From Paenibacillus durus ATCC 35681 (GTDB lineage Bacteria > Bacillota > Bacilli > Paenibacillales > Paenibacillaceae), in the NCBI RefSeq assembly GCF_000993825.1, contig NZ_CP011114.1, forward strand, positions 2,480,001 to 2,544,000: a stretch of DNA of 64,000 nucleotides, read 5' to 3'. This document shows, one piece after another, positions 1 to 64,000 of the stretch. The notes under the pieces were generated by a model, which did not search any database, was not told the origin of the DNA, and worked only from the letters and a program-made list of their open reading frames with translations. Position numbers and translations under genes: made by a program. Numbering within the stretch: the stretch's first letter is position 1; each line of letters opens with the position of its first letter.

Positions 1-305
1 CGGTAGTCAGTTCTTACAGTTTTAGTCATGCCGCCTACCGAAGCGAAATTTCGGCGTGCAAAGTATCTTATCATAATCCCAAGCGTTCGCCTAGAGGTTG
101 ATACACCGCATATCCGGACTCCACAGCCGCTTAATGGCATAGAAACATGGTTATTGGAAGCAGTGGGAGAACAACTTCTATGACGGGGTATCTTCCCCAA
201 CAAAAAAAGCCCTCGATCTCCCAGCTGCCGCCATCTTAAAACACCCATGTAAAAAGGCCAACCGGAAGTTTCCGGCTGTCCCTAATCATACGAACAAGCG
301 CCTTC
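1..305. other. No gene recognised; stem-loop at the right end
   Basis: I see no supported coding region here. An 11-bp perfect stem (292-302 paired with 310-320, 7-nt loop) straddles the stop codon of the neighbouring minus-strand gene. Neither side carries a T-tract, so it is not a convincing intrinsic terminator; it may still protect the 3' end of that mRNA. Confidence 0.5.
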
Positions 306-1685
306 TCAGGGCGCTTGTTCTCCGCACCATAACCTGCGGACATTGCGGGTTTCGTCCCAGCTTCGGCCGGCGTCGATGTGGCGCAGCAGCGGCTCGACGG
401 CATCCGCCGCCGCAGCGTAGCCGGCCAGTGCCCGGAGCTGCGCCGTCAGCGGCGCGAACGCGGCGCGCAGCGGCGGCTTGTCGCCGCTGTAATACGCAGC
501 GTGAAGGTCCTCGCGGTCAAGCGGGCGCAGCGGCAGTTCCTCGTAATGGCTCACGATTAGGTGAGCCAGCGTGACCGCGCCCCGGGCGACGACCGGGGAT
601 ACGAGGAAGCTCGGCAGGGTCCGGTACTCGAAGCCGCCATGCGGCTGGAGCCGGAAATCGCCGAGCACGCCGTAGCGGGGGCGCCGGCCTCCGGCCCGGG
701 CGTCCTCCAGCAGTGCGATGGGCAGCGCGAGATAGTTGTCGAGCGCGCGCAGCAGCGGCGCCGTCAGCGTGACGCCGCTGAAGTGCAAATGCCCGCCGAG
801 GGCCCAGCCCCTCAGCGGCATGCCGCCCGCCCGCCAGCTTATGCTGCGGTCGGCAATGAGCCGGTCCGCCTCCATCGCGGCGGACCTCAGCTGCGCCAGC
901 AGCGCGCGCGGCTCCCCGCGCGGCCGGGGGCGCAGCTCCGCCACCGGGAACGCGCCGCGCGTTCCCGGCGGTCCGGCGTCGCAGCCGGCGACGCCGTCCG
1001 TAGGCAGGTACCGCGACGCGGGCACGACGCGGCCGGTGGACTCCCGGAGCAGGAGGAACTCCGGGTCCATGCCCATGACGAGGTCAGGCCGCCCGGGCCG
1101 TTCCCTCTGTAGTGCCCGCTGCAGCGCGGCAGCCGCCGAGCGGTAAGGCTCGGGCATCACGCCGCCGGCAGAAAGCGCCAGCGGTGTGATGCCCTCTACC
1201 GTATACCGCCGCTCTCCCTGGGCCGCAAGCAGCACTTCTCCGCTGTCAAGCCCCAGACAGTACAGCGTTTTGGCCGCAAGGCTGCCCAGCCGCTTCGGCA
1301 GGCTTCCGCGCTCTAGAAAGGGAAGCGCGGCGTATCCAGCCGGGTCTTCTGCACGCACGCGGCCTGCAGAGGAGCGCCGGCGCGGCCGGGCCGTAAGCGC
1401 CGCCGCCGCGGGCTTCATTCCCAGCCCCGCGCCCAAAGGCGTGATTTCCAGCGGGGTCAGATTGTAGACCTTGACCCGGTAGCGCTGGCGGTAATGCTCC
1501 TTCGCAGAAGCCCCCGCCCTGCCGAAGCCCCGATCCCTGCCGCCTGTCTCCGCAGACTGGCTGCCGGCTTCGGGCGACCGGGTTCCGCCTCCGATGACAA
1601 GGGAAGCTGAAATCCCGCTGCGCCGAAGCCGCCGCTCTCTGCCTTCGGGCGTCAAAGCATGATATATCTCGGACCCGTCCTTCAT
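306..1685 (-). CDS. Phage phiEco32-type COOH-NH2 ligase (amidoligase, type 2)
   Basis: Predicted amidoligase of the glutamine-synthetase-like superfamily, which forms amide bonds on peptides or small molecules using ATP. The C-terminal half shows the family's spaced acidic/basic blocks: MGMDPEF, then VAELRPRPRGEP, then GGHLHFSG, then FEYRTLPSFL. The long Arg/Ala-rich N-terminal half is less conserved. I chose the ATG at 1685 because GGGAGGG sits 7 nt upstream; the frame stays open to a TTG at 1787, but that region is the T-tract of the cotE terminator. It lies directly downstream of cotE on the same strand but is separated by a terminator, so it probably has its own promoter. The substrate is unknown; a link to spore coat or cell wall is only inferred from position. 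Confidence 0.7.
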   Translation of the reverse strand: MKDGSEIYHALTPEGRERRLRRSGISASLVIGGGTRSPEAGSQSAETGGRDRGFGRAGASAKEHYRQRYRVKVYNLTPLEITPLGAGLGMKPAAAALTARPRRRSSAGRVRAEDPAGYAALPFLERGSLPKRLGSLAAKTLYCLGLDSGEVLLAAQGERRYTVEGITPLALSAGGVMPEPYRSAAAALQRALQRERPGRPDLVMGMDPEFLLLRESTGRVVPASRYLPTDGVAGCDAGPPGTRGAFPVAELRPRPRGEPRALLAQLRSAAMEADRLIADRSISWRAGGMPLRGWALGGHLHFSGVTLTAPLLRALDNYLALPIALLEDARAGGRRPRYGVLGDFRLQPHGGFEYRTLPSFLVSPVVARGAVTLAHLIVSHYEELPLRPLDREDLHAAYYSGDKPPLRAAFAPLTAQLRALAGYAAAADAVEPLLRHIDAGRSWDETRNVRRLWCGEQAP

Positions 1686-1776
1686 AGTTAAGCCCTCCCG
1701 AAGCGCAAGGTTCATATCCATCACTTTCCGGCGGGCTGCGGCAGACCATACGGAAGGCGCCTCCTCTACCTGCCTA

Positions 1777-1809
1777 AAAAAAAGCAAAAAAAGGAGGGCA
1801 TCCGCCCTC
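1777..1809 (-). terminator. Intrinsic terminator downstream of cotE
   Basis: Read on the minus strand, GAGGGC-GGAT-GCCCTC (1794-1809) is followed by two runs of T. It lies between the cotE stop and the amidoligase start and should end the cotE transcript. Confidence 0.8.
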
Positions 1810-1920
1810 TACGCCGCCGCCCCCGGTACATATAATGGAACATATCCGCTTTTGGTTGTGGCCCGCCGTTCTCGCGGTCCGGTGAAGCCACCTTTATACC
1901 CTGACGGCGGCGTACCGTCC

Positions 1921-2478
1921 TTACAGTTCATCATCCAGCGAGTCGGGATCGAGGTCTTCGTAATCGAAGCCCTCGGTTTCGAAGTCGTAATCCTTGTCTT
2001 CGGGGTCGCCCTCCTGGTCGCTGACATACACGCGGAGCTTGGTTTCAGCCACCAGCTCGGCCTCGAATTCGCGTTCGACCCGGATCGTTACGCTGCCCCC
2101 GCCCGAAGATACACCCGCTTCCACACAGTTCGGCTCCTGCGTCGCCTCCGCGGAAACCTCTATGGTGGAAGCCCGGTGCTTCGGGTCGAGGTACGAGAGC
2201 GAGATCGGCTCCACATAGGAAACCGTTTCTTTCGCCACCTCGGTCTGCTTATTCTTGTCGTACGAGTACCAGATGTTGATATCGTAAGTACCGATTACCT
2301 CAATTCCGTTTCCGGCGGCAACCGCTTCGTATTGGTGGTTGATGATCCAAGCCCCCAAAATACTAGTCGGATGATGTGGCGGAGTCACGGTATGGGTTAC
2401 GGTGGAGAACTTACGACCCTTGCCGCAAATTGCCTTCGTAATGATCTCCCTTGTTTGGCGTTTATGGCCTAATGACAT
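1921..2478 (-). CDS. cotE: Outer spore coat morphogenetic protein CotE
   Basis: CotE is the morphogenetic protein that directs outer spore-coat assembly in Bacillaceae and relatives. The N-terminus carries the family blocks REIITKAICGKGRKF, PTSILGAWIINHQYEA and YDINIWYSYDKNKQTEVA, then EPISLSYLD, QEPNCVEA and VEREFEAELVAETKLRVYV. It ends in the very acidic tail expected for CotE (rich in Asp/Glu). The length, 185 aa, is close to the B. subtilis protein (about 180 aa). The ATG at 2478 is preceded by GGAGGAGG at good spacing, so a longer reading from 2499 is rejected. A terminator follows at 1777-1809. This gene is the main evidence that the host forms spores. It is expected to be under mother-cell sigma factor control; I did not identify the promoter. 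Confidence 0.93.
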   Translation of the reverse strand: MSLGHKRQTREIITKAICGKGRKFSTVTHTVTPPHHPTSILGAWIINHQYEAVAAGNGIEVIGTYDINIWYSYDKNKQTEVAKETVSYVEPISLSYLDPKHRASTIEVSAEATQEPNCVEAGVSSGGGSVTIRVEREFEAELVAETKLRVYVSDQEGDPEDKDYDFETEGFDYEDLDPDSLDDEL

Positions 2479-2620
2479 CTTTGAACCTCCTCCATACAAT
2501 CATTCACTATCAAGTGTATGCAGGGCATTGGCCCAGGGTGACAACTATTTTTGGATAAGTTGATGATTTTGATAAACGAGCGTATACTCCCGTTTTCGGC
2601 GTTTTTCTCATGTTTTAGAC

Positions 2621-2678
2621 GAAAAAGAGAGACGGCTGCCTCCCATGCGGGAAAGCAAAGCCGTCTCTTTCGTTTTTT
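2621..2678. terminator. Intrinsic terminator, usable on both strands
   Basis: A 10-bp stem (2628-2637 with 2659-2668) is flanked by T-rich tracts on both sides. It lies just downstream of the stop of the minus-strand ArAE-family gene at 2686 and most likely terminates it. Confidence 0.8.
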
Positions 2679-2685
2679 CAGATTG

Positions 2686-3678
2686 CTATCTTCTTCCGGC
2701 TGTCGAGGCTTGCCGAGGCATCTGCTGCCCTAGGGCGATTGGCGCTTTGTACTGCTTGGCAATCTTCAGATACAGCGCCAGCTCCCGGCAGAGCTGGAGA
2801 ATGGCCGAGCGGACCTCGAATTCCGCACGCGTCGACGGCAGCTTCATTCCCCGAAACTCCTGCTCCAGCGAGTTCAGCAGCTTCTCCGTTCTTCCCGTGT
2901 ACCCTTCATCCAGCACGTCCTTGCTCAATTGCTCGAACAGTTCGGCGACCATTTCACCATGCGGCACATGCTCGTACACCTGGGAGAGAAGCTGAATCAT
3001 ATTTTGAATCGATTCCAGCTGCTCCTTGCGCATGTAAAAATAGACGTTCCACGCTTCGTCCGGATGAATGACGCTGTTCTCCATCTCCATTGCCGCGGCC
3101 GTCAGGCCGCGCTGAACCGCGCTGCCCGCCTGGATCAGCTCCTTGCCGTCCCATACGTACTGCGGATCATGCAGCGTGTTGGAAACTTGCTTGAAAATAA
3201 TGGAGAAAAGCCCGTCCACCTCTCGGCGTATCCCATACATCATTTGACCGCTTTTTGGCATGTAGATCAGGTTGACCAATCCGGCAGACCCGAGTCCGAT
3301 CGCAAGTAATTCCACCTGCTGGATCAGTACTTCCAGGCTTAGATGGGCCTCTCCGAACACACGGAATACGATAACCGAGCTAGTGACAATCCCTTCCCTA
3401 AAGCCTGCGCGGACGATCAGCGGGAAGCTGCATAGAACGAAGAGCCCCAGCACCCAGTAATGAAAGCCGAGCCGCCAAAACAGGACCCAGCCAACCAATA
3501 GACCGACCAGTGAGGCGAAAAAGCGCGCCGTGATCGTCTTTACGCTTCTTTTCCGGGTGACCTCTACCCCCAGAATGGCCAGCAGCCCGGCGCCCTGAGC
3601 ATTCGGAATGCCTACCGCCGCAGCCAGCAAAACAGACAGCAGCGTCGCCGCCGCTGTCTTCACAACGCGAAACCCCAT
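2686..3678 (-). CDS. Aromatic acid exporter (ArAE) family membrane protein
   Basis: Integral membrane protein of the ArAE/DUF939 type, in which an N-terminal set of transmembrane helices is followed by a soluble, mainly helical domain. Roughly residues 1-150 hold hydrophobic segments (TAAATLLSVLLAAAVG, LVGLLVGWVLFW, YWVLGLFVLCSFPLIV, VELLAIGLGSAGLVNLIYM). The rest is hydrophilic and helix-prone, matching the C-terminal domain of Gram-positive members. The early GIPNAQGAGLLAILGVEVTRKRS stretch is typical of the family. The ATG at 3678 is preferred to a TTG nine codons earlier, though both ribosome binding sites are weak. It is monocistronic, with a terminator immediately downstream. Substrate unknown. 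Confidence 0.75.
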   Translation of the reverse strand: MGFRVVKTAAATLLSVLLAAAVGIPNAQGAGLLAILGVEVTRKRSVKTITARFFASLVGLLVGWVLFWRLGFHYWVLGLFVLCSFPLIVRAGFREGIVTSSVIVFRVFGEAHLSLEVLIQQVELLAIGLGSAGLVNLIYMPKSGQMMYGIRREVDGLFSIIFKQVSNTLHDPQYVWDGKELIQAGSAVQRGLTAAAMEMENSVIHPDEAWNVYFYMRKEQLESIQNMIQLLSQVYEHVPHGEMVAELFEQLSKDVLDEGYTGRTEKLLNSLEQEFRGMKLPSTRAEFEVRSAILQLCRELALYLKIAKQYKAPIALGQQMPRQASTAGRR

Positions 3679-3826
3679 GAAATTACCCCGCTTTATTTGA
3701 TGCAAAACCTGCTCCGAAGCTCAGGCGTTAGCGCCGCTGAGACGCACCTGGCTCGAACGCTTAAGTCTGCTGATAAATTTCATGGTACTTGATTTTCTGT
3801 AAACGCACAATACTTTCAAGGGCGCG

Positions 3827-4669
3827 TCACCGCCGGGACAGAAGCGCCTTCTCCATGTACACGACCAGCTGATACATGGCGGTGGCGACAAAGGCGATAA
3901 TGATCAGGCTGGACATTACGAGCGTGAAATTGAAGACCTGAAACCCGTATATAATGAGATAACCGAGTCCCGATTTCGCGACAAGAAACTCGCCGACGAT
4001 GACACCCACCCACGACATGCCGACATTCACCTTGAGCGTAGAGACGATGGCCGGGAACGAGGACGGCAGGATGACCTTGAAAAAAACTTGCGTCCGGTTC
4101 GCTCCGAACGACCTTGCAACCTTTACCAGATTGGGGTCTACCCCGCAAAAGCTGTTGTATACGACCAGCGTCGTGACAATAATCGTAATGGACAGCGTCG
4201 TTACCACGATAGCGGTGAAGCCGGCGCCGAACATGACAATAAAGATCGGGCCGAGCGCCACCTTCGGCATACTGTTGAACACAACCATATAAGGATCAAG
4301 CACAGCGGACAAAAAGGGGGACCACCAGATCGCAACGGCCAGCAGCGTGCCGAGAAGCGTGCCAAGCACAAACCCGACAGCGGTCTCCCCTACGGTGACC
4401 CCCAAATGATGCCACAGACTGCCGTCAACCATATTGGCATAGATTTGCCAAAACACTTTGGACGGACTGCTGAACAGCAGCCGGTCGACCCAGCCCAATC
4501 TGGCTGCTGTCTCCCACAGCGCGAACAACAGCAAGAGAAATATACCCTGGACGGCGAGTACGGCCCTTTTCCGTAGCCGATTCGCCCGCTTGAACTCATC
4601 ATGGCGGCTACGCAGCCATTCCGAACGGGAAGCCGCGATCCCTGTATGTTCCGCTCCCGTCGCCTTCAC
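3827..4669 (-). CDS. ABC transporter permease, SsuC/TauC type
   Basis: Inner-membrane permease of an importer in the nitrate/sulfonate/taurine/pyrimidine-precursor group. It has about six hydrophobic segments starting near residue 35 (VQGIFLLLLFALWETAA). The cytoplasmic EAA-type loop that contacts the ATPase is visible as KVARSFGANRTQVFFKVILPSSFPAI. The GTG at 4669 is the likely start because AAAGGAGG lies 8 nt upstream; an ATG two codons earlier sits too close to it. Last gene of a three-gene operon (binding protein, ATPase, permease), 21 nt downstream of the ATPase. The substrate is not set by sequence: sulfonates, taurine or thiamine precursors are all possible. Confidence 0.85.
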   Translation of the reverse strand: MKATGAEHTGIAASRSEWLRSRHDEFKRANRLRKRAVLAVQGIFLLLLFALWETAARLGWVDRLLFSSPSKVFWQIYANMVDGSLWHHLGVTVGETAVGFVLGTLLGTLLAVAIWWSPFLSAVLDPYMVVFNSMPKVALGPIFIVMFGAGFTAIVVTTLSITIIVTTLVVYNSFCGVDPNLVKVARSFGANRTQVFFKVILPSSFPAIVSTLKVNVGMSWVGVIVGEFLVAKSGLGYLIIYGFQVFNFTLVMSSLIIIAFVATAMYQLVVYMEKALLSRR

Positions 4670-4690
4670 AAGCATTCCCTCCTTTAATCT

Positions 4691-5491
4691 CTAGCCTTCC
4701 GTCTTCCTTGCCCCGTCAGCAGCGGTCCCCGCAAGCTCCATTTCCTTCCATAACTCATGGAACAGCTCGGCGAATCCCGGTTGATCACGGGCATACAAGG
4801 GCGGCGTATCCGCGATTTGCGCCGGAATAGCGAACACGCGGCGGATTCTGCCCGGATTCCGCGACAGGAGAATGACCCGGGTGCTGACCGCAATTGCTTC
4901 CGACAAGTCATGGGTAACCAGGACCGCCGTCTTTTCGCGCTGCCGCAGCGTCTCCGACACCAAATCCTCCAACTGGAGTTTGATCTGATAATCCAGGGCC
5001 GAGAACGGTTCATCCAGCAAGAGCAGGCCCGGATCGGTCGCCAGCGTCCGCACGAGCGCGACCCGCTGACGCATTCCGCCCGAGAGCTGGCTCGGATAAG
5101 AATGCTCCGTCCCTTTCAGCCCCATATCCGCAAGGAGCTCGGCCGTCTTCCGCCGTCCCGCTTCGTCCAGACGTCCGGTCAGCTCCAGACCCAGAAGCGC
5201 ATTGTCCAGAATGCTGCGCCATGGAAACAGATAGTCCTGCTGCAGCATATAGCCAACCTCCGGAGAAGGGCCGCTCACGGCGCGTCCGTTCACAAGCACT
5301 TCGCCGCGCGAGGGCTGCAGCAGTCCGGCTATAATCGACAGCAGCGTCGTTTTCCCGCAGCCGCTCGGTCCGACCAGGCTGACGAACTCGCCTTGTTCTA
5401 TCTCAAGATTCAGATCCTCAACCGCAAGGGAAGCTTCCCTTTCGCCCAGGTAAGCGTGCGTAACCGACTTTAATTCCACAACCGGCGGCAT
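4691..5491 (-). CDS. ABC transporter ATP-binding protein, SsuB/TauB type
   Basis: Cytoplasmic ATPase that drives the adjacent permease. Motifs in order: Walker A GPSGCGKTT (about residue 42), Q-loop (MLQQDYLFPW), signature LSGGMRQR, Walker B LLLLDEPFSALD and the switch VTHD. The FPWRSILDN stretch after the Q-loop is characteristic of nitrate/sulfonate-type importers. AAAGGAGGG precedes the ATG. It sits between the binding protein and the permease, so the three are probably co-transcribed and form one importer. Confidence 0.9.
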   Translation of the reverse strand: MPPVVELKSVTHAYLGEREASLAVEDLNLEIEQGEFVSLVGPSGCGKTTLLSIIAGLLQPSRGEVLVNGRAVSGPSPEVGYMLQQDYLFPWRSILDNALLGLELTGRLDEAGRRKTAELLADMGLKGTEHSYPSQLSGGMRQRVALVRTLATDPGLLLLDEPFSALDYQIKLQLEDLVSETLRQREKTAVLVTHDLSEAIAVSTRVILLSRNPGRIRRVFAIPAQIADTPPLYARDQPGFAELFHELWKEMELAGTAADGARKTEG

Positions 5492-5540
5492 GCATAATCC
5501 CTCCTTTACGCCTGGCCTCCCGAAATGGCGAAGAGCGGGC

Positions 5541-6560
5541 TTACTTGTTGCTCTGGGCCGCAGACTGCGCCTTTTCAGCGAATGTGTTATTAACGATCTT
5601 CCCTGCCGGAACCCGCTCTTTCAGCTCTCCCGCATTGTCCATCACATCAAGCAAGTTATTCCATTCCTTGTCATCGATGACCGGATTCTGTGCGTAAGTA
5701 TCCTGATCCTTATAGCGCTTGATCGCCGAAACAACGATATCGCGGTCCGTATTCTGGAAGTAAGGCGATATCGTATCGGCGATTTCTCCGGGACTGTGCT
5801 TTTTCACCCACAGCTGGGCTTTTTGCAGCGCATTGGTGAATTTTTGCACGGTGTCGCTGTTTTTTCCGATATAGCTCTTCTTGGACATAAACACCGTGTA
5901 CGGCAGATAACCGCTCTCAACCCCGAAGGAAGCGATAACCTTGCCCCGCCCTTCGCGTTCAAAGATCGAAGCCTGCGGCTCGAACAGCTGCACGTAGTCC
6001 CCGGTTCCCGAAGCAAACGCGCTGGCGATATTCGCAAACTCAATATTTTGGATCAGCTTAAGATCGGCAGCCGTATCAATCCCCTTTTTCTTAAGCGTGA
6101 ACGCTCCGGCCATCTGCGGCATGCCGCCTTTTCTTTGTCCGAGAAATGTCGAACCTTTGAGTTCGCTCCAATTGAAATTCGGATGGTCTTTGCGGGCGAA
6201 CAGGAAGGTGCCGTCCCTTTGCGTCAACTGGGCAAAATTGATCACCGGATCATCCGACCCCTGCTGGTATACGTAGATCGACGTTTCGGAGCCGACCAGC
6301 GCAACGTCAATCGCTCCCGAAAGTAGCGCCGTCATCGTCTTGTCTCCGCCCGGAATGGTCTGAAGCTCGACATCCAGCCCCTCCTGCTTGAATAATCCCA
6401 GCGACAGCGCCACATATTCCGGAGCGTAAAAGACGGAGCGGGTCACTTCGCCCACCCTTACCTTGACTGTCTCCGATTTGCCGCCGCAGCCGGCAAGCAG
6501 CGAGACGGAAAGGCCGAACACCAGCAGCAGCGCCGCCAGTCTTGTTGTTCTGCTCATCAC
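5541..6560 (-). CDS. ABC transporter substrate-binding lipoprotein (NMT1/THI5-like)
   Basis: Extracytoplasmic solute-binding protein anchored as a lipoprotein: hydrophobic signal segment then the lipobox LLAGC, with Cys at about residue 25. The mature protein has the fold signature of the NMT1/THI5-like and SsuA groups (FYAPEYVALSLGLFKQEGLDVEL near the start, DKTMTALLSGAIDVALVG following). These bind sulfonates, taurine or thiamine-pyrimidine precursors. The start is GTG at 6560 or the ATG at 6557; GGAGAG lies about 10 nt upstream. First gene of the three-gene importer operon. I looked upstream for a TPP or SAM riboswitch and did not find one, so the ligand stays open. Confidence 0.85.
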   Translation of the reverse strand: MMSRTTRLAALLLVFGLSVSLLAGCGGKSETVKVRVGEVTRSVFYAPEYVALSLGLFKQEGLDVELQTIPGGDKTMTALLSGAIDVALVGSETSIYVYQQGSDDPVINFAQLTQRDGTFLFARKDHPNFNWSELKGSTFLGQRKGGMPQMAGAFTLKKKGIDTAADLKLIQNIEFANIASAFASGTGDYVQLFEPQASIFEREGRGKVIASFGVESGYLPYTVFMSKKSYIGKNSDTVQKFTNALQKAQLWVKKHSPGEIADTISPYFQNTDRDIVVSAIKRYKDQDTYAQNPVIDDKEWNNLLDVMDNAGELKERVPAGKIVNNTFAEKAQSAAQSNK

Positions 6561-6899
6561 TTATGAATCTCTCCTTTCTCCCCAAGGGTCCTGCCCTTCC
6601 TAACCTGAACCGCTTCGAAGCTAATGCCCCGCCCAGCGGGATTATTAAAATATATGCGGATGCCTAGGGTTTGGTTAAAGAGGCCAGCGGAAAAGGATAA
6701 GATTCGCGAAATAATGCAATTGCGGGCATTAGATCAGCCGGAAGCGGGACATCCATGGCAATCCCTAACGGGATACCATGGCGAACCTTTTTTATAAGGA
6801 GAAGGGGGGGACGAACAGAAAGAAACTCGTTTCGAGGAAAACGTGGTAAGAAGGAGGAGGGAAAGCAATATTGCCGTCATGCGGAAGAGACTGGTGATT
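6561..6899. other. Intergenic region; only an imperfect palindrome seen
   Basis: About 340 nt upstream of the ABC importer operon. It contains an imperfect palindrome around 6752-6780 (CCATGG at both ends, ATCCC/GGGAT inside) with no T-tract, and an AT-rich stretch near 6640-6660 that could hold the importer promoter. I recognise no riboswitch or gene. Confidence 0.4.
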
Positions 6900-7559
6900 C
6901 TACGGAGCAATCGGCTTTAAGTGCAGGAGCCACTCCAGAAAGGCAGCGCAGAATTGCTTCTTGCCGACGGGTGTCGCCGACAGCCAATCCTCATCTCCGC
7001 AGCTCATGCGCAGCAGCCATCCGCAGGAATGGTCGGCGAAAAAGGAGGCGTACTGCAAGGACCAGCCTTGGCTGCTTCTGGAGCAAATGCGCAGTTCTCC
7101 TGCCGTGTGCCGGCATTTTACGCTTTTCGCGAATCTAGCGGACAGCCGGGAATCGCCCGTAGCAAGTTCAATATACCAGCGCAGTTCTTGCAAGGAGCAG
7201 GAGTCCGACATTCTCCTGATTTCATCATATTCATCTCTCGACATCAGAAGGGCAGGGCTCTCTCCGCTGATTTGTTCGGGGAGTGAAATGCCTTCTAGAA
7301 AAAAGGCGCACATCCCCTTCTTGCCTTCGCAATCCTTCAGATCATAACTGAATGACTTCGATGTTTCCGGGCATACAGCGACTATTTTATCCATATGTAC
7401 ATATATGAGCAGATCATTCTCCGTATCCCCGCTTGTATAATGCAGACGGCAGATCCGATCCGTATCTTCCGGCAGCTCCAGCAGTTCTTGTTCTAGATGC
7501 TGCTCCAAGTCTTCCGGCATTAGAAAGCGGGATAATTGCTTCGACTCATCAACTTTCAC
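6900..7559 (-). CDS. Hypothetical protein, 219 aa
   Basis: I do not recognise this family. The frame is well supported by a GTG start at 7559 with AAGGAA about 9 nt upstream and by consistent codon use. The protein is acidic at its N-terminus (QLSRFLMPEDLEQHLEQELLELPED), is predicted soluble, has no signal peptide or membrane segment, and is rich in Cys (10) and Trp in the C-terminal half. It stands alone between the importer operon and a divergent small gene. Confidence 0.6.
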   Translation of the reverse strand: MKVDESKQLSRFLMPEDLEQHLEQELLELPEDTDRICRLHYTSGDTENDLLIYVHMDKIVAVCPETSKSFSYDLKDCEGKKGMCAFFLEGISLPEQISGESPALLMSRDEYDEIRRMSDSCSLQELRWYIELATGDSRLSARFAKSVKCRHTAGELRICSRSSQGWSLQYASFFADHSCGWLLRMSCGDEDWLSATPVGKKQFCAAFLEWLLHLKPIAP

Positions 7560-7720
7560 TGTAATCGTTTCCTTCCGGTTGCCGGACTCGGGACGTTAAA
7601 CCTCTCGTTTCCGGGGAATATCTAGCAATCTTTATGTTATCATAAGCTAATTTTAAGGTAAAATTAAGAAATAACGGGTAGTATTCATATTATGAAATAA
7701 CTGTAACGAGGTGATTTCTA

Positions 7721-7960
7721 ATGAAAATGATGATTACATTCCAGAACAAGCTCGTACCCGTGTATTTTACAACGGAAAATAAGCAGCCGACTCAAAAAGT
7801 GCTCAGAATTCTGACAAGCACGCTGGAGCACAAAATCAATAAAGGCAAAAATGCCCTCAAAAAATGTCTAAGCACTTTGATTAGTATCGAAATTAAAGGC
7901 TCTGAGGCCATTTTGCACAGTTTCAGCGAGAACGATACTCTGGCACTATCTCTCTATTAA
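7721..7960 (+). CDS. Small basic hypothetical protein, 79 aa
   Basis: Short soluble protein starting at an ATG with GAGGTGA about 7 nt upstream, on the plus strand and divergent from the 219-aa gene. It is Lys-rich in the middle (LEHKINKGKNALKKCLS) and has no membrane segment. Two hairpins follow the stop, the second with a T-tract (7996-8027), so it looks like a complete one-gene transcription unit. Function unknown. Confidence 0.6.
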   Translation: MKMMITFQNKLVPVYFTTENKQPTQKVLRILTSTLEHKINKGKNALKKCLSTLISIEIKGSEAILHSFSENDTLALSLY

Positions 7961-7995
7961 TGCTGGCGGAGGGCACTCCTCCGCGTCAGCAAAAG

Positions 7996-8027
7996 AGCAT
8001 CTCCCGATAGGAAGATGCTTTTATTTT
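7996..8027 (+). terminator. Intrinsic terminator after the 79-aa gene
   Basis: AGCATCT (7996-8002) pairs with AGATGCT (8013-8019), followed by TTTTATTTT. A GC-rich imperfect hairpin (7961-7991) sits just before it. It may also serve the convergent 44-aa gene. Confidence 0.75.
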
Positions 8028-8043
8028 GGGCTTTTTAGCTGAA

Positions 8044-8178
8044 TCATCCGGTCTTCTTGCCGTCGTACTCCGCCTTTTCCGCCTTTTGAATTCGAAGCTG
8101 AAACAGCTTGACCAAATTGATTCTCGTCTGCTCGTGACAGTTGTCCAATTTTTTTATGATAAAACGGTCAATGGACAT
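8044..8178 (-). CDS. Small basic hypothetical protein, 44 aa
   Basis: Short reading frame beginning at the ATG at 8178 with AAAGGAG about 8 nt upstream; the product begins MSIDRFIIKKLDNC and ends KAEYDGKKTG. It is basic and helix-prone with no membrane segment. It converges on the 79-aa gene and shares the terminator at 7996-8027. It resembles small regulatory proteins of Bacillaceae in size and charge, but I could not match it to the Fbp or Spo0E families. Evidence is the ribosome binding site and terminator only. Confidence 0.45.
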   Translation of the reverse strand: MSIDRFIIKKLDNCHEQTRINLVKLFQLRIQKAEKAEYDGKKTG

Positions 8179-8479
8179 GTCAATCGCTCCTTTATTTCGC
8201 CTTGTATCCCCTATATAACCCGGCTATTTACTTTTCAAACGGGCTGTTTCGCGTGTCTAACCCCTTTGGAAATTCCATTTTTTGTATAAAAATAACCGGC
8301 GCATCCAGCCTATGTCCTATATATTGATGAACACCCGGCTAAAACAATGCTCCCCTTCAAATATGTAGAGGGAGACAAACTCCAGACTTTAAAATACGTT
8401 CCACAAAAAAATTTGAACATAATGCGACATATTTTTTTATCCATCGTTTTATCCCCTAAATGTACCAAACAAATTGACC

Positions 8480-9571
8480 TTAATCCTCCAGATCCCGCCG
8501 CCAGCCGTATTTCCTGGAGCGTGAGGACGCCGCCTTCTGCCCGGAGCCAGCTCCGCCTTTCCGTTTGGATTTGGCCTCCTTGGCGGCTTGATATACAAGC
8601 TCCCGCTGAGTTTTATGGTAGCTCTGAAGCCGCTTCTCCTCAAGCTCGCCGCTGTCTACAGCCTCGAGAACGGCACAGCCCTCCTCCCGCTCATGCCGGC
8701 AGTCCGCATACCGGCAGCGCACCGCGAGCTGCGTAATATCGGCGAATGCGAGATCCAGCCCGCCTTCGTCTTCCCACAGCTGAAGCTCCCGCATTCCGGG
8801 AGTGTCGATGATCACGCCGCCGTCAGGCAGCAGAAACAATTCACGGCGTGTTGTCGTGTGCCTTCCCCTGCTGTCATCCTCCCTCACTTCCTGGGTCAGC
8901 TGAAGATCGGCGCCGCAGAGCCAGTTGACCATTGTCGACTTGCCGCAGCCCGAGGACCCGGTCAGGGCGATTGTCCGTCCTTCGCCGATATAAGGCAGCA
9001 AAGCATCGCGTCCGGAGTCCGTAAGCGCGCTGACCGCATGCACGGGAACTCCCGGGGCTGCCATTTCCATCTCTGCGATATTAGCTCCCGGATCATCGCA
9101 TAAATCCGCTTTGGTCAGCAGAATAACCGGTGACGCGCCGCTATTCCAGGCCATAATGAGATATCTTTCCATCCGCCGGAGATTATAATCATCATTGAGC
9201 GCGCTGACCAGAAACAGGGTGTCCACATTGGCGGCTACAATTTGCTCTTTCGGCTGCGTTCCAGCCGCCTTTCGAGATATCATGCTGCGGCGGGGAAGCA
9301 CGCCATGGATGATTACCTGCCCGCCCTCCGCTATCTTGACCGCGGTCCAGTCGCCGATCGCGGGGTAATCGCCGGAAGCCTCCAGCGAGTGCCGCAGCCT
9401 GCCCGATAGCTCTCCCCAACGTTCTCCATCTTCCGTCAATATCCGGTACTTGCTTCCGAAATCCCCGACAACCCGCCCGGGAGTAAGAGACTCTCCGGCC
9501 GCTTCTTGCCCTGCCATGCCGCCCCATTGATTGATCCAATATTCATTCCATCCGTATTGCCGTATCGTCAT
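8480..9571 (-). CDS. rsgA: Ribosome small-subunit-dependent GTPase A (RsgA/YjeQ family)
   Basis: Circularly permuted GTPase that assists late maturation of the 30S subunit. Visible order: N-terminal OB-fold (about 30-100), then the permuted G motifs: G4 TKAD, G5-like VSAL, G1 GSSGCGKST, the G2-region loop DDSRGRHTTT and G3 DTPG. These are followed by the zinc-binding C-terminal knuckle with Cys/His residues (CRYADCRHEREEGC). The lysine-rich tail is typical. Start at 9571 has GGAGG at 7 nt; the frame stays open upstream through terminator hairpins, which is not coding. It is not beside the prkC/prpC genes that flank the housekeeping copy in Bacillus, so this may be a second paralogue. Confidence 0.88.
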   Translation of the reverse strand: MTIRQYGWNEYWINQWGGMAGQEAAGESLTPGRVVGDFGSKYRILTEDGERWGELSGRLRHSLEASGDYPAIGDWTAVKIAEGGQVIIHGVLPRRSMISRKAAGTQPKEQIVAANVDTLFLVSALNDDYNLRRMERYLIMAWNSGASPVILLTKADLCDDPGANIAEMEMAAPGVPVHAVSALTDSGRDALLPYIGEGRTIALTGSSGCGKSTMVNWLCGADLQLTQEVREDDSRGRHTTTRRELFLLPDGGVIIDTPGMRELQLWEDEGGLDLAFADITQLAVRCRYADCRHEREEGCAVLEAVDSGELEEKRLQSYHKTQRELVYQAAKEAKSKRKGGAGSGQKAASSRSRKYGWRRDLED

Positions 9572-9668
9572 GCGATACCTCCACTCATTTATTTTTCTTC
9601 TTGCAGATTCCTTCATTTCTCTGCCGGGAACCGCGCCGCATGCCTTGAACATAGTGCGTTTTGGACGC

Positions 9669-9704
9669 AAAAAAGCCCGCCGGAGCAAGTACGTTCCGGC
9701 GGGC
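9669..9704 (-). terminator. Strong GC-rich intrinsic terminator
   Basis: Perfect 10-bp stem GCCCGCCGGA/TCCGGCGGGC (9675-9684 with 9695-9704), with a T6 run following on the minus strand. It ends whatever is transcribed from the structured region to its right, upstream of rsgA. Confidence 0.8.
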
Positions 9705-9845
9705 GGTGACAGGCAAGCAGTCTCTTTGCAACAGAGACAGCTTGCCCTGCCTAACCTGGCGTGCGCTGCGGCGGTGCCCTCTGGACGCCTGGTCGCTTGC
9801 GCGCGCGCATATGCGGACAGACTTCTGGAGTCTGCCGCTATACGC
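9705..9845 (-). ncRNA. Candidate structured RNA between two terminators
   Basis: The 141 nt between two strong minus-strand terminators contain no plausible protein but at least two more good stem-loops: GGCAAGC-GTCTCT with AGAGAC-GCTTGCC (9712-9746), and GCGG-AGACT with AGTCT-CCGC (near 9814-9838). A structured minus-strand RNA ending at 9669 would explain the arrangement. No promoter was identified between the two terminators, so it could instead be a read-through product of the small gene upstream. Confidence 0.3.
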
Positions 9846-9883
9846 AAAAAAGCCGCCGGAACCGATACGGTCCCCGGCGGCGC
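9846..9883 (-). terminator. Intrinsic terminator after the 32-aa small gene
   Basis: GCCGCCGG (9852-9859) pairs with CCGGCGGC (9874-9881), extended by an inner ACCG/CGGT stem, with T6 following on the minus strand. It lies 25 nt downstream of the small ORF at 9908. Confidence 0.8.
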
Positions 9884-9907
9884 TAATGGCATACGAAATA
9901 TGCGCGC

Positions 9908-10006
9908 TTATGCTGCGGCGTCTATTCCACGCTCACAGCCTGTTCCCGGAAGACACGTATCCTGAGCAGTAACAACCGACAAGACCCAAGCCGTATAAAC
10001 TGTCAT
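9908..10006 (-). CDS. Small peptide gene, 32 aa, with own promoter and terminator
   Basis: A tiny frame starting MTVYTAWVLSVVTAQ, with two Cys in CLPGTGC, encoded at an ATG 7 nt after AGGAGAGG. A near-consensus promoter (10041-10070) lies upstream and a strong terminator (9846-9883) downstream, so the locus is a complete small transcription unit. An overlapping frame (10013-9933, 26 aa, starting MYYDSLYGLG) is possible but its start is only 3 nt from the ribosome binding site. The N-terminal 15 residues are mildly hydrophobic. I cannot assign a function. Confidence 0.5.
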   Translation of the reverse strand: MTVYTAWVLSVVTAQDTCLPGTGCERGIDAAA

Positions 10007-10040
10007 AATACATCCTCTCCTTCCGGTAATTTATGGTGCA

Positions 10041-10070
10041 ATCATAAACAAGAAGACAGCCCTCTGTCAA
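10041..10070 (-). promoter_or_regulatory. Sigma-A promoter of the small peptide gene
   Basis: On the minus strand, TTGACA (10070-10065), 18-nt spacer, TATGAT (10046-10041). Predicted transcription start is near 10034, leaving a short leader that includes the ribosome binding site. Confidence 0.7.
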
Positions 10071-10086
10071 CCCTAAATCCATCCAA

Positions 10087-10758
10087 CTATAAAATGCTCC
10101 GCAGCTCGTGAAGCTCATCGATCGTCTTCCAGGGCTGCACATCCAGCTTGTCGTCCCACGGATGGTTGCGGCGCAGCCAAACGCCCCTCATACCGGCGCG
10201 TCCCGCCCCCCATATATCGTTCACGGGATGATCCCCAATGAACACGGTCTCTTGCGAATCGTATCCCAGCCTGTCCAGCGCCAGCCGGTAGATGGCAGGG
10301 TCCGGCTTGCTGATTCCGGCTTCACCGGAAATGACAATGCTCTTGAAATGGCCGCGCAGCCCGAGCAAATCGATTTTTGCGTGCTGGATCTCGCTTTTTC
10401 CGTTCGTTAACAGCCCCATCGCATAACCCCGCTCCTGAAGATAGCCGAGCGACTCCACCGCATGCTTCATCAGTGCGCCGTGTCTGGAATAATTCAAATC
10501 GTAGAAAGCGCGGATATCTTCAGCCGATACGGCTTCCCGCCAAGGCAGAACCTCGCTCAGCTCTCGAAAGAAGCCGTCCTTGTCCCGATACCCGTCGGCG
10601 TCCCTGATAATGATATCTTCCACAATTTCCAGCTGCCGGTCCGGGCCCAAATGGCCCAGAAAATGGGCGACGAACTGCGTGCTAAAGCTTCGAAAGGTGT
10701 AATCCCTGTCCATGAGCGTATTATCCAGATCAAACAGCAAAGCCTGTACCGTTTCCAT
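10087..10758 (-). CDS. HAD-superfamily phosphatase (YjjG/pyrophosphatase-like)
   Basis: Cytoplasmic haloacid-dehalogenase-like hydrolase. Motif I is DLDNT (residues about 10-14, nucleophile Asp), motif II the TNG of LLTNGKSEIQ, motif III the Lys in SKPDPAIY, and motif IV GDHPVND. A helical cap of about 80 residues lies between motifs I and II (C1-type cap). The arrangement matches small phosphatases acting on nucleotides or sugar phosphates. Length 223 aa is normal for the group. The start ATG has AAGGGGA upstream. Substrate not determinable. Confidence 0.85.
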   Translation of the reverse strand: METVQALLFDLDNTLMDRDYTFRSFSTQFVAHFLGHLGPDRQLEIVEDIIIRDADGYRDKDGFFRELSEVLPWREAVSAEDIRAFYDLNYSRHGALMKHAVESLGYLQERGYAMGLLTNGKSEIQHAKIDLLGLRGHFKSIVISGEAGISKPDPAIYRLALDRLGYDSQETVFIGDHPVNDIWGAGRAGMRGVWLRRNHPWDDKLDVQPWKTIDELHELRSIL

Positions 10759-10883
10759 ACCCTGATTCCCCTTGTTATTCTGTATACGTCTTTGCCCGTA
10801 AGCGGGCTGTCAGGAATCATTGTACTATGGCGCTTTACTCTATGAAAAGGCCGTTTCGCAAAAAGGAGAAATCCGGAGCATTC

Positions 10884-12104
10884 TCATATTTTCCGAAGAG
10901 AATCATTGGCATGTAACGGGACGCGCCGGCGATGTCTCAAACTTGCAAGAAAATAAACAACCGGGAAGACCAGCAGCAAGCATCCGGCAGCAATCATTCC
11001 GCTTACCTGCCCGTAATGATAGGCCGCGGTCCCGAACCATGACCCGAAGGAGCCTCCGAGATAATATCCGACCATATAGAGCGAATTCAGTCGGCTGTGA
11101 TGCCCTGGATTCAGGCGGCTGATGCGTCCTTGGTTCAAAGTCATGTTCATGCGGGAGCCTACATCTAGCACAAAAGTAACGGCTACGAGCACTGACAGAT
11201 GATACCAGCCCATGCCTAACAATGCAAAGGAGAACATCATCGTCAGCAGCGCAGCCACATTCCATCCGCGTGCATGAATGCCGTCCGACAGCCGTCCCGC
11301 GAAGCCCGCCGCCAAGGCGCCGGCGATCCCGATGACCCCGAAGGTTCCGGCGACCCCGTTCCCGAAATGATAAGGTGCGCCATCCAGAATAAATGACAGG
11401 GGAACCCAAAAGACATTAAAGGCGGCAAAAGCGGCCGCGCCGAAAAAAACCGTCTCTCTTAATACCGGCTCCTCCCTTAGCAGGGGAATCATCGACCGCA
11501 TAATTTTGCTGTAAGATTCTTGCTTCTTGGCCGAATCCTCCGGCAGTTTCACGAACACATAACCGGCAAACAGCAATAAAATACCTGCCGCAAGCCAGTG
11601 CACAGTCCGCCAATCGAATATCTGTCCGATCCACCCGCCGGCAACACGGCCTACGAGCACACCGAGAAAGACGCCGGTCAACAGTCTGCCTGTGACCATC
11701 CCCTTTTTTTCCGAATCCATGTTGGAAGAAACGTACGGGATAATGAGCTGCGCCGCAACTGTGCTGAGTCCAAGACCCAAACCGGCAGCAAGCAGAAGGC
11801 TGAACGAAGGCGCGATTGTCATAACGGCAAGCCAAAAAGCCGACAAAAGCAGACTGGCAACAATCAGCTTGCGTCTGTCAAACCGGTCTCCAAGCGGAAC
11901 GATAAATAATAAGCCGAGCGTGTAGCCTACCTGCATCATTGTAAACAGCAAGCCGGATGCATTTTGAGGCACATGATAACTCTTGGCGATATCCGATAGC
12001 AGAACCTGATCATAATACAGATTGGCAACAGCCAGCGCGCACACTACGGTAAGCAGCCATTGCAGAGTGACGGGGAAAACTTTAAGCTTAGCAGCGGATT
12101 CCAT
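10884..12104 (-). CDS. MFS transporter (YnfM-like efflux protein)
   Basis: Twelve-helix major facilitator, 406 aa. The loop after helix 2 reads VPLGDRFDRRKLI, matching the MFS motif A, and the second half has the equivalent GFAGRLSDGIHARGW. Length and layout fit drug or sugar efflux permeases of the YnfM group. It is divergently transcribed from the XRE-type regulator at 12195, a classic arrangement in which the regulator controls the exporter. AGAGGA precedes the ATG at good spacing. The exported compound is unknown. Confidence 0.85.
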   Translation of the reverse strand: MESAAKLKVFPVTLQWLLTVVCALAVANLYYDQVLLSDIAKSYHVPQNASGLLFTMMQVGYTLGLLFIVPLGDRFDRRKLIVASLLLSAFWLAVMTIAPSFSLLLAAGLGLGLSTVAAQLIIPYVSSNMDSEKKGMVTGRLLTGVFLGVLVGRVAGGWIGQIFDWRTVHWLAAGILLLFAGYVFVKLPEDSAKKQESYSKIMRSMIPLLREEPVLRETVFFGAAAFAAFNVFWVPLSFILDGAPYHFGNGVAGTFGVIGIAGALAAGFAGRLSDGIHARGWNVAALLTMMFSFALLGMGWYHLSVLVAVTFVLDVGSRMNMTLNQGRISRLNPGHHSRLNSLYMVGYYLGGSFGSWFGTAAYHYGQVSGMIAAGCLLLVFPVVYFLASLRHRRRVPLHANDSLRKI

Positions 12105-12179
12105 GACGAATCATCCTCTCTTCTTAATACGATACAGTGTATAATCATCGCTGTAAGGCATGAAGAGACGCATGATCCT

Positions 12180-12194
12180 AGGATTAAGAATCCT
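12180..12194. promoter_or_regulatory. Palindrome between MFS gene and its regulator
   Basis: AGGATT-AAG-AATCCT forms a perfect 15-nt inverted repeat just before the start codon of the regulator, with a second overlapping half-site (ATCCT) on its left. A TATAAT-like -10 lies at 12140-12145. It is a plausible operator for the adjacent regulator. Confidence 0.4.
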
Positions 12195-13055
12195 ATGCAA
12201 GAGAAAGGGGCTGGCTTCGCCGTCGTGACTCAAGACAAGCATCTGGAACTGGGACTTTTTTTAAGAAAAAAACGCGCTTCGCTTACCCCGGAGGAGGTTG
12301 GTCTGCCCCCTGGAAGCAGGCGGCGGGTAGAGGGGTTACGGCGGGAGGAAGTTGCGGAATTGGCCGGTCTAAGCAATGATTGGTACGTTCGTTTGGAGCA
12401 GGGCAGGCCCGTGCGCCCTTCCGCCGAGGTATTACTTGCATTAAGCAATGCGCTTCAGCTCAATCGAAAGGAACGGGAATATTTGTATACACTGGGGGCG
12501 CAGCGGCTGCCTGATGAAACGCCCGATTCTTTTAAGGTCAGCACCGGGATGCAGCAGTTTCTCGATTTGCAAAATCCTTATCCCGCTTATATTTCCGACC
12601 ACGAGTGGAATATTATCGCCTGGAATCGGGCCGCTCAGTCGGTATTCGGAGATTACTCCGCAATGTCCAAGCTGCAGCGCAATTCAATCTGGCGCGCGTT
12701 CATGGACCCGTATATGCAAAAGCTGCTGGACAACTGGGAAGGACATGCCAAACTGCGTGTGAGCCAATTGAGAATGGCCCATAGCCAGCTGCCTGAGAAT
12801 CCGGAACGGACGGAATTAATTAATAAATTGCATACGCATAGCGAAAAATTTGCGAACTGGTGGAATGAACAGACGATTGCAGGAACGCCGGAGGGCAAAA
12901 AGCTGATCCACCATCCCGTCGCCGGCGATATTCGCCTAAGTTATCTTTCCTTTCAATCCGAGGAACTGCCGAATGCGACGATTACCGTTCATCTGGCAAG
13001 CGATAAGGAATCGAAACAGCGGCTGGAGCGGCTGCAGGATCAAAGGTTAACATGA
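12195..13055 (+). CDS. XRE-family regulator with MmyB-like ligand-binding domain
   Basis: N-terminal helix-turn-helix (about residues 15-90: LGLFLRKKRASLTPEEVGL, RRVEGLRREEVAELAGLSNDWY, VRLEQGR) followed by a PAS-like MmyB domain (about 110-280: YPAYISDHEWNIIAWNRAA). This is the standard architecture of one-component regulators that sense small lipophilic ligands. It is divergent from the MFS exporter and probably represses it. The start is uncertain: ATG at 12195 lacks a clear ribosome binding site, and a GTG at 12225 has AAAGGGG about 15 nt upstream. Confidence 0.85.
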   Translation: MQEKGAGFAVVTQDKHLELGLFLRKKRASLTPEEVGLPPGSRRRVEGLRREEVAELAGLSNDWYVRLEQGRPVRPSAEVLLALSNALQLNRKEREYLYTLGAQRLPDETPDSFKVSTGMQQFLDLQNPYPAYISDHEWNIIAWNRAAQSVFGDYSAMSKLQRNSIWRAFMDPYMQKLLDNWEGHAKLRVSQLRMAHSQLPENPERTELINKLHTHSEKFANWWNEQTIAGTPEGKKLIHHPVAGDIRLSYLSFQSEELPNATITVHLASDKESKQRLERLQDQRLT

Positions 13056-13127
13056 CCGTCAAAGCCCTGCAAGAAGATGACTTGAATTCCTTAAACATTC
13101 AAGCTCACACAAAGCGCGCGGAACCGC

Positions 13128-13583
13128 TTACCCGAAATGCTCAGGACGGTGGGTCAGCATTAATTCCTCTTCGGTAATATACAGCGGAAAAGGCGGCATT
13201 TCCTTCAAATACCTCTGGCTTGCCAGCAAATGATAGTGAACTTCAGGAAGGTCCGATTCTTCAAGCAGAGGCAGCTTGCCCGTATCGCTGATATAATTGT
13301 CAACCGCCGACTGCACCATATCAAGAAAATAGGGAATCTCTTTATCCTTTTCTTCAAAGATCTCAAACGTTTCTCTCGACAAATAGAACTTCTGCTCGGA
13401 CCTTCCACCCAAATAACGGGCCAGCCGGGACAAATCGATGCTTTTGTCTTCCCGCATCAACACAGTCCGATTGATATCGCCGGGCATATCCTTTTCGAAT
13501 TGACGCACAGCCTGTTTGACTTGTTGTAGAGTTACGGTAACTTGGCGGGGGGCGGCTTCTTTCTTAAACTTTTTAAAAAGCAT
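13128..13583 (-). CDS. Conserved hypothetical protein (DUF3939-like)
   Basis: A 151-aa soluble protein, basic at the N-terminus (MLFKKFKKE) and ending PPFPLYITEEELMLTHRPEHFG. The size and this C-terminal block resemble the DUF3939 family of Bacillales, whose function is unknown; the assignment is from memory of the family and should be taken as tentative. AAAGGAG lies 9 nt before the ATG. It stands alone between convergent and same-strand neighbours. Confidence 0.6.
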   Translation of the reverse strand: MLFKKFKKEAAPRQVTVTLQQVKQAVRQFEKDMPGDINRTVLMREDKSIDLSRLARYLGGRSEQKFYLSRETFEIFEEKDKEIPYFLDMVQSAVDNYISDTGKLPLLEESDLPEVHYHLLASQRYLKEMPPFPLYITEEELMLTHRPEHFG

Positions 13584-13703
13584 ATCGAAAGACTCCTTTC
13601 TGGCTTTTCATAGATAGCGCTTACAATTCCATTTTATTCGATTCTGCAAATTTTAATCAATTCAAAATTGAACCGTCACAGAAATGTAAGATTAATAAGA
13701 ACT

Positions 13704-14300
13704 TTATTTGACAGATTCCCATTTCGTCCACATTTCCCGGGGATTCAATTCATATTTGTCATTTTCCCTGTACATGAACTGATGCATGATGAACTCGCGG
13801 CGAATCGTGGCGCAATCGTCATGATACTGCTTGATGAAAGTGTTGATTTCTTTTTCACTGTAGACAACGCCTGGCTTCAACTGTTCGACAATATGCTGCA
13901 GGGCAATCAGCTTCTTCTTGTACTGCGCCGGAATTTGCCGCAAACGGCCGTCCTTGGCGAAGAAATTGCGGAGCACCGACTCCTTCAGCTTCTGTTCCTT
14001 GCTCTCCTCTTCCATTTCATCCGCCCCTTTATCAAAAATAAACTGCAGCGACGCCTCCCCGCCCTTCCGGATAAATTCCGGATTCAGCGTGAAATAGACG
14101 GTATTCTTCTCGCGGCGTTCCTTAATGAGCGCTGCCGCGCGCAGCTTGGCCGCATGATGCGTCACCGTCGGCTGCGACAGGTTCAGCTTCTCCGCCAGCG
14201 CCTGGCCATGCATTTCCCCATTCGACAGGAGCAGGAGCATGCGAAGGCGTGTGGGATCGGCGAGGGCTTTGTGATATCCTACGATTTTGTCCAGTTGCAT
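13704..14300 (-). CDS. ArsR-family regulator with C-terminal DUF2087 domain
   Basis: Winged-helix DNA-binding domain at residues about 5-90 (KALADPTRLRMLLLLSNGEMHG, LAEKLNLSQPTVTHHAAKLRAAALI, REKNTVYFTLNP) joined to a DUF2087 domain (about 115-198: FFAKDGRLRQIPAQYKKKL, EKEINTFIKQYHDDCATIRREFI). No metal-binding Cys motif of classic ArsR sensors is visible, so a non-metal signal is likely. Start ATG at 14300 is chosen over a GTG at 14309 because GAGGAG lies 10 nt from the ATG and almost touches the GTG. It is divergent from ypdA, with an 18-bp perfect palindrome just upstream that is the probable autoregulatory operator. Confidence 0.85.
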   Translation of the reverse strand: MQLDKIVGYHKALADPTRLRMLLLLSNGEMHGQALAEKLNLSQPTVTHHAAKLRAAALIKERREKNTVYFTLNPEFIRKGGEASLQFIFDKGADEMEEESKEQKLKESVLRNFFAKDGRLRQIPAQYKKKLIALQHIVEQLKPGVVYSEKEINTFIKQYHDDCATIRREFIMHQFMYRENDKYELNPREMWTKWESVK

Positions 14301-14329
14301 CAAAGACACTCTCCTCTTAACAAAAACAC

Positions 14330-14347
14330 ATTAGATATATATCTAAT
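14330..14347. promoter_or_regulatory. 18-bp perfect palindrome, probable ArsR operator
   Basis: ATTAGATAT-ATATCTAAT is a perfect inverted repeat 30 nt upstream of the ArsR-family gene. AT-rich dyads of this kind are typical ArsR/SmtB binding sites, so it probably autoregulates the gene and may also affect the divergent ypdA. Confidence 0.7.
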
Positions 14348-14412
14348 TATATAGTGGACGATACTGTTAATGCAAACGGAAAATTCGTCGGCGCGCCCTG
14401 CCCTGGAAAAAC

Positions 14413-14444
14413 CGTGCAAATTGCGGTAGGATGTAGTTTGCACG
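14413..14444. promoter_or_regulatory. Inverted repeat upstream of ypdA
   Basis: CGTGCAAA (14413-14420) and TTTGCACG (14437-14444) form an 8-bp inverted repeat with a 16-nt spacer, 55 nt before the ypdA start. It could be an operator or an mRNA leader stem; there is no T-tract. Confidence 0.4.
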
Positions 14445-14498
14445 TTCCAAACGGACGAAGAATATACGAGAAAAAATAAACAGGAGGGAATCCGCTGT

Positions 14499-15503
14499 AT
14501 GCATGATGTCATTATCATTGGCGCCGGGCCCTGCGGCCTGTCCACTGCCATTGAATGCCGCAGGCAGGGCCTGTCAACGATCATTGTGGAGAAGAACTTT
14601 ATTGTCCACTCCATCTTTCTGTATCCGACCCATATGCAATTTTTCAGCACTCCGGAGCTGCTGGAAATCGGCGATGTTCCCTTTACGACGCCGAACGAGA
14701 AGCCGTTCCGCCACGAGGCGCTCGTCTACTACCGCAAGGCTGCCGAGCTATATGGACTGGAAATTGCCGCCTATGAGGAAGCGACGGGGATTGAGCGGCT
14801 GGAGGACGGAACCTTCGGCGTCGCCACAGTGAACAAGCGCGGTGAACGGAAGACACGGCGGGCGGGCTCTGTCGTCATCTCCACCGGATACTTCGACCAG
14901 CCGAACTGGATCGGCATTCCCGGCGAGGATTTGCCGAAGGTGACCCACTACTTCAGGGAGGCGCACCCATACACCGGCATGAGGGTTGCGATTATCGGCG
15001 GCAGCAATTCGGCCGTGGACGCGGCTCTTGAGCTGATTCGGGCCGGGGCCGAGGTCGATATGATCTACCGCGGAGACAGCATCTCCGGCAATATCAAGCC
15101 TTGGGTGCGCCCAATCTTTGAAAGCATGGTGCAAAAGGAAAAGATCCGGCTTCATCTTTCGTCCAGAGTTACCGAAATTAAACCGGACACGGTTGTCGTA
15201 TCCTCCGGTTCCCGGGGCGAAGCTTACGCGCTGGACAATGATTTCGTTCTGGCGATGACCGGCTTCAGACCGGACCGTGCACTGATGTCCTCCATCGGCG
15301 TCTTGATGGACGACGATATGGATAAGCCCGTATTTGATCCGGCAACGATGGAGACGAACATTCCGGGCGTCTATGTGGCAGGCGTTATCGCCTCCGGCCG
15401 CAACGCCAACGAGATTTTCATAGAGACGGGACGACGGCACGGGGCGCTGATCGCGGTGCATGCGGCAGCGAAACGCCTGAATGAAGACAAGGAGCGGAAC
15501 TGA
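14499..15503 (+). CDS. ypdA: YpdA-type bacillithiol disulfide reductase
   Basis: NADPH-dependent flavoprotein that reduces oxidised bacillithiol (also called Bdr). The N-terminal FAD-binding motif GAGPCG contains the Cys (residue 12) that marks the YpdA family and replaces the CxxC of thioredoxin reductases. A second Rossmann motif [10 protein letters not shown] (about residue 167) binds NADPH. The C-terminal MTGFRP and [12 protein letters not shown] blocks are family-typical. AGGAGGG precedes the ATG. The DUF441 gene follows after 2 nt, so the two are translationally coupled. An ArsR-type gene is divergent and may regulate it. Confidence 0.9.
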
Positions 15504-15505
15504 AG

Positions 15506-15949
15506 ATGGACTACACTTCCCTGCTTCTCCTGGGGCTGGCCGGACTCGGCGTCATCAGCAGCAACTCAACCGTGACTATCGCTATGGTGGCGCTGCTTCT
15601 GGTACGGCTGCTTGGCCTCCATCAAGCTTTTCCGTGGCTTGAAAAGTATGGACTGACGGTCGGTATCATCATCCTCCTGATCGGCGTTATGACCCCGCTG
15701 GCAAGCGGACGAATCTCGCTGCAAACCGTGGGGCAGGCATTTCTCCACTGGAAATCGCTGACGGCCATCGCTATAGGCATACTTGTCGCTTATCTTGGCG
15801 GCCGGGGAGCGGTCCTGATCGGCAGCCAGCCGACGATTGTCGCCGGTCTCTTGATCGGAACCGTTATCGGAGTCGCCCTCTTCAAAGGCGTTCCGGTCGG
15901 CCCGCTCATCGCCGCAGGCATCCTGTCGCTCATCATCGGAAGAATTTGA
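15506..15949 (+). CDS. DUF441 / UPF0756 family membrane protein
   Basis: Four-helix hydrophobic protein of 147 aa (segments near residues 5-30, 45-70, 85-105 and 108-145), matching the UPF0756/DUF441 family of Bacillales (YtwI-like), whose function is unknown. Starts 2 nt after the ypdA stop, with an AAGGAG inside the ypdA coding end, so it is almost certainly co-translated with ypdA. There is no signal sequence apart from the first helix. Confidence 0.85.
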
Positions 15950-16136
15950 GCATGCATGCGCACAGAGGATAGATACCAGCTTGGTCAAGCGGATTCTACC
16001 TCTGTTGTCTATTCTTGGCAGTCCGTACGCAGTTCTCCCGGTAGTGCGCTTATTGACTTTTGTTCCGTACAGTGTTTTGATATTTTTAAATCCTTTCCAA
16101 GGATTATAGCAGTACCCGAACTTCAGGAGGATAATG

Positions 16137-16652
16137 ATGTCAAGACAATTTGTGACTGAAGCCGTTATGATGGCCATTTACGGCCAACTGCTGGTACCGA
16201 ACAGACCGGTAGAATATATCGTTCCGTATACTACGATACTCGAACTGTACGAGCTCCGGGATAGCGACGAGCCGCTGATGAACATTCCCGATGACGATCA
16301 GCACGTCAAGGCTAAGATCGGTGAACTAATCGCCTATTTCGAGCAGCCGCTTAACCAGAAAAAGATCCGCCGCTGTCTGAACGTTCCATGGGCTAAGAGT
16401 CCGGCCATCCTGCTCGGCGAGCGGGCACAAATAACCGTCATCAACAGTGTGGACAATGCCAGTTACGGCGAAACCTACGACCCGATCGAGACCGAGCTTT
16501 TGCTGACCTCACAGCGTGCGAAGATTCCGATCTTAACCGACCAGGTCGAGCTGATCCATCGGATTATCGACGGAGGCATCCCCGTAATGGTATACGATAT
16601 CGACGATTTTGAATTCGCCATGGAAGAAGAAACCTTCCGCCGGTCCCATTGA
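16137..16652 (+). CDS. Conserved hypothetical protein, 171 aa
   Basis: Soluble acidic protein without recognisable catalytic motifs. It starts at the ATG at 16137 (AGGAGG 6 nt upstream; an ATG three bases earlier is too close). Notable blocks are QLLVPNRPVEYIVPYTTILELYEL and PIETELLLTSQRAKIPILTDQVELI. I recall similar proteins in Paenibacillus genomes, sometimes annotated as ADP-heptose synthase, but nothing in the sequence supports that activity, so I leave it unassigned. A terminator shared with the next, convergent gene follows. Confidence 0.65.
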   Translation: MSRQFVTEAVMMAIYGQLLVPNRPVEYIVPYTTILELYELRDSDEPLMNIPDDDQHVKAKIGELIAYFEQPLNQKKIRRCLNVPWAKSPAILLGERAQITVINSVDNASYGETYDPIETELLLTSQRAKIPILTDQVELIHRIIDGGIPVMVYDIDDFEFAMEEETFRRSH

Positions 16653-16684
16653 CCGCCCTCCCTCACAGCAGTCGTTAACCGCAA

Positions 16685-16719
16685 AAATGGAGCCCTTACC
16701 GATGGCAAGGGCTCCATTT
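16685..16719. terminator. Bidirectional intrinsic terminator
   Basis: A perfect 13-bp stem AAATGGAGCCCTT/AAGGGCTCCATTT (16685-16697 with 16707-16719) sits between two convergent genes. Both arms give T-rich exits. Confidence 0.88.
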
Positions 16720-16724
16720 GTTTA

Positions 16725-17063
16725 TCACTTATTTGCGCCGGCGGCGGCTTCCGGCACTTTCTCACCGCTAGCCTCAGGGTCATACCAGTACTCGATATCA
16801 TCTTCTTCCGGCGAGTGGATGATCGACAGTACGTACCCTTCCATATACCATAAATCCTGCTCCTCCATGTAAAAAACGATGCCCTCCCGGGAAGCTTGAA
16901 GTCCCGGACGTCCCGGCGGCTCCACGGCAATGCCGAGCGAAAATCCGGGATGAAGCCCGCCGCCGGAGCTGTATCTTGGGAACAGGCGGACACAGTCGCC
17001 GTCCGTTAAACCAAGCTCCCGCTTGAACCAGGAGGCGGCTTCAGGACTGACAGTAATGCTCAT
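16725..17063 (-). CDS. HesB/IscA-fold protein (YneR-like)
   Basis: Small protein of the HesB/YneR family: SITVSPEAASWFKRELGL at the start, then GGLHPGFSLGIAVEPPG. The Cys ligands that IscA-type Fe-S carriers use are missing at the C-terminus, as in YneR-type members, so Fe-S transfer is doubtful. ATG at 17063 has AAAGGAG 11 nt upstream; a longer reading to 17099 is rejected. Converges on the 171-aa gene. Confidence 0.7.
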   Translation of the reverse strand: MSITVSPEAASWFKRELGLTDGDCVRLFPRYSSGGGLHPGFSLGIAVEPPGRPGLQASREGIVFYMEEQDLWYMEGYVLSIIHSPEEDDIEYWYDPEASGEKVPEAAAGANK

Positions 17064-17177
17064 AAAGCTCTCAACTCCTTTGTCTATTACATTTATCATA
17101 CCCTAATCCCAGGCTCTATTCCAACCACAAGCGGAATGCCGCAATCCAAACGAAAATAATTTTAATCAAAAACCTGT

Positions 17178-17207
17178 TTGACAATTTTGCAGGACCGGTG
17201 ATAAACT
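17178..17207 (+). promoter_or_regulatory. Promoter of the bmr leader transcript
   Basis: TTGACA (17178-17183), 18-nt spacer, TAAACT (17202-17207). It points toward the leader ORF at 17266 and the ABC exporter genes. Confidence 0.6.
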
Positions 17208-17265
17208 CGACATGAGCGAAACGTCTTCTAATCATTACCAAATTTTTAACGAAAGGGTGATCTCG

Positions 17266-17370
17266 GTGTTTACATTCATGGATATTCATTACACTATTGT
17301 CGGCAGCCTTATCCAACAGAATACCGAAGCAGCCCTGCAGGTGAATCTTTCCCGGAAGCGCGCGTTCTAG
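17266..17370 (+). CDS. Leader peptide upstream of bmrC/bmrD-type exporter, 34 aa
   Basis: Short frame beginning GTG (MFTFMDIHYTIVGSLI) and ending LSRKRAF, with AAAGGGTGA upstream. It lies after a sigma-A-type promoter and ahead of an intrinsic terminator (17450-17486) that precedes the exporter genes. In B. subtilis the bmrCD exporter genes are preceded by the translated leader bmrB and an attenuator that responds to ribosome-targeting antibiotics; the arrangement here is the same. I did not find sequence identity to bmrB and rely on position and architecture. Confidence 0.5.
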   Translation: MFTFMDIHYTIVGSLIQQNTEAALQVNLSRKRAF

Positions 17371-17449
17371 CCGCTTTACTTTTCGGGAAGCCGAACATTT
17401 TACTGGCCGGTGCTGTCATGCACCGTGCGCATGATACGTTTGAGAAACC

Positions 17450-17486
17450 AGGCATATCGTCCGTTAACGGATGGTATGCCTTTTTT
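17450..17486 (+). terminator. Terminator/attenuator before bmrC
   Basis: AGGCATA (17450-17456) pairs with TATGCCT (17475-17481), with an inner TCCG/CGGA stem, followed by T6. It lies between the leader ORF and bmrC, so exporter expression needs read-through. A second hairpin CGGTGC/GCACCG lies at about 17408-17425 and could be part of a competing fold. Confidence 0.75.
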
Positions 17487-17564
17487 GCTCTTCACCGAAC
17501 GTTAATCCCGCTTAACCTTGGGTCTTAATGCCGACACCACACCTAATCGAAAGGAAGGGATTTC

Positions 17565-19307
17565 ATGTTTTCCGTATTAAAAGATCTCGGCTGGTTCTTC
17601 CGCCGGGAGAAAAGACGCTATACGATCGGCTTGTTCGTGCTGATCATTGCCGGCGTCATTGAACTTCTGCCTCCGCGTCTCCTGGGTAACGCCATTGACG
17701 AAATCGTACACGGTTCTATTACGGCAGGTTCGCTCATTAAGTACATTGTAATGATTCTTGCTCTGCTCCTGATCATCTACTGGATTACTTACATATGGAT
17801 GCGCAGCCTGTTCGGAGGATCGAATCTGGTTGAACGCCTGCTGCGTTCCCGGTTTATGACCCATCTGCTTACGATGACGCCCTCTTTCTTCGAGCGAAAC
17901 CGCACCGGAGACCTGATGGCCCGAGCCACCAATGACATCCGGGCGGTATCCGTAACCGCAGGCTTTGGGATGCTGACACTGGTCGACTCCACCGTTTTTT
18001 TCTCCGTCGTACTCCTTGCCATGGGCTTTCTGGTGAGCTGGAAGCTGACGCTGGCCGCCGTGCTGCCCCTCCCGCTGATTGCGGTGGCAATGGTGATCTA
18101 CGGCAAAGCCATCCATGACCGCTATAGTCTGGCGCAGGACGCCTTCGGCGATATGAACGATCAGGTGCTGGAATCCGTATCCGGCGTGCGCGTGATCCGC
18201 GCCTATGTGCAGGAACGGTTGGATGAGAAGCGATTCGGGGAAATCACGGATGATGTATACCGTAAAAATATGGCTGTTGCGCGGGTGGACTCCTTTTTTG
18301 AACCGACCATCCGGTTCTGCGTGGGCCTGAGTTATATCATCGGTCTGACGTTTGGAATCTACCTCGTCTTCCGAAATGAGATCACGCTGGGCGACCTCGT
18401 ATCGTTCAATATGTATCTTGGCATGATGGTCTGGCCGATGTTCGCCATCGGCGAGCTGATCAATATTATGCAGCGCGGCGGCGCTTCGCTCGAACGAATC
18501 GATGAGACGCTGAATTCCGTCCCGGATGTACAGGACCCGGCTCATCCGGCCAGAGTATCCGGGCCAGATGGAATTGAATTTAACAATGTGACGTTTCGCT
18601 ACCCTGCGTCACCCATTGATAATTTGAGCGGTATCAATCTGTCGCTGGCCAAAGGCGAGACGCTCGGCGTTGTCGGCCGCACCGGCAGCGGCAAATCGAC
18701 GCTGCTCAAGCAGCTGCTGCATGAATATCCTACCGGAACCGGCAGCATCCGCATTTCGGGTGTTCCGATTGAGGACATTGCGCTAGATCGTTTGCACAGC
18801 TGGATGGGCTATGTGCCGCAGGAACAAATTCTGTTCTCCAAAACCGTGCGCGAGAACATCCAGTTCGGACTCGAGCGCGCAAGCGACGACAAAATTCTGG
18901 AGGCGGTCTCCACCGCCGCCTTCCTCAGCGATCTGGATACGCTGGAAAGCGGACTGGATACGCTTGTCGGAGAACGCGGCGTCTCTCTTTCCGGAGGTCA
19001 GAAGCAGCGGGTATCACTCTCCCGCGCTTTTATCGCCGAGCCGGAAATCCTGATCCTCGACGACGCGCTGTCGGCGGTGGACGCCCGGACCGAAGCCCGG
19101 ATTGTCGACAACATCCGGTCCCGAAGAGCCGGAAAGACGACCTTGATCTCCACCCACCGCCTGTCCGCCGTCGAGCATGCCGACCAGATCGTTGTTCTGG
19201 ATGGCGGAGTGATTACCGAGCGCGGAACGCACAAGGAATTGCTGGAACTGGGCGGCTGGTACCGGGAACAATACGAACGCCAGCAGGTGGAGAATAATCT
19301 GAACTAA
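17565..19307 (+). CDS. bmrC: Heterodimeric ABC exporter subunit, BmrC/YheI type
   Basis: Half-size exporter: six transmembrane helices (residues about 15-310) then a nucleotide-binding domain. Walker A is GRTGSGKST, signature LSGGQKQR, and Walker B reads ILDDALSAVD. The catalytic Glu after Walker B is Asp, the hallmark of the degenerate site partner in BmrCD. Length 580 aa matches YheI (585). The partner gene follows 16-28 nt downstream. The pair should form one multidrug exporter with one active and one degenerate ATP site. Upstream leader ORF and terminator suggest antibiotic-induced attenuation. Ribosome binding site GAAAGGAAGGG precedes the ATG. Confidence 0.9.
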   Translation: MFSVLKDLGWFFRREKRRYTIGLFVLIIAGVIELLPPRLLGNAIDEIVHGSITAGSLIKYIVMILALLLIIYWITYIWMRSLFGGSNLVERLLRSRFMTHLLTMTPSFFERNRTGDLMARATNDIRAVSVTAGFGMLTLVDSTVFFSVVLLAMGFLVSWKLTLAAVLPLPLIAVAMVIYGKAIHDRYSLAQDAFGDMNDQVLESVSGVRVIRAYVQERLDEKRFGEITDDVYRKNMAVARVDSFFEPTIRFCVGLSYIIGLTFGIYLVFRNEITLGDLVSFNMYLGMMVWPMFAIGELINIMQRGGASLERIDETLNSVPDVQDPAHPARVSGPDGIEFNNVTFRYPASPIDNLSGINLSLAKGETLGVVGRTGSGKSTLLKQLLHEYPTGTGSIRISGVPIEDIALDRLHSWMGYVPQEQILFSKTVRENIQFGLERASDDKILEAVSTAAFLSDLDTLESGLDTLVGERGVSLSGGQKQRVSLSRAFIAEPEILILDDALSAVDARTEARIVDNIRSRRAGKTTLISTHRLSAVEHADQIVVLDGGVITERGTHKELLELGGWYREQYERQQVENNLN

Positions 19308-19335
19308 ACCATTCACCAGGGAGGTGCCATCCATT

Positions 19336-21432
19336 TTGAAACAAAGTACGGGCAGACGCCTGCTGCAGTATGCGCTGCATGCGAAGACAACCTTCATCGC
19401 GGCGCTCCTCCTGCTCTCCATCGGAGTCGCAGCGGAGCTGGCGGGCCCTTTTATAGCCAGAAGCATGATTGATAACCATATGCTTGCCATTGAGAGACCT
19501 TATTTTGCAACCCATTCGCCTGGCAACGCCGTCCGGTACAATAATGAATATTTCAAGCGCGGCGACCGGTTTGAACCGGGGGAGTCCAAGGGCCGCGAGG
19601 TTCGCCTGCTCCAGATTGGACGAAGCTTCTATTTCATCAGCCAGCCCGTTGAAGCGATTAACGGGAAGCGCAGCTATGAAGACGGTCAAGTCATAATCGA
19701 CCGCGGCGGCGAGAGAGTCAGCTATCCGGCCGTACAGCTTGCCACCCAAGATGTATTCGCTTTTTACAACCCGGAACTTCCCGGCATTTATAAGCTCGTC
19801 GCATTGTTCGGGCTGTTTCTGGTGATCTCGATCTTCGCCGAATTCGGCAAGACCTACTGGCTGCAATCGTCGGCCAACCAGGTCGTCCGCAAGCTGAGAA
19901 CAGATGTATATGCGCATATCCAGCGGCTGCCGGTCTACTTCTTCGATAACCTGCCTGCGGGCAAGGTAGTATCCCGGGTAACCAACGATACCGAAGCAAT
20001 CAAGGAGCTGTTCATTGCCGTCTTGTCGAACTTCGCCACCGGGATCATCAATATTATCGGCGTGTATACCGCCTTGTTCCTGCTGGATGTCCGGCTCGGG
20101 CTGGCCAGCCTGTTCATCGTCCCGGTCATCGTGATCTGGGTCATCCTGTACCGCAAAATCGCAACCAAATACAACACAATCATCCGCTCGCGCCTTAGCG
20201 AGATTAACGCCATTATCAACGAATCGATTCAGGGGATGCCCATTATCCGCATCTTTCGCCGCCAGAAGCAGCGGCTGGACGAATTCGAAGCGCTCAACGA
20301 AGACTACTTGAAGTACCAGAACAAAATGCTTAATCTCAATTCGCTGACCTCGCATAATCTGGTCGGTGCGCTGCGCAGTCTTTCCTTTGCGCTCGTGCTC
20401 TGGTATTTCGGCTTTGGCAGCCTTGGCGGCGGGACGATCATCTCGCTCGGCGTGCTCTACGCTTTCGTCGACGTGCTGGGACGGATGTTCCAGCCCATTA
20501 TCGGAATGGTCAATCAGCTTGCAAATCTCGATACCTCAATGGTGTCGGCAGGCCGCGTCTTCAAGCTTATGGATGAGCTCGGGGAAGACGTGACTGACGG
20601 AGAAATGCCCCGGTACAAAGGGAATGTGGTGTTCGAGGATGTCTCCTTTGCCTATAAAAAAGACTTCGTCCTGCGCGACATTTCGCTCACGGCACGCTCC
20701 GGCGAGACGGTCGCCCTTGTGGGCCATACCGGCTCAGGCAAAAGCTCGATCATCAACCTGCTGTTCCGTTTCTACGATCCGCAGCGCGGCTCCATCTCCA
20801 TTGACGGTCAAAAAACGACGGATATTCCGAAGCAGTGGCTGCGGAAGCATATGGGCATCGTCCTTCAGGACCCTTATCTGTTCACCGGGACGATCGCTTC
20901 CAACGTCAGCCTAGGAGATAAGAGCATTAAGAGGGAAAAAGTCGAATGGGCGCTTAGAGAAGTCGGCGCGGACCGGCTGCTGGCCCATCTGCCGCAAGGT
21001 TTCGACGAACCGGTAGTGGAAAAAGGCAGCACGCTATCGGCCGGACAGCGTCAGCTAATCTCGTTCGCCCGCGCGCTTGCCTTCGATCCGGCGATCCTGA
21101 TTCTTGATGAGGCCACTTCCAATATCGATACGGAGACGGAGAGCCTTATCCAGCAGGCTCTGGAGGTTCTTAAAAAGGGCCGGACCACATTTATCATCGC
21201 CCACCGCCTGTCGACCATCCGCAGCGCAGACCAGATTCTCGTCCTGCACCGGGGCGAAATCGTCGAGCGGGGCAGCCACGATGAGCTGATGGCGCTTGGC
21301 GGCCGCTACTACCGCATGTATCAGCTTCAGGTCGGCTCCGCCGCCCAGAGTACGGATACTGCCCAAGCATCCAAGCCTGATCCGGCTGTAAAGGTTCCGG
21401 CCGCAATGCAGTCGGCGCATTCGCAAAGTTAG
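19336..21432 (+). CDS. bmrD: Heterodimeric ABC exporter subunit, BmrD/YheH type
   Basis: Partner of the preceding gene. After helix 1 there is an insertion of about 90 residues (about 45-135) that corresponds to the extracellular domain of BmrD/YheH. The nucleotide-binding domain has Walker A GHTGSGKSS, signature LSAGQRQL (deviant second Gly), and Walker B ILILDEATSNID with the catalytic Glu. The C-terminal 35 residues are low complexity. Start is probably the TTG at 19336, 11 nt after GGGAGG; a GTG at 19324 overlaps that ribosome binding site. The natural downstream sequence has been displaced by insertion elements starting about 25 nt after the stop. Confidence 0.9.
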   Translation: MKQSTGRRLLQYALHAKTTFIAALLLLSIGVAAELAGPFIARSMIDNHMLAIERPYFATHSPGNAVRYNNEYFKRGDRFEPGESKGREVRLLQIGRSFYFISQPVEAINGKRSYEDGQVIIDRGGERVSYPAVQLATQDVFAFYNPELPGIYKLVALFGLFLVISIFAEFGKTYWLQSSANQVVRKLRTDVYAHIQRLPVYFFDNLPAGKVVSRVTNDTEAIKELFIAVLSNFATGIINIIGVYTALFLLDVRLGLASLFIVPVIVIWVILYRKIATKYNTIIRSRLSEINAIINESIQGMPIIRIFRRQKQRLDEFEALNEDYLKYQNKMLNLNSLTSHNLVGALRSLSFALVLWYFGFGSLGGGTIISLGVLYAFVDVLGRMFQPIIGMVNQLANLDTSMVSAGRVFKLMDELGEDVTDGEMPRYKGNVVFEDVSFAYKKDFVLRDISLTARSGETVALVGHTGSGKSSIINLLFRFYDPQRGSISIDGQKTTDIPKQWLRKHMGIVLQDPYLFTGTIASNVSLGDKSIKREKVEWALREVGADRLLAHLPQGFDEPVVEKGSTLSAGQRQLISFARALAFDPAILILDEATSNIDTETESLIQQALEVLKKGRTTFIIAHRLSTIRSADQILVLHRGEIVERGSHDELMALGGRYYRMYQLQVGSAAQSTDTAQASKPDPAVKVPAAMQSAHSQS

Positions 21433-21509
21433 GATCTTTGGCTTCGCTGCCGGAAGGGGCTGTCCCAAAGCAGGATTTTAAAGCTTGGGGGACAACCAAA
21501 TGTTGAAAA

Positions 21510-21556
21510 AACAGCAAACCGGCCGGTCAAGGGGTTCATCCTTGGCCGGCCGGTTT
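21510..21556 (-). terminator. Terminator of the IS1182 transposase gene
   Basis: Large GC-rich stem AACCGGCCGG/CCGGCCGGTT overlapping the transposase stop codon, followed on the minus strand by a T6 run. It belongs to the element. Confidence 0.7.
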
Positions 21557-23095
21557 GGCATTTTGGTCCACCGCATATTTCTTCATCAGATTGTGGGCGA
21601 GCGAAAGCCACCCGACCTCTAGGCTTACTTTCCCAAGCCCTCGAAGCAGGAACCGCCGGAATCCCCGGTTGTTCTTCAATTGCCCAAATACACTTTCCAC
21701 TTCCGCCATTCGCCGGGCGGAAAGAGTCCGGCCTTCCTCACTCCGCAGTTTCTCCCGCGCCTGCTCCTTGTACCGCAGGTACGTCATGCTTACTCGAATT
21801 TCCCGGTTGCCTTTCGCCTTGGTACAGCCACTCTTTAGGGGGCAATCTTCACAGTTTTCACTCCGGTACACTCGCAGCTTCACTTCATAACCGCTGTCTA
21901 ATTGGCTCCGGCTTTCCCGCACAAAACCCAGCTTTCGCCCATTTCGGCAAATCCACTGGTCGTTCTCTTCGTCATATGTCCAGTTTTCCAGCTTCCCGGG
22001 ATCGGTTTTCCAGGACTTGCTTGTTTCCCGGTGGAACGTATTGTATTTTACTAGCGCTTCGCAGTTTTCCTTTTCGAGATAGGCGTAATTCTCCTCTCCG
22101 CCGTAGCCCGCATCAGCAACGACGGTTTTTGGCAGTTGGCCCAGCCTCCTCTGCAGTTGCTTCAAGTGGGGAATCAGGCAGCGAGTATCGGTCGGCCGTT
22201 GGTGCACGCTGTAGCCTACAATGAACTGGTTTTCCGTTCCCGCCTGCACATTGTATCCCGGCTTCAGCTGGCCGTTCTTCATGTGGTCTTCCTTCATCCG
22301 CATAAACGTGGCGTCCGGGTCGGTTTTGCTGTAGCTATTTCGCTCTCCGCAAGTTTCTTCCTGCCGCTCGTAGCGCTGCATGCGCGGCAGGTAATCTTTC
22401 TTCAGCAAGCGGACCGCTTTCTTTAGCGGCTTATCTTTCGGCTGCTCGTTCAGCTGGGTTTCCAGCTTCCGTAAGGTCTGTTCCATCGCTTCGCTGCTTA
22501 GTGAAGCGGATTCCCCAAGCTCCGCCAAATCTGCATCTTCATGGGCCAGATTCTCTTGCTGTTCCTGCACTTCAATCGTCTGGAACAGTACCCGCACCTT
22601 CTCCTGCAGCTTCATTTTGTACCGAACCACCGCTTTGCGCCAGACAAACGTATACCGGTTCGCATTCGCCTCAATCTTGGTGCCGTCCACAAAATAGTGA
22701 TCCAGTTTGACATAGCCGCCCTGGGTTAAGAGTTCCAGCAGGGCGGTAAACAGGGATTCCAGTACGTCTTTCATTCGCTCGCTGCGGAACCGGTTAATGG
22801 TGCGGAAGTCCGGGCGCTGGCGTCCGGCCAGCCACATGAACGGAATGGTTTCCCGTACGGCCTTGGCGATTTGACGGGAAGAGTAGATCCGCTGGGTGTA
22901 GGCGTAGAGGATGATTTTGGTGAGCATTTTGGGGTGGTAGCTATGGCGGCCTCCACCCGGGTAAGCGGCTGCAAAGATCTTGTCGTTGATGCGGTTCACC
23001 ATGTCGTTGACGACACGAACGAGGTGGTTTTGGGGAATGTCCTCCTCTAGGTCCATTGGCAGATAAAGTTGATCCATGGTATATTGAATGTACAA
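21536..23095 (-). CDS. IS1182-family transposase
   Basis: Full-length 519-aa DDE transposase. N-terminal QLYLPMDLEEDIPQNHLVRVVNDMVNRI and SYHPKMLTKIILYAYTQRIYSSRQIAKA are family-typical, followed by the catalytic-domain blocks YFVDGTKIEANANRYTFVW, VVADAGYGGEENYAYLE, YRSENCEDCPLKSGCTKAKG (a CxxC zinc-like knot) and the C-terminal RMAEVESVFGQLKNNRGFRRFLLRG with the last catalytic Glu. It is intact, with a TTG start at 23095 and AAGGAGGG 7 nt upstream; the alternative ATG is six codons in. Although the gene is intact, the element's right terminal repeat is broken by an IS3 copy, so this copy is probably immobile. Confidence 0.93.
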   Translation of the reverse strand: MYIQYTMDQLYLPMDLEEDIPQNHLVRVVNDMVNRINDKIFAAAYPGGGRHSYHPKMLTKIILYAYTQRIYSSRQIAKAVRETIPFMWLAGRQRPDFRTINRFRSERMKDVLESLFTALLELLTQGGYVKLDHYFVDGTKIEANANRYTFVWRKAVVRYKMKLQEKVRVLFQTIEVQEQQENLAHEDADLAELGESASLSSEAMEQTLRKLETQLNEQPKDKPLKKAVRLLKKDYLPRMQRYERQEETCGERNSYSKTDPDATFMRMKEDHMKNGQLKPGYNVQAGTENQFIVGYSVHQRPTDTRCLIPHLKQLQRRLGQLPKTVVADAGYGGEENYAYLEKENCEALVKYNTFHRETSKSWKTDPGKLENWTYDEENDQWICRNGRKLGFVRESRSQLDSGYEVKLRVYRSENCEDCPLKSGCTKAKGNREIRVSMTYLRYKEQAREKLRSEEGRTLSARRMAEVESVFGQLKNNRGFRRFLLRGLGKVSLEVGWLSLAHNLMKKYAVDQNAKPAGQG

Positions 23096-23237
23096 AAGAA
23101 GCCCTCCTTGTAATGGTTGCTCGTCACTTCCATTTTACCAAGGAAAGGCTTCTTTTGTGTTTGATATCGTAGAAGATTTCGTTACGAGCAGCGGAGAGGA
23201 CGGAGCGATTGTGGAAAAGCGGCAGCGGTCGCCTTTG

Positions 23238-23283
23238 TGTCCGGATTTTAACTGCAAAGAGAGATTCAAAAAATCCGGACACA
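23238..23283. repeat. Perfect long hairpin inside the IS1182 element
   Basis: TGTCCGGATTTT and AAAATCCGGACA are perfect inverted repeats with a loop of about 21 nt, between the transposase start and the right end. No T-tract follows, so it is likely an element-encoded structure rather than a terminator. Confidence 0.6.
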
Positions 23284-23432
23284 ACAGCGATTGGAACAAC
23301 GATCCGTTCGCGCAGCGTCCATACCGAGTGCTCAAGTTGATACTACTCCAAAACAAGGGGTGTCCCAAGCAGCCATTGCATGGCTTTTGAACTGCACCCC
23401 GTCAAGTAGACAGTACAAATAATAAAAGTGTA

Positions 23433-24347
23433 TTAAGCGGCCTTGGTCCTGAATTCCATAGGACTGAGGCCGTTTAATTTTGCCTGTAACCGCTCGTTAT
23501 TGTAAAAGTGAATGTAGTCATCAATGTCCTTTCGGAGTTCTTCAAAGGTTCGGTAGGTATGCAGATAGTACTTCTCGCATTTCAATGTCCCCCAGAAGGA
23601 TTCCATCGGTCCGTTATCGATACAGCAGCCCACTCGGGACATACTTTGTTTCATTTCCGCTTTGTCTAGCATCTTCTTAAAGTCCAAAGAGGTATACTGA
23701 AACCCACGGTCGCTGTGGAGTAGTGGATGGCTCTCTGGCGTGGCCTGTAAGGCAGACTCCAACGTCTCAAAGACCAGCGGATTATTATTGGAATGGCCCA
23801 GCACGTAGGAAACAATCGACTTATCGTGCAGGTCTAATATGGCGCTTAAATACGCCTTTTTCCCGTTCCCGTATTTGAATTCTGTGACATCCGTGACCCA
23901 TTTTTGGTTTGGAGCGTCTGCCTTGAAGTTACGGTTCAGCACATTCTCTGCGACCTGCTGAGGTGTGGAGTTTGCATACTTCTTTCTCTTTCTGCGGATG
24001 ACGGACTGGATGCCTTGGAGTCTCATGAGACGGTACACTCGCTTTGCGTTAAGCGGTTTGTCCATCTGTCTTCGCAAATGCAGGGTTAATTGACGGTACC
24101 CAAAAGTCCGTTCTACCTTCTCGTACAAGTGGAGCATGGACTGTGTGAGTTTCTCATTTTCAGCCTCTCGGCCACTGGGTTTGCGATTCAGCCATTTGTA
24201 GTAACTGGACCGTGCTATCCCTGCGATGGCACATAAAAGCCGGATGGAGCAGGATTCCTCTTGCTGTACAGCCTGAATGGCCAGGTAGAGGTTCTCCTGA
24301 CGAACGGAACTTAATGTCCCCTCCTTTCGAGTTCCTCTAACTTTTTT
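23433..24347 (-). CDS. IS150-group transposase OrfB (integrase domain)
   Basis: DDE integrase of IS3 elements, expressed as an OrfAB fusion after a -1 frameshift. The frame is open from the slippery site AAAAAAG (24347-24341) and reads LAIQAVQQEESCSI, AIAGIARSSYYKWLNRK, then GYRQLTLHLRRQMDKPLNAKRVYRLMR. The catalytic core includes QKWVTDVTEFKY (first Asp), LHSDRGFQYTS (second Asp) and GPMESFWGTLKCEKYY (Glu), ending with NNERLQAKLNGLSPMEFR. A shorter frame starting at 24137 lacks the N-terminal helix-turn-helix. It appears intact. Confidence 0.9.
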   Translation of the reverse strand, partial: KKVRGTRKEGTLSSVRQENLYLAIQAVQQEESCSIRLLCAIAGIARSSYYKWLNRKPSGREAENEKLTQSMLHLYEKVERTFGYRQLTLHLRRQMDKPLNAKRVYRLMRLQGIQSVIRRKRKKYANSTPQQVAENVLNRNFKADAPNQKWVTDVTEFKYGNGKKAYLSAILDLHDKSIVSYVLGHSNNNPLVFETLESALQATPESHPLLHSDRGFQYTSLDFKKMLDKAEMKQSMSRVGCCIDNGPMESFWGTLKCEKYYLHTYRTFEELRKDIDDYIHFYNNERLQAKLNGLSPMEFRTKAA

Positions 24348-24991
24348 AGGAAAGCATTCTCCGCACGAAGCCGTTCATTTTCATATTCTAGCTTCTTCAT
24401 GGCGAGTTTGTAGCGATCGGCATCTGTGAGCTCTTCCGGCGCCTTGGTGCGTCCTCTGCCGTCCCGCAGGGCTTCCTCTCCACCGACTTGGTACTTCTTT
24501 ACCCAACCGTATACTTGCTGGTAAGACACCTGGAAATGGCTTGCCGCCTTCGTGTAATCTTGTCCGTTTGCAAGGCAGTACAGCACAATGTCGATCCTCT
24601 CCTGCCATGTTGTTGCACGTCCTTTGGTCATAGCCTTAGTTCCTCCTGAGTCAGCTGTAAAGCTGTTGCTATGACCATTATACTTCTTAATCCAGTTCGC
24701 GAGTTGGGTGCAGCTCGCAATCCGGTACTTCTCAATAATTTGATATTGCGACAATGCCCCTTCCAAATAATCTTTCACCGCTTGAAGTTTAAGCTCAGCG
24801 GAATACGTTCGGTTGTGGGTCCGGACTTCCAGACCCTCGTAACCGTACAACTCATACCTTCGCCGCCATTTCACGATAGAGTTCTTGGTGACTCCAAACT
24901 TCCGAGCAGCAGCCTTCACTCCAAGGAATCCCTGTTTAATTTCTTGGAGGATCGTCAATTTATCGAATGCCGTAAACTTCTTTTGTTCCAT
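24311..24991 (-). CDS. IS150-group OrfA (helix-turn-helix protein)
   Basis: DNA-binding subunit with two helix-turn-helix repeats (residues about 10-50, LTILQEIKQGFLGVKAAARKF, and about 110-160, SHFQVSYQQVYGWVKKYQ) and a C-terminal leucine-zipper coiled coil (KLEYENERLRAENAFLKKLEEL). ATG at 24991 is preceded by GGGGAG at 7 nt. Near the end lies AAAAAAG, where a -1 shift moves ribosomes into the orfB frame; the OrfB frame is exactly -1 of this one. Confidence 0.9.
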   Translation of the reverse strand: MEQKKFTAFDKLTILQEIKQGFLGVKAAARKFGVTKNSIVKWRRRYELYGYEGLEVRTHNRTYSAELKLQAVKDYLEGALSQYQIIEKYRIASCTQLANWIKKYNGHSNSFTADSGGTKAMTKGRATTWQERIDIVLYCLANGQDYTKAASHFQVSYQQVYGWVKKYQVGGEEALRDGRGRTKAPEELTDADRYKLAMKKLEYENERLRAENAFLKKLEELERRGH

Positions 24992-25084
24992 AAAAATACT
25001 CCCCATACAGTAACAGGTTTTATTATTTCACCTGTCTACTATATGGGGAGCATATCATTTTGGGACACCCTCTTTTTTCTTTCA

Positions 25085-25113
25085 TTGCAAACGGAACGCT
25101 TGTTCGTTATAAT
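25085..25113 (+). promoter_or_regulatory. Promoter of the YcaQ-like gene
   Basis: TTGCAA (25085-25090), 17-nt spacer, TATAAT (25108-25113). It starts only about 15 nt beyond the right end of the insertion element. The predicted transcription start, near 25120, leaves almost no leader before the ATG at 25128. Confidence 0.7.
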
Positions 25114-25127
25114 GGGATAATCACCCA

Positions 25128-26387
25128 ATGAACGGAGTGAACTCGCTCTTGATAAGCTATGACGTATCCAAGCGCCAGGCTGCGCATTTTCTTCTAAAGC
25201 ATCAACGGCTCGGCCCATACCGCCTGCCAGGCGGGAAAGCAAGCGTGTACCAGTACATCCGACATGTCAACTGTATCCAGTACGACCCCCTGAATATAAC
25301 CGGCCATAATCACGAGCTTGTGCTACAAGCTCGCATCCCCGGCTTTACGCCAGGGTTGGCACAAGAGCTGCTATATAAGGACAGGCTGCTCCTCGACGGC
25401 TGGGACAAGAACATGTCGATCTTTTGCACGGAAGATTGGCCATATTTTCGCAGACTAAGGGAACGCGCAGCCCAGCGGCACGGCTCCAATGAAGCCGTGA
25501 TGGCGCTTGTCCACAAGGTTCGCGCGGAGATTGCGGCGCGCGGTCCGCTCTCCTCGCTCGATTTGGACTTTAAAGACAAAGTGGACTGGGCCTGGGCTCC
25601 CGCCAGGCTGTCCCGCGCGGCGCTGGAGAGCATGTATTATTGGGGAGAGCTGTCCATCCATCACCGGGTTCACACCCGCCGCTATTATGATTTTACGGCA
25701 AAGCTGCTGCCGGAAGATCTTCTTGCCGAACCGGAGCCTAACAGGGCGGAAGAATCGTACCATGACTGGTATGTGCTGCGGAGAATTGGAGCAATCGGCC
25801 TGCTGTGGAACAGGTCCGGCGATGGCTGGCTGGGAATAAGCGGTCTCAAGAGCGGGGAGCGCGCCGCCGCAATCCGGCGGCTGCTGCTTGCCGATTCCAT
25901 CAGGGAAGTGAGGGTGGAAGGCATCAAGCCGCCGCTTTATGTTCGAACCTCCGACGCCTCTGATCTGGAAACGATTCTGAACGGCAGGCCCGGCGATAAT
26001 CCATTCGAAACCGGACATTATGCCACGGCTTTGGCCCCTCTCGACAATTTAATCTGGGACAGAGAGCTTATTCGTCAGCTGTTCGGCTTTCAGTACCGGT
26101 GGGAGGTGTACAAGCCCGCTGAGGAACGCACTTATGGTTACTACGTGCTGCCGCTGCTCTATAATGACCGTTTTGCCGCCAGATTCGAGCCGGTTCTGGA
26201 CAGAACGTCCGGTGATCTTATCATCCGGAACTGGTGGTGGGAAGCCGAAGAGGGTCCTCATATATCCGGCTTGCTGGAGGCAGCGAAATCCGCGGTTTCC
26301 TCGCTTGCCCTCTCCTTAGGTGCAATCAGAATAACGGCGGCGCCCCCTGTGGCGGCCCAGAGCGGCATTGAAGAATGGAATGAATAA
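25128..26387 (+). CDS. YcaQ/AlkZ-type winged-helix DNA glycosylase
   Basis: Member of the HTH_42 family that excises bulky alkylated bases and unhooks interstrand crosslinks. The N-terminal winged-helix region is followed by IQYDPLN (Q at about residue 51), the Q-phi-D catalytic motif that marks the E. coli YcaQ subgroup, as opposed to the Q-phi-Q of antibiotic-resistance AlkZ. A C-terminal block LDNLIWDRELIRQLFGFQYRWEVYKPAEER is also typical. The ATG at 25128 lies only 8 nt from the predicted transcript start; a TTG at 25149 with CGGAG upstream is an alternative start. Confidence 0.85.
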   Translation: MNGVNSLLISYDVSKRQAAHFLLKHQRLGPYRLPGGKASVYQYIRHVNCIQYDPLNITGHNHELVLQARIPGFTPGLAQELLYKDRLLLDGWDKNMSIFCTEDWPYFRRLRERAAQRHGSNEAVMALVHKVRAEIAARGPLSSLDLDFKDKVDWAWAPARLSRAALESMYYWGELSIHHRVHTRRYYDFTAKLLPEDLLAEPEPNRAEESYHDWYVLRRIGAIGLLWNRSGDGWLGISGLKSGERAAAIRRLLLADSIREVRVEGIKPPLYVRTSDASDLETILNGRPGDNPFETGHYATALAPLDNLIWDRELIRQLFGFQYRWEVYKPAEERTYGYYVLPLLYNDRFAARFEPVLDRTSGDLIIRNWWWEAEEGPHISGLLEAAKSAVSSLALSLGAIRITAAPPVAAQSGIEEWNE

Positions 26388-26446
26388 AGCCTCTGCCGGC
26401 ATTCCTGCCAGTCAGAGGCTCAATGTCCAGTTAATATTCACTGGCT

Positions 26447-26965
26447 TTAGCGATTGGGCCGCTTCAATTCGGCGGAAGAATCGCCGCCAATTAAATCTTC
26501 GTCATCCAGTTTGCCTTCCAGCCCCAGCTTTATGTACAGCTCCGAACAATAACCCTGCAGCTTCAGCTCCAAGGCGCTGGCTTTATTCTTGAACCGCTTC
26601 AGTTCCCTGATTATGCGGGTCCTGCCGGCAGGAGTAAACGTGTCCTGGATTCGTTCCTTGAAATAATCGTGAACAATATAATTTCTCTGCTTCCAGACAT
26701 GATGCAGCTGCGTCGTCTCTTCCTCCGAGAAAGGAAAATGATGCTGTATCTCTTTAATGAGCTGACCAAGTGAATTGCCGAGTTTACGTTGATATAAATC
26801 CGTAAGCTCCGCCTCGGACGGTAAGGTCCCCTGGGAAAGCTTCGTCAGCAGGAGCAGGTTGGTAAGTTGCTGCTCCAATGCCTGGCAGTAATAGACGGCC
26901 AGTCCAAAATAGGCGAACAGCTCTTTGGAATGTTCACTTTGCGGTAATTGTGTGTCCTCCTTCAT
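26447..26965 (-). CDS. Hypothetical protein with HEPN-type RX4HXY motif
   Basis: A 172-aa helical protein. The segment RNYIVHDYF fits the RX4HXY active-site motif of HEPN domains (HepT-like toxins and other RNases), and the mostly helical flanks (AYFGLAVYYCQALEQQLTNLLLL before, IIRELKRFKNKASALELKL after) are consistent with a HEPN four-helix core. There is no adjacent MntA-type nucleotidyltransferase, which would be the partner in a HepT/MntA toxin-antitoxin pair. A non-toxin HEPN protein is therefore as likely. GGAGGG precedes the ATG. Confidence 0.55.
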   Translation of the reverse strand: MKEDTQLPQSEHSKELFAYFGLAVYYCQALEQQLTNLLLLTKLSQGTLPSEAELTDLYQRKLGNSLGQLIKEIQHHFPFSEEETTQLHHVWKQRNYIVHDYFKERIQDTFTPAGRTRIIRELKRFKNKASALELKLQGYCSELYIKLGLEGKLDDEDLIGGDSSAELKRPNR

Positions 26966-27310
26966 CTGCCCTCCGTCATTATGTAGCGTTGTTGTTAAAT
27001 AATTATCTGACGTCTATGTATGGATGTAAACCTCTGCTTTCTACATTCTAACAATTCGCCGGGCTCTTGTTAATACCCTCTTCCTTCTACGCTTCCTTTT
27101 AAGATATTCTTATGGCTCATGACATATAAAAGCCAGCTTTCCGCAAAAGCTGGCCCGTTACTCTACTGCGTTGTGATTGCTTACGAACATTTTCAAGCCA
27201 ATACAGCAACAGCTTCGCTTATTTGGCTGCAGGGACGAATCGGCAAATGCCATCCTCCGCCCCCTTCACGCTGCTTCCCGGCTTGGCATACAGTCCCAGA
27301 TTCCCTGAAG
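26966..27310. other. Gene-free intergenic region with one terminator
   Basis: About 345 nt between the HEPN-type gene and the CobW-family gene, both on the minus strand. I see the terminator at 27122-27154 and no convincing gene; a 90-codon plus-strand frame here has no ribosome binding site and no recognisable features. Confidence 0.5.
27122..27154 (-). terminator. Intrinsic terminator downstream of the CobW-family gene
   Basis: GCCAGCTTT (27132-27140) pairs with AAAGCTGGC (27146-27154), with TTTTAT following on the minus strand. It lies about 160 nt beyond the CobW-family stop. Confidence 0.75.
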
Positions 27311-28357
27311 CTACAAGCCCCGTTTTATGGTCCCTGGCAGGGTAAATCCCCGTCCTTCCAGCTTCAGCAGTTTCTTCCGCAGATCCCCTGACGAGAAGTG
27401 CTCCCCGATAAATACAGCCACGTCCGTGACCTCTCCCTGCGGGTTAATCTTTAGAAAGTCCGACTCCCGGTACGCGTACTGGAACAGAAAGCGCCCCGAA
27501 GTATCATTAAAGGTAAGCACACCCTTCGCCCTGTATACGTCCCCGGGCAGTTCTTTGATAAAGGCTTCAAATTCCACACTGTTAATCGGATTCTTAAAAA
27601 AGTGCGTATATGCCATCACATGATCATGTGCAGCCCGTTTGGGATCAACGGCATTCTTCTCCCCTGCCTCCGTCAAGCCCTCGCCTGAAATCGAAGCCAA
27701 GGAATCCGTTTCCGGCGCATGCTCCGAGATTTCCGTAAAAGCTGTGTTATCCGTGCGGTCGATCAGACTTTCCGGTTCCACCTCGCATCGTACCGCCGGA
27801 ATAATCTCCGCGAACGCATTCCATTTGCGCAGAACCCCGTTTACTTCCTCCGCTTCTTCCGGGGACACGCGGTCCGTTTTGTTCAGAATCAGCACGGAAG
27901 CGCTGCGGATTTGCTCCTGCATCAGCCGGTATGAGGCCCCTTTCTGCTCTCTGTGCAGCTGAAGCAGATGGGCGGCGTCAACTACGGTGATCAGGCCCTT
28001 TAATTCGACGTTGCTATAGAGCGAGGTTTCCGTCACATTATCAATGATATCTAGAGGATTGGCCGCTCCCGTCGCTTCAATGACGATGACATCCGGCGAC
28101 TCTTTTTTCACCAGGGTATTAAGCTCCATACTGAGATCCGCGCTTGCGGAGCAGCAGATGCAGCCACCGAGCAGTTCCGCCATCGGCACCGATTTATCGA
28201 CCATCATGCCGTCGAAGTTGACCTCTCCGAGCTCGTTCATGACAACGGCCGGACGCAGGTCTTGATCTTTCCAATACTCCAGCAATCGGTACAGCAGAGT
28301 TGTTTTGCCGCTGCCAAGAAAGCCTGACAGTATATATACAGGAATGGTTCTATCCAT
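27311..28357 (-). CDS. CobW/COG0523-family GTPase metallochaperone
   Basis: G3E-family GTPase that delivers or allocates metals such as zinc. Walker A is GFLGSGKTT (residues about 12-20), followed by the metal-site motif GGCICC (CxCC) at about residue 64, ITVVDAAH (Walker B region) and NKTD (base recognition). The C-terminal CobW domain holds AYTHFFKNPINSVEFEAF and ends near GRGFTLPGTIKRGL. A Glu/Asp-rich insertion of about 40 residues precedes it. AAAGGAG-like GGGAGAGA precedes the ATG. It is divergent from moaB. I see no Zur or other operator I can name. Confidence 0.85.
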   Translation of the reverse strand: MDRTIPVYILSGFLGSGKTTLLYRLLEYWKDQDLRPAVVMNELGEVNFDGMMVDKSVPMAELLGGCICCSASADLSMELNTLVKKESPDVIVIEATGAANPLDIIDNVTETSLYSNVELKGLITVVDAAHLLQLHREQKGASYRLMQEQIRSASVLILNKTDRVSPEEAEEVNGVLRKWNAFAEIIPAVRCEVEPESLIDRTDNTAFTEISEHAPETDSLASISGEGLTEAGEKNAVDPKRAAHDHVMAYTHFFKNPINSVEFEAFIKELPGDVYRAKGVLTFNDTSGRFLFQYAYRESDFLKINPQGEVTDVAVFIGEHFSSGDLRKKLLKLEGRGFTLPGTIKRGL

Positions 28358-28566
28358 ATCTCATTCTCTCCCAATGTATCTGTTCTGTAAGCGAGTGTAC
28401 TACATTCCTTACCGGCGAAGCAACCTCAGCAAAATAATGTATACGCTTTCCAAGTAAACGCTCACAGCTTCCCACTTTCTCTTTTCTTGCAAGCTGGCAT
28501 CTCTTTCCCCTATGATAGTGGCGTATGCGAATCATGTAAATTTGCGGCAAGGAGTGAAGAAGACCT

Positions 28567-29082
28567 ATGAATTCAGTCGAACAGCACCGCAAGGAAGCCC
28601 CGGATTCGGTCAATTGCTATATTATTACGGTTTCCGACACCCGGACGATGGATACGGATAAAGGCGGCAGCCTTATTGAGACGCTGCTGGAAGAATCTGG
28701 CTATAAGATTGCCGGGCGGATCATTGTCAAGGATGATTATGACGATATCCGCGAACTTATTCACGAATGTGCAGGAGATAGCGGCATCGAGGCCGTGCTG
28801 CTTACGGGCGGCACCGGCATTGCTCCCCGCGACACCACCTACGAGGCGGTCAAGTCGCTGCTGGACAAAGAAATGCCCGGATTCGGGGAAATATTCCGTT
28901 ATTTGAGCTTTGCCGAGGATATCGGAACCGCAGCGATCCTGAGCCGCGCGGTAGCCGGTACAATCGGCAGCACCGCCGTGTTCTCCATGCCCGGGTCCGT
29001 TGGAGCGGTTAAGCTTGCAATGACTCGGCTAATTATTCCTGAGCTGCGCCATGTGATGCGGGAGATTTATAAATCCTCCTGA
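28567..29082 (+). CDS. moaB: Molybdopterin adenylyltransferase family protein MoaB
   Basis: MoaB/MogA protein of molybdenum cofactor biosynthesis, which adenylylates molybdopterin before metal insertion. Motifs: ITVSDTRTMDTDKGG, LLTGGTGIAPRDTT and the C-terminal FSMPGSVGAVKLAM. Length 171 aa fits bacterial MoaB. AAGGAG lies 12 nt before the ATG. A good terminator follows at 29103-29133, so it is monocistronic. No other moa or moe genes are nearby. Molybdenum use is consistent with nitrate reductase or nitrogenase elsewhere in the genome. Confidence 0.92.
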   Translation: MNSVEQHRKEAPDSVNCYIITVSDTRTMDTDKGGSLIETLLEESGYKIAGRIIVKDDYDDIRELIHECAGDSGIEAVLLTGGTGIAPRDTTYEAVKSLLDKEMPGFGEIFRYLSFAEDIGTAAILSRAVAGTIGSTAVFSMPGSVGAVKLAMTRLIIPELRHVMREIYKSS

Positions 29083-29102
29083 AATCTCTCTCCAGCATCT
29101 GT

Positions 29103-29133
29103 AACCGGACCCTGAATGGGGTCTGGTTTTTTT
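29103..29133 (+). terminator. Intrinsic terminator after moaB
   Basis: AACCGGACCC/GGGGTCTGGTT (29103-29112 with 29118-29128) followed by a run of seven T. Confidence 0.85.
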
Positions 29134-29136
29134 GCA

Positions 29137-29165
29137 TTGACACGGTCCATTTTCCCCGATATAAT
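29137..29165 (+). promoter_or_regulatory. Consensus sigma-A promoter of the ArsR-ABC operon
   Basis: TTGACA (29137-29142), 17-nt spacer, TATAAT (29160-29165): a perfect consensus. Transcription should start near 29172. Confidence 0.88.
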
Positions 29166-29171
29166 GTTGAA

Positions 29172-29188
29172 CACTTTTCGCGAAAGTG
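29172..29188. promoter_or_regulatory. Palindrome at the transcription start (operator candidate)
   Basis: CACTTT-TCGCG-AAAGTG is an inverted repeat covering the predicted +1 to +17 of the operon. Its placement just after a consensus promoter suggests repression. Confidence 0.5.
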
Positions 29189-29194
29189 GTTTTT

Positions 29195-29214
29195 GATTAA
29201 CCATCCGGTTAATC
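29195..29214. promoter_or_regulatory. Second palindrome in the 5' leader (operator candidate)
   Basis: GATTAACC-ATCC-GGTTAATC, a perfect 8-bp inverted repeat between the promoter and the first start codon. Probably a binding site for the ArsR-type protein encoded immediately downstream. Confidence 0.55.
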
Positions 29215-29227
29215 GGAAAGGAACTTA

Positions 29228-30262
29228 ATGAGCTCATTACCATTATTGCACCGTAAAATCAAAACCGTTGTCAGTCCCTTCCATGAAATGCTATGCAGCC
29301 TGCATGTGCTGTACCAGCCGGAGCATCATCCAAGGCGGCTAGAGTGGTCTCAGGAGCTGCTGAAAAAAATGCCGCCCCAGCTTCGGGATGGCATCCGTCA
29401 AGTTGGCGGATGGACCGACTGCTGGACCGCATTAGTTGACCTGGCAGACCATGCCGGACAGCCTATGACCTGCCGGAAAGGCATTGATGCGCTGAGCACC
29501 CAACCGGACGCCGAGCTGATCCACTTGGCATTGAACAATAGAGTGCCAATTGGAAGCATCATCCAATGGATGAACGGCACAAGAGGGCTGGAAGATCAGG
29601 AACTAGAGGAGGCCGGGCTGACGCTGCTTGACTCGCTGGAGGAATTCCGCAAGCTGCTTACAGGCACGCTTGCCGAGTACGAGGAATCTTTTTTTCGCCG
29701 GGAATGGCAGGATGTCGAGCCATGGCTGCAGACGGCCGCCGCCGCCTTTCAGCAGGAGGCCGAAAAGTCCGTAGAAAAAGCCCTTGCTTCCCTGCATCCG
29801 CGCTTGTTTGCGGAGAATGGGGAGATTACCGCACAGAAAGCGAATACCTACCATTTTTCCTATGACAGCCTGGAGCATATTTATGTGTTTCCCAGCACCT
29901 TTATATTTCCCCATCTCTTAATCGGCTGGTACGGAAAAGATCTCTATTTGCCGCTTGCCGTCGACATTCCTGAGCTGCCGTACAGCGAAGCTCCGCCGGC
30001 CGACCTGCTCCTGCGTTTCAAGGCGCTTGGCGACGAGACCCGGCTCAAGATCGTGAAGCTGCTGTGGAAAGGACCGCACTGCACAAAGCAGCTTGCTCCC
30101 GTCCTTGGGATATCCGAAGCGGCTGTGTCCAAGCATCTGAAGCTTCTGACCGAAGCCGGTCTGATCAGGGCCAAACGCCGGGGGAACTATCAGTTTTACT
30201 CCGCCGACAAGGAGGAATTTGAGATGACGCTTGTGCTGCAAAGACAGTTTCTGGAGCAGTAA
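29228..30262 (+). CDS. Large ArsR-type regulator with C-terminal winged helix
   Basis: A 344-aa protein in which the DNA-binding domain lies at the C-terminus (about residues 255-335: LLRFKALGDETRLKIVKLLWKG, APVLGISEAAVSKHLKLLTEAGLI, KRRGNYQFYS). The N-terminal 250 residues are mostly helical and unrecognised; they may sense the ligand. It heads an operon with an ABC-2-type exporter behind two palindromes that are probably its own operators. AAAGGA precedes the ATG. The signal is unknown. Confidence 0.8.
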   Translation: MSSLPLLHRKIKTVVSPFHEMLCSLHVLYQPEHHPRRLEWSQELLKKMPPQLRDGIRQVGGWTDCWTALVDLADHAGQPMTCRKGIDALSTQPDAELIHLALNNRVPIGSIIQWMNGTRGLEDQELEEAGLTLLDSLEEFRKLLTGTLAEYEESFFRREWQDVEPWLQTAAAAFQQEAEKSVEKALASLHPRLFAENGEITAQKANTYHFSYDSLEHIYVFPSTFIFPHLLIGWYGKDLYLPLAVDIPELPYSEAPPADLLLRFKALGDETRLKIVKLLWKGPHCTKQLAPVLGISEAAVSKHLKLLTEAGLIRAKRRGNYQFYSADKEEFEMTLVLQRQFLEQ

Positions 30263-30296
30263 CTTTAACAAGAGCCGTATAAAGGAGCGCTGATTC

Positions 30297-31094
30297 ATGT
30301 GGCATACCGCCCTCGCAACTTTGGTCAGGAACCAAAGGTCCAATCTTAGAGCTTATCCCTGGACGTTTACGTTCGGCCACATCATTGATGGAACGTATCT
30401 CGTCCTTGTCACCTATTTTTCCTATGTATATCTGATTAGTGGCGATGTTGAGACCCGGTTTGCCGCGTATGCGGGCACCTCCGATTATTTAACGTATGTC
30501 ATGATCGGCGGGGCGCTGAGTCTGTTCTCGGTAAGCATGATTATGAATGTTTCGAGGGCACTGATTACGGAGTGGCGGGAAGGCACATTGGAAGCGCTGC
30601 TGCTCTCTCCTTCCAGCCGTTTCGGTTATTTTGCGGGGACTGCCGTTCAGCAGCTTATGCGTAGTCTGTTCGAGCTTGCGGTCGTGCTGATTTTCGGAAT
30701 TGCGGCGGGTTTGAAGCTGCCTGATTTCGATGCATTGTCCGTACTGTTCGGCGTTTTCGCCTACCTGCTGTCCTGTTTCTCCATGGGACTTCTGCTGGGA
30801 TGCGTTATGCTGCATACGCGGGATACTTTTTTTGTGCAAAATACGCTGTTCGCGTTTACCGCCCTGTTATGTGGATTTCAGTTCCCCCGGGAGTATCTGC
30901 CCGAAGCTCTGCGGCTAACGGGGAATCTGTTTCCCTTGACCGATGCGCTGGCGCTGCTGCGGGGAAGCTTGCTGACGGGCGGGGTCATCCGGTTTGGCGA
31001 TATTGTTCCTGTCCTGCTGCTCTGCGCCGTCTATATCGCGCTAGCTCTCTGGAGCGGCAGAAGGATCGAGCGGCGAATGTTCGAGCGGTATTGA
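30297..31094 (+). CDS. ABC-2-type transporter permease (first)
   Basis: Six-helix permease of the ABC-2/DrrB type. It starts with a hydrophilic segment (LATLVRNQRSNLRAYPWTFTFG) and includes the conserved cytoplasmic block ALITEWREGTLEALLLSP (residues about 90-110), typical of ABC-2 permeases. AAGGAG lies 7 nt before the ATG. Second gene of the operon, co-transcribed with the ATPase and a second permease; two non-identical permeases imply a heterodimeric membrane part. Exported substrate unknown. Confidence 0.85.
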   Translation: MWHTALATLVRNQRSNLRAYPWTFTFGHIIDGTYLVLVTYFSYVYLISGDVETRFAAYAGTSDYLTYVMIGGALSLFSVSMIMNVSRALITEWREGTLEALLLSPSSRFGYFAGTAVQQLMRSLFELAVVLIFGIAAGLKLPDFDALSVLFGVFAYLLSCFSMGLLLGCVMLHTRDTFFVQNTLFAFTALLCGFQFPREYLPEALRLTGNLFPLTDALALLRGSLLTGGVIRFGDIVPVLLLCAVYIALALWSGRRIERRMFERY

Positions 31095-31150
31095 AAGGAG
31101 ATTTTGTGCAGAACGGTAGGCACTACATAAGAAGAAAGGCTGTGAACAGG

Positions 31151-32179
31151 ATGATCGTAATGAACGAAGTTACCAAAATATACGAAACTAAGAACAGGCT
31201 TGGCTGGTTGCGCGCCGAACGTGTGAAGACTGAAGCGGTAAAATCGCTGTCGCTCACTCTTGAGCCTGGACAAATCACGGGTCTGCTAGGACTTAACGGA
31301 GCCGGCAAAACGACGACCATCCGCATGCTGTCCACCCTGCTTGATCCGACGGAAGGCAGCATTGAGGTCGACGGACTCGACATGAACCGCAGCCGCAGCG
31401 CCATTCAGCAAAAAGTGAATATGATCGCAGGCGGCGAACGGATGCTGTATTGGCGGCTTACGGGACGAGAGAACCTCCACTATTTCGGTTCTTTGTACGG
31501 TCTGGACTCCGCCCGTCTCCGGCTGGAAAGCGACCGGCTGCTAAGCGAGGTAGGTCTTGCTGATGCGGCGGACCGTCCGGTAGAGCAGTATTCCAAAGGC
31601 ATGAAGCAGCGCTTGCAAATCGCCAGGGGCCTCATCAACGACCCGAAATATTTGTTTCTGGATGAGCCGACGCTCGGGCTGGACGCACCGATAGCCAGGC
31701 AGCTGCGCAGTATGGTCCGCAATCTTGCGAAAGAACGGGAGAAAGGCATTCTGCTCACCAGCCACTATCTGCAAGAGGTGGAAGAGCTGTGCGACAACGT
31801 AAACGTGCTGAACCGCGGGGAGCTGCTGATGTGCGACACTCCGGACCGCATTGTGGCAAGGGTGGCGGGCATGCAGACGGCTCATTTTGAGCTAATGGGC
31901 TGGAGGGATGAGCTGAATCCGCTGCTGCTGGAGTATCTTCATACGGAAATCGGACTGAACAGGAAGGAATTGACGGAGCTTCATACGCCCTCTGCCGAAT
32001 CTGGCTCATCCCCCGAGGAACCGGTCCGATTGACGGTAAAAAGCCGTTCGGCCGACAAGCTCATTACCAAGCTTCTGCCCTGGACTTCCGAGAATGGACT
32101 GAAGGTCATCTCCTTTTCTGCCGAGAAGCCTAATCTGGAAGATGCCATCATCCTGCTGTCAGAAGGCAAAGTATCATGA
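31151..32179 (+). CDS. ABC-2-type transporter ATPase (DrrA-like)
   Basis: ATPase of the DrrA/CcmA type: Walker A GLNGAGKTT, Q-loop region IAGGERMLYWRLTGREN, signature YSKGMKQRLQIAR, Walker B YLFLDEPTLGLD, switch LTSH, followed by the DrrA-type C-terminal domain of about 110 residues. It contains an unusual insertion after the first strand (KNRLGWLRAERVKTEAVKSL). I start it at the ATG at 31151, 11 nt after AAAGG; the frame is open far upstream but overlaps the first permease. Stop and next start overlap (ATGA), showing translational coupling. Confidence 0.88.
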   Translation: MIVMNEVTKIYETKNRLGWLRAERVKTEAVKSLSLTLEPGQITGLLGLNGAGKTTTIRMLSTLLDPTEGSIEVDGLDMNRSRSAIQQKVNMIAGGERMLYWRLTGRENLHYFGSLYGLDSARLRLESDRLLSEVGLADAADRPVEQYSKGMKQRLQIARGLINDPKYLFLDEPTLGLDAPIARQLRSMVRNLAKEREKGILLTSHYLQEVEELCDNVNVLNRGELLMCDTPDRIVARVAGMQTAHFELMGWRDELNPLLLEYLHTEIGLNRKELTELHTPSAESGSSPEEPVRLTVKSRSADKLITKLLPWTSENGLKVISFSAEKPNLEDAIILLSEGKVS

Positions 32180-32994
32180 AGCAGCGCGGATGGATGATCT
32201 CGCTCCTGGCGGAAATGTTGAAACAGCACAGAAGCCGCACCAGAGGAAAAGCCGTATTTTTCTCCATGCTGCTCTGGCCCGCGCTTGCCTTTCTGACCTC
32301 TTACTATGCGATGCAGCCCTATCGGACCGGTGAAGGCTCGGCCTTGTCCAGAGTGATCCCTTCCGGCGGAATACCGCTGTTCCTGCTTAGCGGTTATCTC
32401 GTATTTCAGCTGTTCTGGACTACGGTACATTCGGCATGGCTGTTCGAAATGGAACGCAAACAAAGCACACTGGAAATCATCTTCTTGACGCCTTCCTCCA
32501 AAATGGCCTTTTTATACGGCAGATCACTGTACTCCCTGTTTAACGGAATCTGGATGTTCGCGGCATTCTCCTTCCTGACGTTCTGGTTTATCGCCGATCC
32601 CGGGGAGGTGAAATGGGCCGTACTGCTGCCGGTGCTGGCACTTATCGTATGTTCTGCGGTCATCTGGGGAGCGATGCTCAGCGCCGTCTCCCTATTCTCA
32701 CGGGACTCCGGCCTGCTGTACTACATTTTCCAGGCTCCGATGGAGTTGTTCGGGGGTGTGCGCATCCCTCCTTCCGTCTTCCCGGTGTGGGCAAAAGGAC
32801 TGTCCCTGCTCTTTCCCGTTACCTACAGCCTGATCCTCGTTCGCGGGGCGCTGTACGGGAATACCGGCGGACAATGGATGTGGGCGCTAGTCGTATTGGT
32901 CGCTGCCGATGCGGCGCTTGTCTGGTTCACCCGGTATCTGCTCTCCTTGGCCGAGAGACATGCCAGATTTACGGGGAATTGGAGTTTGTTCTGA
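32176..32994 (+). CDS. ABC-2-type transporter permease (second)
   Basis: Six-helix ABC-2 permease with the family block LFEMERKQSTLEIIFLTPSS in the first cytoplasmic loop, divergent in sequence from the first permease. It overlaps the ATPase stop codon by four bases. The membrane part of the exporter is probably a heterodimer of this and the 30297 gene. Last gene of the operon; no T-tailed terminator was seen before the copB-like gene. Confidence 0.85.
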   Translation: MKQRGWMISLLAEMLKQHRSRTRGKAVFFSMLLWPALAFLTSYYAMQPYRTGEGSALSRVIPSGGIPLFLLSGYLVFQLFWTTVHSAWLFEMERKQSTLEIIFLTPSSKMAFLYGRSLYSLFNGIWMFAAFSFLTFWFIADPGEVKWAVLLPVLALIVCSAVIWGAMLSAVSLFSRDSGLLYYIFQAPMELFGGVRIPPSVFPVWAKGLSLLFPVTYSLILVRGALYGNTGGQWMWALVVLVAADAALVWFTRYLLSLAERHARFTGNWSLF

Positions 32995-33057
32995 ATTAGT
33001 TTCATAATTTATATTGGAGAAACTCCCTGAAGTGAGGATGTAACATTAATAATATTA

Positions 33058-33086
33058 TTGACTAAACAGTCCGAAAAGGATAAACT
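33058..33086 (+). promoter_or_regulatory. Promoter of the CopB-type ATPase gene
   Basis: TTGACT (33058-33063), 17-nt spacer, TAAACT (33081-33086). A GACT-AAAC-AGTC dyad overlaps the -35 element and could be a regulator site. Confidence 0.6.
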
Positions 33087-33105
33087 GATATTGAAAGGAG
33101 GTTCT

Positions 33106-33117
33106 ATGAAATTCTGA
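33106..33117 (+). other. Three-codon mini-ORF with perfect ribosome binding site
   Basis: AAAGGAGG (33094-33101) is followed 4 nt later by ATG AAA TTC TGA. The ATPase itself starts at 33161 with a weaker site (GAGGTG). It may be a decaying gene start or a minimal regulatory ORF; I cannot tell. Confidence 0.35.
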
Positions 33118-33160
33118 TGATCATATCGAGTATTTAAAAAGTAAGAACAGAGGTGCTTTT

Positions 33161-35293
33161 ATGAATAATGATAAAATTCGGTATCCAGATGGAGTTGACC
33201 ATACCCATTCTCACCATTCCCACCACTCTCATCTTATTAACGCTATCGATAATGATTACAAACATGGGCAGTTGGCTGAAAAAGACGCTCATTCAGGGCA
33301 TCATCGAAGTACAAATGAACATAGTGGTCACGTACATTCCGTCGACAAGCATGCCGGTCATGAAGTTGGACAATTCAAAAGACGTTTTTACATTTCCCTG
33401 GCTGTTACCGTCCCGATACTCATGTTGTCTCCGATGATTCAAATGTTCATTGGCGTAGACTGGCGTTTTCCATTCGACACATATCTCCTTTTTTTGCTTT
33501 CTTCCTTTGTGTTTTTTTATGGAGGTTCTCCGTTTTTAACGGGGGCTTACCACGAGCTGAGACAGAAGGCACCTGGAATGATGACATTAATTTCGCTTTC
33601 AATCGTCTTCGCGTACGGATATAGCTCACTGGTAGTAGCCGGACTAACCGACACCGATTTTTTCTGGGAACTTGTAACGCTGATTGACATTATGCTGCTC
33701 GGCCACTGGCTGGAGATGAAGTCCATTCTTGGCGCATCCCAGGCTTTAGAAGAGTTAGTGAAGTTAATTCCTTCCGAGGCTCATCTTGTTACAACTGACG
33801 GAGCGATCAGAGTAGTTGCAGTCTCTGAATTATTAACCGGGCAAACGATTTTAATTAAACCAGGTGAAAGAGTTCCGGTTGACGGCCTGATTGTAAAAGG
33901 ACAATCAACCGTTGATGAATCGATGCTCACAGGAGAGTCCATTCCAGTTGTAAAGGTGCCGGGCAATCGTGTCATTGGCGGTTCCGTTAACCAAGAAGGC
34001 GCATTAACGGTAACTGTAGAAAAGACGGGTGAGGAAGGTTATCTTTCGCAGGTTGTTTCTCTTATCAGGGAGGCGCAGGAATCGAAATCCAAGACGCAAA
34101 ATTTATCTGATCGCGCCGCCAAGTGGCTGTTTTATATCGCATTAATTGCCGGGATTGCGACTTTGTTCATCTGGTTATCTTTAGGATACAGCTTTGACTT
34201 TTCTATTCAGAGGATGGTTGCCGTCATGATCATCGCCTGTCCTCATGCTCTTGGTCTTGCTGTACCACTTGTCGTGTCCGCTTCCACTTCGATATCAGCA
34301 AGAAAAGGTCTGCTAATCCGGAATAGAACCGCATTTGAAGAAGCAAGAAATATGAATGCGATTGTATTTGATAAGACGGGAACGTTAACGCAGGGCGAAT
34401 TCGGCATTACGGATATTATAACGCAGCCGGGTTACGAAGAAACCAAAATCCTTATGTTGGTTGGAGCACTGGAAAGCCAATCCGAGCATCCAATCTCAAA
34501 AGGCATTGTCGCGGCAATCAAAAAGAAAGGGATACAGCCATCTTCACCGGATTCTTTTGAGGCATTGGTCGGACAAGGGCTTAAAGGACAAGTGGATGAT
34601 CATGAGGTGATGGTAGTAAGCCCCGGCTACATGCAGCAGAAGGGGATGATTTATCCGCTTGATCAATATCGTCGGCTGTCTTCGGAAGGTAAAACCGTTG
34701 TCTTTGTTCTGATTGATGGAGTCTTGGCCGGAATCATCGCATTGGCGGATCAGGTGAGAGACAGCGCCAAACAGGCGATTGATAGGTTAAAAGAACTTGG
34801 GGTTCGAGTGACAATGCTTACCGGCGACAACAAACAAGTTGCGGAAAGGGTCGGTAAAATCCTTGAATTGGATGAAGTTTACGCTGAAGTGCTGCCGCAT
34901 GAGAAAGCCAACAAAATCGCCGAAATCAAAAGCGGCGGATTACACGTGGCAATGACCGGGGACGGAGTAAATGATGCACCTGCTTTGGCAAAAGCGGATC
35001 TCGGCATCGCAGTGGGGGCAGGAACCGATGTGGCAATCGAAACCGCTGACATTATCTTGGTAAGGAGCGATCCGAGCGACGTCGTTTCCATTATTGAACT
35101 ATCGCGGAAGACATACCGTAAAATGGTGCAAAATCTGTGGTGGGCGACAGGGTATAATATTGTGGCAATCCCTCTAGCCGCTGGTGCTCTTTATGGGGCT
35201 GGAATATTATTAAGTCCGGCTGTCGGGGCAGTACTTATGTCTTTAAGTACCATTATTGTCGCCATTAACGCTAAACTGTTGAAGGTGAACTAA
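33161..35293 (+). CDS. copB: P1B-type (CopB-like) copper/silver-transporting ATPase
   Basis: Membrane pump with a His-rich N-terminus (many His-x-His repeats in residues about 13-70) instead of a CxxC metal-binding domain. Motifs in order: TGES (actuator), the membrane metal-site motif CPH in [13 protein letters not shown], which is the P1B-3 CopB signature rather than CPC, the phosphorylation site DKTGTLT, the TGDN hinge, and [16 protein letters not shown]. About eight hydrophobic segments fit the P1B topology. The gene is visibly more AT-rich than its neighbours, which suggests horizontal acquisition. A promoter lies at 33058-33086, a terminator at 35362-35402. No copY or csoR gene is adjacent. 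Confidence 0.92.
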
Positions 35294-35361
35294 GATTCTG
35301 ATTCCCGCTGTACGGGTTACACAACAAAATCAATCATTGGCCAACTTAGAGACGAAATAAA

Positions 35362-35402
35362 CTGCCGTTCAAACGAAAGTTTAATTGAGCGGCAGCTTTT
35401 TT
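35362..35402. terminator. Terminator between copB and the nitrogenase-like operon
   Basis: CTGCCG-TTCAA pairs with TTGA-GCGGCAG (35362-35395), followed by a T6 run on the plus strand. On the minus strand it is followed by TTTATTT, so it may serve both convergent units. Confidence 0.8.
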
Positions 35403-35461
35403 ACCTCGTTGATCTTTCAGTACCGGGCGCTCTCTAACATTTCAATAAAATACTTGAATGA

Positions 35462-36787
35462 TTAACGGTACGTGCCCAATACACGGTCATAGATATCCTC
35501 GATCAGCCGCAAACCGCCGTTATAACCTGCATAGCCGCAGTTCAATACCAGCCGGTAGGTGATCGGAACGCTGACTGGAAGCAGATCGGCACCGATATCG
35601 ACAGCCAGGTCGCGCTCCCAGCCGCTTCCGAGAATCAACGCACGCTGCTTCGGATTTGTCTTCCTGATATTCTCCTGAATCTCCCCGCCGTCCACCGAGA
35701 ATTCCACATTCGCCGACCTCCTGTCGGAGATGCGCCGGAACTGCTCGCGGATTCCTTCGCGGTACTGTTCGGGAGTATCGTCAATAATGTATTGAACCTC
35801 CGCCGGAATAATGCCCAGCTCATTTAGCAAATATTTGGAGAAGCCTACGGCATAAGTCGCATCAAGGATCGTGTAGAATACGCGCGGGATGCCGTAACGG
35901 AACTCTAGCATGAAATCGGCTGTACGCTCGATATGCGTATAGAATTTACGCTCTTCGTCCGTGATGAATTTCTCGGCCTTTTCACGGTCAATGCTGGCGC
36001 CGAATGCCGCAACCTCCCGCAAAAAGCGGCTGGTCTCCACTCCTCCCACCGGCAAATAGGGAAAATGGTAAAACGGCGTACCATATTTCCGCTTGAGCAG
36101 CTTGGCGCTTTTCAGTCCCGGCCAGGCGGATACGACAATATTGAATTCGGCCTGCGGAACAGTCAGCCATTCGGATACGCCGCCCGATTCGGGCCCGAAG
36201 AGAATATTCGGCGTAAGACCGATGCCTGTCAGCAGCCGCTTAATTTCTTGCAGGTTGCCGATCCAGTAAGGGTCCTGATATGGAACGGAGGCAAAAACAT
36301 TAACCAGTCCGGGTATCACTTCACCTTTAGCGGGCGCATACCGGTCGACATATTGGTCGACAATCGCCTTGATAATGAGGTCATGGCTGACATAGTTATT
36401 GCTCTTGAAGCCCCCGGTCTCCGCGAACACAATCGGCTTGCCGAGATTTTGAAATTCACGGGTCACCTGGCCGACATCGTCACCGACAATATCGGAGGTG
36501 CAGCCGGTGAGCACGACGTAAAGGTCTGCGTCGATGACTTTGAACGCACCGTCAATGACACCCTTCAGCTTTTTTTCGCCGCCAAATACGACTTCGGATT
36601 CGCTCGAATTGGTGCAGGGGATCGTGCTTCCTCCCGCATAGCCCTCCCCTTGACCGAGCAGGCCGTGAATTTTGGTGCTGCAGCCCGGTCCTGCATGGAC
36701 GATCGGCACAGCCCGCTGGATTGCGATGACCGTCTGCTGAACGCCCAGCGCACAGGAATACCTTGGCTGTTCAATAAGCTTCGACAT
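35462..36787 (-). CDS. Nitrogenase-like component 1, beta (K-type) subunit
   Basis: Homologue of NifK/AnfK/VnfK without the long N-terminal arm of NifK: the first cluster Cys is at residue 12. The three beta-side P-cluster cysteines are present as RYSCALGVQQ, VHAGPGCSTK and LTGCTSDIVGDD. FGGEKKLKGVI follows the second. The C-terminus LNCGYAGYNGGLRLIEDI is a general component-1 signature. Its start lies 17 nt inside the end of the D-type gene and its ribosome binding site (GGGAGG) is in that gene, so expression is coupled. No nifH, nifB, nifE or nifN is in the window. With the D-type subunit and the O-acetylhomoserine sulfhydrylase upstream it fits a nitrogenase-like reductase, perhaps of the methylthio-alkane reductase type. 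Substrate is inference only. Confidence 0.8.
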   Translation of the reverse strand: MSKLIEQPRYSCALGVQQTVIAIQRAVPIVHAGPGCSTKIHGLLGQGEGYAGGSTIPCTNSSESEVVFGGEKKLKGVIDGAFKVIDADLYVVLTGCTSDIVGDDVGQVTREFQNLGKPIVFAETGGFKSNNYVSHDLIIKAIVDQYVDRYAPAKGEVIPGLVNVFASVPYQDPYWIGNLQEIKRLLTGIGLTPNILFGPESGGVSEWLTVPQAEFNIVVSAWPGLKSAKLLKRKYGTPFYHFPYLPVGGVETSRFLREVAAFGASIDREKAEKFITDEERKFYTHIERTADFMLEFRYGIPRVFYTILDATYAVGFSKYLLNELGIIPAEVQYIIDDTPEQYREGIREQFRRISDRRSANVEFSVDGGEIQENIRKTNPKQRALILGSGWERDLAVDIGADLLPVSVPITYRLVLNCGYAGYNGGLRLIEDIYDRVLGTYR

Positions 36788-38252
36788 GAGTATTGCCTCC
36801 CAAAAAAGTGTATGGATCTTGCTCCAGCCACCATTTGGTGTAAGGCATGGAACTATGTTTTGCCAAGTTGGTCACAAACTCCCGGTTATCAAGCGTCTCC
36901 AGGATGCGTTCCGCATAATTAAGCAACCCCTGGTATCCCCAGCTAAAATGTTCGTCCCCGATCAGCAGAGTGGGAATGCCAAGCTTGGCGCCCCAGAGAG
37001 TCATTCCTCCATGACGGGCGATCATCAAGTCCGGACGGACGCGGTTCAGAATATTGACCAGTTCGTAGGCTTGCTTGTTGCAGACGTTATATCCCTTAAT
37101 GTCTCCATAGGTCTTGACCGTGTGATCCAGCATATCCGCCGCGGTGCTTTCATTGTCGTAAATGGGGTCATGATGGAAAATAGCCGCGCCCTGCACTTCG
37201 ATTCCCAGTTCACGCAGCAGAGCGATCAGGGCATGGCCGTGGGCTGAGCCCGCAGTCAAATAGCACGTAGTGCCTGTAAGCTTAGCCCGGTACTCCTCCA
37301 GCTTCGGCAGGACAGCCGCTCTCTCCTCGCGGATAATTTCCTCAATCTCGTCTTCACGGTCCAGAACGCGTCCCAGCTCGCGCATCCAGGCATCCGTTCC
37401 TGCTATACCGTAAGCCATTGGAGCCTTGATCTCCGGCACTCCGTACACTTGTTCCAGCGCGGCTCCCATATACGTTCCCAGCGTCGGGCAAATCTGAATC
37501 GTGGCCGCAGCCTCGGAAATGGTTTCCAGCTGGCTTACGGTAGAGAAGGGAACAACATAGTTCGCTTCGTAGCCCAGACGGTTCAGCAGCTTCGAGAAGA
37601 CATCACTGCCCCAGAAATTGATGATATTCACTTTGTTCGTCCGCTTCTGCGGAGGCTTCACAATTTTGCGCACAATCGAGTGATAGGCGGCGTCGAAGCC
37701 GGAGGTCCAAATTTTGGATCTGAAGCCCTCGCAGACGCAGTTTACGACGGGTATCCCAAGTTCATTCGTCATTCGGTCCGTGACGCTTTCCACATCTTCA
37801 CCTATGATCCCCGAGGCGCAGGATGTGGTAACGAAGATGGCATTCGGCTTTACTCTGTCATACGCGAGGCGGATCGTCTTCTCCAGCTTGGATAAAGCGC
37901 CGAAGACCGTATCCATCTCCTCGATATTGGTATTAAAATATCTGCCGATGGCCGGCGGAAGATCTCGCTCCATTTGGCCGACGCGATACACGAAATTAAA
38001 GCCGAAGAAATCCCCGGCGCAGCCGACAGGCGCATGGTTGACCATCGCTGCATCCCGAATCATGGATAATTGGCAAAAAGCATTTCCTGAACTGCAGCCC
38101 ATGCATTGGCTGAAAGAACGGGTGCCGTCCTTCAGGCAGCCGCTGTTGGAGCAGTTGACCAGGTCTCCCGCTGTTCCGGCAAAACCCGTAATCGAACCCA
38201 AACGTTTCTCGCGGATCGGGACCTCGGTCAGATTCAAATTCACTTTTGGCAT
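36771..38252 (-). CDS. Nitrogenase-like component 1, alpha (D-type) subunit
   Basis: Homologue of NifD. P-cluster ligands: a Cys among C50/C53 (aligned with NifD Cys62), HAPVGC at residue 78 (NifD Cys88) and TTSCASGIIGEDVESV (NifD Cys154). The FeMo-cofactor Cys ligand (NifD Cys275) aligns with IQICPTLGTY. Around the His442 ligand the text is DEHFSWGYQG: a His is present but one residue away from the NifD position, so a different cofactor geometry is possible. The first 60 residues carry extra cysteines (34, 39, 50, 53, 60), more than NifD has. The REKRLGSI motif at the N-terminus is shared by the D/E families. It overlaps the K-type gene. ATG at 38252 has GGGGAGAAGG upstream. Confidence 0.8.
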   Translation of the reverse strand: MPKVNLNLTEVPIREKRLGSITGFAGTAGDLVNCSNSGCLKDGTRSFSQCMGCSSGNAFCQLSMIRDAAMVNHAPVGCAGDFFGFNFVYRVGQMERDLPPAIGRYFNTNIEEMDTVFGALSKLEKTIRLAYDRVKPNAIFVTTSCASGIIGEDVESVTDRMTNELGIPVVNCVCEGFRSKIWTSGFDAAYHSIVRKIVKPPQKRTNKVNIINFWGSDVFSKLLNRLGYEANYVVPFSTVSQLETISEAAATIQICPTLGTYMGAALEQVYGVPEIKAPMAYGIAGTDAWMRELGRVLDREDEIEEIIREERAAVLPKLEEYRAKLTGTTCYLTAGSAHGHALIALLRELGIEVQGAAIFHHDPIYDNESTAADMLDHTVKTYGDIKGYNVCNKQAYELVNILNRVRPDLMIARHGGMTLWGAKLGIPTLLIGDEHFSWGYQGLLNYAERILETLDNREFVTNLAKHSSMPYTKWWLEQDPYTFLGGNTHVEAY

Positions 38253-38364
38253 GTCCTTCTCCCCTTTTACGTTTATAAAATAATATGGATGAATCGGATA
38301 GAATCCGGACTGATTCTACTGTGGGGACGCTCCACGTCCACGCTGATAACCTCTATGATCGACG

Positions 38365-39684
38365 CTACACCAATGTCTCAACAAAAGCCTGCTCGAACGC
38401 CTGCTCCAGATCTGCGATTAAATCCTCGGCATCTTCGAGACCAATGGACAGGCGGACCGTTTCAGGCTTGATGCCGGCAAACGCCTGTTCTTCGGGGTTA
38501 AGCTCGCCATGCGTCGTTTTCGGCGAATTGATAATGAGCGAGCGGGCGTCACCCACATTTGCATGATAGCTGAACAGCTTCACCGAATTCAGAAAAGTCT
38601 TGAGCTGCTCCTCATTTCCCTTAAAGCCAAAGGAGAAAATAGAACTGGCGCCTTTTGGAAAATATTTGTCAGCCAAGGCTTTGTATGCATTGCCTTCTGC
38701 GGCGGGATGGCTGACCCAGCTTACTCTGTCGTTGCTTTGCAGATACTGCACGATTTTCAGCGCGTTGGAAATCTGCTTGTCAATCCGCTCAGATAATGTT
38801 ACAAGTCCCTGAATCAGCAGGAAGGCATCGAACGGGCTGAGAGACGCCCCAAAATAAGCGAGGTAGCTAAGCCGTACTCTTGTCGTAAACGGCGCATTCG
38901 GGAAGACCTCAAGAATGCTGCGCTCGCGTCCTGTCGCCTGATCCCGCAGCAGATACTGCGGCTCTTCAAAATGCGGGAATTTGCCATTACTCCAGTTAAA
39001 CTTACCGTTCTCCACAATGACTCCGCCAAGCGTTGTGCCATGCCCGCCGATCGCCTTGGTCGCCGAGTAAATGATGATGTCCGCTCCATGGGCGAAGGAA
39101 TCGAACAGATACGGGGTTCCAAAAGTATTGTCAATAACTAACGGAATCCCGTTGTCATGCGCAATTTCGGCAATGGCTTCTACATCCAGGATGGTTGCGT
39201 TCGGGTTGCTGATACTCTCGATCAGTATCGCTTTGGTATCCGGCCCTATGGCCCGCCGGAAGGTTTCCGGATCATCCGAGTTCTCCACAAAATCGACATG
39301 CACATTGAATTTAGGGAACAGATGCTTGATAGCGTCGAAAGTTCCCCCGTACAGTCTAGGTGTTGTTAATATTCTTCCGCCGCCCTCAGCCAGGTTGAGC
39401 AGAGTATAAGCGACAGCGGCCATTCCGGAAGCGACGGCAACAGCGCCGGTTCCTTTATCCAGAGCGGTCAACCGCTCCTCAAGCACGGCTACGGTCGGAT
39501 TACCGATCCGGGTATACAGGAAGCCCGCTTCCTCCAGGCCGAACAATTTTTCCGCTCGTTCCACGCCGCCTAAATCGTAAGAAGCCGTCTGATAAATCGG
39601 CACGGCCACCGAATAATTATGCTCGCTGGACTCATAGCCGGCTCTTACCTTCAATGTATCAAAGCCCAATTGTTTCTCACTCAT
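38365..39684 (-). CDS. O-acetylhomoserine sulfhydrylase (PLP enzyme)
   Basis: PLP-dependent Cys/Met-metabolism enzyme, 439 aa, the length of O-acetylhomoserine sulfhydrylases rather than cystathionine synthases (about 380). Diagnostic blocks: VAVPIYQTASYDLG, YTRIGNPTVAVLEERL, DNTFGTPYLF and the PLP lysine in IIYSATKAIGGHGT. This enzyme makes homocysteine from sulfide, or methionine directly from methanethiol, and O-acetylhomoserine. It lies between the cofactor-binding gene and the nitrogenase-like genes in one operon, spaced 40 nt and 112 nt from them, which is the strongest hint that the nitrogenase-like enzyme feeds sulfur assimilation. GAGGGA precedes the ATG. Confidence 0.9.
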   Translation of the reverse strand: MSEKQLGFDTLKVRAGYESSEHNYSVAVPIYQTASYDLGGVERAEKLFGLEEAGFLYTRIGNPTVAVLEERLTALDKGTGAVAVASGMAAVAYTLLNLAEGGGRILTTPRLYGGTFDAIKHLFPKFNVHVDFVENSDDPETFRRAIGPDTKAILIESISNPNATILDVEAIAEIAHDNGIPLVIDNTFGTPYLFDSFAHGADIIIYSATKAIGGHGTTLGGVIVENGKFNWSNGKFPHFEEPQYLLRDQATGRERSILEVFPNAPFTTRVRLSYLAYFGASLSPFDAFLLIQGLVTLSERIDKQISNALKIVQYLQSNDRVSWVSHPAAEGNAYKALADKYFPKGASSIFSFGFKGNEEQLKTFLNSVKLFSYHANVGDARSLIINSPKTTHGELNPEEQAFAGIKPETVRLSIGLEDAEDLIADLEQAFEQAFVETLV

Positions 39685-39724
39685 ACAGATCCCTCTTTTC
39701 AGATGATTATTATTTGATCAAGCC

Positions 39725-40075
39725 TTACTGTAAAATAGCTCCACGGCCTGAATGAAGAAAGGAAATCAGCCGGGTCAATGCCTTTTCAATGGGGGCTTCG
39801 ACTGCCAGAGCCGTAATTCCCACATTGTGAAGCACCGCCGTGGCACCACGACCAATCTGGCTAACAAGTACATACGAACAATCCGTTAGCGCTTCGGCTA
39901 CTGCCTCCAGACGGCTTTGCTCATGTCCTTGACTGCTTGCAGGATTGCCAATTTCCCTGATTCCGGTCTGTGAATAGAATCCTTCGTCATCCACTTCGTA
40001 AATTAAAAACCGGTCGCTCCGGCCAAAATGCTGGTTTACGTTAACACCATCCGAACTACCGACAGCCACTTTCAT
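39725..40075 (-). CDS. NifX/NafY-like dinitrogenase cofactor-binding protein
   Basis: Small protein (116 aa) of the dinitrogenase iron-molybdenum cofactor family (NifX, NafY, C-terminus of NifB). It starts MKVAVGSSDGVNVNQHFGRS, the signature of that fold, and continues DRFLIYEVDDEG and VLVSQIGRGATAVLHNVGI. It could bind or transfer a nitrogenase-type cluster. Start at 40075 is chosen from the family's invariant N-terminus and GGAAGGAGAAGG upstream; a longer reading to 40174 is rejected. It is the first gene of the operon, followed by the sulfhydrylase and the D- and K-type subunits. Confidence 0.85.
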   Translation of the reverse strand: MKVAVGSSDGVNVNQHFGRSDRFLIYEVDDEGFYSQTGIREIGNPASSQGHEQSRLEAVAEALTDCSYVLVSQIGRGATAVLHNVGITALAVEAPIEKALTRLISFLHSGRGAILQ

Positions 40076-40202
40076 TTCATCCCTTCTCCTTCCGAAAAAC
40101 TGCGACAAGAGCGCTGCTCCGCCAGGTATACCCCGTTTATTTCCTTCTACTTCAAGAAGGCATGCTCTACGCAAGTACGGCTCTAATAATTTATGAGCGG
40201 GG

Positions 40203-40218
40203 TGTGACTTATTTCACA
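40203..40218. promoter_or_regulatory. Fnr/CRP-type box upstream of the nitrogenase-like operon
   Basis: TGTGACTTATTTCACA is a perfect TGTGA-N6-TCACA site, the consensus of Bacillus-type Fnr. It lies about 130 nt before the first gene of the operon (39725-40075) and overlaps a possible -35 region of a minus-strand promoter whose -10 could be TAAATT at 40193-40188. A Rex site (TTGTGAA-N4-TTCACAA) fits less well. It suggests oxygen-responsive control. Confidence 0.65.
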
Positions 40219-40235
40219 ATGATGACCAACAGAAA

Positions 40236-40273
40236 AGGCCGGACCTATCCTGTTATCAGGAAGTATCCGGCCT
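40236..40273 (-). terminator. Second terminator-like hairpin after the por genes
   Basis: AGGCCGGA pairs with TCCGGCCT, with an inner TCCTG/CAGGA stem, and TTTT follows on the minus strand. It isolates the upstream por operon from the nitrogenase-like operon. Confidence 0.6.
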
Positions 40274-40387
40274 GCGGTTAACCGCTCAGCTCAATCTCTT
40301 AAATACCAATTGTTTTACTATGTTTTAATATACCGATTAGTGCTGAAAAATTCAATCCCTGAAACGTGAATATAGTGTGATCATTTC

Positions 40388-40432
40388 GGAGAAAAAACAA
40401 AGCAGCAAGCCTCCAACAATGGAGACTTGCTG
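40388..40432 (-). terminator. Intrinsic terminator of the por operon
   Basis: AGCAGCAAG-CTCC pairs with GGAG-CTTGCTGCT (40399-40432), with TTTGTTTTTT following on the minus strand. It lies 26 nt beyond the porAB stop. Confidence 0.9.
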
Positions 40433-40457
40433 CTATTTTCAAGCGATCCAGCGGATC

Positions 40458-42761
40458 TTACAGCTCCGGATGCTCGTGCTTAGCTTTCAGGCGGGTCCAG
40501 CGGCGCTCTACTTCTTCCTTGAAGCCGTTCAGCGCAGCTTCGTTCTCTTCCTTGAGCAGATGCTTGGTTTTACCCATGCCTTTGAGCCATTCGGTAACGT
40601 CTACGCGTTTTTCCTTTTCTTCCGGATTGTACGTAATCGTGGTAACGCCTTGCTCCACTTCATACAGCGGGAAGAAGCAGGAATCGACTGCGAGGGATAC
40701 CAGCTTGGTGCCTACATTGTCTTCGGTCATCCAGTTCAGTGGGCAGGCAGACAAGATTTTGCCGTATACAAGCCCTTCGTTCTGAGCGTACCATTGGGCT
40801 TTGGCGGCTTTCTTCACCAAATCCTGCGGGAACGCTTCGCAGCCGGTGAACACATAAGGAATATTGGTGGCAGCCATAATTTGCGGAGTATCTTTATGCT
40901 GCGTCACCTTACCATTTTGCGTCTTGCCGATGCTGGATGTCGATGTGCGGTGACCGATCGGCGTCGAGTACGATTGCTGTGCACCCGTATTCATGTAGCC
41001 TTCATTGTCATATTCCAGAACGATCATCTTATGTCCGCGAAGCGCAGCGCCGATTGCCGGCCCCATACCGATGTCCATGCCGCCGTCGCCGGTAACCATG
41101 ACAAAGGTGAAGTCGTCTTTCAGGTTCAGATGATCAAGCTCGCCGCGGCGTTTGCGTTCCCAGAACATTTCAACCACACCGGACATGGTTGCGGCACCAC
41201 TTTGGAACAGGTTGTGGATGAACGTCGATTTATGCGACGAATAAGGATAGCCGGTCGTTGTAACAAAGGCGCAGCCTGTGTGGTACAGAGCGACGATATC
41301 TCCTTCGATGCCTTTGAAGAACAGTTCCAGACCGGAGAAAATACCGCAGCCTGGGCAAGTGCCGTGACCTGGGGACAGGCGCTTCGGTTTAACGGTCAAG
41401 CTGCGCATTGGCGGAATCTTAACCTTAAGTTTGCCTGTTTCCTCATCCTTGTCCACAGTAATCAAGCCTGTCTTGAGAGACTCGAATTTAAGCGGATTGA
41501 GCACACGCTTCGGCGCGCTTTCGGCAACGCCCGGATTGTGGCCGTAATAGTCGAAAGGTACTTTCACTTCACCGGTTTCCGCTGCTTCAATAGCCAGCTC
41601 GAACAGGCTGTGGCCGTCTTCAGCGAAGAAGTCCTTGCCGCCGACACCGTAAATCCGGCTGATTACTTTCGTTGTTGTATTGCCGTAAGTGAACAGAGCC
41701 GCCTTGATTTCGTTAACCATGTTGCCGCCATGCGCTCCGAAAGAATCCGCGCGGTCGCCGACGGTGATGGCTTTAACGTTCTTCAGCGCTTCGGCAATTT
41801 GCTTCTGCGGGAACGGACGGATCATGTTCGGCGAAATGGCGCCGGCTTTAATGCCTTTCTCACGAAGCTGATCGACAACATCCTTGATGATCTCGGAAGC
41901 CGAGTTCATCAGGAATACCGCAACCTCGGCATCTTCCATCCGGTACTGCGACAGGATCGGGTAATGGCGGCCTGTCAGATCGCCATATTCTTTGGCGATT
42001 TCTTCGAATACTTCCGCAGCATTGTACATCGCCACGGATTGTTGGTATTTGTTGTTGATATAGTCCGGTTCGTTCATATAAGGGCCAACGGAAATCGGGT
42101 TCTCGCGGTCCAGCGTATCGTCATAACCCTTCGGTTGAGGTCCGATAAAGCTTTGGACATCTTCACGGTTCGCAATCGCTTGGACGCGGCGCTTCTGGTG
42201 AGAAGTGAAGTATCCGTCCATGGCTACCAGCACGGGCAGGCGAACCTTGGCATGCTCGGCCAACTTGATTGCCATGATGTTCATATCGTATACGGACTGT
42301 GGGTCCGGACACATCAGGATCGGCCAGCCGGTGTTCAGCGCATAATACAGGTCGGAGTGATCTCCATGAATGTTCAGCGGTCCGGAAACGGAACGGCAGA
42401 TCAGGTTCATGACCATCGGCATCCGCGTACCGGATTGAACCGGAAGCTGCTCCAGCATGTACAAGTAGCCTTGGGCGCTTGTCGCATTGAATACGCGGCC
42501 GCCCGCGGTGGATGCGCCGTAACAGATGCCCGCAGAGCTGTGCTCGCCGTCGGAAGGCACCAGCATAATGTCATGCTGCCCGCTGGCTTTCATGGAATCG
42601 AGGAATTGGGCAACCTCCGTGGACGGGGAGATCGGGAAATAGCCCATCACATGATAGTTGATTTGATGCGCAGCGTAAGCCGCCATTTCATTGCCGGATT
42701 CATATAAAAACTTCTGCTCCACCTTGGCGGAGCCGACTTCTTTTTCGTAATCGATAGCCAT
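40458..42761 (-). CDS. porAB: Pyruvate:ferredoxin oxidoreductase, fused alpha-beta subunit
   Basis: A 767-aa fusion of the alpha (residues about 1-420) and beta (about 440-767) subunits of a 2-oxoacid:ferredoxin oxidoreductase, most likely for pyruvate. The alpha part has FPISPSTEVAQFLD, DGEHSSAGICYGASTAGG and the conserved NATSAQGYLYMLE. The beta part has the Fe-S cysteines CPGCGIFSG, the TPP-binding GDGGMDIGMG, and further Cys residues (HTGCAF, LSACPLN). It oxidises pyruvate to acetyl-CoA, CO2 and reduced ferredoxin, and forms an operon with the gamma-delta gene 25 nt upstream. It could supply electrons to the nitrogenase-like enzyme next door or to the hydroxyacyl-CoA dehydratase activator; both are inference. 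AAAGGTGG precedes the ATG. Confidence 0.92.
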   Translation of the reverse strand: MAIDYEKEVGSAKVEQKFLYESGNEMAAYAAHQINYHVMGYFPISPSTEVAQFLDSMKASGQHDIMLVPSDGEHSSAGICYGASTAGGRVFNATSAQGYLYMLEQLPVQSGTRMPMVMNLICRSVSGPLNIHGDHSDLYYALNTGWPILMCPDPQSVYDMNIMAIKLAEHAKVRLPVLVAMDGYFTSHQKRRVQAIANREDVQSFIGPQPKGYDDTLDRENPISVGPYMNEPDYINNKYQQSVAMYNAAEVFEEIAKEYGDLTGRHYPILSQYRMEDAEVAVFLMNSASEIIKDVVDQLREKGIKAGAISPNMIRPFPQKQIAEALKNVKAITVGDRADSFGAHGGNMVNEIKAALFTYGNTTTKVISRIYGVGGKDFFAEDGHSLFELAIEAAETGEVKVPFDYYGHNPGVAESAPKRVLNPLKFESLKTGLITVDKDEETGKLKVKIPPMRSLTVKPKRLSPGHGTCPGCGIFSGLELFFKGIEGDIVALYHTGCAFVTTTGYPYSSHKSTFIHNLFQSGAATMSGVVEMFWERKRRGELDHLNLKDDFTFVMVTGDGGMDIGMGPAIGAALRGHKMIVLEYDNEGYMNTGAQQSYSTPIGHRTSTSSIGKTQNGKVTQHKDTPQIMAATNIPYVFTGCEAFPQDLVKKAAKAQWYAQNEGLVYGKILSACPLNWMTEDNVGTKLVSLAVDSCFFPLYEVEQGVTTITYNPEEKEKRVDVTEWLKGMGKTKHLLKEENEAALNGFKEEVERRWTRLKAKHEHPEL

Positions 42762-42786
42762 TAGTGTTCCACCTTTCTCTCGGGAT

Positions 42787-43803
42787 TTAGATCTGGTTTA
42801 CAAGATCAAAAGTGTGCCGGACCGTATTGGCTTCCGCGAAGCCTTCCTTCTCACGCGAACGGGAGAGTGCGGAGGTCGGGCAGGCTTCTACGCATTTGAG
42901 ACAGCCTTTACAGTATTGATAATCGATCCCTTTCAGGAACATCATCGATTTGCCTTTTTTATTGACCTTTTCTTCCCAAACGAAGCACATATCCGGACAA
43001 ACCGTGTCGCACTCCGCGCAGTTGATGCAGGACTCGTTGTCATATACCGGCACAAGCCCGGAACGGGAAATGCTGAGATCTTTCAGGAAGCTTGTTCCCG
43101 GATTGATGATGGTGCCGCCAATCGGCTGGGTTTCATATCCGAGCGGCGAAATGTCGGACCGTACAAACTCCGGCATGCTCTCGCCTTCCGGCAGTTCAAA
43201 CGTTTGGAACTTCACTTCATTGTAGCCACGGTCGAAAGTCGTGATGGCCGACTGAACCGCTTGAGGATATTTCTTGCCGAGCGACTTCTCGATAACGTTC
43301 TTCATTGTATTAGGATCAAGGAACGGACAGAGACGGAACAGACCGCCCAGCATCGCCATGTTCACGCGGTTCTTCTCTTCCAGCGCGATAATGGTCGCAT
43401 CGACAACAGCGATTGTGCCCGCAGTTACACCAAGAATTTCCTTCAGCTCTTCAGGAGATTTCGCTGAGTTGATCAGCACTGTGCTTTCTGCGGTAATGCC
43501 GCTTGTCACATTAACAATCTTGCCCATGGCTTCGTGGAACACGGCAACGACATGCGGCCGTTCAACCGGCGATGTATCGCGGATCGGCGTATTCAAATCG
43601 CAGAAACGGATATGCGCTTTAACCGGCGAACCTTTCTTCTCCGAACCATAAGACGAGAAGCTGACGCCATTCAAATTCGCGCCTACTACCCCTGCTTCAG
43701 CCAGCATTTTACCAGCAAGGTTCGCGCCGAGACCTCCTATGGATTCGAGACGGATCTCGAAAAACCCAAGTTCGTTCACTTTCGGTAATTGTACCACCGA
43801 CAT
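42787..43803 (-). CDS. porGD: 2-oxoacid:ferredoxin oxidoreductase, fused gamma-delta subunit
   Basis: A 338-aa fusion of the gamma subunit (residues about 10-190: IGGLGANLAGKMLAEAG, SYGSEKKGSPVKAHIRF) and the delta ferredoxin subunit (about 225-320). The delta part holds two [4Fe-4S] motifs, CINCAECDTVCPD and CKGCLKCVEACP. First gene of the two-gene por operon, with porAB following; both subunit fusions together make the complete enzyme. Inverted repeats upstream (43909-43951 and 44083-44098) are candidate control sites. Fusion of gamma and delta is found in several Firmicutes and other anaerobes. Confidence 0.9.
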   Translation of the reverse strand: MSVVQLPKVNELGFFEIRLESIGGLGANLAGKMLAEAGVVGANLNGVSFSSYGSEKKGSPVKAHIRFCDLNTPIRDTSPVERPHVVAVFHEAMGKIVNVTSGITAESTVLINSAKSPEELKEILGVTAGTIAVVDATIIALEEKNRVNMAMLGGLFRLCPFLDPNTMKNVIEKSLGKKYPQAVQSAITTFDRGYNEVKFQTFELPEGESMPEFVRSDISPLGYETQPIGGTIINPGTSFLKDLSISRSGLVPVYDNESCINCAECDTVCPDMCFVWEEKVNKKGKSMMFLKGIDYQYCKGCLKCVEACPTSALSRSREKEGFAEANTVRHTFDLVNQI

Positions 43804-43908
43804 AACCCCTTTCCTCTGTGTCAGCTAGAATAACATTCTCATTGACTTTTTCAAAATTGTACCCTGATTCTACATCAAGCGAAGTGATAAATCTTGCACA
43901 AAATGACT

Positions 43909-43951
43909 TAAGAGAATCACAAAAATTTATACATCACGATTGATTCTCTTA
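43909..43951. promoter_or_regulatory. Long inverted repeat upstream of the por operon
   Basis: TAAGAGAATCA (43909-43919) and TGATTCTCTTA (43941-43951) are perfect inverted repeats separated by 21 nt, about 105-150 nt upstream of porGD. The spacing suits two half-sites of a regulator or an mRNA stem. Confidence 0.45.
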
Positions 43952-44082
43952 TATGCGACAGGGTTGCGTAACAGAAAGAGGAAGAAAGCTTCCATAGAAA
44001 TCGTTAAATGTGTACAAAAAGTGTCTTTCGGTTACCTGTGACATTTGTTACCTTTAATCTAGCAAAATAACCTAAAATTTTA

Positions 44083-44098
44083 TGTTAAATTCATCACA
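44083..44098. promoter_or_regulatory. Fnr/CRP-like dyad upstream of the por operon
   Basis: TGTTAAATTCATCACA matches TGTGA-N6-TCACA at 9 of 10 positions. It is about 280 nt from porGD, so its relevance is uncertain. Confidence 0.35.
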
Positions 44099-44305
44099 TA
44101 CATAATGACCAAAATCACATTATATGAAAGAAAAAAATAGTGACATGAAAAATTCCTGGATTTCACAAAAAAAACTCTCCCCGAGGCGGCAAAAGCCATC
44201 GAAGAAAGTCCAATTCTCACCGTTTTTCTGTAGTCTTCGAAAATGAATGTAATGCAAAATGATTTTCACAAAAATATCAAATATTTAAAGCCGAATTTTG
44301 CTGCC

Positions 44306-45757
44306 TTATTCCCGGTCTGCCGGCATATGTTCCTTAATTAGCTCCTGCTTCCGGTTCCAAACCCTCTCGCTCAGGTTGACCCGGTACACCTCCGGGTTTA
44401 ATTTGCGCAAGTATTCCGGCCAGAACAAGCTCAGCTGCTCCTTATGGTAGCGGCGAATCTCGTCCAGCCCCGGAAGAGTGTATACTTGAAAGCCGTTCAC
44501 AAAGATCGGCTCCAGCATCGGCAGCGCCTCATAGCGGTCAACTTTCTTCTGCAAATAGGGATGCAGCGGATTGAACAGCTTCAGCGGGCGGCCGCTTTGC
44601 AGGGCATCCTCGCCTGGAAAACAGATATAATCAGCCAAAGCCCTTCCGCTCGTTCCGATAATGCGGTATACATCCTTTTTACCGGGCGTGGACACCTTCT
44701 CAGGGTTGGAGGATATCTTAATGGTCGGCACCATCTCCCCTTCCTTAGATTCAATCTCCACCAGCTTGTACACGCCCCCGAGAGAAGGCTGGTCGGATGC
44801 GGTAATCAACTGTGTGCCGACACCCCAAGTGTCAATGGCCGCTCCCTGCAGCTTCAGATTGGAGATCGTGTTCTCATCCAGATCGTTGCTTGCGACGATT
44901 TTGACGTACTGAAGTCCCGCTTCATCCAGCATCTTCCGCGCCTGAATAGACAGATAGGCCAAATCTCCGCTGTCCAGCCGGATCGCATTCATGCGCTTGC
45001 CTGCGGCTTCCAGCTTCTTGGCTGTCGCAATCGCATTCGGCACGCCGCTGCGCAGTGTATCGAACGTATCGACAAGCAGCGTGACTCCATCAGGCAGTAC
45101 CTTAGCGTACGTATCGAAGGCTTCCTGCTCGCTTCCGAAGCTCTGTACCCAGGAGTGCGCGTGAGTTCCCTTGGCAGGAATGCCGAACATCCGGCTTGCC
45201 AGCATATTGGACGTCGCGTCAAAGCCGCTGATAAACGCCGCCCGGGTGCCCCAGATCGCCGCATCGGCCTCCTGAGCTCTCCTTGTGCCGAACTCAAGCA
45301 AAATATCGTCCCCAGCCACCTGCTTGATCCGTGCCGCCTTCGTTGCGATCAGCGTCTGGAAATTCATGAAATTCAGAATGGCCGTCTCCACAAGCTGGGC
45401 TTCCATAATCGTGCCCTCCACCCTGATCAGAGGCTCTTCCGGAAACACCAAAGCGCCTTCCTTCATGGAATGGATCGTGCCTTGGAAATGGAACTGCAGG
45501 AGATCTTCCAGAAAGGCCGGCGCATAATTCTCTTCCTGCTCAGACAGATAGCGGATATCTTCCTCTGAAAACCGGAGGTTTCTGACATAACCAACGATCC
45601 GTTCAAGGCCGGCAAATACGGCAAAACCGTTGCCGAAAGGCAGCTTGCGGAAATAAGCTTCAAACACAGCGCGGCGCTTATGGGTGCCGTTCACCCAATG
45701 GGCGTACATCATATTGATCTGATATTTATCCGTATGCAAAGCAAGCTCTCTGTTCAA
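44306..45757 (-). CDS. pncB: Nicotinate phosphoribosyltransferase
   Basis: NAD-salvage enzyme that converts nicotinate, PRPP and ATP to nicotinate mononucleotide. The start LALHTDKYQINMMYAHW and AVFEAYFRKLPFGNGFAVFAGLER are characteristic, followed by LLEFGTRRAQ, KGTHAHSWV, LLVDTFDTLRSGVP and AIRLDSGDLAYLS. A TTG at 45757 is the preferred start because AGGAG sits 8 nt upstream; the frame continues upstream without a ribosome binding site. Length 483 aa is normal. It follows pncA in the same direction, so the two probably form an operon with the Nudix gene. Confidence 0.92.
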   Translation of the reverse strand: MNRELALHTDKYQINMMYAHWVNGTHKRRAVFEAYFRKLPFGNGFAVFAGLERIVGYVRNLRFSEEDIRYLSEQEENYAPAFLEDLLQFHFQGTIHSMKEGALVFPEEPLIRVEGTIMEAQLVETAILNFMNFQTLIATKAARIKQVAGDDILLEFGTRRAQEADAAIWGTRAAFISGFDATSNMLASRMFGIPAKGTHAHSWVQSFGSEQEAFDTYAKVLPDGVTLLVDTFDTLRSGVPNAIATAKKLEAAGKRMNAIRLDSGDLAYLSIQARKMLDEAGLQYVKIVASNDLDENTISNLKLQGAAIDTWGVGTQLITASDQPSLGGVYKLVEIESKEGEMVPTIKISSNPEKVSTPGKKDVYRIIGTSGRALADYICFPGEDALQSGRPLKLFNPLHPYLQKKVDRYEALPMLEPIFVNGFQVYTLPGLDEIRRYHKEQLSLFWPEYLRKLNPEVYRVNLSERVWNRKQELIKEHMPADRE

Positions 45758-45843
45758 CTCGTCATCTCCTGTCGTTACCGCACTTTCATGTATAGGCGGG
45801 AAAAGCGGCTGTTCGCCGCTCCTCATCTCATCAAGATATATTG

Positions 45844-46395
45844 TTATAATGACTTTGCGTCTTTGACCACTTTGGCGCCCAGACTTCCGGCAAAATGCCC
45901 CAGCGCCCAGGATTGTCCCTCCGGATTGAAGCTGGCTACGGCATCCTGATGTACAACAATCGAAAAGCCTTTATTATAAGCATCTACCGCTGTATGTAAT
46001 ACGCATATATCCGTACATACGCCAATCAGGTGCAGCTCTGTAATCCCCCGCTCGCGAAGCTTCTGTTCCAGGTTCGTGCCGCAAAAAGCGCTGTAGCGGG
46101 TCTTGTCCATCCAGTAGATGTCATCCCGGCGGACTTCATATACATCCTTCAGCCTTCCGTACAGCTCCCTTCCTTCGCTTCCCCGAAGATTATGGGGCGG
46201 AAACAGCCTGCTCTCCGGGTGATAGGCATCATCCTGCTCATGCAAGTCCACAGCCATCACCACAAAATCGCCGTTCTCTGCAAATTCCTCCGTCAAACGG
46301 CAGATCCTTTCCTCGATATCGATCCCCGTCTGTCCCACCGGCAGGCTGCCGTCGACAAAATCCTTCGTATAATCGATTACGATCAGCGCTCTCAT
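45844..46395 (-). CDS. pncA: Nicotinamidase (isochorismatase superfamily)
   Basis: Cysteine hydrolase that deamidates nicotinamide to nicotinate. IVIDYTKDFVDGSLP carries the catalytic Asp and the metal-site Asp; the metal-binding His are in VDLHEQDDAYHPES. The catalytic Lys lies in DKTRYSAFCGT and the nucleophilic Cys in LIGVCTDICVLHTA. Length 183 aa fits PncA. AGGAGGAGG lies 9 nt before the ATG. It lies between the Nudix gene and pncB in one direction, so the cluster salvages nicotinamide to NaMN. Confidence 0.92.
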   Translation of the reverse strand: MRALIVIDYTKDFVDGSLPVGQTGIDIEERICRLTEEFAENGDFVVMAVDLHEQDDAYHPESRLFPPHNLRGSEGRELYGRLKDVYEVRRDDIYWMDKTRYSAFCGTNLEQKLRERGITELHLIGVCTDICVLHTAVDAYNKGFSIVVHQDAVASFNPEGQSWALGHFAGSLGAKVVKDAKSL

Positions 46396-46455
46396 GCAAG
46401 CATGCCTCCTCCTGATTCATCTCAGCTTCTCCCCAAGGCCAAACCAAGCTCAAGC

Positions 46456-47229
46456 TTACGTATAAATGGACAGCAGCGGCTGATGATCGGTAAACATATA
46501 CAGCTGCGCCGGACGCTGGGAATATTGGTTGGAGCTCAGCGGATTGCCGTCCTCGTCCCGCACTTCCTGCAAAATGCCCTGGCGGCTCCGTGTGGAAGTA
46601 ATTTTACGGATAAAGTTCGGCTCCTTGAATTCCGGCACCACGGTCTGAATGACCTGATACAGCTCGCTTAGCGTAAAATGACGCGGCAGGAACTGCTTCG
46701 CAATCGTGGTCTGCAGCATCTGCTGCTGAATGCGCAGGTAAGCTTCCGAAATGATGGCATGATGGTCAAAAGCCAGCTCCAGCTCTTCCAGCGCCTCCTG
46801 CAGCGTAAACAGGCCAACCTCTCCCGCATCATCCGAAGCCCGTCTTTGCTCAAGCATCCATTCCTCAACCAGCGCAAAGAAAGCATGGCTGATAATCCAC
46901 CCGCGCGGGTCCCGTCCCGGCGTACTGTACACCCCCAAGTATTCCAGGTGGCCGCCATCGACCCCCGTCTCTTCTTTTAATTCCCGCTTAGCCGCATCAT
47001 ATATCGACTCGTCCTCCTGGCAAAATCCGCCCGGAAGCGCCCACATTCCCTCGCAAGGCCACTTCTTCCGCTTAATCAGCATGACTCTCAGTTCACGGAT
47101 CGGAAGCGTCTTGGTGACGGTCTTTCGCTCGCGTTTCGTTAAGGTAAACATGACGATATCGGCCGGAACACCATCCGGAGTGCGGTATTTTTTGGCGTTG
47201 TAGCGTTGTTCCCCGTTCTGGCTCACCAT
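46456..47229 (-). CDS. Nudix protein with C-terminal winged helix (NrtR-like)
   Basis: Residues about 20-170 form a Nudix domain with an intact box GFCQEDESIYDAAKRELKEE followed by TGV. Residues about 185-257 look like a winged helix (LPRHFTLSELYQVIQTVVPEFKEPNFIRKI). That architecture is shared by NrtR, the Nudix-related regulator of NAD metabolism, and by ADP-ribose hydrolases. Because pncA and pncB follow immediately, an NrtR-type regulator is the best guess, but a metabolic Nudix hydrolase cannot be excluded as the catalytic residues are intact. AAAGGA precedes the ATG. Confidence 0.75.
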   Translation of the reverse strand: MVSQNGEQRYNAKKYRTPDGVPADIVMFTLTKRERKTVTKTLPIRELRVMLIKRKKWPCEGMWALPGGFCQEDESIYDAAKRELKEETGVDGGHLEYLGVYSTPGRDPRGWIISHAFFALVEEWMLEQRRASDDAGEVGLFTLQEALEELELAFDHHAIISEAYLRIQQQMLQTTIAKQFLPRHFTLSELYQVIQTVVPEFKEPNFIRKITSTRSRQGILQEVRDEDGNPLSSNQYSQRPAQLYMFTDHQPLLSIYT

Positions 47230-47536
47230 AAATCCATCCTTTGCCGCAGCTAATTTAGTTGATCGTATCCTTAGATGTTACCAAACCTAAACTTCGAAAA
47301 TCAACAGCCTTGTATCATAAAGTTACATATTCCATTCCAATGGCGCCTTAGATGGCTTTTGCAGCCGGATGGTTTGGAACTGCTAATGGCCAAAGTAAGC
47401 GAAAAAAAGAGAGAAAAGCTCTCAAAATACCGTTAAGGTTTCTCTCCGGAAGCACGAGGAAATATAAAAAGCCATTGCTCTCTGAGTACAAAGAACAATG
47501 GCTTGCGTAATATCGCTGGGCTCGTTAAGGGTGAGA
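47230..47536. other. Intergenic region between NAD-salvage and NRPS operons
   Basis: About 307 nt. It contains the terminator of the NRPS operon (47462-47504) and presumably the promoter of the Nudix-pncA-pncB unit. I see no gene or clear operator. Confidence 0.45.
47462..47504 (-). terminator. Intrinsic terminator of the NRPS operon
   Basis: AAGCCATTG (47469-47477) pairs with CAATGGCTT (47496-47504), followed by TTTTTATATTT on the minus strand. It lies 32 nt after the last gene and marks the 3' end of the long operon. Confidence 0.85.
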
Positions 47537-48763
47537 CTACTCCAGGATCTCCAGGAAAGCGTCAATTCTGTTCTTCACATGATTGAATGCATAGTTGTTC
47601 CGGTCCATAAAATCCACATTAATGGTTAAGTATTTGATCTTCTTTTCCCCGCATACTTCCCGCATCATCGGGCTTAGCGCCAGCATATTCCGGCAGCCCC
47701 ACGCATTGGAAATGACGATGCCGTCAATCCCATAAGAGTCGCATACCTCGGCCAAATTGACCTCAAACCTCTCCATATGCCAATGATATTCGATGGCCCT
47801 TTGGGCAATGCTGCGGTAAGGATCGTCCGGGTTCAATTTCATCATATTGCTGTTCCAGAGCGGAGCCCAAAAAATGACCTCAACCTCTTTCTCCACATAC
47901 TGCATGATTTCATGTGAACCGTCCGGGGCTTGTCCCGCCCACAGCACCCGCTTCCCGCTTCTTTTGTTCTCCGGCTTTTTGCTCATATCCGACGCTTCCT
48001 GGTACAACGTCTTGCATAATTGCACATTTTCCTGCATTCCGAAAGCGTTCATCCCGAAGATCTCCAGCAGCTCTCTTGAAACACCCGGCAGCCGGTAGTC
48101 CCGTAATAATTCCGCCGTCTGGCAAAAGTACTCTCTGGCTTCGTTGGAATGCTGAACCGTTCGGTCAAGATCCGCTTCGTTAAACTCCATATTCAGCGCC
48201 GCCGCCATGTCCTTCATCAGCCTTCTCTGCTGCCCGGCAAGATAATCCAGCGTATCTTCGTTCAATTCCGTCGGCGTTGAAATGGACAAGAACGGACTGC
48301 GGTAATTTTTGCTGGTGATATTGGCCAGTTTGCTCAAGCAATCACAAGGCTGGTCATTGGCAAGCACGATATCCGGATTCGGATAGCAGTTAGCCATAAT
48401 AACGCCCAACGATCCGCGCAGAAAGGAACAAATATCCCGGGAAACGTTATTCTGCTGCGTCAGATTGATGAACGAATCCGCACACCCATGCTGGGCTAAA
48501 AGAATAGCCATCGATTCGATATTCCACGGAATCATCCCCAGCGCGTACACCAACTCGTTCGGAAACTGCTCGACAACATAGGCAACCTTCGAATCCGGCT
48601 CATAAGCTTTGGTGAGACGGTAAGCATTAAGCAGCGACCGAATCCGGCTTGCCTTCAAGTTCGTGCTGCTGGACAAATCCTGGATACGGCAGGCCTCCAG
48701 CACCTCCGACATATTTCGGTACTGCGACTTGCGGTCGCTGTCCGCAACTTCAAATAGATTCAT
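47537..48763 (-). CDS. 2-hydroxyacyl-CoA dehydratase subunit (HgdB/BcrC-like), second
   Basis: Subunit of the 2-hydroxyacyl-CoA dehydratase/benzoyl-CoA reductase family, which holds a [4Fe-4S] cluster and removes water by a ketyl-radical mechanism. Family features: AYVVEQFPNELVYALGMIPW near residue 60, ANDQPCDCLSKLANI with cluster-type cysteines, a C-terminal Rossmann-like region with VLWAGQAPDGSHEIMQYVE, and GIVISNAWGCRNMLAL. Length 408 aa matches HgdA/HgdB-type subunits. AAAGGAG precedes the ATG. It is the last gene of the NRPS operon and is paired with the similar gene 12 nt upstream; the activator lies two genes further upstream. Substrate unknown, possibly a CoA- or carrier-bound hydroxyacid. 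Confidence 0.82.
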   Translation of the reverse strand: MNLFEVADSDRKSQYRNMSEVLEACRIQDLSSSTNLKASRIRSLLNAYRLTKAYEPDSKVAYVVEQFPNELVYALGMIPWNIESMAILLAQHGCADSFINLTQQNNVSRDICSFLRGSLGVIMANCYPNPDIVLANDQPCDCLSKLANITSKNYRSPFLSISTPTELNEDTLDYLAGQQRRLMKDMAAALNMEFNEADLDRTVQHSNEAREYFCQTAELLRDYRLPGVSRELLEIFGMNAFGMQENVQLCKTLYQEASDMSKKPENKRSGKRVLWAGQAPDGSHEIMQYVEKEVEVIFWAPLWNSNMMKLNPDDPYRSIAQRAIEYHWHMERFEVNLAEVCDSYGIDGIVISNAWGCRNMLALSPMMREVCGEKKIKYLTINVDFMDRNNYAFNHVKNRIDAFLEILE

Positions 48764-48775
48764 CGGCGTCTCCTT

Positions 48776-49885
48776 TCAGAACATCCGGGTTTCAAGAAAG
48801 GTCTGAACCCGCGTCTTAATGCTTTGAATATTGGACATTTGCTGCTCGCCTTCAATAAACAAGACGGAAATACCCTGCTGCTGCAGACGGCTCATCACGT
48901 AGGGATAGTCCATCAGGTAAATATCACAAAATTTCAATGTGAAATAGATCACGGAATCGGCCTTGTAAGTCTTGATAAGGTCCAGCAAATGGTTCAGGCG
49001 GATATCCGAGTCGTACATTCTCGCGCAGGTCGCTTTTTCCAGATAGTAATCGGCGATTGCCGTAAGAGGGTCTTCGTTCTCCTCAATGCGGCCCTCCGCA
49101 TATTTGATGCCGAAGCTCGTATCTTCGCAGACAATCTGCGCTCCGGTCCGTTCGATGATTTCCACCAATTCGGGCTGGTCAAAATAGCTGCCGCACACTA
49201 AGACGCGATGCGGCTTCGTCTGCGGTTCATTGCGCGCTTCTAGATCATCCAGAAATCTTGCCAGTTCCCGGTTAAATTCTTCCTTGCGGCCTGCGGTTGC
49301 GGCCTTCATGATTTGCAGCGCCTCCATGCCCGTCACCGGACTACTCTCCGACTGTCTAAGCTTGTACAACCGCTGGAGCAGTGTCCGCGTTTCGTTGTGA
49401 AGCGAAATGGAACGGCGCAGCGCTTCGTCCGTAATCTGGATCTGATAATGCGATTCCAACGCCGCAACCCACTTCTTAAGCTGGAGTCTGAAATAGGCTT
49501 TGGATTCCGGCGTAATCACCTTTGGAAGCTCCAAAAAATAGGTGAACGGCGGATTTAATTGTTTTTTCCATGCCTCGTACAGTCTTTTGCGCCAATCGCA
49601 TTCATCGACAATGACAATTCCGTCGGCAAAATCGTAAATCCCTTCAATGCCCTCGCTAAGGGAATGAAGCAAGTACGAGCAAAAATTGCTGCAAAGCATC
49701 GAGCCGGCTTCCGAAGTGTTCTGCGCAAACTCTCCTGTAATGCGGAAAGGAACCAGACCCGCCGCATCCAAAATTTCTTCGGGCGTATAGATCGACAGCC
49801 AGCCAATGGCAGGTCTGCCAGATGATTTAACGAATTCGGTTCGGTTCCGGTTCATCAAAGCAAAGATTTCCGCTTGCTCTATCAT
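48776..49885 (-). CDS. 2-hydroxyacyl-CoA dehydratase subunit (HgdA/BcrC-like), first
   Basis: Partner subunit of the preceding entry, 369 aa. It carries RPAIGWLSIYTPEEILDAAGLVPFRI, AGSMLCSNFCSYLLH (cluster cysteines), ADGIVIVDECDWRKRLYEAW, and in the C-terminal half RVLVCGSYFDQPELVEIIE and VIYFTLKFCDIYLMDYP. The start at 49885 has AGGAGG 6 nt upstream; the frame could extend to 50197 but that would overlap the MATE gene and is rejected. The pair is typical of heterodimeric (alpha-beta) dehydratases. It lies downstream of the MATE exporter. Confidence 0.8.
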   Translation of the reverse strand: MIEQAEIFALMNRNRTEFVKSSGRPAIGWLSIYTPEEILDAAGLVPFRITGEFAQNTSEAGSMLCSNFCSYLLHSLSEGIEGIYDFADGIVIVDECDWRKRLYEAWKKQLNPPFTYFLELPKVITPESKAYFRLQLKKWVAALESHYQIQITDEALRRSISLHNETRTLLQRLYKLRQSESSPVTGMEALQIMKAATAGRKEEFNRELARFLDDLEARNEPQTKPHRVLVCGSYFDQPELVEIIERTGAQIVCEDTSFGIKYAEGRIEENEDPLTAIADYYLEKATCARMYDSDIRLNHLLDLIKTYKADSVIYFTLKFCDIYLMDYPYVMSRLQQQGISVLFIEGEQQMSNIQSIKTRVQTFLETRMF

Positions 49886-49920
49886 ATCGCTCCTCCTGTT
49901 TCGCAATATTGGCAGTTCAG

Positions 49921-51306
49921 CTATGCATCCGCAGCTTGCGAATGGATAACGTGAATCCTCTTCCATCTGCCGTTCCTGAACCGGACAGTGACGAGACCCA
50001 GCATCAAGAATGTATAGATCAGCAAATCCCACCATATCCAAATTATCGGGCGGCCATGGACAACACAAATCCAGTAAGGGAAAACAAGGTAAAAAATTGC
50101 CGGCAGCGTCAAATAAACCACCATAATGAAAAAGGTGTCGCCGATCGACTTCAGCACATTGGTAAGGAGAATGACCATCGTATCGAACGCAATCCATACG
50201 GATGTGATCCGGACGAGCGGAAGGGCCGCCTGCTTGATTTGCTCGAACATCCCCCGGTTATCGTGATCCTGGAAGATCGAGATAAGGGCGACGGGCAGCA
50301 CGTTGAACAAAGCAATAATCAAGGCGCTGAAGACCAGGCTCAGCATGATTCCTTTCCTTACCACAGTTGGAATCCGCTCCGCCCGCCCGCCCCCTCTCTC
50401 CTGAGCCGCGATAATGCCAACGGCTGTGCCAAGCCCCAATACGGGAAAGATGGACAGACCTTCAATGGTAAAAACAATGTTGGCGGCAGCCAGGGACACT
50501 TCGCCAATCCCTCCGATAATAATCAGCAGCAAGCTATAATAGCCTGTCTGAACAAAAGCCTGAATTCCTGCGGGAAAACCAAAACGGATCACTTTCAAAA
50601 TAGCTTCCTTATCCGGCCTGAAATTCCGGAGACTGCCGAAGCTGTCCTTGTATTTAGGCAGAAATAGCATAGCCAGATAAATAATGAAGGTGAACAGGCA
50701 GCTCACGATTGTAGCTGTACCCGCTCCGTTGACGCCGCCCATTTCGGGAAAACCGAGATTGCCGAAAATCAGCAGCCAATCGAGTGCAATATTACACAGG
50801 TTACCGGCGATTGCCGCAATCATAATAATTTTGGTGTCGCCTACTCCCCGAAACAGTCCTGAGACGGAGGTTGAGAACAATTGCACGCAGCTTGACAGAA
50901 GGATCAGCTGAAAGAATCTTTTTTCATAGACAAGCAGCTCGCCTGTATGTCCCATCATGTCGAACAATAACGAAGTCCACGGCGAGAGCAGCAGCAGCAC
51001 GGCCGAAAATAGGATACTCAGATAAACCCCTTGCCACATGGAGGATGCGCATCGTTCGTACTTACCCGCTCCGTAATACTGGGAAATGAGCGTAGAGACA
51101 AAGGCGATCATTCCGATGAACAAATTGGCGATAGCCGTTGCGGTGTTTCCTGCGGGAAGCGTGGCCGCAAACTCGACCAGATCATACCTCGCCACAAAAG
51201 CCCGGTCGACAAACACCATAATGTTCATGGAGAACATCGACAGGATGATCGGATAAGTAATGCCGATAATCGAACGATACGTGATATCAGGTGCTAAAGA
51301 TTTCAA
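49921..51306 (-). CDS. MATE-family exporter
   Basis: Twelve-helix multidrug and toxin extrusion transporter, 461 aa. Family blocks include the early ITYPIILSMFSMNIMVFVDRAFVARY, IGMIAFVSTLISQYYGAGKYERC, the second-half FGFPAGIQAFVQTGYYSLLL and LGLGTAVGIIAAQERGGGR. It uses a TTG start with GGAGGAG at 6 nt. It lies within the NRPS operon between the dehydratase activator and the dehydratase subunits, so it probably exports the peptide product or confers self-resistance. Confidence 0.88.
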   Translation of the reverse strand: MKSLAPDITYRSIIGITYPIILSMFSMNIMVFVDRAFVARYDLVEFAATLPAGNTATAIANLFIGMIAFVSTLISQYYGAGKYERCASSMWQGVYLSILFSAVLLLLSPWTSLLFDMMGHTGELLVYEKRFFQLILLSSCVQLFSTSVSGLFRGVGDTKIIMIAAIAGNLCNIALDWLLIFGNLGFPEMGGVNGAGTATIVSCLFTFIIYLAMLFLPKYKDSFGSLRNFRPDKEAILKVIRFGFPAGIQAFVQTGYYSLLLIIIGGIGEVSLAAANIVFTIEGLSIFPVLGLGTAVGIIAAQERGGGRAERIPTVVRKGIMLSLVFSALIIALFNVLPVALISIFQDHDNRGMFEQIKQAALPLVRITSVWIAFDTMVILLTNVLKSIGDTFFIMVVYLTLPAIFYLVFPYWICVVHGRPIIWIWWDLLIYTFLMLGLVTVRFRNGRWKRIHVIHSQAADA

Positions 51307-51333
51307 AGTTTACTCCTCCATTTGCTTGCCAAA

Positions 51334-52095
51334 TCAGGCGATAAAAGCGGCCCCGATCGCGCCCGTAACCTGCGGATAACTGGTCACGTTTACCGGTTGT
51401 TTCAGAATCTCTTCAAGCGCGCTGATCACGCCGACATTTTTGGCAACGCCTCCGCTCATCCCCAGCGGCCCCTGGATACCGACGGATTTGAGCAAAGCGA
51501 CGGCTCTTGTGGCGATAGAATCATGCACGCCCCGAATGATATTGGGAGCCGGTGTTCCGACCGCGACAAGAGAGACCACTTCCGTCTCCGCAAATACCGT
51601 ACACATGCTGCTGATTCGCGCCGAAGTCTCCGCTTCGCGGGAAAGTTCGCCCAGGTCCTCCAGCTTGACACTCAGCGCCCGGGCGATAATATCGAGAAAT
51701 CTTCCGCAGCCGGCCGCGCATTTGTCATTCATCATGAAATTGACGACACCGCCGTTTTCGTCGATCTGAATGGCTTTGCTATCCTGTCCGCCGATATCGA
51801 GTATGGTCCGGATTTCGGGATTCAGAAAATGCATGCCTTTGGCATGGCAGATAATTTCCGAAGCGTTCTTATTGGAAAAAGGCACATTTTCCCGTCCATA
51901 TCCTGTCGTCACTACGACGTCGACGTCTTGCTCCGACAATCCCGCCTTTTCGAGCACATTGCGGTAAGTGATTTCTGCGGAGGCTCTGTTGTTACCCCCT
52001 GTATAAACGACATCATAGGCTATGACATCCTGCTTGTCTTTTAGAATCGCCGACTTCGTGGACAGCGATCCGATATCGATTCCCACTGATATCAT
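51334..52095 (-). CDS. 2-hydroxyacyl-CoA dehydratase activator (HgdC/BcrA-type ATPase)
   Basis: ASKHA-fold ATPase with a [4Fe-4S] cluster at the dimer interface; it injects a high-energy electron into the dehydratase. Seen: nucleotide-binding VGIDIGSLSTKSAIL, DIGGQDSKAIQIDE, the cluster cysteines in CAAGCGRFLD and MCTVFAETE, and GMSGGVAKN. Length 253 aa is normal for HgdC. ATG at 52095 is chosen because AAAGGGG lies 9 nt upstream; an ATG three codons earlier touches it. Its presence with two dehydratase subunits makes a complete system in the NRPS operon. Electrons would come from reduced ferredoxin or flavodoxin. Confidence 0.9.
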   Translation of the reverse strand: MISVGIDIGSLSTKSAILKDKQDVIAYDVVYTGGNNRASAEITYRNVLEKAGLSEQDVDVVVTTGYGRENVPFSNKNASEIICHAKGMHFLNPEIRTILDIGGQDSKAIQIDENGGVVNFMMNDKCAAGCGRFLDIIARALSVKLEDLGELSREAETSARISSMCTVFAETEVVSLVAVGTPAPNIIRGVHDSIATRAVALLKSVGIQGPLGMSGGVAKNVGVISALEEILKQPVNVTSYPQVTGAIGAAFIA

Positions 52096-52163
52096 GGAAG
52101 ACATCCCCTTTGCTTCATATTATTTTGCTCTTTCGTCCATTCGCCCGCGCGGACTGTCCGGCA

Positions 52164-53063
52164 TTACTCTGGCAGCGCAGCGTTTAACTGAACGGCTGAA
52201 GATTCCACATGCTCATGATCAAAGATTGAATAATGGTCCCCCTGTAAAGGATACATCTTTAGCGTCTTGCAATAACGGCCCCATTCCGGAAGCTCCGGAA
52301 TCGGCGAGCCGGTGGCGGCGAACAGATGAACAGGTGACGCCAGATAACGGTCAGGCTCATACTCCGTTCTGGCCGCATGCAGACTCCGAATCGTATTGAA
52401 GGAGCATAACCATTCGCGAAACGGGGCTTTGGAAGCAATCAGCATCGGAACCTGCCACTGATCCGCTACCGTCCGCCGAAAGAGGCCGGAGTCGATGCCG
52501 CCTTCCTCTTCCCGACCTACGAATGTGCGCCATAATTCGTCCAGGCTGCGGCACTGCGCCAGCCGGTTCTTGTCCTCCTGGGACACGGCATACTTCGACA
52601 GCCATTCCAGCTCTGCTTGCAAGGTAACGCTACCCAGCGATTCGGCCGGGTAATATCCCGGCGGAGGCGGATCAAACAGCCCGCAAAAGGCGACTTCGTG
52701 ACCGCCTGCCTCCAGCTGGCTCGCCATCTCAAACGTAATAGTTCCTCCTATTGACCAGCCGGCTAAATAGTAGGGCCCCGATGGCTGTATTTCCGCTATC
52801 CTGCCAATATAATCCCTGGACAATTGCGGAATAGACAATGTCTGAGGAACACCATCGTTAAATTCATTGCACAGGATTCCGTATACGGAGAAGTCGGACC
52901 GAATTCGGGCGCACAGCTTGAAATAGCCTTCGATTCCTCCGGTTCCGTCATGGATGAGAAACAACGTTCTCTTGGGACTCACTCCCCGTCCGAGCAAAAT
53001 CGGCCGGGCTCTGGCCGGGTAAGGCCAGGAGGAGTACACGCTGCCGTTAGTGGGCGCGTTCAT
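52164..53063 (-). CDS. Free-standing NRPS thioesterase
   Basis: Alpha/beta-hydrolase of the NRPS/PKS thioesterase group. The nucleophile motif is GWSIGG (Ser at about residue 124), followed by a catalytic Asp in the LFDPPPPGYY region and the C-terminal His in LQGDHYSIF. The N-terminus TLFLIHDGTGGIEGYFKLCARI is typical of type-I TE domains (as in EntF or SrfA-C). It lies 30 nt after the NRPS gene and is not fused, so it may release the product in trans or act as an editing thioesterase. AAGGAGGG precedes the ATG. Confidence 0.87.
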   Translation of the reverse strand: MNAPTNGSVYSSWPYPARARPILLGRGVSPKRTLFLIHDGTGGIEGYFKLCARIRSDFSVYGILCNEFNDGVPQTLSIPQLSRDYIGRIAEIQPSGPYYLAGWSIGGTITFEMASQLEAGGHEVAFCGLFDPPPPGYYPAESLGSVTLQAELEWLSKYAVSQEDKNRLAQCRSLDELWRTFVGREEEGGIDSGLFRRTVADQWQVPMLIASKAPFREWLCSFNTIRSLHAARTEYEPDRYLASPVHLFAATGSPIPELPEWGRYCKTLKMYPLQGDHYSIFDHEHVESSAVQLNAALPE

Positions 53064-53092
53064 GCAGCATTCCCTCCTTGTATCAAACTCGG

Positions 53093-56000
53093 TTACCTGT
53101 TCAAGAGCAGATCGTCTCCCAGCAGCTGCTCCACCTTCGCTGAAAGCTCGCCCACCGTAGCGGATTCCATAACATCCATAATGGAAAGCTCGACATGAAA
53201 CAATTTTTCGACTTCCAGCGCCACATTGATGAACAGCAGAGAGTTTCCGCCTAGAAGATATAGATCATCGTTCATATCCACTTCTTCACGATGGAACATT
53301 TTTTTAATCAGCTCCGCCATTTTCCGTTCCGTATCCGACCGGGGCGCTTGCTTCTCCGCGTGAAGCAACACCGGAACTTCTTCCGGATCGGGCAGCGCCG
53401 CCAAGTCAACCTTGCCGTTTGCCTTCAAGACCAGGGAGTCAAGCGGAATGAACAAGGAGGGAATCATGTAAGACGGCAAATGCCCCTCCAGAAAAGTACG
53501 CCACGTCTGGGCGCTGCCTTTTCCCTCCTCTTGCAAAACAAGGTAAGCGACGATACGTTTCTCGCCTTCTCGCGTCTCATTGACAACGACCACCGCTTCC
53601 CGGATATCGGGATGGCTGATCAATACCCGCTCGATTTCCCCAGGCTCGATCCGGTAGCCGCGTATTTTCACCTGCTGGTCGATCCTGCCTAAGAACTCAA
53701 TGCTCCCATCCGGCAGCCATCTTGCCAGGTCTCCCGATCGGTATAAACGTTCGTTCGGAAGAAACGAAGCGGATCTAAATTTCTCCGCATTCAGATCGGG
53801 CCGGTTCATATATCCGCGGGCCAGACCGTCGCCGCCTATGCACAGCTCGCCCGCAACGCCCGGCGGCAGCAGATTCCCGTAACCATCCATAATGTATACC
53901 GTCGTGTTCGCAATCGGTTTGCCGATCGGAACCCGGCTTCCCGTCTCCTCGCCGACCCTGTGGAAGGTAGTAAACGTTGTATTTTCCGTAGGCCCGTACA
54001 TATTAAGCAGAGTTAATCCCGGACAGGCTTCCCGAACCCGCTCCGCAGGCTTCGCCGGCAGTACATCACCGCCTACCAGTAGGGCAGTCAGGGGCGTGAA
54101 CAGATCCGGCTTTTGTTCCGACAACTGGTGGAATAAGGGAGTCGTCAGCCACAGCAGATCAATTTGATACTCCGCGATAAAAGCCCCCAGCTTATCGGCT
54201 CTCAGCAAAACATCTTCCTCCGCTACATACAGCGTTAGACCATTCAATAAGGCGCCCCATATTTCGAAAGTGGTCGCATCAAACGATGGCGAGCCGGTCA
54301 GCAGGATTCTCATCCCTGCATGAAGCTCTATATAGCCCCCGTTCTTCACCAGCCGGACGACATTTCGATGTTCCACCATCACCCCCTTCGGATGTCCGGT
54401 TGAACCGGAGGTGTACATGATGTACGCCAGAGTGCTTGGCTCGCTGGTGTTCACCAGGTTAGCGTTATCGGACGCACCGCCTAGAGCCGCTCCATCCTGC
54501 TGCACTTCGACTTTGACAACTTCAACACCCGCATACCCAGCTTCTATCCAAGCATTACCTTGTCCCGGTATTCCTGCCTGGACAAGCACAAGCGCCGCTC
54601 CGCTGTCCCGCAGCATAAATTCGATACGCTCCGGCGGATAAGAAGGGTCGATGGGCAAATAAGCGCCGCCTGCCTTCAGAATGGCAAGTATGCCGAGTAT
54701 CATTTGGGGAGAACGCCCCGCGAGAATGGCTACGACGGACTCGGGGCCGATTCCCCGGTCTTGCAGCACCCGGGCCAGCCGGTTGGACCTCGCATTCAGT
54801 TCGGCGTAGGTCCAAGCTGTGCCTGCTCCACTTAGCGCGATCGCGTCCGGGGTGCGGCTTGCCTGTTCCTCGAACAGCTCATGGATGCATTTATCCGACG
54901 GATAGGCGGCGCGGGTATCGTTGAATTCCTTAACCAGCTTCTCCCGCTCGGCCGCGTCCGTCAGCCGCAGCTCCTTCACCCGCGCATCCGGTCTATCCGC
55001 AATATCCTCCAGCAGATGGCCGTACATCTTCAGCAGCCGGCGCACCGTCTCCGGCCGGAACAGGTCGCTGTTGTACTCCGCCCATACCGCCGTCTCTCCT
55101 TCCCGCTGCCGGATATCAAACAGCAGGTCCGCCTGCGTCGCGTCGCTTTCCGCTTCCAGCCACGTCTCCTTCAGGTCCGCAAATCCGCCTTCTTCTTTCG
55201 CTTCCGTTACCATGTTGAACATCACCCGGAAGAGCGGATTCCGGCTGTGCTGCCGGTCCGGGTTCAGCTTGCGCACCAGTCGCTCGAACGGATAATCCTG
55301 CATATAATACGCCTCGTCCACTTTTGCGTGTACGGTCTTCATCAGGTCCTCCCAGGCCAATTCCCCGTCGACCTCGGCCCGGATCGCCACCGTGTTCACG
55401 AAGAAGCCTGCCGCCCGGCTCAGCTCCTGGCTGTAATGCCGGCCGGCGAACACCGTCCCGACGACCACATCGTCCTGGCGGCTGCATTTGTGCAGCAGCA
55501 CATAATAAGCCGACAGCAGCGCCGAGAACAAGATGACCCGCTTGTTCAGGCACTGGAACTTCAGACGGCCGATCAATTCGTCTGACAGCTCCAGCTTCTC
55601 GAGCCCGCCCCGAAAGCTGATTCCCGGCGGCGGCGGAAAGTCGGCCGGCAGGTCCAGCACGGGCAGTTCGCCCTTGAACTGCTCAAGCCAGTACGCTTCC
55701 TGCTCCACTGTCGCCTCTTCCCCGAACGTCTCCTTTTGCCACAGCGCATAGTCGCCATAGGCGATGCCAGGCTGGGGCAGCTCACCCGCCTCCGCGCCGA
55801 TCCGGCGGTTATACAGCGTCTTCAGGTCCCGCCACAGAAGCTGGAACGTCGTCGCATCGGAGACGATATGATGCAGCTTCAGGACCAGGAGGGCCTCATC
55901 CGCTCCGTACTGCACCAGAATCGCCTGAAAGAGCGGGTCGCCTTCCCGGATAGCGATCGGCTCCCGGCATTCCTTGGAGAACCATTCCGCCAAAGCCTGC

Positions 56001-56326
56001 TCCCGGCTGCCTGGGTCCCCTTGGGACAGGTCGACCAGCCTGAACTGCTCCGGCGAGAAGGGGCCGAACGATTGGACGGGGGGCTGGGCCAGTTCAATTG
56101 TCGTCCGAAGCGCGGCATGGCGTCCGGCCAGTTCCTCCACGGCCCCCCGCATCGCTTCCGCGTTCAGCCTGCCCGTCAGCCGCTTGGCTGAAATCAAGTT
56201 CCACAGGGCACCACCCGGCGCCAACTGGTCCAGATACAGAACGCGTTCCTGCTGATAGGACAGCGGGTAATCCCGCCGTTCTTCCCTGTGCTCAATCGCC
56301 GGATATCTCCTTATCGAAGTTGTCAA
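53093..56326 (-). CDS. NRPS module C-A-T (downstream module)
   Basis: One complete elongation module, about 1077 aa. Condensation domain (residues about 10-440) has HHIVSDA for the HHxxxDG motif. Adenylation domain (about 475-960): YTSGSTGHPKGV, MYGPTE, GELCIGG and the NGK lysine. Reading the ten pocket positions gives D-A-F-W-L-G-M-T-F-K, closest to the valine-type code (DAFWIGGTFK) but with a bulky Met, so a small or medium aliphatic residue is likely. Carrier domain near the C-terminus has LGGNSL with the phosphopantetheine Ser. No epimerase or TE domain. TTG at 56326 is 8 nt from GGGGAG; a GTG three codons earlier is too close. The condensation region is almost identical to that of the next gene upstream. 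Confidence 0.92.
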   Translation of the reverse strand: MTTSIRRYPAIEHREERRDYPLSYQQERVLYLDQLAPGGALWNLISAKRLTGRLNAEAMRGAVEELAGRHAALRTTIELAQPPVQSFGPFSPEQFRLVDLSQGDPGSREQALAEWFSKECREPIAIREGDPLFQAILVQYGADEALLVLKLHHIVSDATTFQLLWRDLKTLYNRRIGAEAGELPQPGIAYGDYALWQKETFGEEATVEQEAYWLEQFKGELPVLDLPADFPPPPGISFRGGLEKLELSDELIGRLKFQCLNKRVILFSALLSAYYVLLHKCSRQDDVVVGTVFAGRHYSQELSRAAGFFVNTVAIRAEVDGELAWEDLMKTVHAKVDEAYYMQDYPFERLVRKLNPDRQHSRNPLFRVMFNMVTEAKEEGGFADLKETWLEAESDATQADLLFDIRQREGETAVWAEYNSDLFRPETVRRLLKMYGHLLEDIADRPDARVKELRLTDAAEREKLVKEFNDTRAAYPSDKCIHELFEEQASRTPDAIALSGAGTAWTYAELNARSNRLARVLQDRGIGPESVVAILAGRSPQMILGILAILKAGGAYLPIDPSYPPERIEFMLRDSGAALVLVQAGIPGQGNAWIEAGYAGVEVVKVEVQQDGAALGGASDNANLVNTSEPSTLAYIMYTSGSTGHPKGVMVEHRNVVRLVKNGGYIELHAGMRILLTGSPSFDATTFEIWGALLNGLTLYVAEEDVLLRADKLGAFIAEYQIDLLWLTTPLFHQLSEQKPDLFTPLTALLVGGDVLPAKPAERVREACPGLTLLNMYGPTENTTFTTFHRVGEETGSRVPIGKPIANTTVYIMDGYGNLLPPGVAGELCIGGDGLARGYMNRPDLNAEKFRSASFLPNERLYRSGDLARWLPDGSIEFLGRIDQQVKIRGYRIEPGEIERVLISHPDIREAVVVVNETREGEKRIVAYLVLQEEGKGSAQTWRTFLEGHLPSYMIPSLFIPLDSLVLKANGKVDLAALPDPEEVPVLLHAEKQAPRSDTERKMAELIKKMFHREEVDMNDDLYLLGGNSLLFINVALEVEKLFHVELSIMDVMESATVGELSAKVEQLLGDDLLLNR
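54846..56322 (-). repeat. Condensation-domain duplication, copy 1
   Basis: This stretch, covering the whole C domain up to the start of the A domain, is near-identical and colinear (constant offset of 3262 nt) with copy 2. I count roughly 27 amino-acid differences over about 490 residues. Identity ends abruptly at both sides. Confidence 0.9.
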
Positions 56327-56384
56327 TGATTTCACTCCCCGTTATTTGAATAAGGTGAAGAGCTTGCCGAGCGCCTCTTACGGA

Positions 56385-59300
56385 TCAAGAAGCGCCGACG
56401 GGCAGCAGGGATTCAACCGTTTTTGCCAATTTCGCCAGGACGGGCAGATCGATGAAATCCATGAGCGACAGACTGATGCCGAATGTCTGCTCAATTTCTG
56501 TAATAAAACGGATCGTTAACAACGAATTGCCGCCTAAATCGAAGAAATTGTCATTCGGATTAATGCCGGAAATGTTGAGAATGGATTCGGTTATTCCAAT
56601 TAGCTTCCGTTCCACTTCGCTTATCGGCTGGTCAGATTCATTCTTCGAATCATGATTAAGGCCGGGAGCTGGCAATGCGGAGCGGTCCACCTTCCCGCTC
56701 TTGTTCAGAGGCATAGTCTCCAGCTGGATAAAGGCGGAAGGTATCATATAGGAAGGCAGCCACTCGGCCAGATGCCGTTTCCATTCCTCGTCCGGTATCT
56801 CGGTGTCCGGATGCACGACACAGTAAGCGACCAGCATCTGACGGCCAGGCTCATCCTCTCTGGCGATGACAGCCGCCGACAAGATCGACGGATGCGAAGC
56901 CAGCGTTTCTTCGATCTCGCCAGGCTCAATCCGGAATCCGCGAATTTTGACTTGCTGATCAATCCGGCCAATATAGTCCAGTGTGCCGTTATCCCGTCTG
57001 CGGACCAAATCTCCGGTGCGGTACAATCTTTCTCCCGGGCGGTAAGGGTTCGGAGCGAACTTCTCGGCTGTAAGTTCGGGAAGATTCGCATATCCGCGCG
57101 CGAGGCTCGGTCCCGAAAGGCATAGTTCCCCGATCAAGCCTATCGGCAAAAGCTGGCTGTAACGGTCCAGAACATACGCCTGCACATTCGCCAGCGGAGC
57201 TCCGATCGGAACCTGCTCTTCCGGCGTGTCCTGCCGGAGCCGGTGGCAAGTTGCATAAATGGCCGTTTCCGTCGGACCGTACACGTTGACCAATTCCGTG
57301 CCGCTTACTTGTTCATGGAAGGATCTGACGACATGGGGCTTAAGCGCTTCTCCGGCGGCAAACGCATACCGCAAGCTGGCAAGCTCCCGGATTCCTCTCG
57401 CCTTAAGATCTTCCAAGAATGCTTGAAGGAATGACGGCGAGAAATTGGCATGGGTAACCCCGTGCTCCGTGATCGCCTTCACGATTTTGACCGGTTCCTT
57501 TTCCGCTCCCGGTTCCAAGATTACCAGCTTGCCGCCCTCAAAGAACCAGCCGAACAGCTCGGAGACGGAAACGTCGAAAGCAAAGTGAGTCTTGAGCAGA
57601 TGGGCGTCGTTTGAATGAACCGGGAAGGTCTGCTGCATATAAAACAATGTATTCAGCACGGAGCCGTGTTCGACCATAACGCCTTTCGGTTTGCCCGTTG
57701 AGCCCGAGGTGTACATGATATATATCAGATCTTCCGTATGGCTGACGGGCTCCAGATGATCTGCCGAACTGGCGGAAGCCAGCGCTTCCTGAATGCTGAC
57801 TACTGGAACCGGGCCGCTATCCGCTCCGTCCGGTGCAGGATGGACGAGCAGCAAGCGGGCATTGCTGTCCTCCAGCATATAGCGTCTCCGCTCCGCGGAA
57901 ATCTGCGGGTCGACGGGCACATAGGCGGCTCCCGCTTTGAGAACGGCCAGAATGGAAATCACCATCTCGAAGGAGCGCTCGCTCATAATGCCGACGACGC
58001 TTCCCGCCGCAATATCCTTGTCACGGAGATAGCGGGCCAGCCGGTTGGCTTGGCGGTTCAGCTCCTCATAGGTCATCGTATCCTCCAAGAAGACGAGAGC
58101 CGTCCGGTCCGGGGTGCGGCTTGCCTGTTCCTCAAACAGCTCATGGATGCATTTGTTGGGCGGATAGGCGGCGCGGGTATCGTTGAATTCCTTAACCAGC
58201 TTCTCCCGCTCGGCCGCGTCGGTCGGCCGCAGCTCCTTCACCCGCGCGTCCGGTCTTTCAGCGATGTCCTCCAGCAGATTAGCGTACATCTTCAGCAGCC
58301 GGCGCACCGTCTCCGGCCGGAACCGGTCGCTGTTGTACTCCGCCCATACCGCCGTCTCTCCTTCCCGCTGCCGGATATCAAACAGCAGGTCCGCCTGCGT
58401 CGCGTCGGATTCTGCCTCCTGCCACGTCTCCTTCAGGTCGGCAAATCCGCCTTCTTCTTTCGCTTCCGTTACCATGTTGAACATCGCCCGGAAGAGCGGA
58501 TTCCGGTTGTGCTGCCGGTCCGGATTCAGCTTGCGCACCAGCCGCTCGAACGGGTAATCCTGCATATAGTACGCCTCGTCCACTTTCCCGTGGACCGTCT
58601 TCACCAGGTCCTCCCAGGCCAATTCCCCGTCTACCTCGGCCCGGATCGCCACCGTGTTCACGAAGAAGCCTGCCGCCCGGCTCAGCTCCTGGCTGTAATG
58701 CCGGCCGGCGAACACCGTCCCGACGACCACATCGTCCTGGCGGCTGCATTTGTGCAGCAGCACGTAATAAGCCGACAGCAGCGCCGAGAACAAGATAACC
58801 CGCTTGTTCAGGCATTGCGCCTTCAGGCGGCCGATTAATTCGTCCGGCAGCTCCAGCTTCTCAAACCCGCCCCGAAAGCTGATTCCCGGCGGCGGCGAAA
58901 AGTCGGCCGGCAGGTCCAGCACGGGCAGCTCGCCCTTGAACTGCTCCAGCCAGTACGCTTCCTGCTCCAAGGTCCGCTCTTCCTCAAACGTCTCTTTTTG
59001 CCACAGGGCATAATCGCCGTAGGCGATGCCGAGCTGGGGCAGCTCACCCGCCTCCGCGCCAGTCCGGCGGTTATACAGCGTCTTCAGATCCCGCCACAGA
59101 AGCTGGAACGTCGTCGCATCGGAGACGATATGATGCAGCTTCAGGACCAGGAGGGCCTCATCCGCTCCGTACTGCACCAGAATCGCCTGAAAGAGCGGGT
59201 CGCCTTCCCGGATGGCGATCGGCTCCCGGCACTCCTTGGAGAACCATTCCGCCAAAGCCTGCTCCCGGCTGCCTGGGTCCCCTTGCGACAGGTCGACCAG

Positions 59301-59588
59301 CCTGAACTGCTCCGGCGAGAAGGGGCCGAACGATTGGACGGGGGGCTGGGCCAGTTCAATTGTCGTCCGAAGCGCGGCGTGACGCCCGGCCAATTCCTCC
59401 ACGGCCGCCCGCATCGCTTCCGCGTTCAGCCTGCCCGTCAGCCGCTTGGCCGATACTTTGTTCCACAGGGCGCCATCCGGCGTCAGCTGGTCCAGATACA
59501 GAATGCGTTCCTGCTGATAGGACAGCGGGTAATCCCGCCGTTCCTCCCTGTGTTCAATCGCTGGATACTTTCTTTTACCTTGTCTCAT
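56385..59588 (-). CDS. NRPS module C-A-T (upstream module)
   Basis: One elongation module of 1067 aa. The C domain (about 10-440) again has HHIVSDA. A domain (about 480-965): YTSGSTGKPKGV, VYGPTETAIY, GELCLSG and NKSGK. The pocket reads D-V-S-N-F-A-V-I-Y-K, which I cannot match to a known amino acid; it retains the Asp that binds the alpha-amino group. The T domain (about 1000-1060) has DLGGNSLLTIR. ATG at 59588 overlaps the stop of the acyl-CoA dehydrogenase gene (ATGA), with GGAGGG 8 nt upstream, so translation is coupled. The two modules are separate polypeptides that presumably act in series, with docking not visible in sequence. Confidence 0.92.
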   Translation of the reverse strand: MRQGKRKYPAIEHREERRDYPLSYQQERILYLDQLTPDGALWNKVSAKRLTGRLNAEAMRAAVEELAGRHAALRTTIELAQPPVQSFGPFSPEQFRLVDLSQGDPGSREQALAEWFSKECREPIAIREGDPLFQAILVQYGADEALLVLKLHHIVSDATTFQLLWRDLKTLYNRRTGAEAGELPQLGIAYGDYALWQKETFEEERTLEQEAYWLEQFKGELPVLDLPADFSPPPGISFRGGFEKLELPDELIGRLKAQCLNKRVILFSALLSAYYVLLHKCSRQDDVVVGTVFAGRHYSQELSRAAGFFVNTVAIRAEVDGELAWEDLVKTVHGKVDEAYYMQDYPFERLVRKLNPDRQHNRNPLFRAMFNMVTEAKEEGGFADLKETWQEAESDATQADLLFDIRQREGETAVWAEYNSDRFRPETVRRLLKMYANLLEDIAERPDARVKELRPTDAAEREKLVKEFNDTRAAYPPNKCIHELFEEQASRTPDRTALVFLEDTMTYEELNRQANRLARYLRDKDIAAGSVVGIMSERSFEMVISILAVLKAGAAYVPVDPQISAERRRYMLEDSNARLLLVHPAPDGADSGPVPVVSIQEALASASSADHLEPVSHTEDLIYIMYTSGSTGKPKGVMVEHGSVLNTLFYMQQTFPVHSNDAHLLKTHFAFDVSVSELFGWFFEGGKLVILEPGAEKEPVKIVKAITEHGVTHANFSPSFLQAFLEDLKARGIRELASLRYAFAAGEALKPHVVRSFHEQVSGTELVNVYGPTETAIYATCHRLRQDTPEEQVPIGAPLANVQAYVLDRYSQLLPIGLIGELCLSGPSLARGYANLPELTAEKFAPNPYRPGERLYRTGDLVRRRDNGTLDYIGRIDQQVKIRGFRIEPGEIEETLASHPSILSAAVIAREDEPGRQMLVAYCVVHPDTEIPDEEWKRHLAEWLPSYMIPSAFIQLETMPLNKSGKVDRSALPAPGLNHDSKNESDQPISEVERKLIGITESILNISGINPNDNFFDLGGNSLLTIRFITEIEQTFGISLSLMDFIDLPVLAKLAKTVESLLPVGAS
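58108..59584 (-). repeat. Condensation-domain duplication, copy 2
   Basis: Near-identical partner of copy 1 (54846-56322) at a constant offset of 3262 nt. The adjoining A and T domains of the two genes are unlike each other, so the similarity is limited to the C domain and the following linker. Confidence 0.9.
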
Positions 59589-60775
59589 AGCTTCTGCCCT
59601 CCTACCGGATTAAATGAAGACTTTGCTCTGCGCTTGATCAGCTCATCGGCAATGATTAGCCGCTGAATTTCCGAAGTCCCGTCACCGATTTCCGTCAGCT
59701 TGGCGTCCCGAAACAACCGTTCCAGAGGCAATTCACGCGAATAGCCGTAACCCCCGAAAATCTGAACGGCATCCTTAGTGATTCGCGTCGCGGTTTCCGA
59801 AGCGAACAGCTTAGCCTCCGACGCTTCCTTGGCGAAGGGCTTGCCGCTATCCTTCAGGTGCACGGCTCTTTCCAGCAGCAGCCGGGACGCGTTCAGATTC
59901 ACTTCCATATCCGCAAGCATATTTTTAATCGTCTGAAACTGGTATAGGTATTGATCGAACTGCTTGCGCTGCTTCACATATTGCAGACAATGCCGCTGCG
60001 CTTCCTCGGCGATTCCGACGGCGATTGCAGCCATGCCCATGCGGGCGCTTGCCAGCGTTTCATGCAGAACTTCCAAGCCAAAGTTCTTGCGTCCAACGAC
60101 ATTTTCCTTCGGAACGATCACATCCTGGAAGATGAGTTCACCCATATCGGCGCCTCTCATCCCGAGCTTGCGTTCCTTCTTGGAGGAAGTTGAGATGCCT
60201 TCCATACCTTTTTCCAGAATAAAAACGGTAAGACCGAGCATTTTTTTATCCGGTGCCGTGCTCGCCGCCACAAGATAAATATCCGCTACATTCGCATTGG
60301 TGATAAAGGTCTTAGACCCGTTCAACACGTAATGGTCGTCGTGCTCCACGGCCCTTGTCCGCATGGAAGCCATATCCGAGCCGCTGTCCGGTTCGGTCAG
60401 TGCAAAAGCGCCGATCGCTTCTCCCGTAGCCAGCCGGCTGAGGTGTGCGGCCTTTTGCAAGGGGGACCCGAAGGCATGAATCGGATGGCCGGTCAGGCAG
60501 GTATGGGCCACAACCGTCATCGCCGTTGACGCGCAAGCGGCGGCAAGCTGACGGACGAAGGAGATGTAAGAGGCAAAACTCTGGTCCAATCCTTCGTATT
60601 CTTCGGGATAAGGTATCCCAAGCAGGCCGAGCCTTCCCATTTCTTTCATATTGCTCATTGGAAACGTCTCCTGCTCGTCGATCTCCCCCGCCGCCGGCTC
60701 CACATAGGTCTTGATAAAGTTCGACGCCGTTTCTTCCATAATCTGCTGCATTTCGTTAACCGTCATTGCTTTCAC
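59585..60775 (-). CDS. Acyl-CoA dehydrogenase family flavoprotein
   Basis: FAD enzyme of 396 aa. N-terminal helical domain, then AFALTEPDSGSDMASMRT and KTFITNANVADIYLVAA (FAD/substrate contacts), and C-terminal GGYGYSRELPLERLFRDAKLTEIGDGTSEIQRLIIADEL. The usual catalytic Glu of the IYEGT block is Asp here (IGDGT), so the base may differ. In this operon, upstream of the NRPS modules, it may oxidise an aminoacyl or acyl unit on a carrier protein or CoA. It overlaps both neighbours (GTG/TGA at the AsnB stop; ATGA with the NRPS start). The ATG at 60766 with GGAG upstream is an alternative start. Confidence 0.88.
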   Translation of the reverse strand: MKAMTVNEMQQIMEETASNFIKTYVEPAAGEIDEQETFPMSNMKEMGRLGLLGIPYPEEYEGLDQSFASYISFVRQLAAACASTAMTVVAHTCLTGHPIHAFGSPLQKAAHLSRLATGEAIGAFALTEPDSGSDMASMRTRAVEHDDHYVLNGSKTFITNANVADIYLVAASTAPDKKMLGLTVFILEKGMEGISTSSKKERKLGMRGADMGELIFQDVIVPKENVVGRKNFGLEVLHETLASARMGMAAIAVGIAEEAQRHCLQYVKQRKQFDQYLYQFQTIKNMLADMEVNLNASRLLLERAVHLKDSGKPFAKEASEAKLFASETATRITKDAVQIFGGYGYSRELPLERLFRDAKLTEIGDGTSEIQRLIIADELIKRRAKSSFNPVGGQKL

Positions 60776-62544
60776 ACTCCAAACGTTTTATGCCATAATT
60801 CGAGAGCGATCAAGGCATGCGATGTGCGGAAGACGGCCAAATTGTCCAGCCCCGCGTAATCGCCCCGTTTATTCAAAAAATCGATCGTTTTTCTCTTATC
60901 GAAATAGGCTGAAATTTTGGAATTGCCGGAACGGATCAGGTCGGAGGCCAGCTGCCTCTGAGCGATAACCGATTTGGGATCAACCGGGAAGGGAAAAGGC
61001 TTCTTCTTCCGGTCGGTTATGGCGCTGGGAAGAATAGACTTTCCGATTTCTTTCAGAAACCATTTTTCGCTGCCATCCTTCAACTTGTATTGCGACGGAA
61101 GGTTTATCACGCGCTCCACGATACGGTAATCCAGAAAAGGCACCCGAACTTCCACACCCGAGGCCATGCTCGTCTTGTCCTGCCGTTCCAGCATCTCAAG
61201 CAAATAATATTTCATGAATAAATATAAAATACGGTTGAGCGGGTCCCGGGACGGAAACTGTCTTAACGAATCCCGGAGCGATGACTCCACCTTGTCCCGG
61301 AATCCGGTCCGCTCCCCTACGGCCTGGTCAAGCAGTCCGGATACTTCCCGGTAATAGGGAGCCCACGGGAACTGGGAGACCTGCCCGGAAGGATCGCCGT
61401 TCAGGAAGAAGAAGTATCCGCCGAACAGTTCGTCGGCCCCTTCACCCGAAATGACGACCGACACCTCTTTTTTAATTTCCCGATACAGCAAATACAAGGA
61501 CGGCGTCGTCAATTCAACGGGCTTTTCCATATGCCAGGTGACCTTCTCCATCATGTCCCTGTAATCTTCCGTCCGGAAGATAAATTCCCTATGATCCGTC
61601 CCAAGGTGCTCTGCCATGAGTCTCGCATAGGCCGTGTCGGAATTAGAGGCGCTCACGTCTCGGTTGTCCCCGTATTCCATCGAGAACGTGCGCAATCGGG
61701 AATCAGACCCGCCGCTTACCGCGAGCGCCGTCAGCAGACTTGAATCCAGCCCCCCGCTGAGCAGAGAGCCGAACGGAATATCGCTCATGCGTCTTTTCCA
61801 CACGGAGTCGGTGAGCAGCGACAGCGTCTCATCCTTCCAGGCATCAAGCGACCTTTCTCCCCCTGCGTCCGCCTTCATACTCCAGTACCGGGCCGCTGTC
61901 AGCTTCGTTCCCTGCACGCTGAGCGTATAACCCGGGGGCAGAGAGTGAATATTTTTGAACATGGTTTGCCCTTCGAGCAGAACGGTGCAGAACAAGTACT
62001 CGGGAACCGCGCCTTCCCGCACCTCCGCCGTAACCGAGGGATGGGACAGAATCGCCTTGATTTCGGAAGCGAAAATAAAACTATGTCCGACCATCGTATA
62101 ATACAATGGCTTTACTCCAAGCCGGTCCCTTGCCATGAACAGCGTTTCGTTTCGTTCGTCCCACAGCGCAAAGGAGAACATGCCGTTAAATTTAAGCACG
62201 CAGTCCGGGCCGTATTCCTCATAGGCGTGAACAACAACCTCCGTATCGCAGTTGGTGCGAAAGGTATGGCCTTGCTGGATCAGCTCGCGCCGCAGCTCCG
62301 GAAAATTAAATATCTCGCCGTTATAGGTCAGCCAGATGCTCCCGTCTTCATTCGTCATCGGCTGCCCGCCGTGCGCCAGGTCGATAATCGACAGCCGCGT
62401 ATGGCCGAGACCGATTCGATTGCCGATATGCACCCCTTCCCCATCCGGTCCCCGGTGGCGAAGCAGACCAATCATGTTCCGCAGCTCCGCTTCGAGGACT
62501 TGGTGTTCCGCGTCCGTGTTAACAATGCCGCATATTCCGCACAT
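60772..62544 (-). CDS. Asparagine synthase-like glutamine amidotransferase
   Basis: Class-II glutamine amidotransferase fused to an ATP-dependent synthetase, 590 aa. The Met is followed by the nucleophile Cys2 (MCGICGIVNTD), then the glutaminase motifs LRHRGPDGEG and LTYNGEIFNFPELR. The synthetase half has the PP-loop SGGLDSSLL and SGEGADELFGGY. It could make an amide from a carboxylic acid, most simply asparagine, but in this operon it may amidate a beta-amino acid such as the beta-glutamate predicted from the aminomutase next door, or a peptide carboxylate. GGGGAGGAAG precedes the ATG; the aminomutase stop is 28 nt upstream. Confidence 0.9.
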   Translation of the reverse strand: MCGICGIVNTDAEHQVLEAELRNMIGLLRHRGPDGEGVHIGNRIGLGHTRLSIIDLAHGGQPMTNEDGSIWLTYNGEIFNFPELRRELIQQGHTFRTNCDTEVVVHAYEEYGPDCVLKFNGMFSFALWDERNETLFMARDRLGVKPLYYTMVGHSFIFASEIKAILSHPSVTAEVREGAVPEYLFCTVLLEGQTMFKNIHSLPPGYTLSVQGTKLTAARYWSMKADAGGERSLDAWKDETLSLLTDSVWKRRMSDIPFGSLLSGGLDSSLLTALAVSGGSDSRLRTFSMEYGDNRDVSASNSDTAYARLMAEHLGTDHREFIFRTEDYRDMMEKVTWHMEKPVELTTPSLYLLYREIKKEVSVVISGEGADELFGGYFFFLNGDPSGQVSQFPWAPYYREVSGLLDQAVGERTGFRDKVESSLRDSLRQFPSRDPLNRILYLFMKYYLLEMLERQDKTSMASGVEVRVPFLDYRIVERVINLPSQYKLKDGSEKWFLKEIGKSILPSAITDRKKKPFPFPVDPKSVIAQRQLASDLIRSGNSKISAYFDKRKTIDFLNKRGDYAGLDNLAVFRTSHALIALELWHKTFGV

Positions 62545-62571
62545 ACTTCCTCCCCGCGCCTCGACAGGCGA

Positions 62572-63990
62572 TTAGAAATAATACCAGATGGTCTTGTAAT
62601 CCCGGATATCCTCGCCCAGCGCTTCAAGCTTTGCCAAATAATTGCCGATAGGCTCATCCTTGAACAAAAAGGTGTTAACCGGAGCCATGTACTTCTCCCA
62701 TGGATAAAATTCATAGATTCGGCTCCCGTCCTTGTGGATCATAACGATATCGTGATCCTGCCAGGCGTTCAGATCGTTTTTGCCCAGTGTAGGCACGTTG
62801 AATACCGGCTTGTCCGTCCTTACCGTCCCAGGGAGCAGGCGCGCCTCTTCCTTCTGCTCTTGAAGCAGCCGGGCAACGGGAACTTTAAAATTCGCCGTCT
62901 CTTCCTTGCCTTTCAGGTTAAATAAGTAATAGGGAGTGACGCCGATAGACCGAAGCTGCTCCCTTAGAAAGCTCGTCTCAAACTTCCGGCTGTTGTAAAG
63001 CGTGAATACCTGCTGATTGTAGATGTCGATTCCGGCTCTCTTCAGTTTAAGCGCGGCCTCCGCCGTTTCTTCGGATATCTCGTAGGCATGCTGAAAATGA
63101 GTCATCATCGTTATCGTTTTAAAGGGCGGCTTATGATAGGCGCATAGAATGCGCAGCAGCTCCTCGTCAAATCGCATGGGCATCGTCACCAGCGTTCGGG
63201 TCCCGATCCGGATTCGCCGGATATGCTCGATCTCGTACAAATTTCGGATGACATATTCCAGCATTTCGTTGTTAACGGTAAGCGGGTCGCCGCCCGTAAT
63301 CAGCACTTCGCTGATCGAGGGATTGGACCGGAACCAGTCGAATGCTTTCTCCAAGTCCTGAAAAGCAGGCTGCGCCTCGTCTTCTTCCTCACCCTCAAGC
63401 TCCCAATTCCGCTGACAGTACACGCAGATTTGGGGACACCACAAATAGGGCTTGACGATCGCGATCATCGCGTACCTTCGGGTTACGGATTGTTCAGGAG
63501 ACGTATCCCGCTCATGCATGAAATCCAGCGATTCCCTTCCGCCGGAACAAGCCTTGAGATAAGCATCAAGGTAAATCCGGTTCGGTATGACTTGCGCCCG
63601 CAAGCTGCGGTCCCGGCCGGACAAGGACGATTCCATGTCCATCAAGGACAAATAATAGGGCGTTATCCCGAACGGCAGCCGGTGCTGCGTTGTTACCCGA
63701 ATCATCTCCTGCTCTTCATCCGTCAAGGAGATAATTTCGGCAATATCCTCCAAGCGTTGAAACCGGTGCCGCAGATGCCACTTGTAATCGGACCAATCGC
63801 TTTCTTCCGCACCCAAATACCGCAGAATTCGCGCGCGCATCGCGTCTCTGCCCTGTTTCACCGCCGGGTGCAGCCCTGTCATATATTCGTTTTTGCGGAT
63901 AAACTCCTCATATTGATTCGCCTTCCCGTCCAGATGGACCGACCTCGCCTCCGCCGCTTCCCGGCCTTCCAGATGGACGAATTCGGGCAC
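62572..63990 (-). CDS. KamA-family radical SAM 2,3-aminomutase, glutamate type (5' end may be off-window)
   Basis: Radical SAM, PLP-dependent aminomutase. The cluster motif is CPQICVYC (CX3CX2C, about residue 199), with VLITGGDPLTVNN and the C-terminal PLP region NVPTLGK. In lysine 2,3-aminomutase two Asp residues (293 and 330 in the Clostridium enzyme) bind the lysine side chain; here the aligned residues are Lys (in YYLFNLKGKEE) and Asn (in PVFNVPTLG). Lys and Asn at these positions are the published signature of glutamate 2,3-aminomutase, so beta-glutamate is the predicted product. The frame is open to the window edge; the GTG at 63990 is only one possible start. First seen gene of the NRPS operon. 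Confidence 0.88.
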   Translation of the reverse strand: MPEFVHLEGREAAEARSVHLDGKANQYEEFIRKNEYMTGLHPAVKQGRDAMRARILRYLGAEESDWSDYKWHLRHRFQRLEDIAEIISLTDEEQEMIRVTTQHRLPFGITPYYLSLMDMESSLSGRDRSLRAQVIPNRIYLDAYLKACSGGRESLDFMHERDTSPEQSVTRRYAMIAIVKPYLWCPQICVYCQRNWELEGEEEDEAQPAFQDLEKAFDWFRSNPSISEVLITGGDPLTVNNEMLEYVIRNLYEIEHIRRIRIGTRTLVTMPMRFDEELLRILCAYHKPPFKTITMMTHFQHAYEISEETAEAALKLKRAGIDIYNQQVFTLYNSRKFETSFLREQLRSIGVTPYYLFNLKGKEETANFKVPVARLLQEQKEEARLLPGTVRTDKPVFNVPTLGKNDLNAWQDHDIVMIHKDGSRIYEFYPWEKYMAPVNTFLFKDEPIGNYLAKLEALGEDIRDYKTIWYYF

Positions 63991-64000
63991 CTCCCGCTTA

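Follow-up and report, generated by a model that had tools for sequence, protein, structure and literature searches.

What does an NRPS operon of Paenibacillus durus make if it also encodes both subunits of a 2-hydroxyacyl-CoA dehydratase, and what would such an enzyme do on a peptide assembly line? Here we present an analysis of this operon, which lies at the right-hand end of a 64,000-nucleotide stretch of DNA (hereafter the window), and of its extension over the right edge (stretch L010, in which the aminomutase gene occupies positions 1572–3425). What the sequence itself establishes is the genes with their domains and catalytic residues, the limits of the operon, its insertion and its conservation. 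From them we give an even chance to the reading that this 22-kb insert directs the synthesis of a small nonribosomal peptide by way of beta-glutamate, a carrier-bound modified starter and a dehydration.

All ten consecutive minus-strand genes reported in a preliminary description are present and fall, in profile searches, into the families named, but the operon comprises 15 genes, not ten. As had been foreseen, it runs past the right edge, from window position 47537 to extended coordinate 69273 (21.7 kb). Beyond the edge lie the remainder of the aminomutase gene, including its start, and five further genes, encoding EtfB, a ferredoxin-fused EtfA, a stand-alone carrier protein, an AMP-ligase and an AANH/PP-loop enzyme, with gaps of at most 36 bases, three of them 4-base overlaps. 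Across all 15 genes the intergenic gaps range from −4 to 59 bases; chance would come nowhere near producing so many large ORFs in a row, each with complete domains. The features in the window are:

47469–47504, minus strand: intrinsic terminator closing the operon (16-pair stem and T-rich tail)
47537–48763, minus strand: HGDa, alpha-type subunit of 2-hydroxyacyl-CoA dehydratase, 408 aa (PF06050, 3e-51)
48776–49885 (longest ORF to 50197), minus strand: HGDb, beta-type subunit, 369 aa from the likely start (PF06050, 1.4e-90)
49921–51306, minus strand: MATE-family exporter (PF01554; TIGR00797 above cut-off)
51334–52104, minus strand: ATP-dependent dehydratase activase, HadI/HgdC type (TIGR00241, 266.6 bits, above cut-off)
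52164–53063, minus strand: stand-alone thioesterase, predicted to act in release (PF00975, 4.8e-22; GWSIG from residue 102)
53093–56335, minus strand: NRPS2, C-A-T module, code DAFWLGMTFK (Pfam domains)
56385–59588, minus strand: NRPS1, C-A-T module, uncommon code DVSNFAVIYK (Pfam domains)
59585–60775, minus strand: acyl-CoA-dehydrogenase-like redox enzyme, ACAD (AcrC model 385.5 bits, below the cut-off of 640; 5ol2, 3.2e-104)
60772–62544, minus strand: AsnB-type amidotransferase (TIGR01536, 503 bits against a cut-off of 267.1)
62572–64000, start at extended coordinate 64425, minus strand: KamA-type glutamate 2,3-aminomutase, 617 aa (TIGR00238 above cut-off)

The terminator, also noted earlier, sets the downstream limit; its stem (47504–47469) is by far the longest among 23 terminator-like matches in 47200–63999. 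At the other end, 355 bases of intergenic DNA separate the operon from ymcA and mark its start. A promoter scan upstream of the operon gave four sites against 3.1 in shuffles, so the transcription start is placed from the 355-base gap alone. No known RNA element reached the gathering threshold in L010 1–9200 or in window positions 28000–64000. The operon forms a 22.3-kb insert, the flanking genes being 0.5–1.9 kb apart in all 24 of the other genomes of the genus that were searched.

Nine mapped NRPS operons share the gene set (five from Paenibacillus, one from a spirochaete and three from alphaproteobacteria), and gene order is kept in other phyla. The dehydratase pair is present in all nine, the activase in eight (the ninth contig ends before it) and a KamA-type protein in all nine, the 617-aa type in six and another type in three. 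In R. rhenobacensis other frames overlap two of the genes (dehydratase beta subunit, acyl-CoA dehydrogenase), and both were counted. Two loci without NRPS genes (L026 and L027) keep only the carrier, ligase, AANH, AsnB and dehydrogenase genes; no aminomutase gene lies nearby in either, the L026 genome having one elsewhere and the L027 genome only distant ones.

A dehydratase-superfamily pair with its activase, as claimed earlier, is borne out by the PF06050 matches of both subunits, their cysteines and a HadB-like predicted fold. Cluster-binding cysteines, three in each subunit, were assigned through alignment with HadBC, BzdN and MbdON: C112, C140 and C357 of HGDa are invariant in 48 of 48 aligned sequences, and the three cluster-type cysteines of HGDb are kept in nine aligned rows and in R. 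rhenobacensis. The activase is of the BcrAD/BadFG type, with motifs intact in the seven relatives aligned. The longest HGDb ORF (48776–50197) runs 277 bases into the MATE gene; near-relative alignments start at residues 97–115 and six relatives are 371–384 aa long (two further ORFs reach 430 and 437 aa), and the alignment starts and the six lengths together make 49885 the likely start. Neither HadBC equivalog was reached (NF052455, 45.9 bits against a cut-off of 750; NF052456, 161.1 bits against 700), and plasmid carriage of the dehydratase was set aside, a search for it giving a single distant match (20.8% identity).

Among solved proteins HGDb is closest to BzdN (6e-45, against 1.9e-35 for HadC), and MbdO is among the weak sequence matches of HGDa. 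Together with the lack, among the profiled genes of the operon, of a gene for making a 2-hydroxyacyl substrate, these relationships would fit an ATP-dependent low-potential reductase resembling benzoyl-CoA reductase, which, instead of dehydrating, would reduce a conjugated or thioamide-type group on a thioester-bound intermediate. We regard such a reductase as rather unlikely: HadB (3o3o_A) is nearest to the predicted fold of HGDa, if by a small margin (TM 0.82, against 0.80 for BzdO and 0.77 for MbdO), and dehydration and reduction rely on the same type of cluster. Dehydration is the reading that we carry forward.

The peptide-forming part of the operon agrees with the earlier description, in which two NRPS modules of C-A-T type are paired with a thioesterase: both C-A-T proteins are complete, all their domains exceed the Pfam cut-offs, and HHxxxDA and LGGNSL motifs are present. 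The code of NRPS2 reads as valine; for the code of NRPS1 we propose beta-glutamate.

Supply of beta-glutamate would fall to the KamA-type protein, which has 617 aa, not 472, position 63990 being an internal GTG and the true start lying outside the window. K505 and N543 are kept in the best 120 relatives, as are the radical SAM cysteines (CxxxCxxC) and K549. At the position of Asp293 of lysine aminomutase the best 120 family members carry Lys and the alphaproteobacterial type carries Arg, a basic residue in two distinct KamA types. As for residue roles, we assume a PLP lysine in KamA and take Lys and Asn at the positions of Asp293 and Asp330 of lysine aminomutase to mark a glutamate 2,3-aminomutase; Ruzicka and Frey reportedly set out a Lys332/Asn369 rule for the glutamate enzyme. 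The residues support beta-glutamate as the predicted product. The NCBI equivalog TIGR04368 was not reached (231 bits against a cut-off of 650), and the 617-aa protein belongs to a longer branch than this 404-position model. The 617-aa protein shares 49% identity with a protein of Methanotorris igneus, and according to passages of a review (PMC1224877) early NMR work excluded an aminomutase for methanogen beta-glutamate and a hydroxyglutaryl-CoA/glutaconyl-CoA route was favoured; taken together, these points count against every member of the KamA branch making beta-glutamate. The same passages suggest that beta-glutamate might be reached through a dehydratase.

In the core loci the glutaminase Cys (MCGICG) and the synthetase loop (SGGLDSS) of AsnB are intact. 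Whether or not they contain NRPS genes, these loci conserve the Asp of ACAD and, but for one Ser/Thr change, the ligase pocket, which argues for a single common carrier-bound building block. The carrier protein has 82 aa, and its Ser34 is kept in all 33 loci with a match. Since the AsnB set also occurs without an NRPS and without a nearby aminomutase (L026 and L027), AsnB would more likely amidate a carrier-bound acyl group. The earlier expectation of beta-glutamate or its amide in the peptide is thereby divided: the supply of beta-glutamate is upheld by Lys for Asp293 in the best 120 relatives, and the amide becomes less likely with the occurrence of the AsnB set in those two loci. That AsnB instead makes beta-glutamine from beta-glutamate, or cyclizes the latter to a beta-lactam, appears improbable. 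A beta-amino acid supply and AsnB do lie side by side, and AsnB is related to the synthetases of beta-lactams and carbapenams (1jgt and 1q15 are weak matches), but the glutaminase Cys is intact, the match to glutamine-hydrolysing asparagine synthase is far stronger, and the same AsnB stands in core loci with no neighbouring aminomutase (one lies elsewhere in the L026 genome, and only distant ones in that of L027). The intact glutaminase Cys and the weak carbapenam/beta-lactam synthetase matches led us to drop beta-lactam formation as first choice.

The AANH protein has a zinc tetracysteine, a PP-loop and the WbuX/WbpG family fold, and scores below the TIGR03573 cut-off (152.2 bits against 203.2). 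Its CxxC...C pattern is found in 65 of 65 aligned sequences, with C177, C180 and C298 invariant. The PP-loop Asp D97, followed by C177, C180 and C298 at iron-sulfur spacing, resembles D77, C154, C157 and C284 of CtaC, a comparison of printed residue numbers and not of aligned sequences; CtaC is described in parts of its paper as a thioamide synthetase working on carrier-bound chains (PMC6772006). Conversion of the AsnB-made amide into an amidine (or nitrile) with ammonia, after the manner of the sugar amidotransferases WbpG and WbuX, is possible but not favoured, given that these three cysteines, further to the zinc-type ones, resemble the CtaC iron-sulfur site in spacing; the portion of the 8wex paper considered mentions a zinc motif only. 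We prefer the thioamide.

ACAD carries Asp at the position of the Glu of C. difficile butyryl-CoA dehydrogenase, and IGDG, in 18 rows (16 distinct, two loci appearing twice). Its closest match, C. difficile 5ol2, is a bifurcating complex. Against the acryloyl-CoA reductase models AcrA, AcrB and AcrC (240.5, 141.5 and 385.5 bits, none reaching its cut-off), ACAD and EtfA rank best and EtfB second best, and dehydratase, activase, ACAD and EtfAB occur together in five Paenibacillus operons. All could form one reductive dehydroxylation line, as in leucine/lactate fermentation: a 2-hydroxyacyl thioester would become enoyl and then saturated acyl, and bifurcation by Etf would give reduced ferredoxin. 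We consider this line unlikely as a whole: ACAD is also found in the core without the dehydratase (L026 and L027), no EtfAB relatives were seen in four of the nine NRPS operons, and Asp occupies the catalytic Glu position throughout those rows.

We propose a putative product of the form [amide- or thioamide-type acyl]-beta-Glu-Val, an intermediate of which would be dehydrated while bound as a thioester. KamA would turn L-glutamate into beta-glutamate by shifting its amino group, and the stand-alone AMP-ligase would place a small acid on the 82-aa carrier protein, where AsnB would amidate its distal carboxylate. Using ATP, the AANH enzyme, for which an Fe-S site is predicted, would activate the amide carbonyl, most likely exchanging O for S (thioamide) and less likely NH (amidine), and ACAD with Etf could alter the alpha–beta oxidation state of the acyl group. 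NRPS1 would accept the carrier-bound acyl group and add the DVSNFAVIYK residue (proposed beta-glutamate), after which NRPS2 would add valine and the thioesterase free the product. Low-potential electrons, plausibly delivered via the ferredoxin-fused EtfA, would feed the activase, which would pass one electron to HGDa/HGDb, and the alpha-hydroxyl of the thioester-bound intermediate would be lost via a ketyl radical; the MATE protein would export the product. We infer the order of these steps, the action of AsnB, AANH and the dehydratase on carrier-bound groups, the module 1 residue and the product.

To our knowledge, low-potential radical dehydration by oxygen-sensitive enzymes of this kind has so far been a fermentation reaction; if the proposal is true, it enters peptide assembly lines. 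In the fermentation of leucine or lactate, HadBC–HadI work with AcdB–EtfAB or an acryloyl-CoA reductase. The dehydratase pair, activase, acyl-CoA dehydrogenase and EtfAB are common to both settings (PDB 3o3m–3o3o were matched), whereas here they sit in an NRPS operon, lack a CoA-transferase and hydroxyacid dehydrogenase, and score far below the Had equivalog cut-offs. By description only, analogies exist with glutarimide polyketide starters, in which an AsnB-type amidotransferase acts on malonyl-ACP, and with dapdiamide (fumaramoyl-Dap-Val, with Val last, as in the proposed product); both share the theme of an AsnB-like enzyme that amidates a carboxylic acid toward an amide starter.

The gene set recurs in distant bacteria, and no described pathway for the combination was among the hits listed from the open-access literature searched, in keeping with what had been stated before. 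The closthioamide pathway, in the parts of its paper considered (PMC6772006), shares stand-alone carriers, an acyl ligase, beta-amino acid units and an AANH enzyme bearing an iron-sulfur motif of the TtcA/TtuA type; unlike the present system it is NRPS-independent, and those parts do not name AsnB, an aminomutase, an acyl-CoA dehydrogenase or a dehydratase. For incednine, the relevant portion of the source (PMC11284099) proposes that a radical SAM glutamate 2,3-aminomutase (IdnL4) supplies a carrier-protein assembly line, but the product is a polyketide macrolactam whose beta-glutamate is decarboxylated, and this operon has no decarboxylase.

Looser relatives of the carrier–ligase–AANH–AsnB genes adjoin exosortases: related AsnB, ACP, AMP-ligase and AANH genes are clustered in exopolysaccharide loci linked to an exosortase, with the amidotransferase of TIGR03108 and the ligase of TIGR03098; in 64 such loci there was no NRPS-module operon and no aminomutase, dehydrogenase or dehydratase relative. 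As a tentative generalization, which we hold less likely than not, a ketyl-radical dehydratase would act on carrier-bound NRPS intermediates, and a starter module of carrier, ligase, Fe-S AANH and AsnB would be common to exosortase-linked glycans and peptides, so that a single unrecognized acyl modification would connect secreted metabolites with cell-surface polymers across many phyla. If that is true, a secreted small product would make it possible to test what the exosortase-associated ligase and amidotransferase genes, which NCBIfam names by position only, actually do. The dehydratase pair and the AANH–AsnB–carrier set also offer a handle for finding an uncharacterized peptide family in aerobes and anaerobes. 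Among the distinct lengths of dehydratase-alpha contigs of at least 20 kb (own genome left out), at least 18 of 33 recur among the AANH matches, and at least 5 of the 12 contigs of the nearest KamA matches are shared with AANH matches, both counts being lower bounds in which contigs were paired by size and one contig was shown per cluster.

The operon is an insert between a NUDIX gene on its left and miaB on its right. The site was compared across 40 relatives, 24 of them other same-genus genomes; the NUDIX–miaB spacing is 537–1,866 bases in all 24 of these and 22,882 bases in the window genome. Three empty sites align to window positions 47306-47337 at the left junction, and the same three align to extended positions 69630-69633 (window numbering continued past the right edge), at the end of ymcA, at the right junction. 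In P. durus the same genes flank the operon (98.8%, 96.8% and 95.3% identity for NUDIX, miaB and ymcA, respectively); these neighbours were not found in the stretches examined around the operon in P. tyrfis and FSL H8-0048. Of 100 genomes from the genus, five, among them the host's own 5.58-Mb genome, were found to have a 2,3-aminomutase (KamA) of the 617-residue type.

All ten operon genes listed in the preliminary description are present. Past the right edge the operon goes on, as that description had anticipated, with five more genes and the remainder of the aminomutase:

Extended 68467-69273, minus strand, EtfB
Extended 67207-68463, minus strand, EtfA fused at its N terminus to a two-cluster ferredoxin domain
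Extended 66922-67170, minus strand, carrier protein of 82 residues
Extended 65423-66925, minus strand, AMP-ligase
Extended 64422-65426, minus strand, AANH/PP-loop enzyme
62572-64425, minus strand, aminomutase, full length

Intergenic spacing across the 15 genes ranges from -4 to 59 bases, and a terminator with a 16-pair stem follows the last gene. Among named relatives, AANH is most similar to those of P. zanthoxyli (98% identity) and Paenibacillus durus (96%).

We regard this gene set as an NRPS pathway whose tailoring set we did not find described and which is conserved across several phyla; among the papers listed by full-text searches for the combination, none had it. Species genomes were scanned with an AANH alignment and the best 80 of 164 loci kept. 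Nine NRPS-bearing operons were mapped end to end or nearly so: five from Paenibacillus (the window, P. durus, P. tyrfis, Paenibacillus sp. FSL H8-0048 and P. tepidiphilus) and those of a Spirochaetales MAG, a Rhodospirillales MAG, Bradyrhizobium jicamae and Rhodopseudomonas rhenobacensis. Their common order is carrier, ligase, AANH, (KamA), AsnB amidotransferase, acyl-CoA-dehydrogenase-like enzyme (ACAD), NRPS, (thioesterase), HGDb and HGDa (the beta- and alpha-type dehydratase subunits), activase and (MATE), except that activase and MATE precede the dehydratase pair in the window and P. durus. The dehydratase pair is present in all nine and the activase in eight, the exception being the spirochaete, whose contig ends soon after. 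All five Paenibacillus operons have EtfAB, thioesterase and MATE, none of which had a match at 1e-8 in the examined stretches of the other four. The P. tyrfis and spirochaete operons are accompanied by a gene for a SAM-type methyltransferase (L103, 2064-2798, and L105, 1317-2045, respectively); there is none among the window operon's 15 genes.

HGDb matches the solved proteins BzdN (6e-45) and HadC (1.9e-35). HGDa has only weak sequence matches to solved proteins, but its predicted model (pLDDT 91) is structurally closest to HadB (TM 0.82). Because of this HadB-like predicted fold and three cysteines invariant in 48 of 48 aligned sequences, HGDa genuinely belongs to the dehydratase/benzoyl-CoA reductase superfamily, dehydration and reduction being indistinguishable by sequence. 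A word-based search, which misses distant relatives, found 89 relatives of HGDa, of which 85 share at least 38% identity with it and four no more than 30%, a gap that suggests a separate HGDa subfamily.

The 617-residue KamA is found in six of the nine operons. In lysine 2,3-aminomutase the side chain of lysine is bound by Asp293 and Asp330; in glutamate 2,3-aminomutase, Lys and Asn stand in for them. K505 of the window KamA aligns with Asp293 of the lysine enzyme (2a5h), and the best 120 of 4,717 matches all keep K505, N543, the radical SAM cysteines and the lysine K549. The three alphaproteobacteria have a different KamA-like protein adjoining the operon (437–495 residues; mutual identity 44–62%), with Arg at the K505/Asp293 position in 3/3 and 124.3 bits against TIGR00238, under the cut-off. 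Beside it lies a class III aminotransferase in two of the three (one by Pfam, the second 61% identical to the first); none was found in the examined B. jicamae stretches. Incednine IdnL4 provides a natural-product precedent for a glutamate 2,3-aminomutase, in vitro activity not having been seen (PMC11284099). Counting against glutamate, the window KamA scores 231 bits with the glutamate 2,3-aminomutase equivalog model, below the cut-off of 650, and, according to a review (PMC1224877), NMR work excluded an aminomutase as the beta-glutamate source in methanogens.

The module 1 specificity code is DVSNFAVIYK in the window, and the eight non-spirochaete operons share this kind of code with minor differences (DVSNFALIYK, DVANFALIYK, DVANFVMIYK, DVANLALIYK, DVTDFALIYK); the spirochaete module reads DLYNLSLIWK, which we take to be a cysteine code. 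Module 2 reads DAFWLGMTFK, presumably valine, and in FSL H8-0048 and P. tepidiphilus the last module repeats the first type (DVTNFAIIYK). The condensation domains of modules 1 and 2 are 94% identical in the window (53093-59588) and 96.5% in P. durus, as against 92–94% between the two genomes, so that they may have been homogenised within each genome. The first 1.7 kb of the two window NRPS genes is 89% identical in DNA, whereas their adenylation domains are 43% identical, which points to gene conversion or recent duplication. The same genome has two further condensation-domain loci (G000:C1:2930162-2939472 and 1020620-1025146, on the contig whose positions 2480001-2544000 form the window).

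The core (carrier, ligase, AANH, AsnB and ACAD) also occurs in polysaccharide-type surroundings in a Zixibacterium (L026) and a desulfobacterium (L027), with no NRPS, KamA or dehydratase gene in the 21 kb examined. Genes for AAC(3)-like acyltransferases follow it (L026, 14085-14960; L027, 14165-15049), as if a carrier-bound group were transferred onto a sugar. The L026 genome encodes a long-type KamA elsewhere (48% identical), and that of L027 distant KamA relatives only. In the remaining 64 loci (L034-L097), many on short contigs, AANH is 35–42% identical, with a related ligase in 56 and a related AsnB in 29, and no relatives of ACAD, KamA or the dehydratase at 1e-8. Both annotated loci among them contain exosortases, together with related AsnB, ACP, AMP-ligase and AANH genes (L061, 6263-12716; L053, 3941-14929).

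Elsewhere in the window, a NifD/NifK-like pair (Oxidored_nitro; 35462-38252 and 38365-39684, minus strand) reached no NCBIfam equivalog cut-off and adjoins an O-acetylhomoserine sulfhydrylase-like gene, an arrangement that may resemble that of methylthio-alkane reductase loci. The genes at 40458-43803 (minus strand), a few kilobases past the operon's downstream end, encode a 2-oxoacid:ferredoxin oxidoreductase (fused alpha-beta and fused gamma-delta), a possible low-potential electron source.
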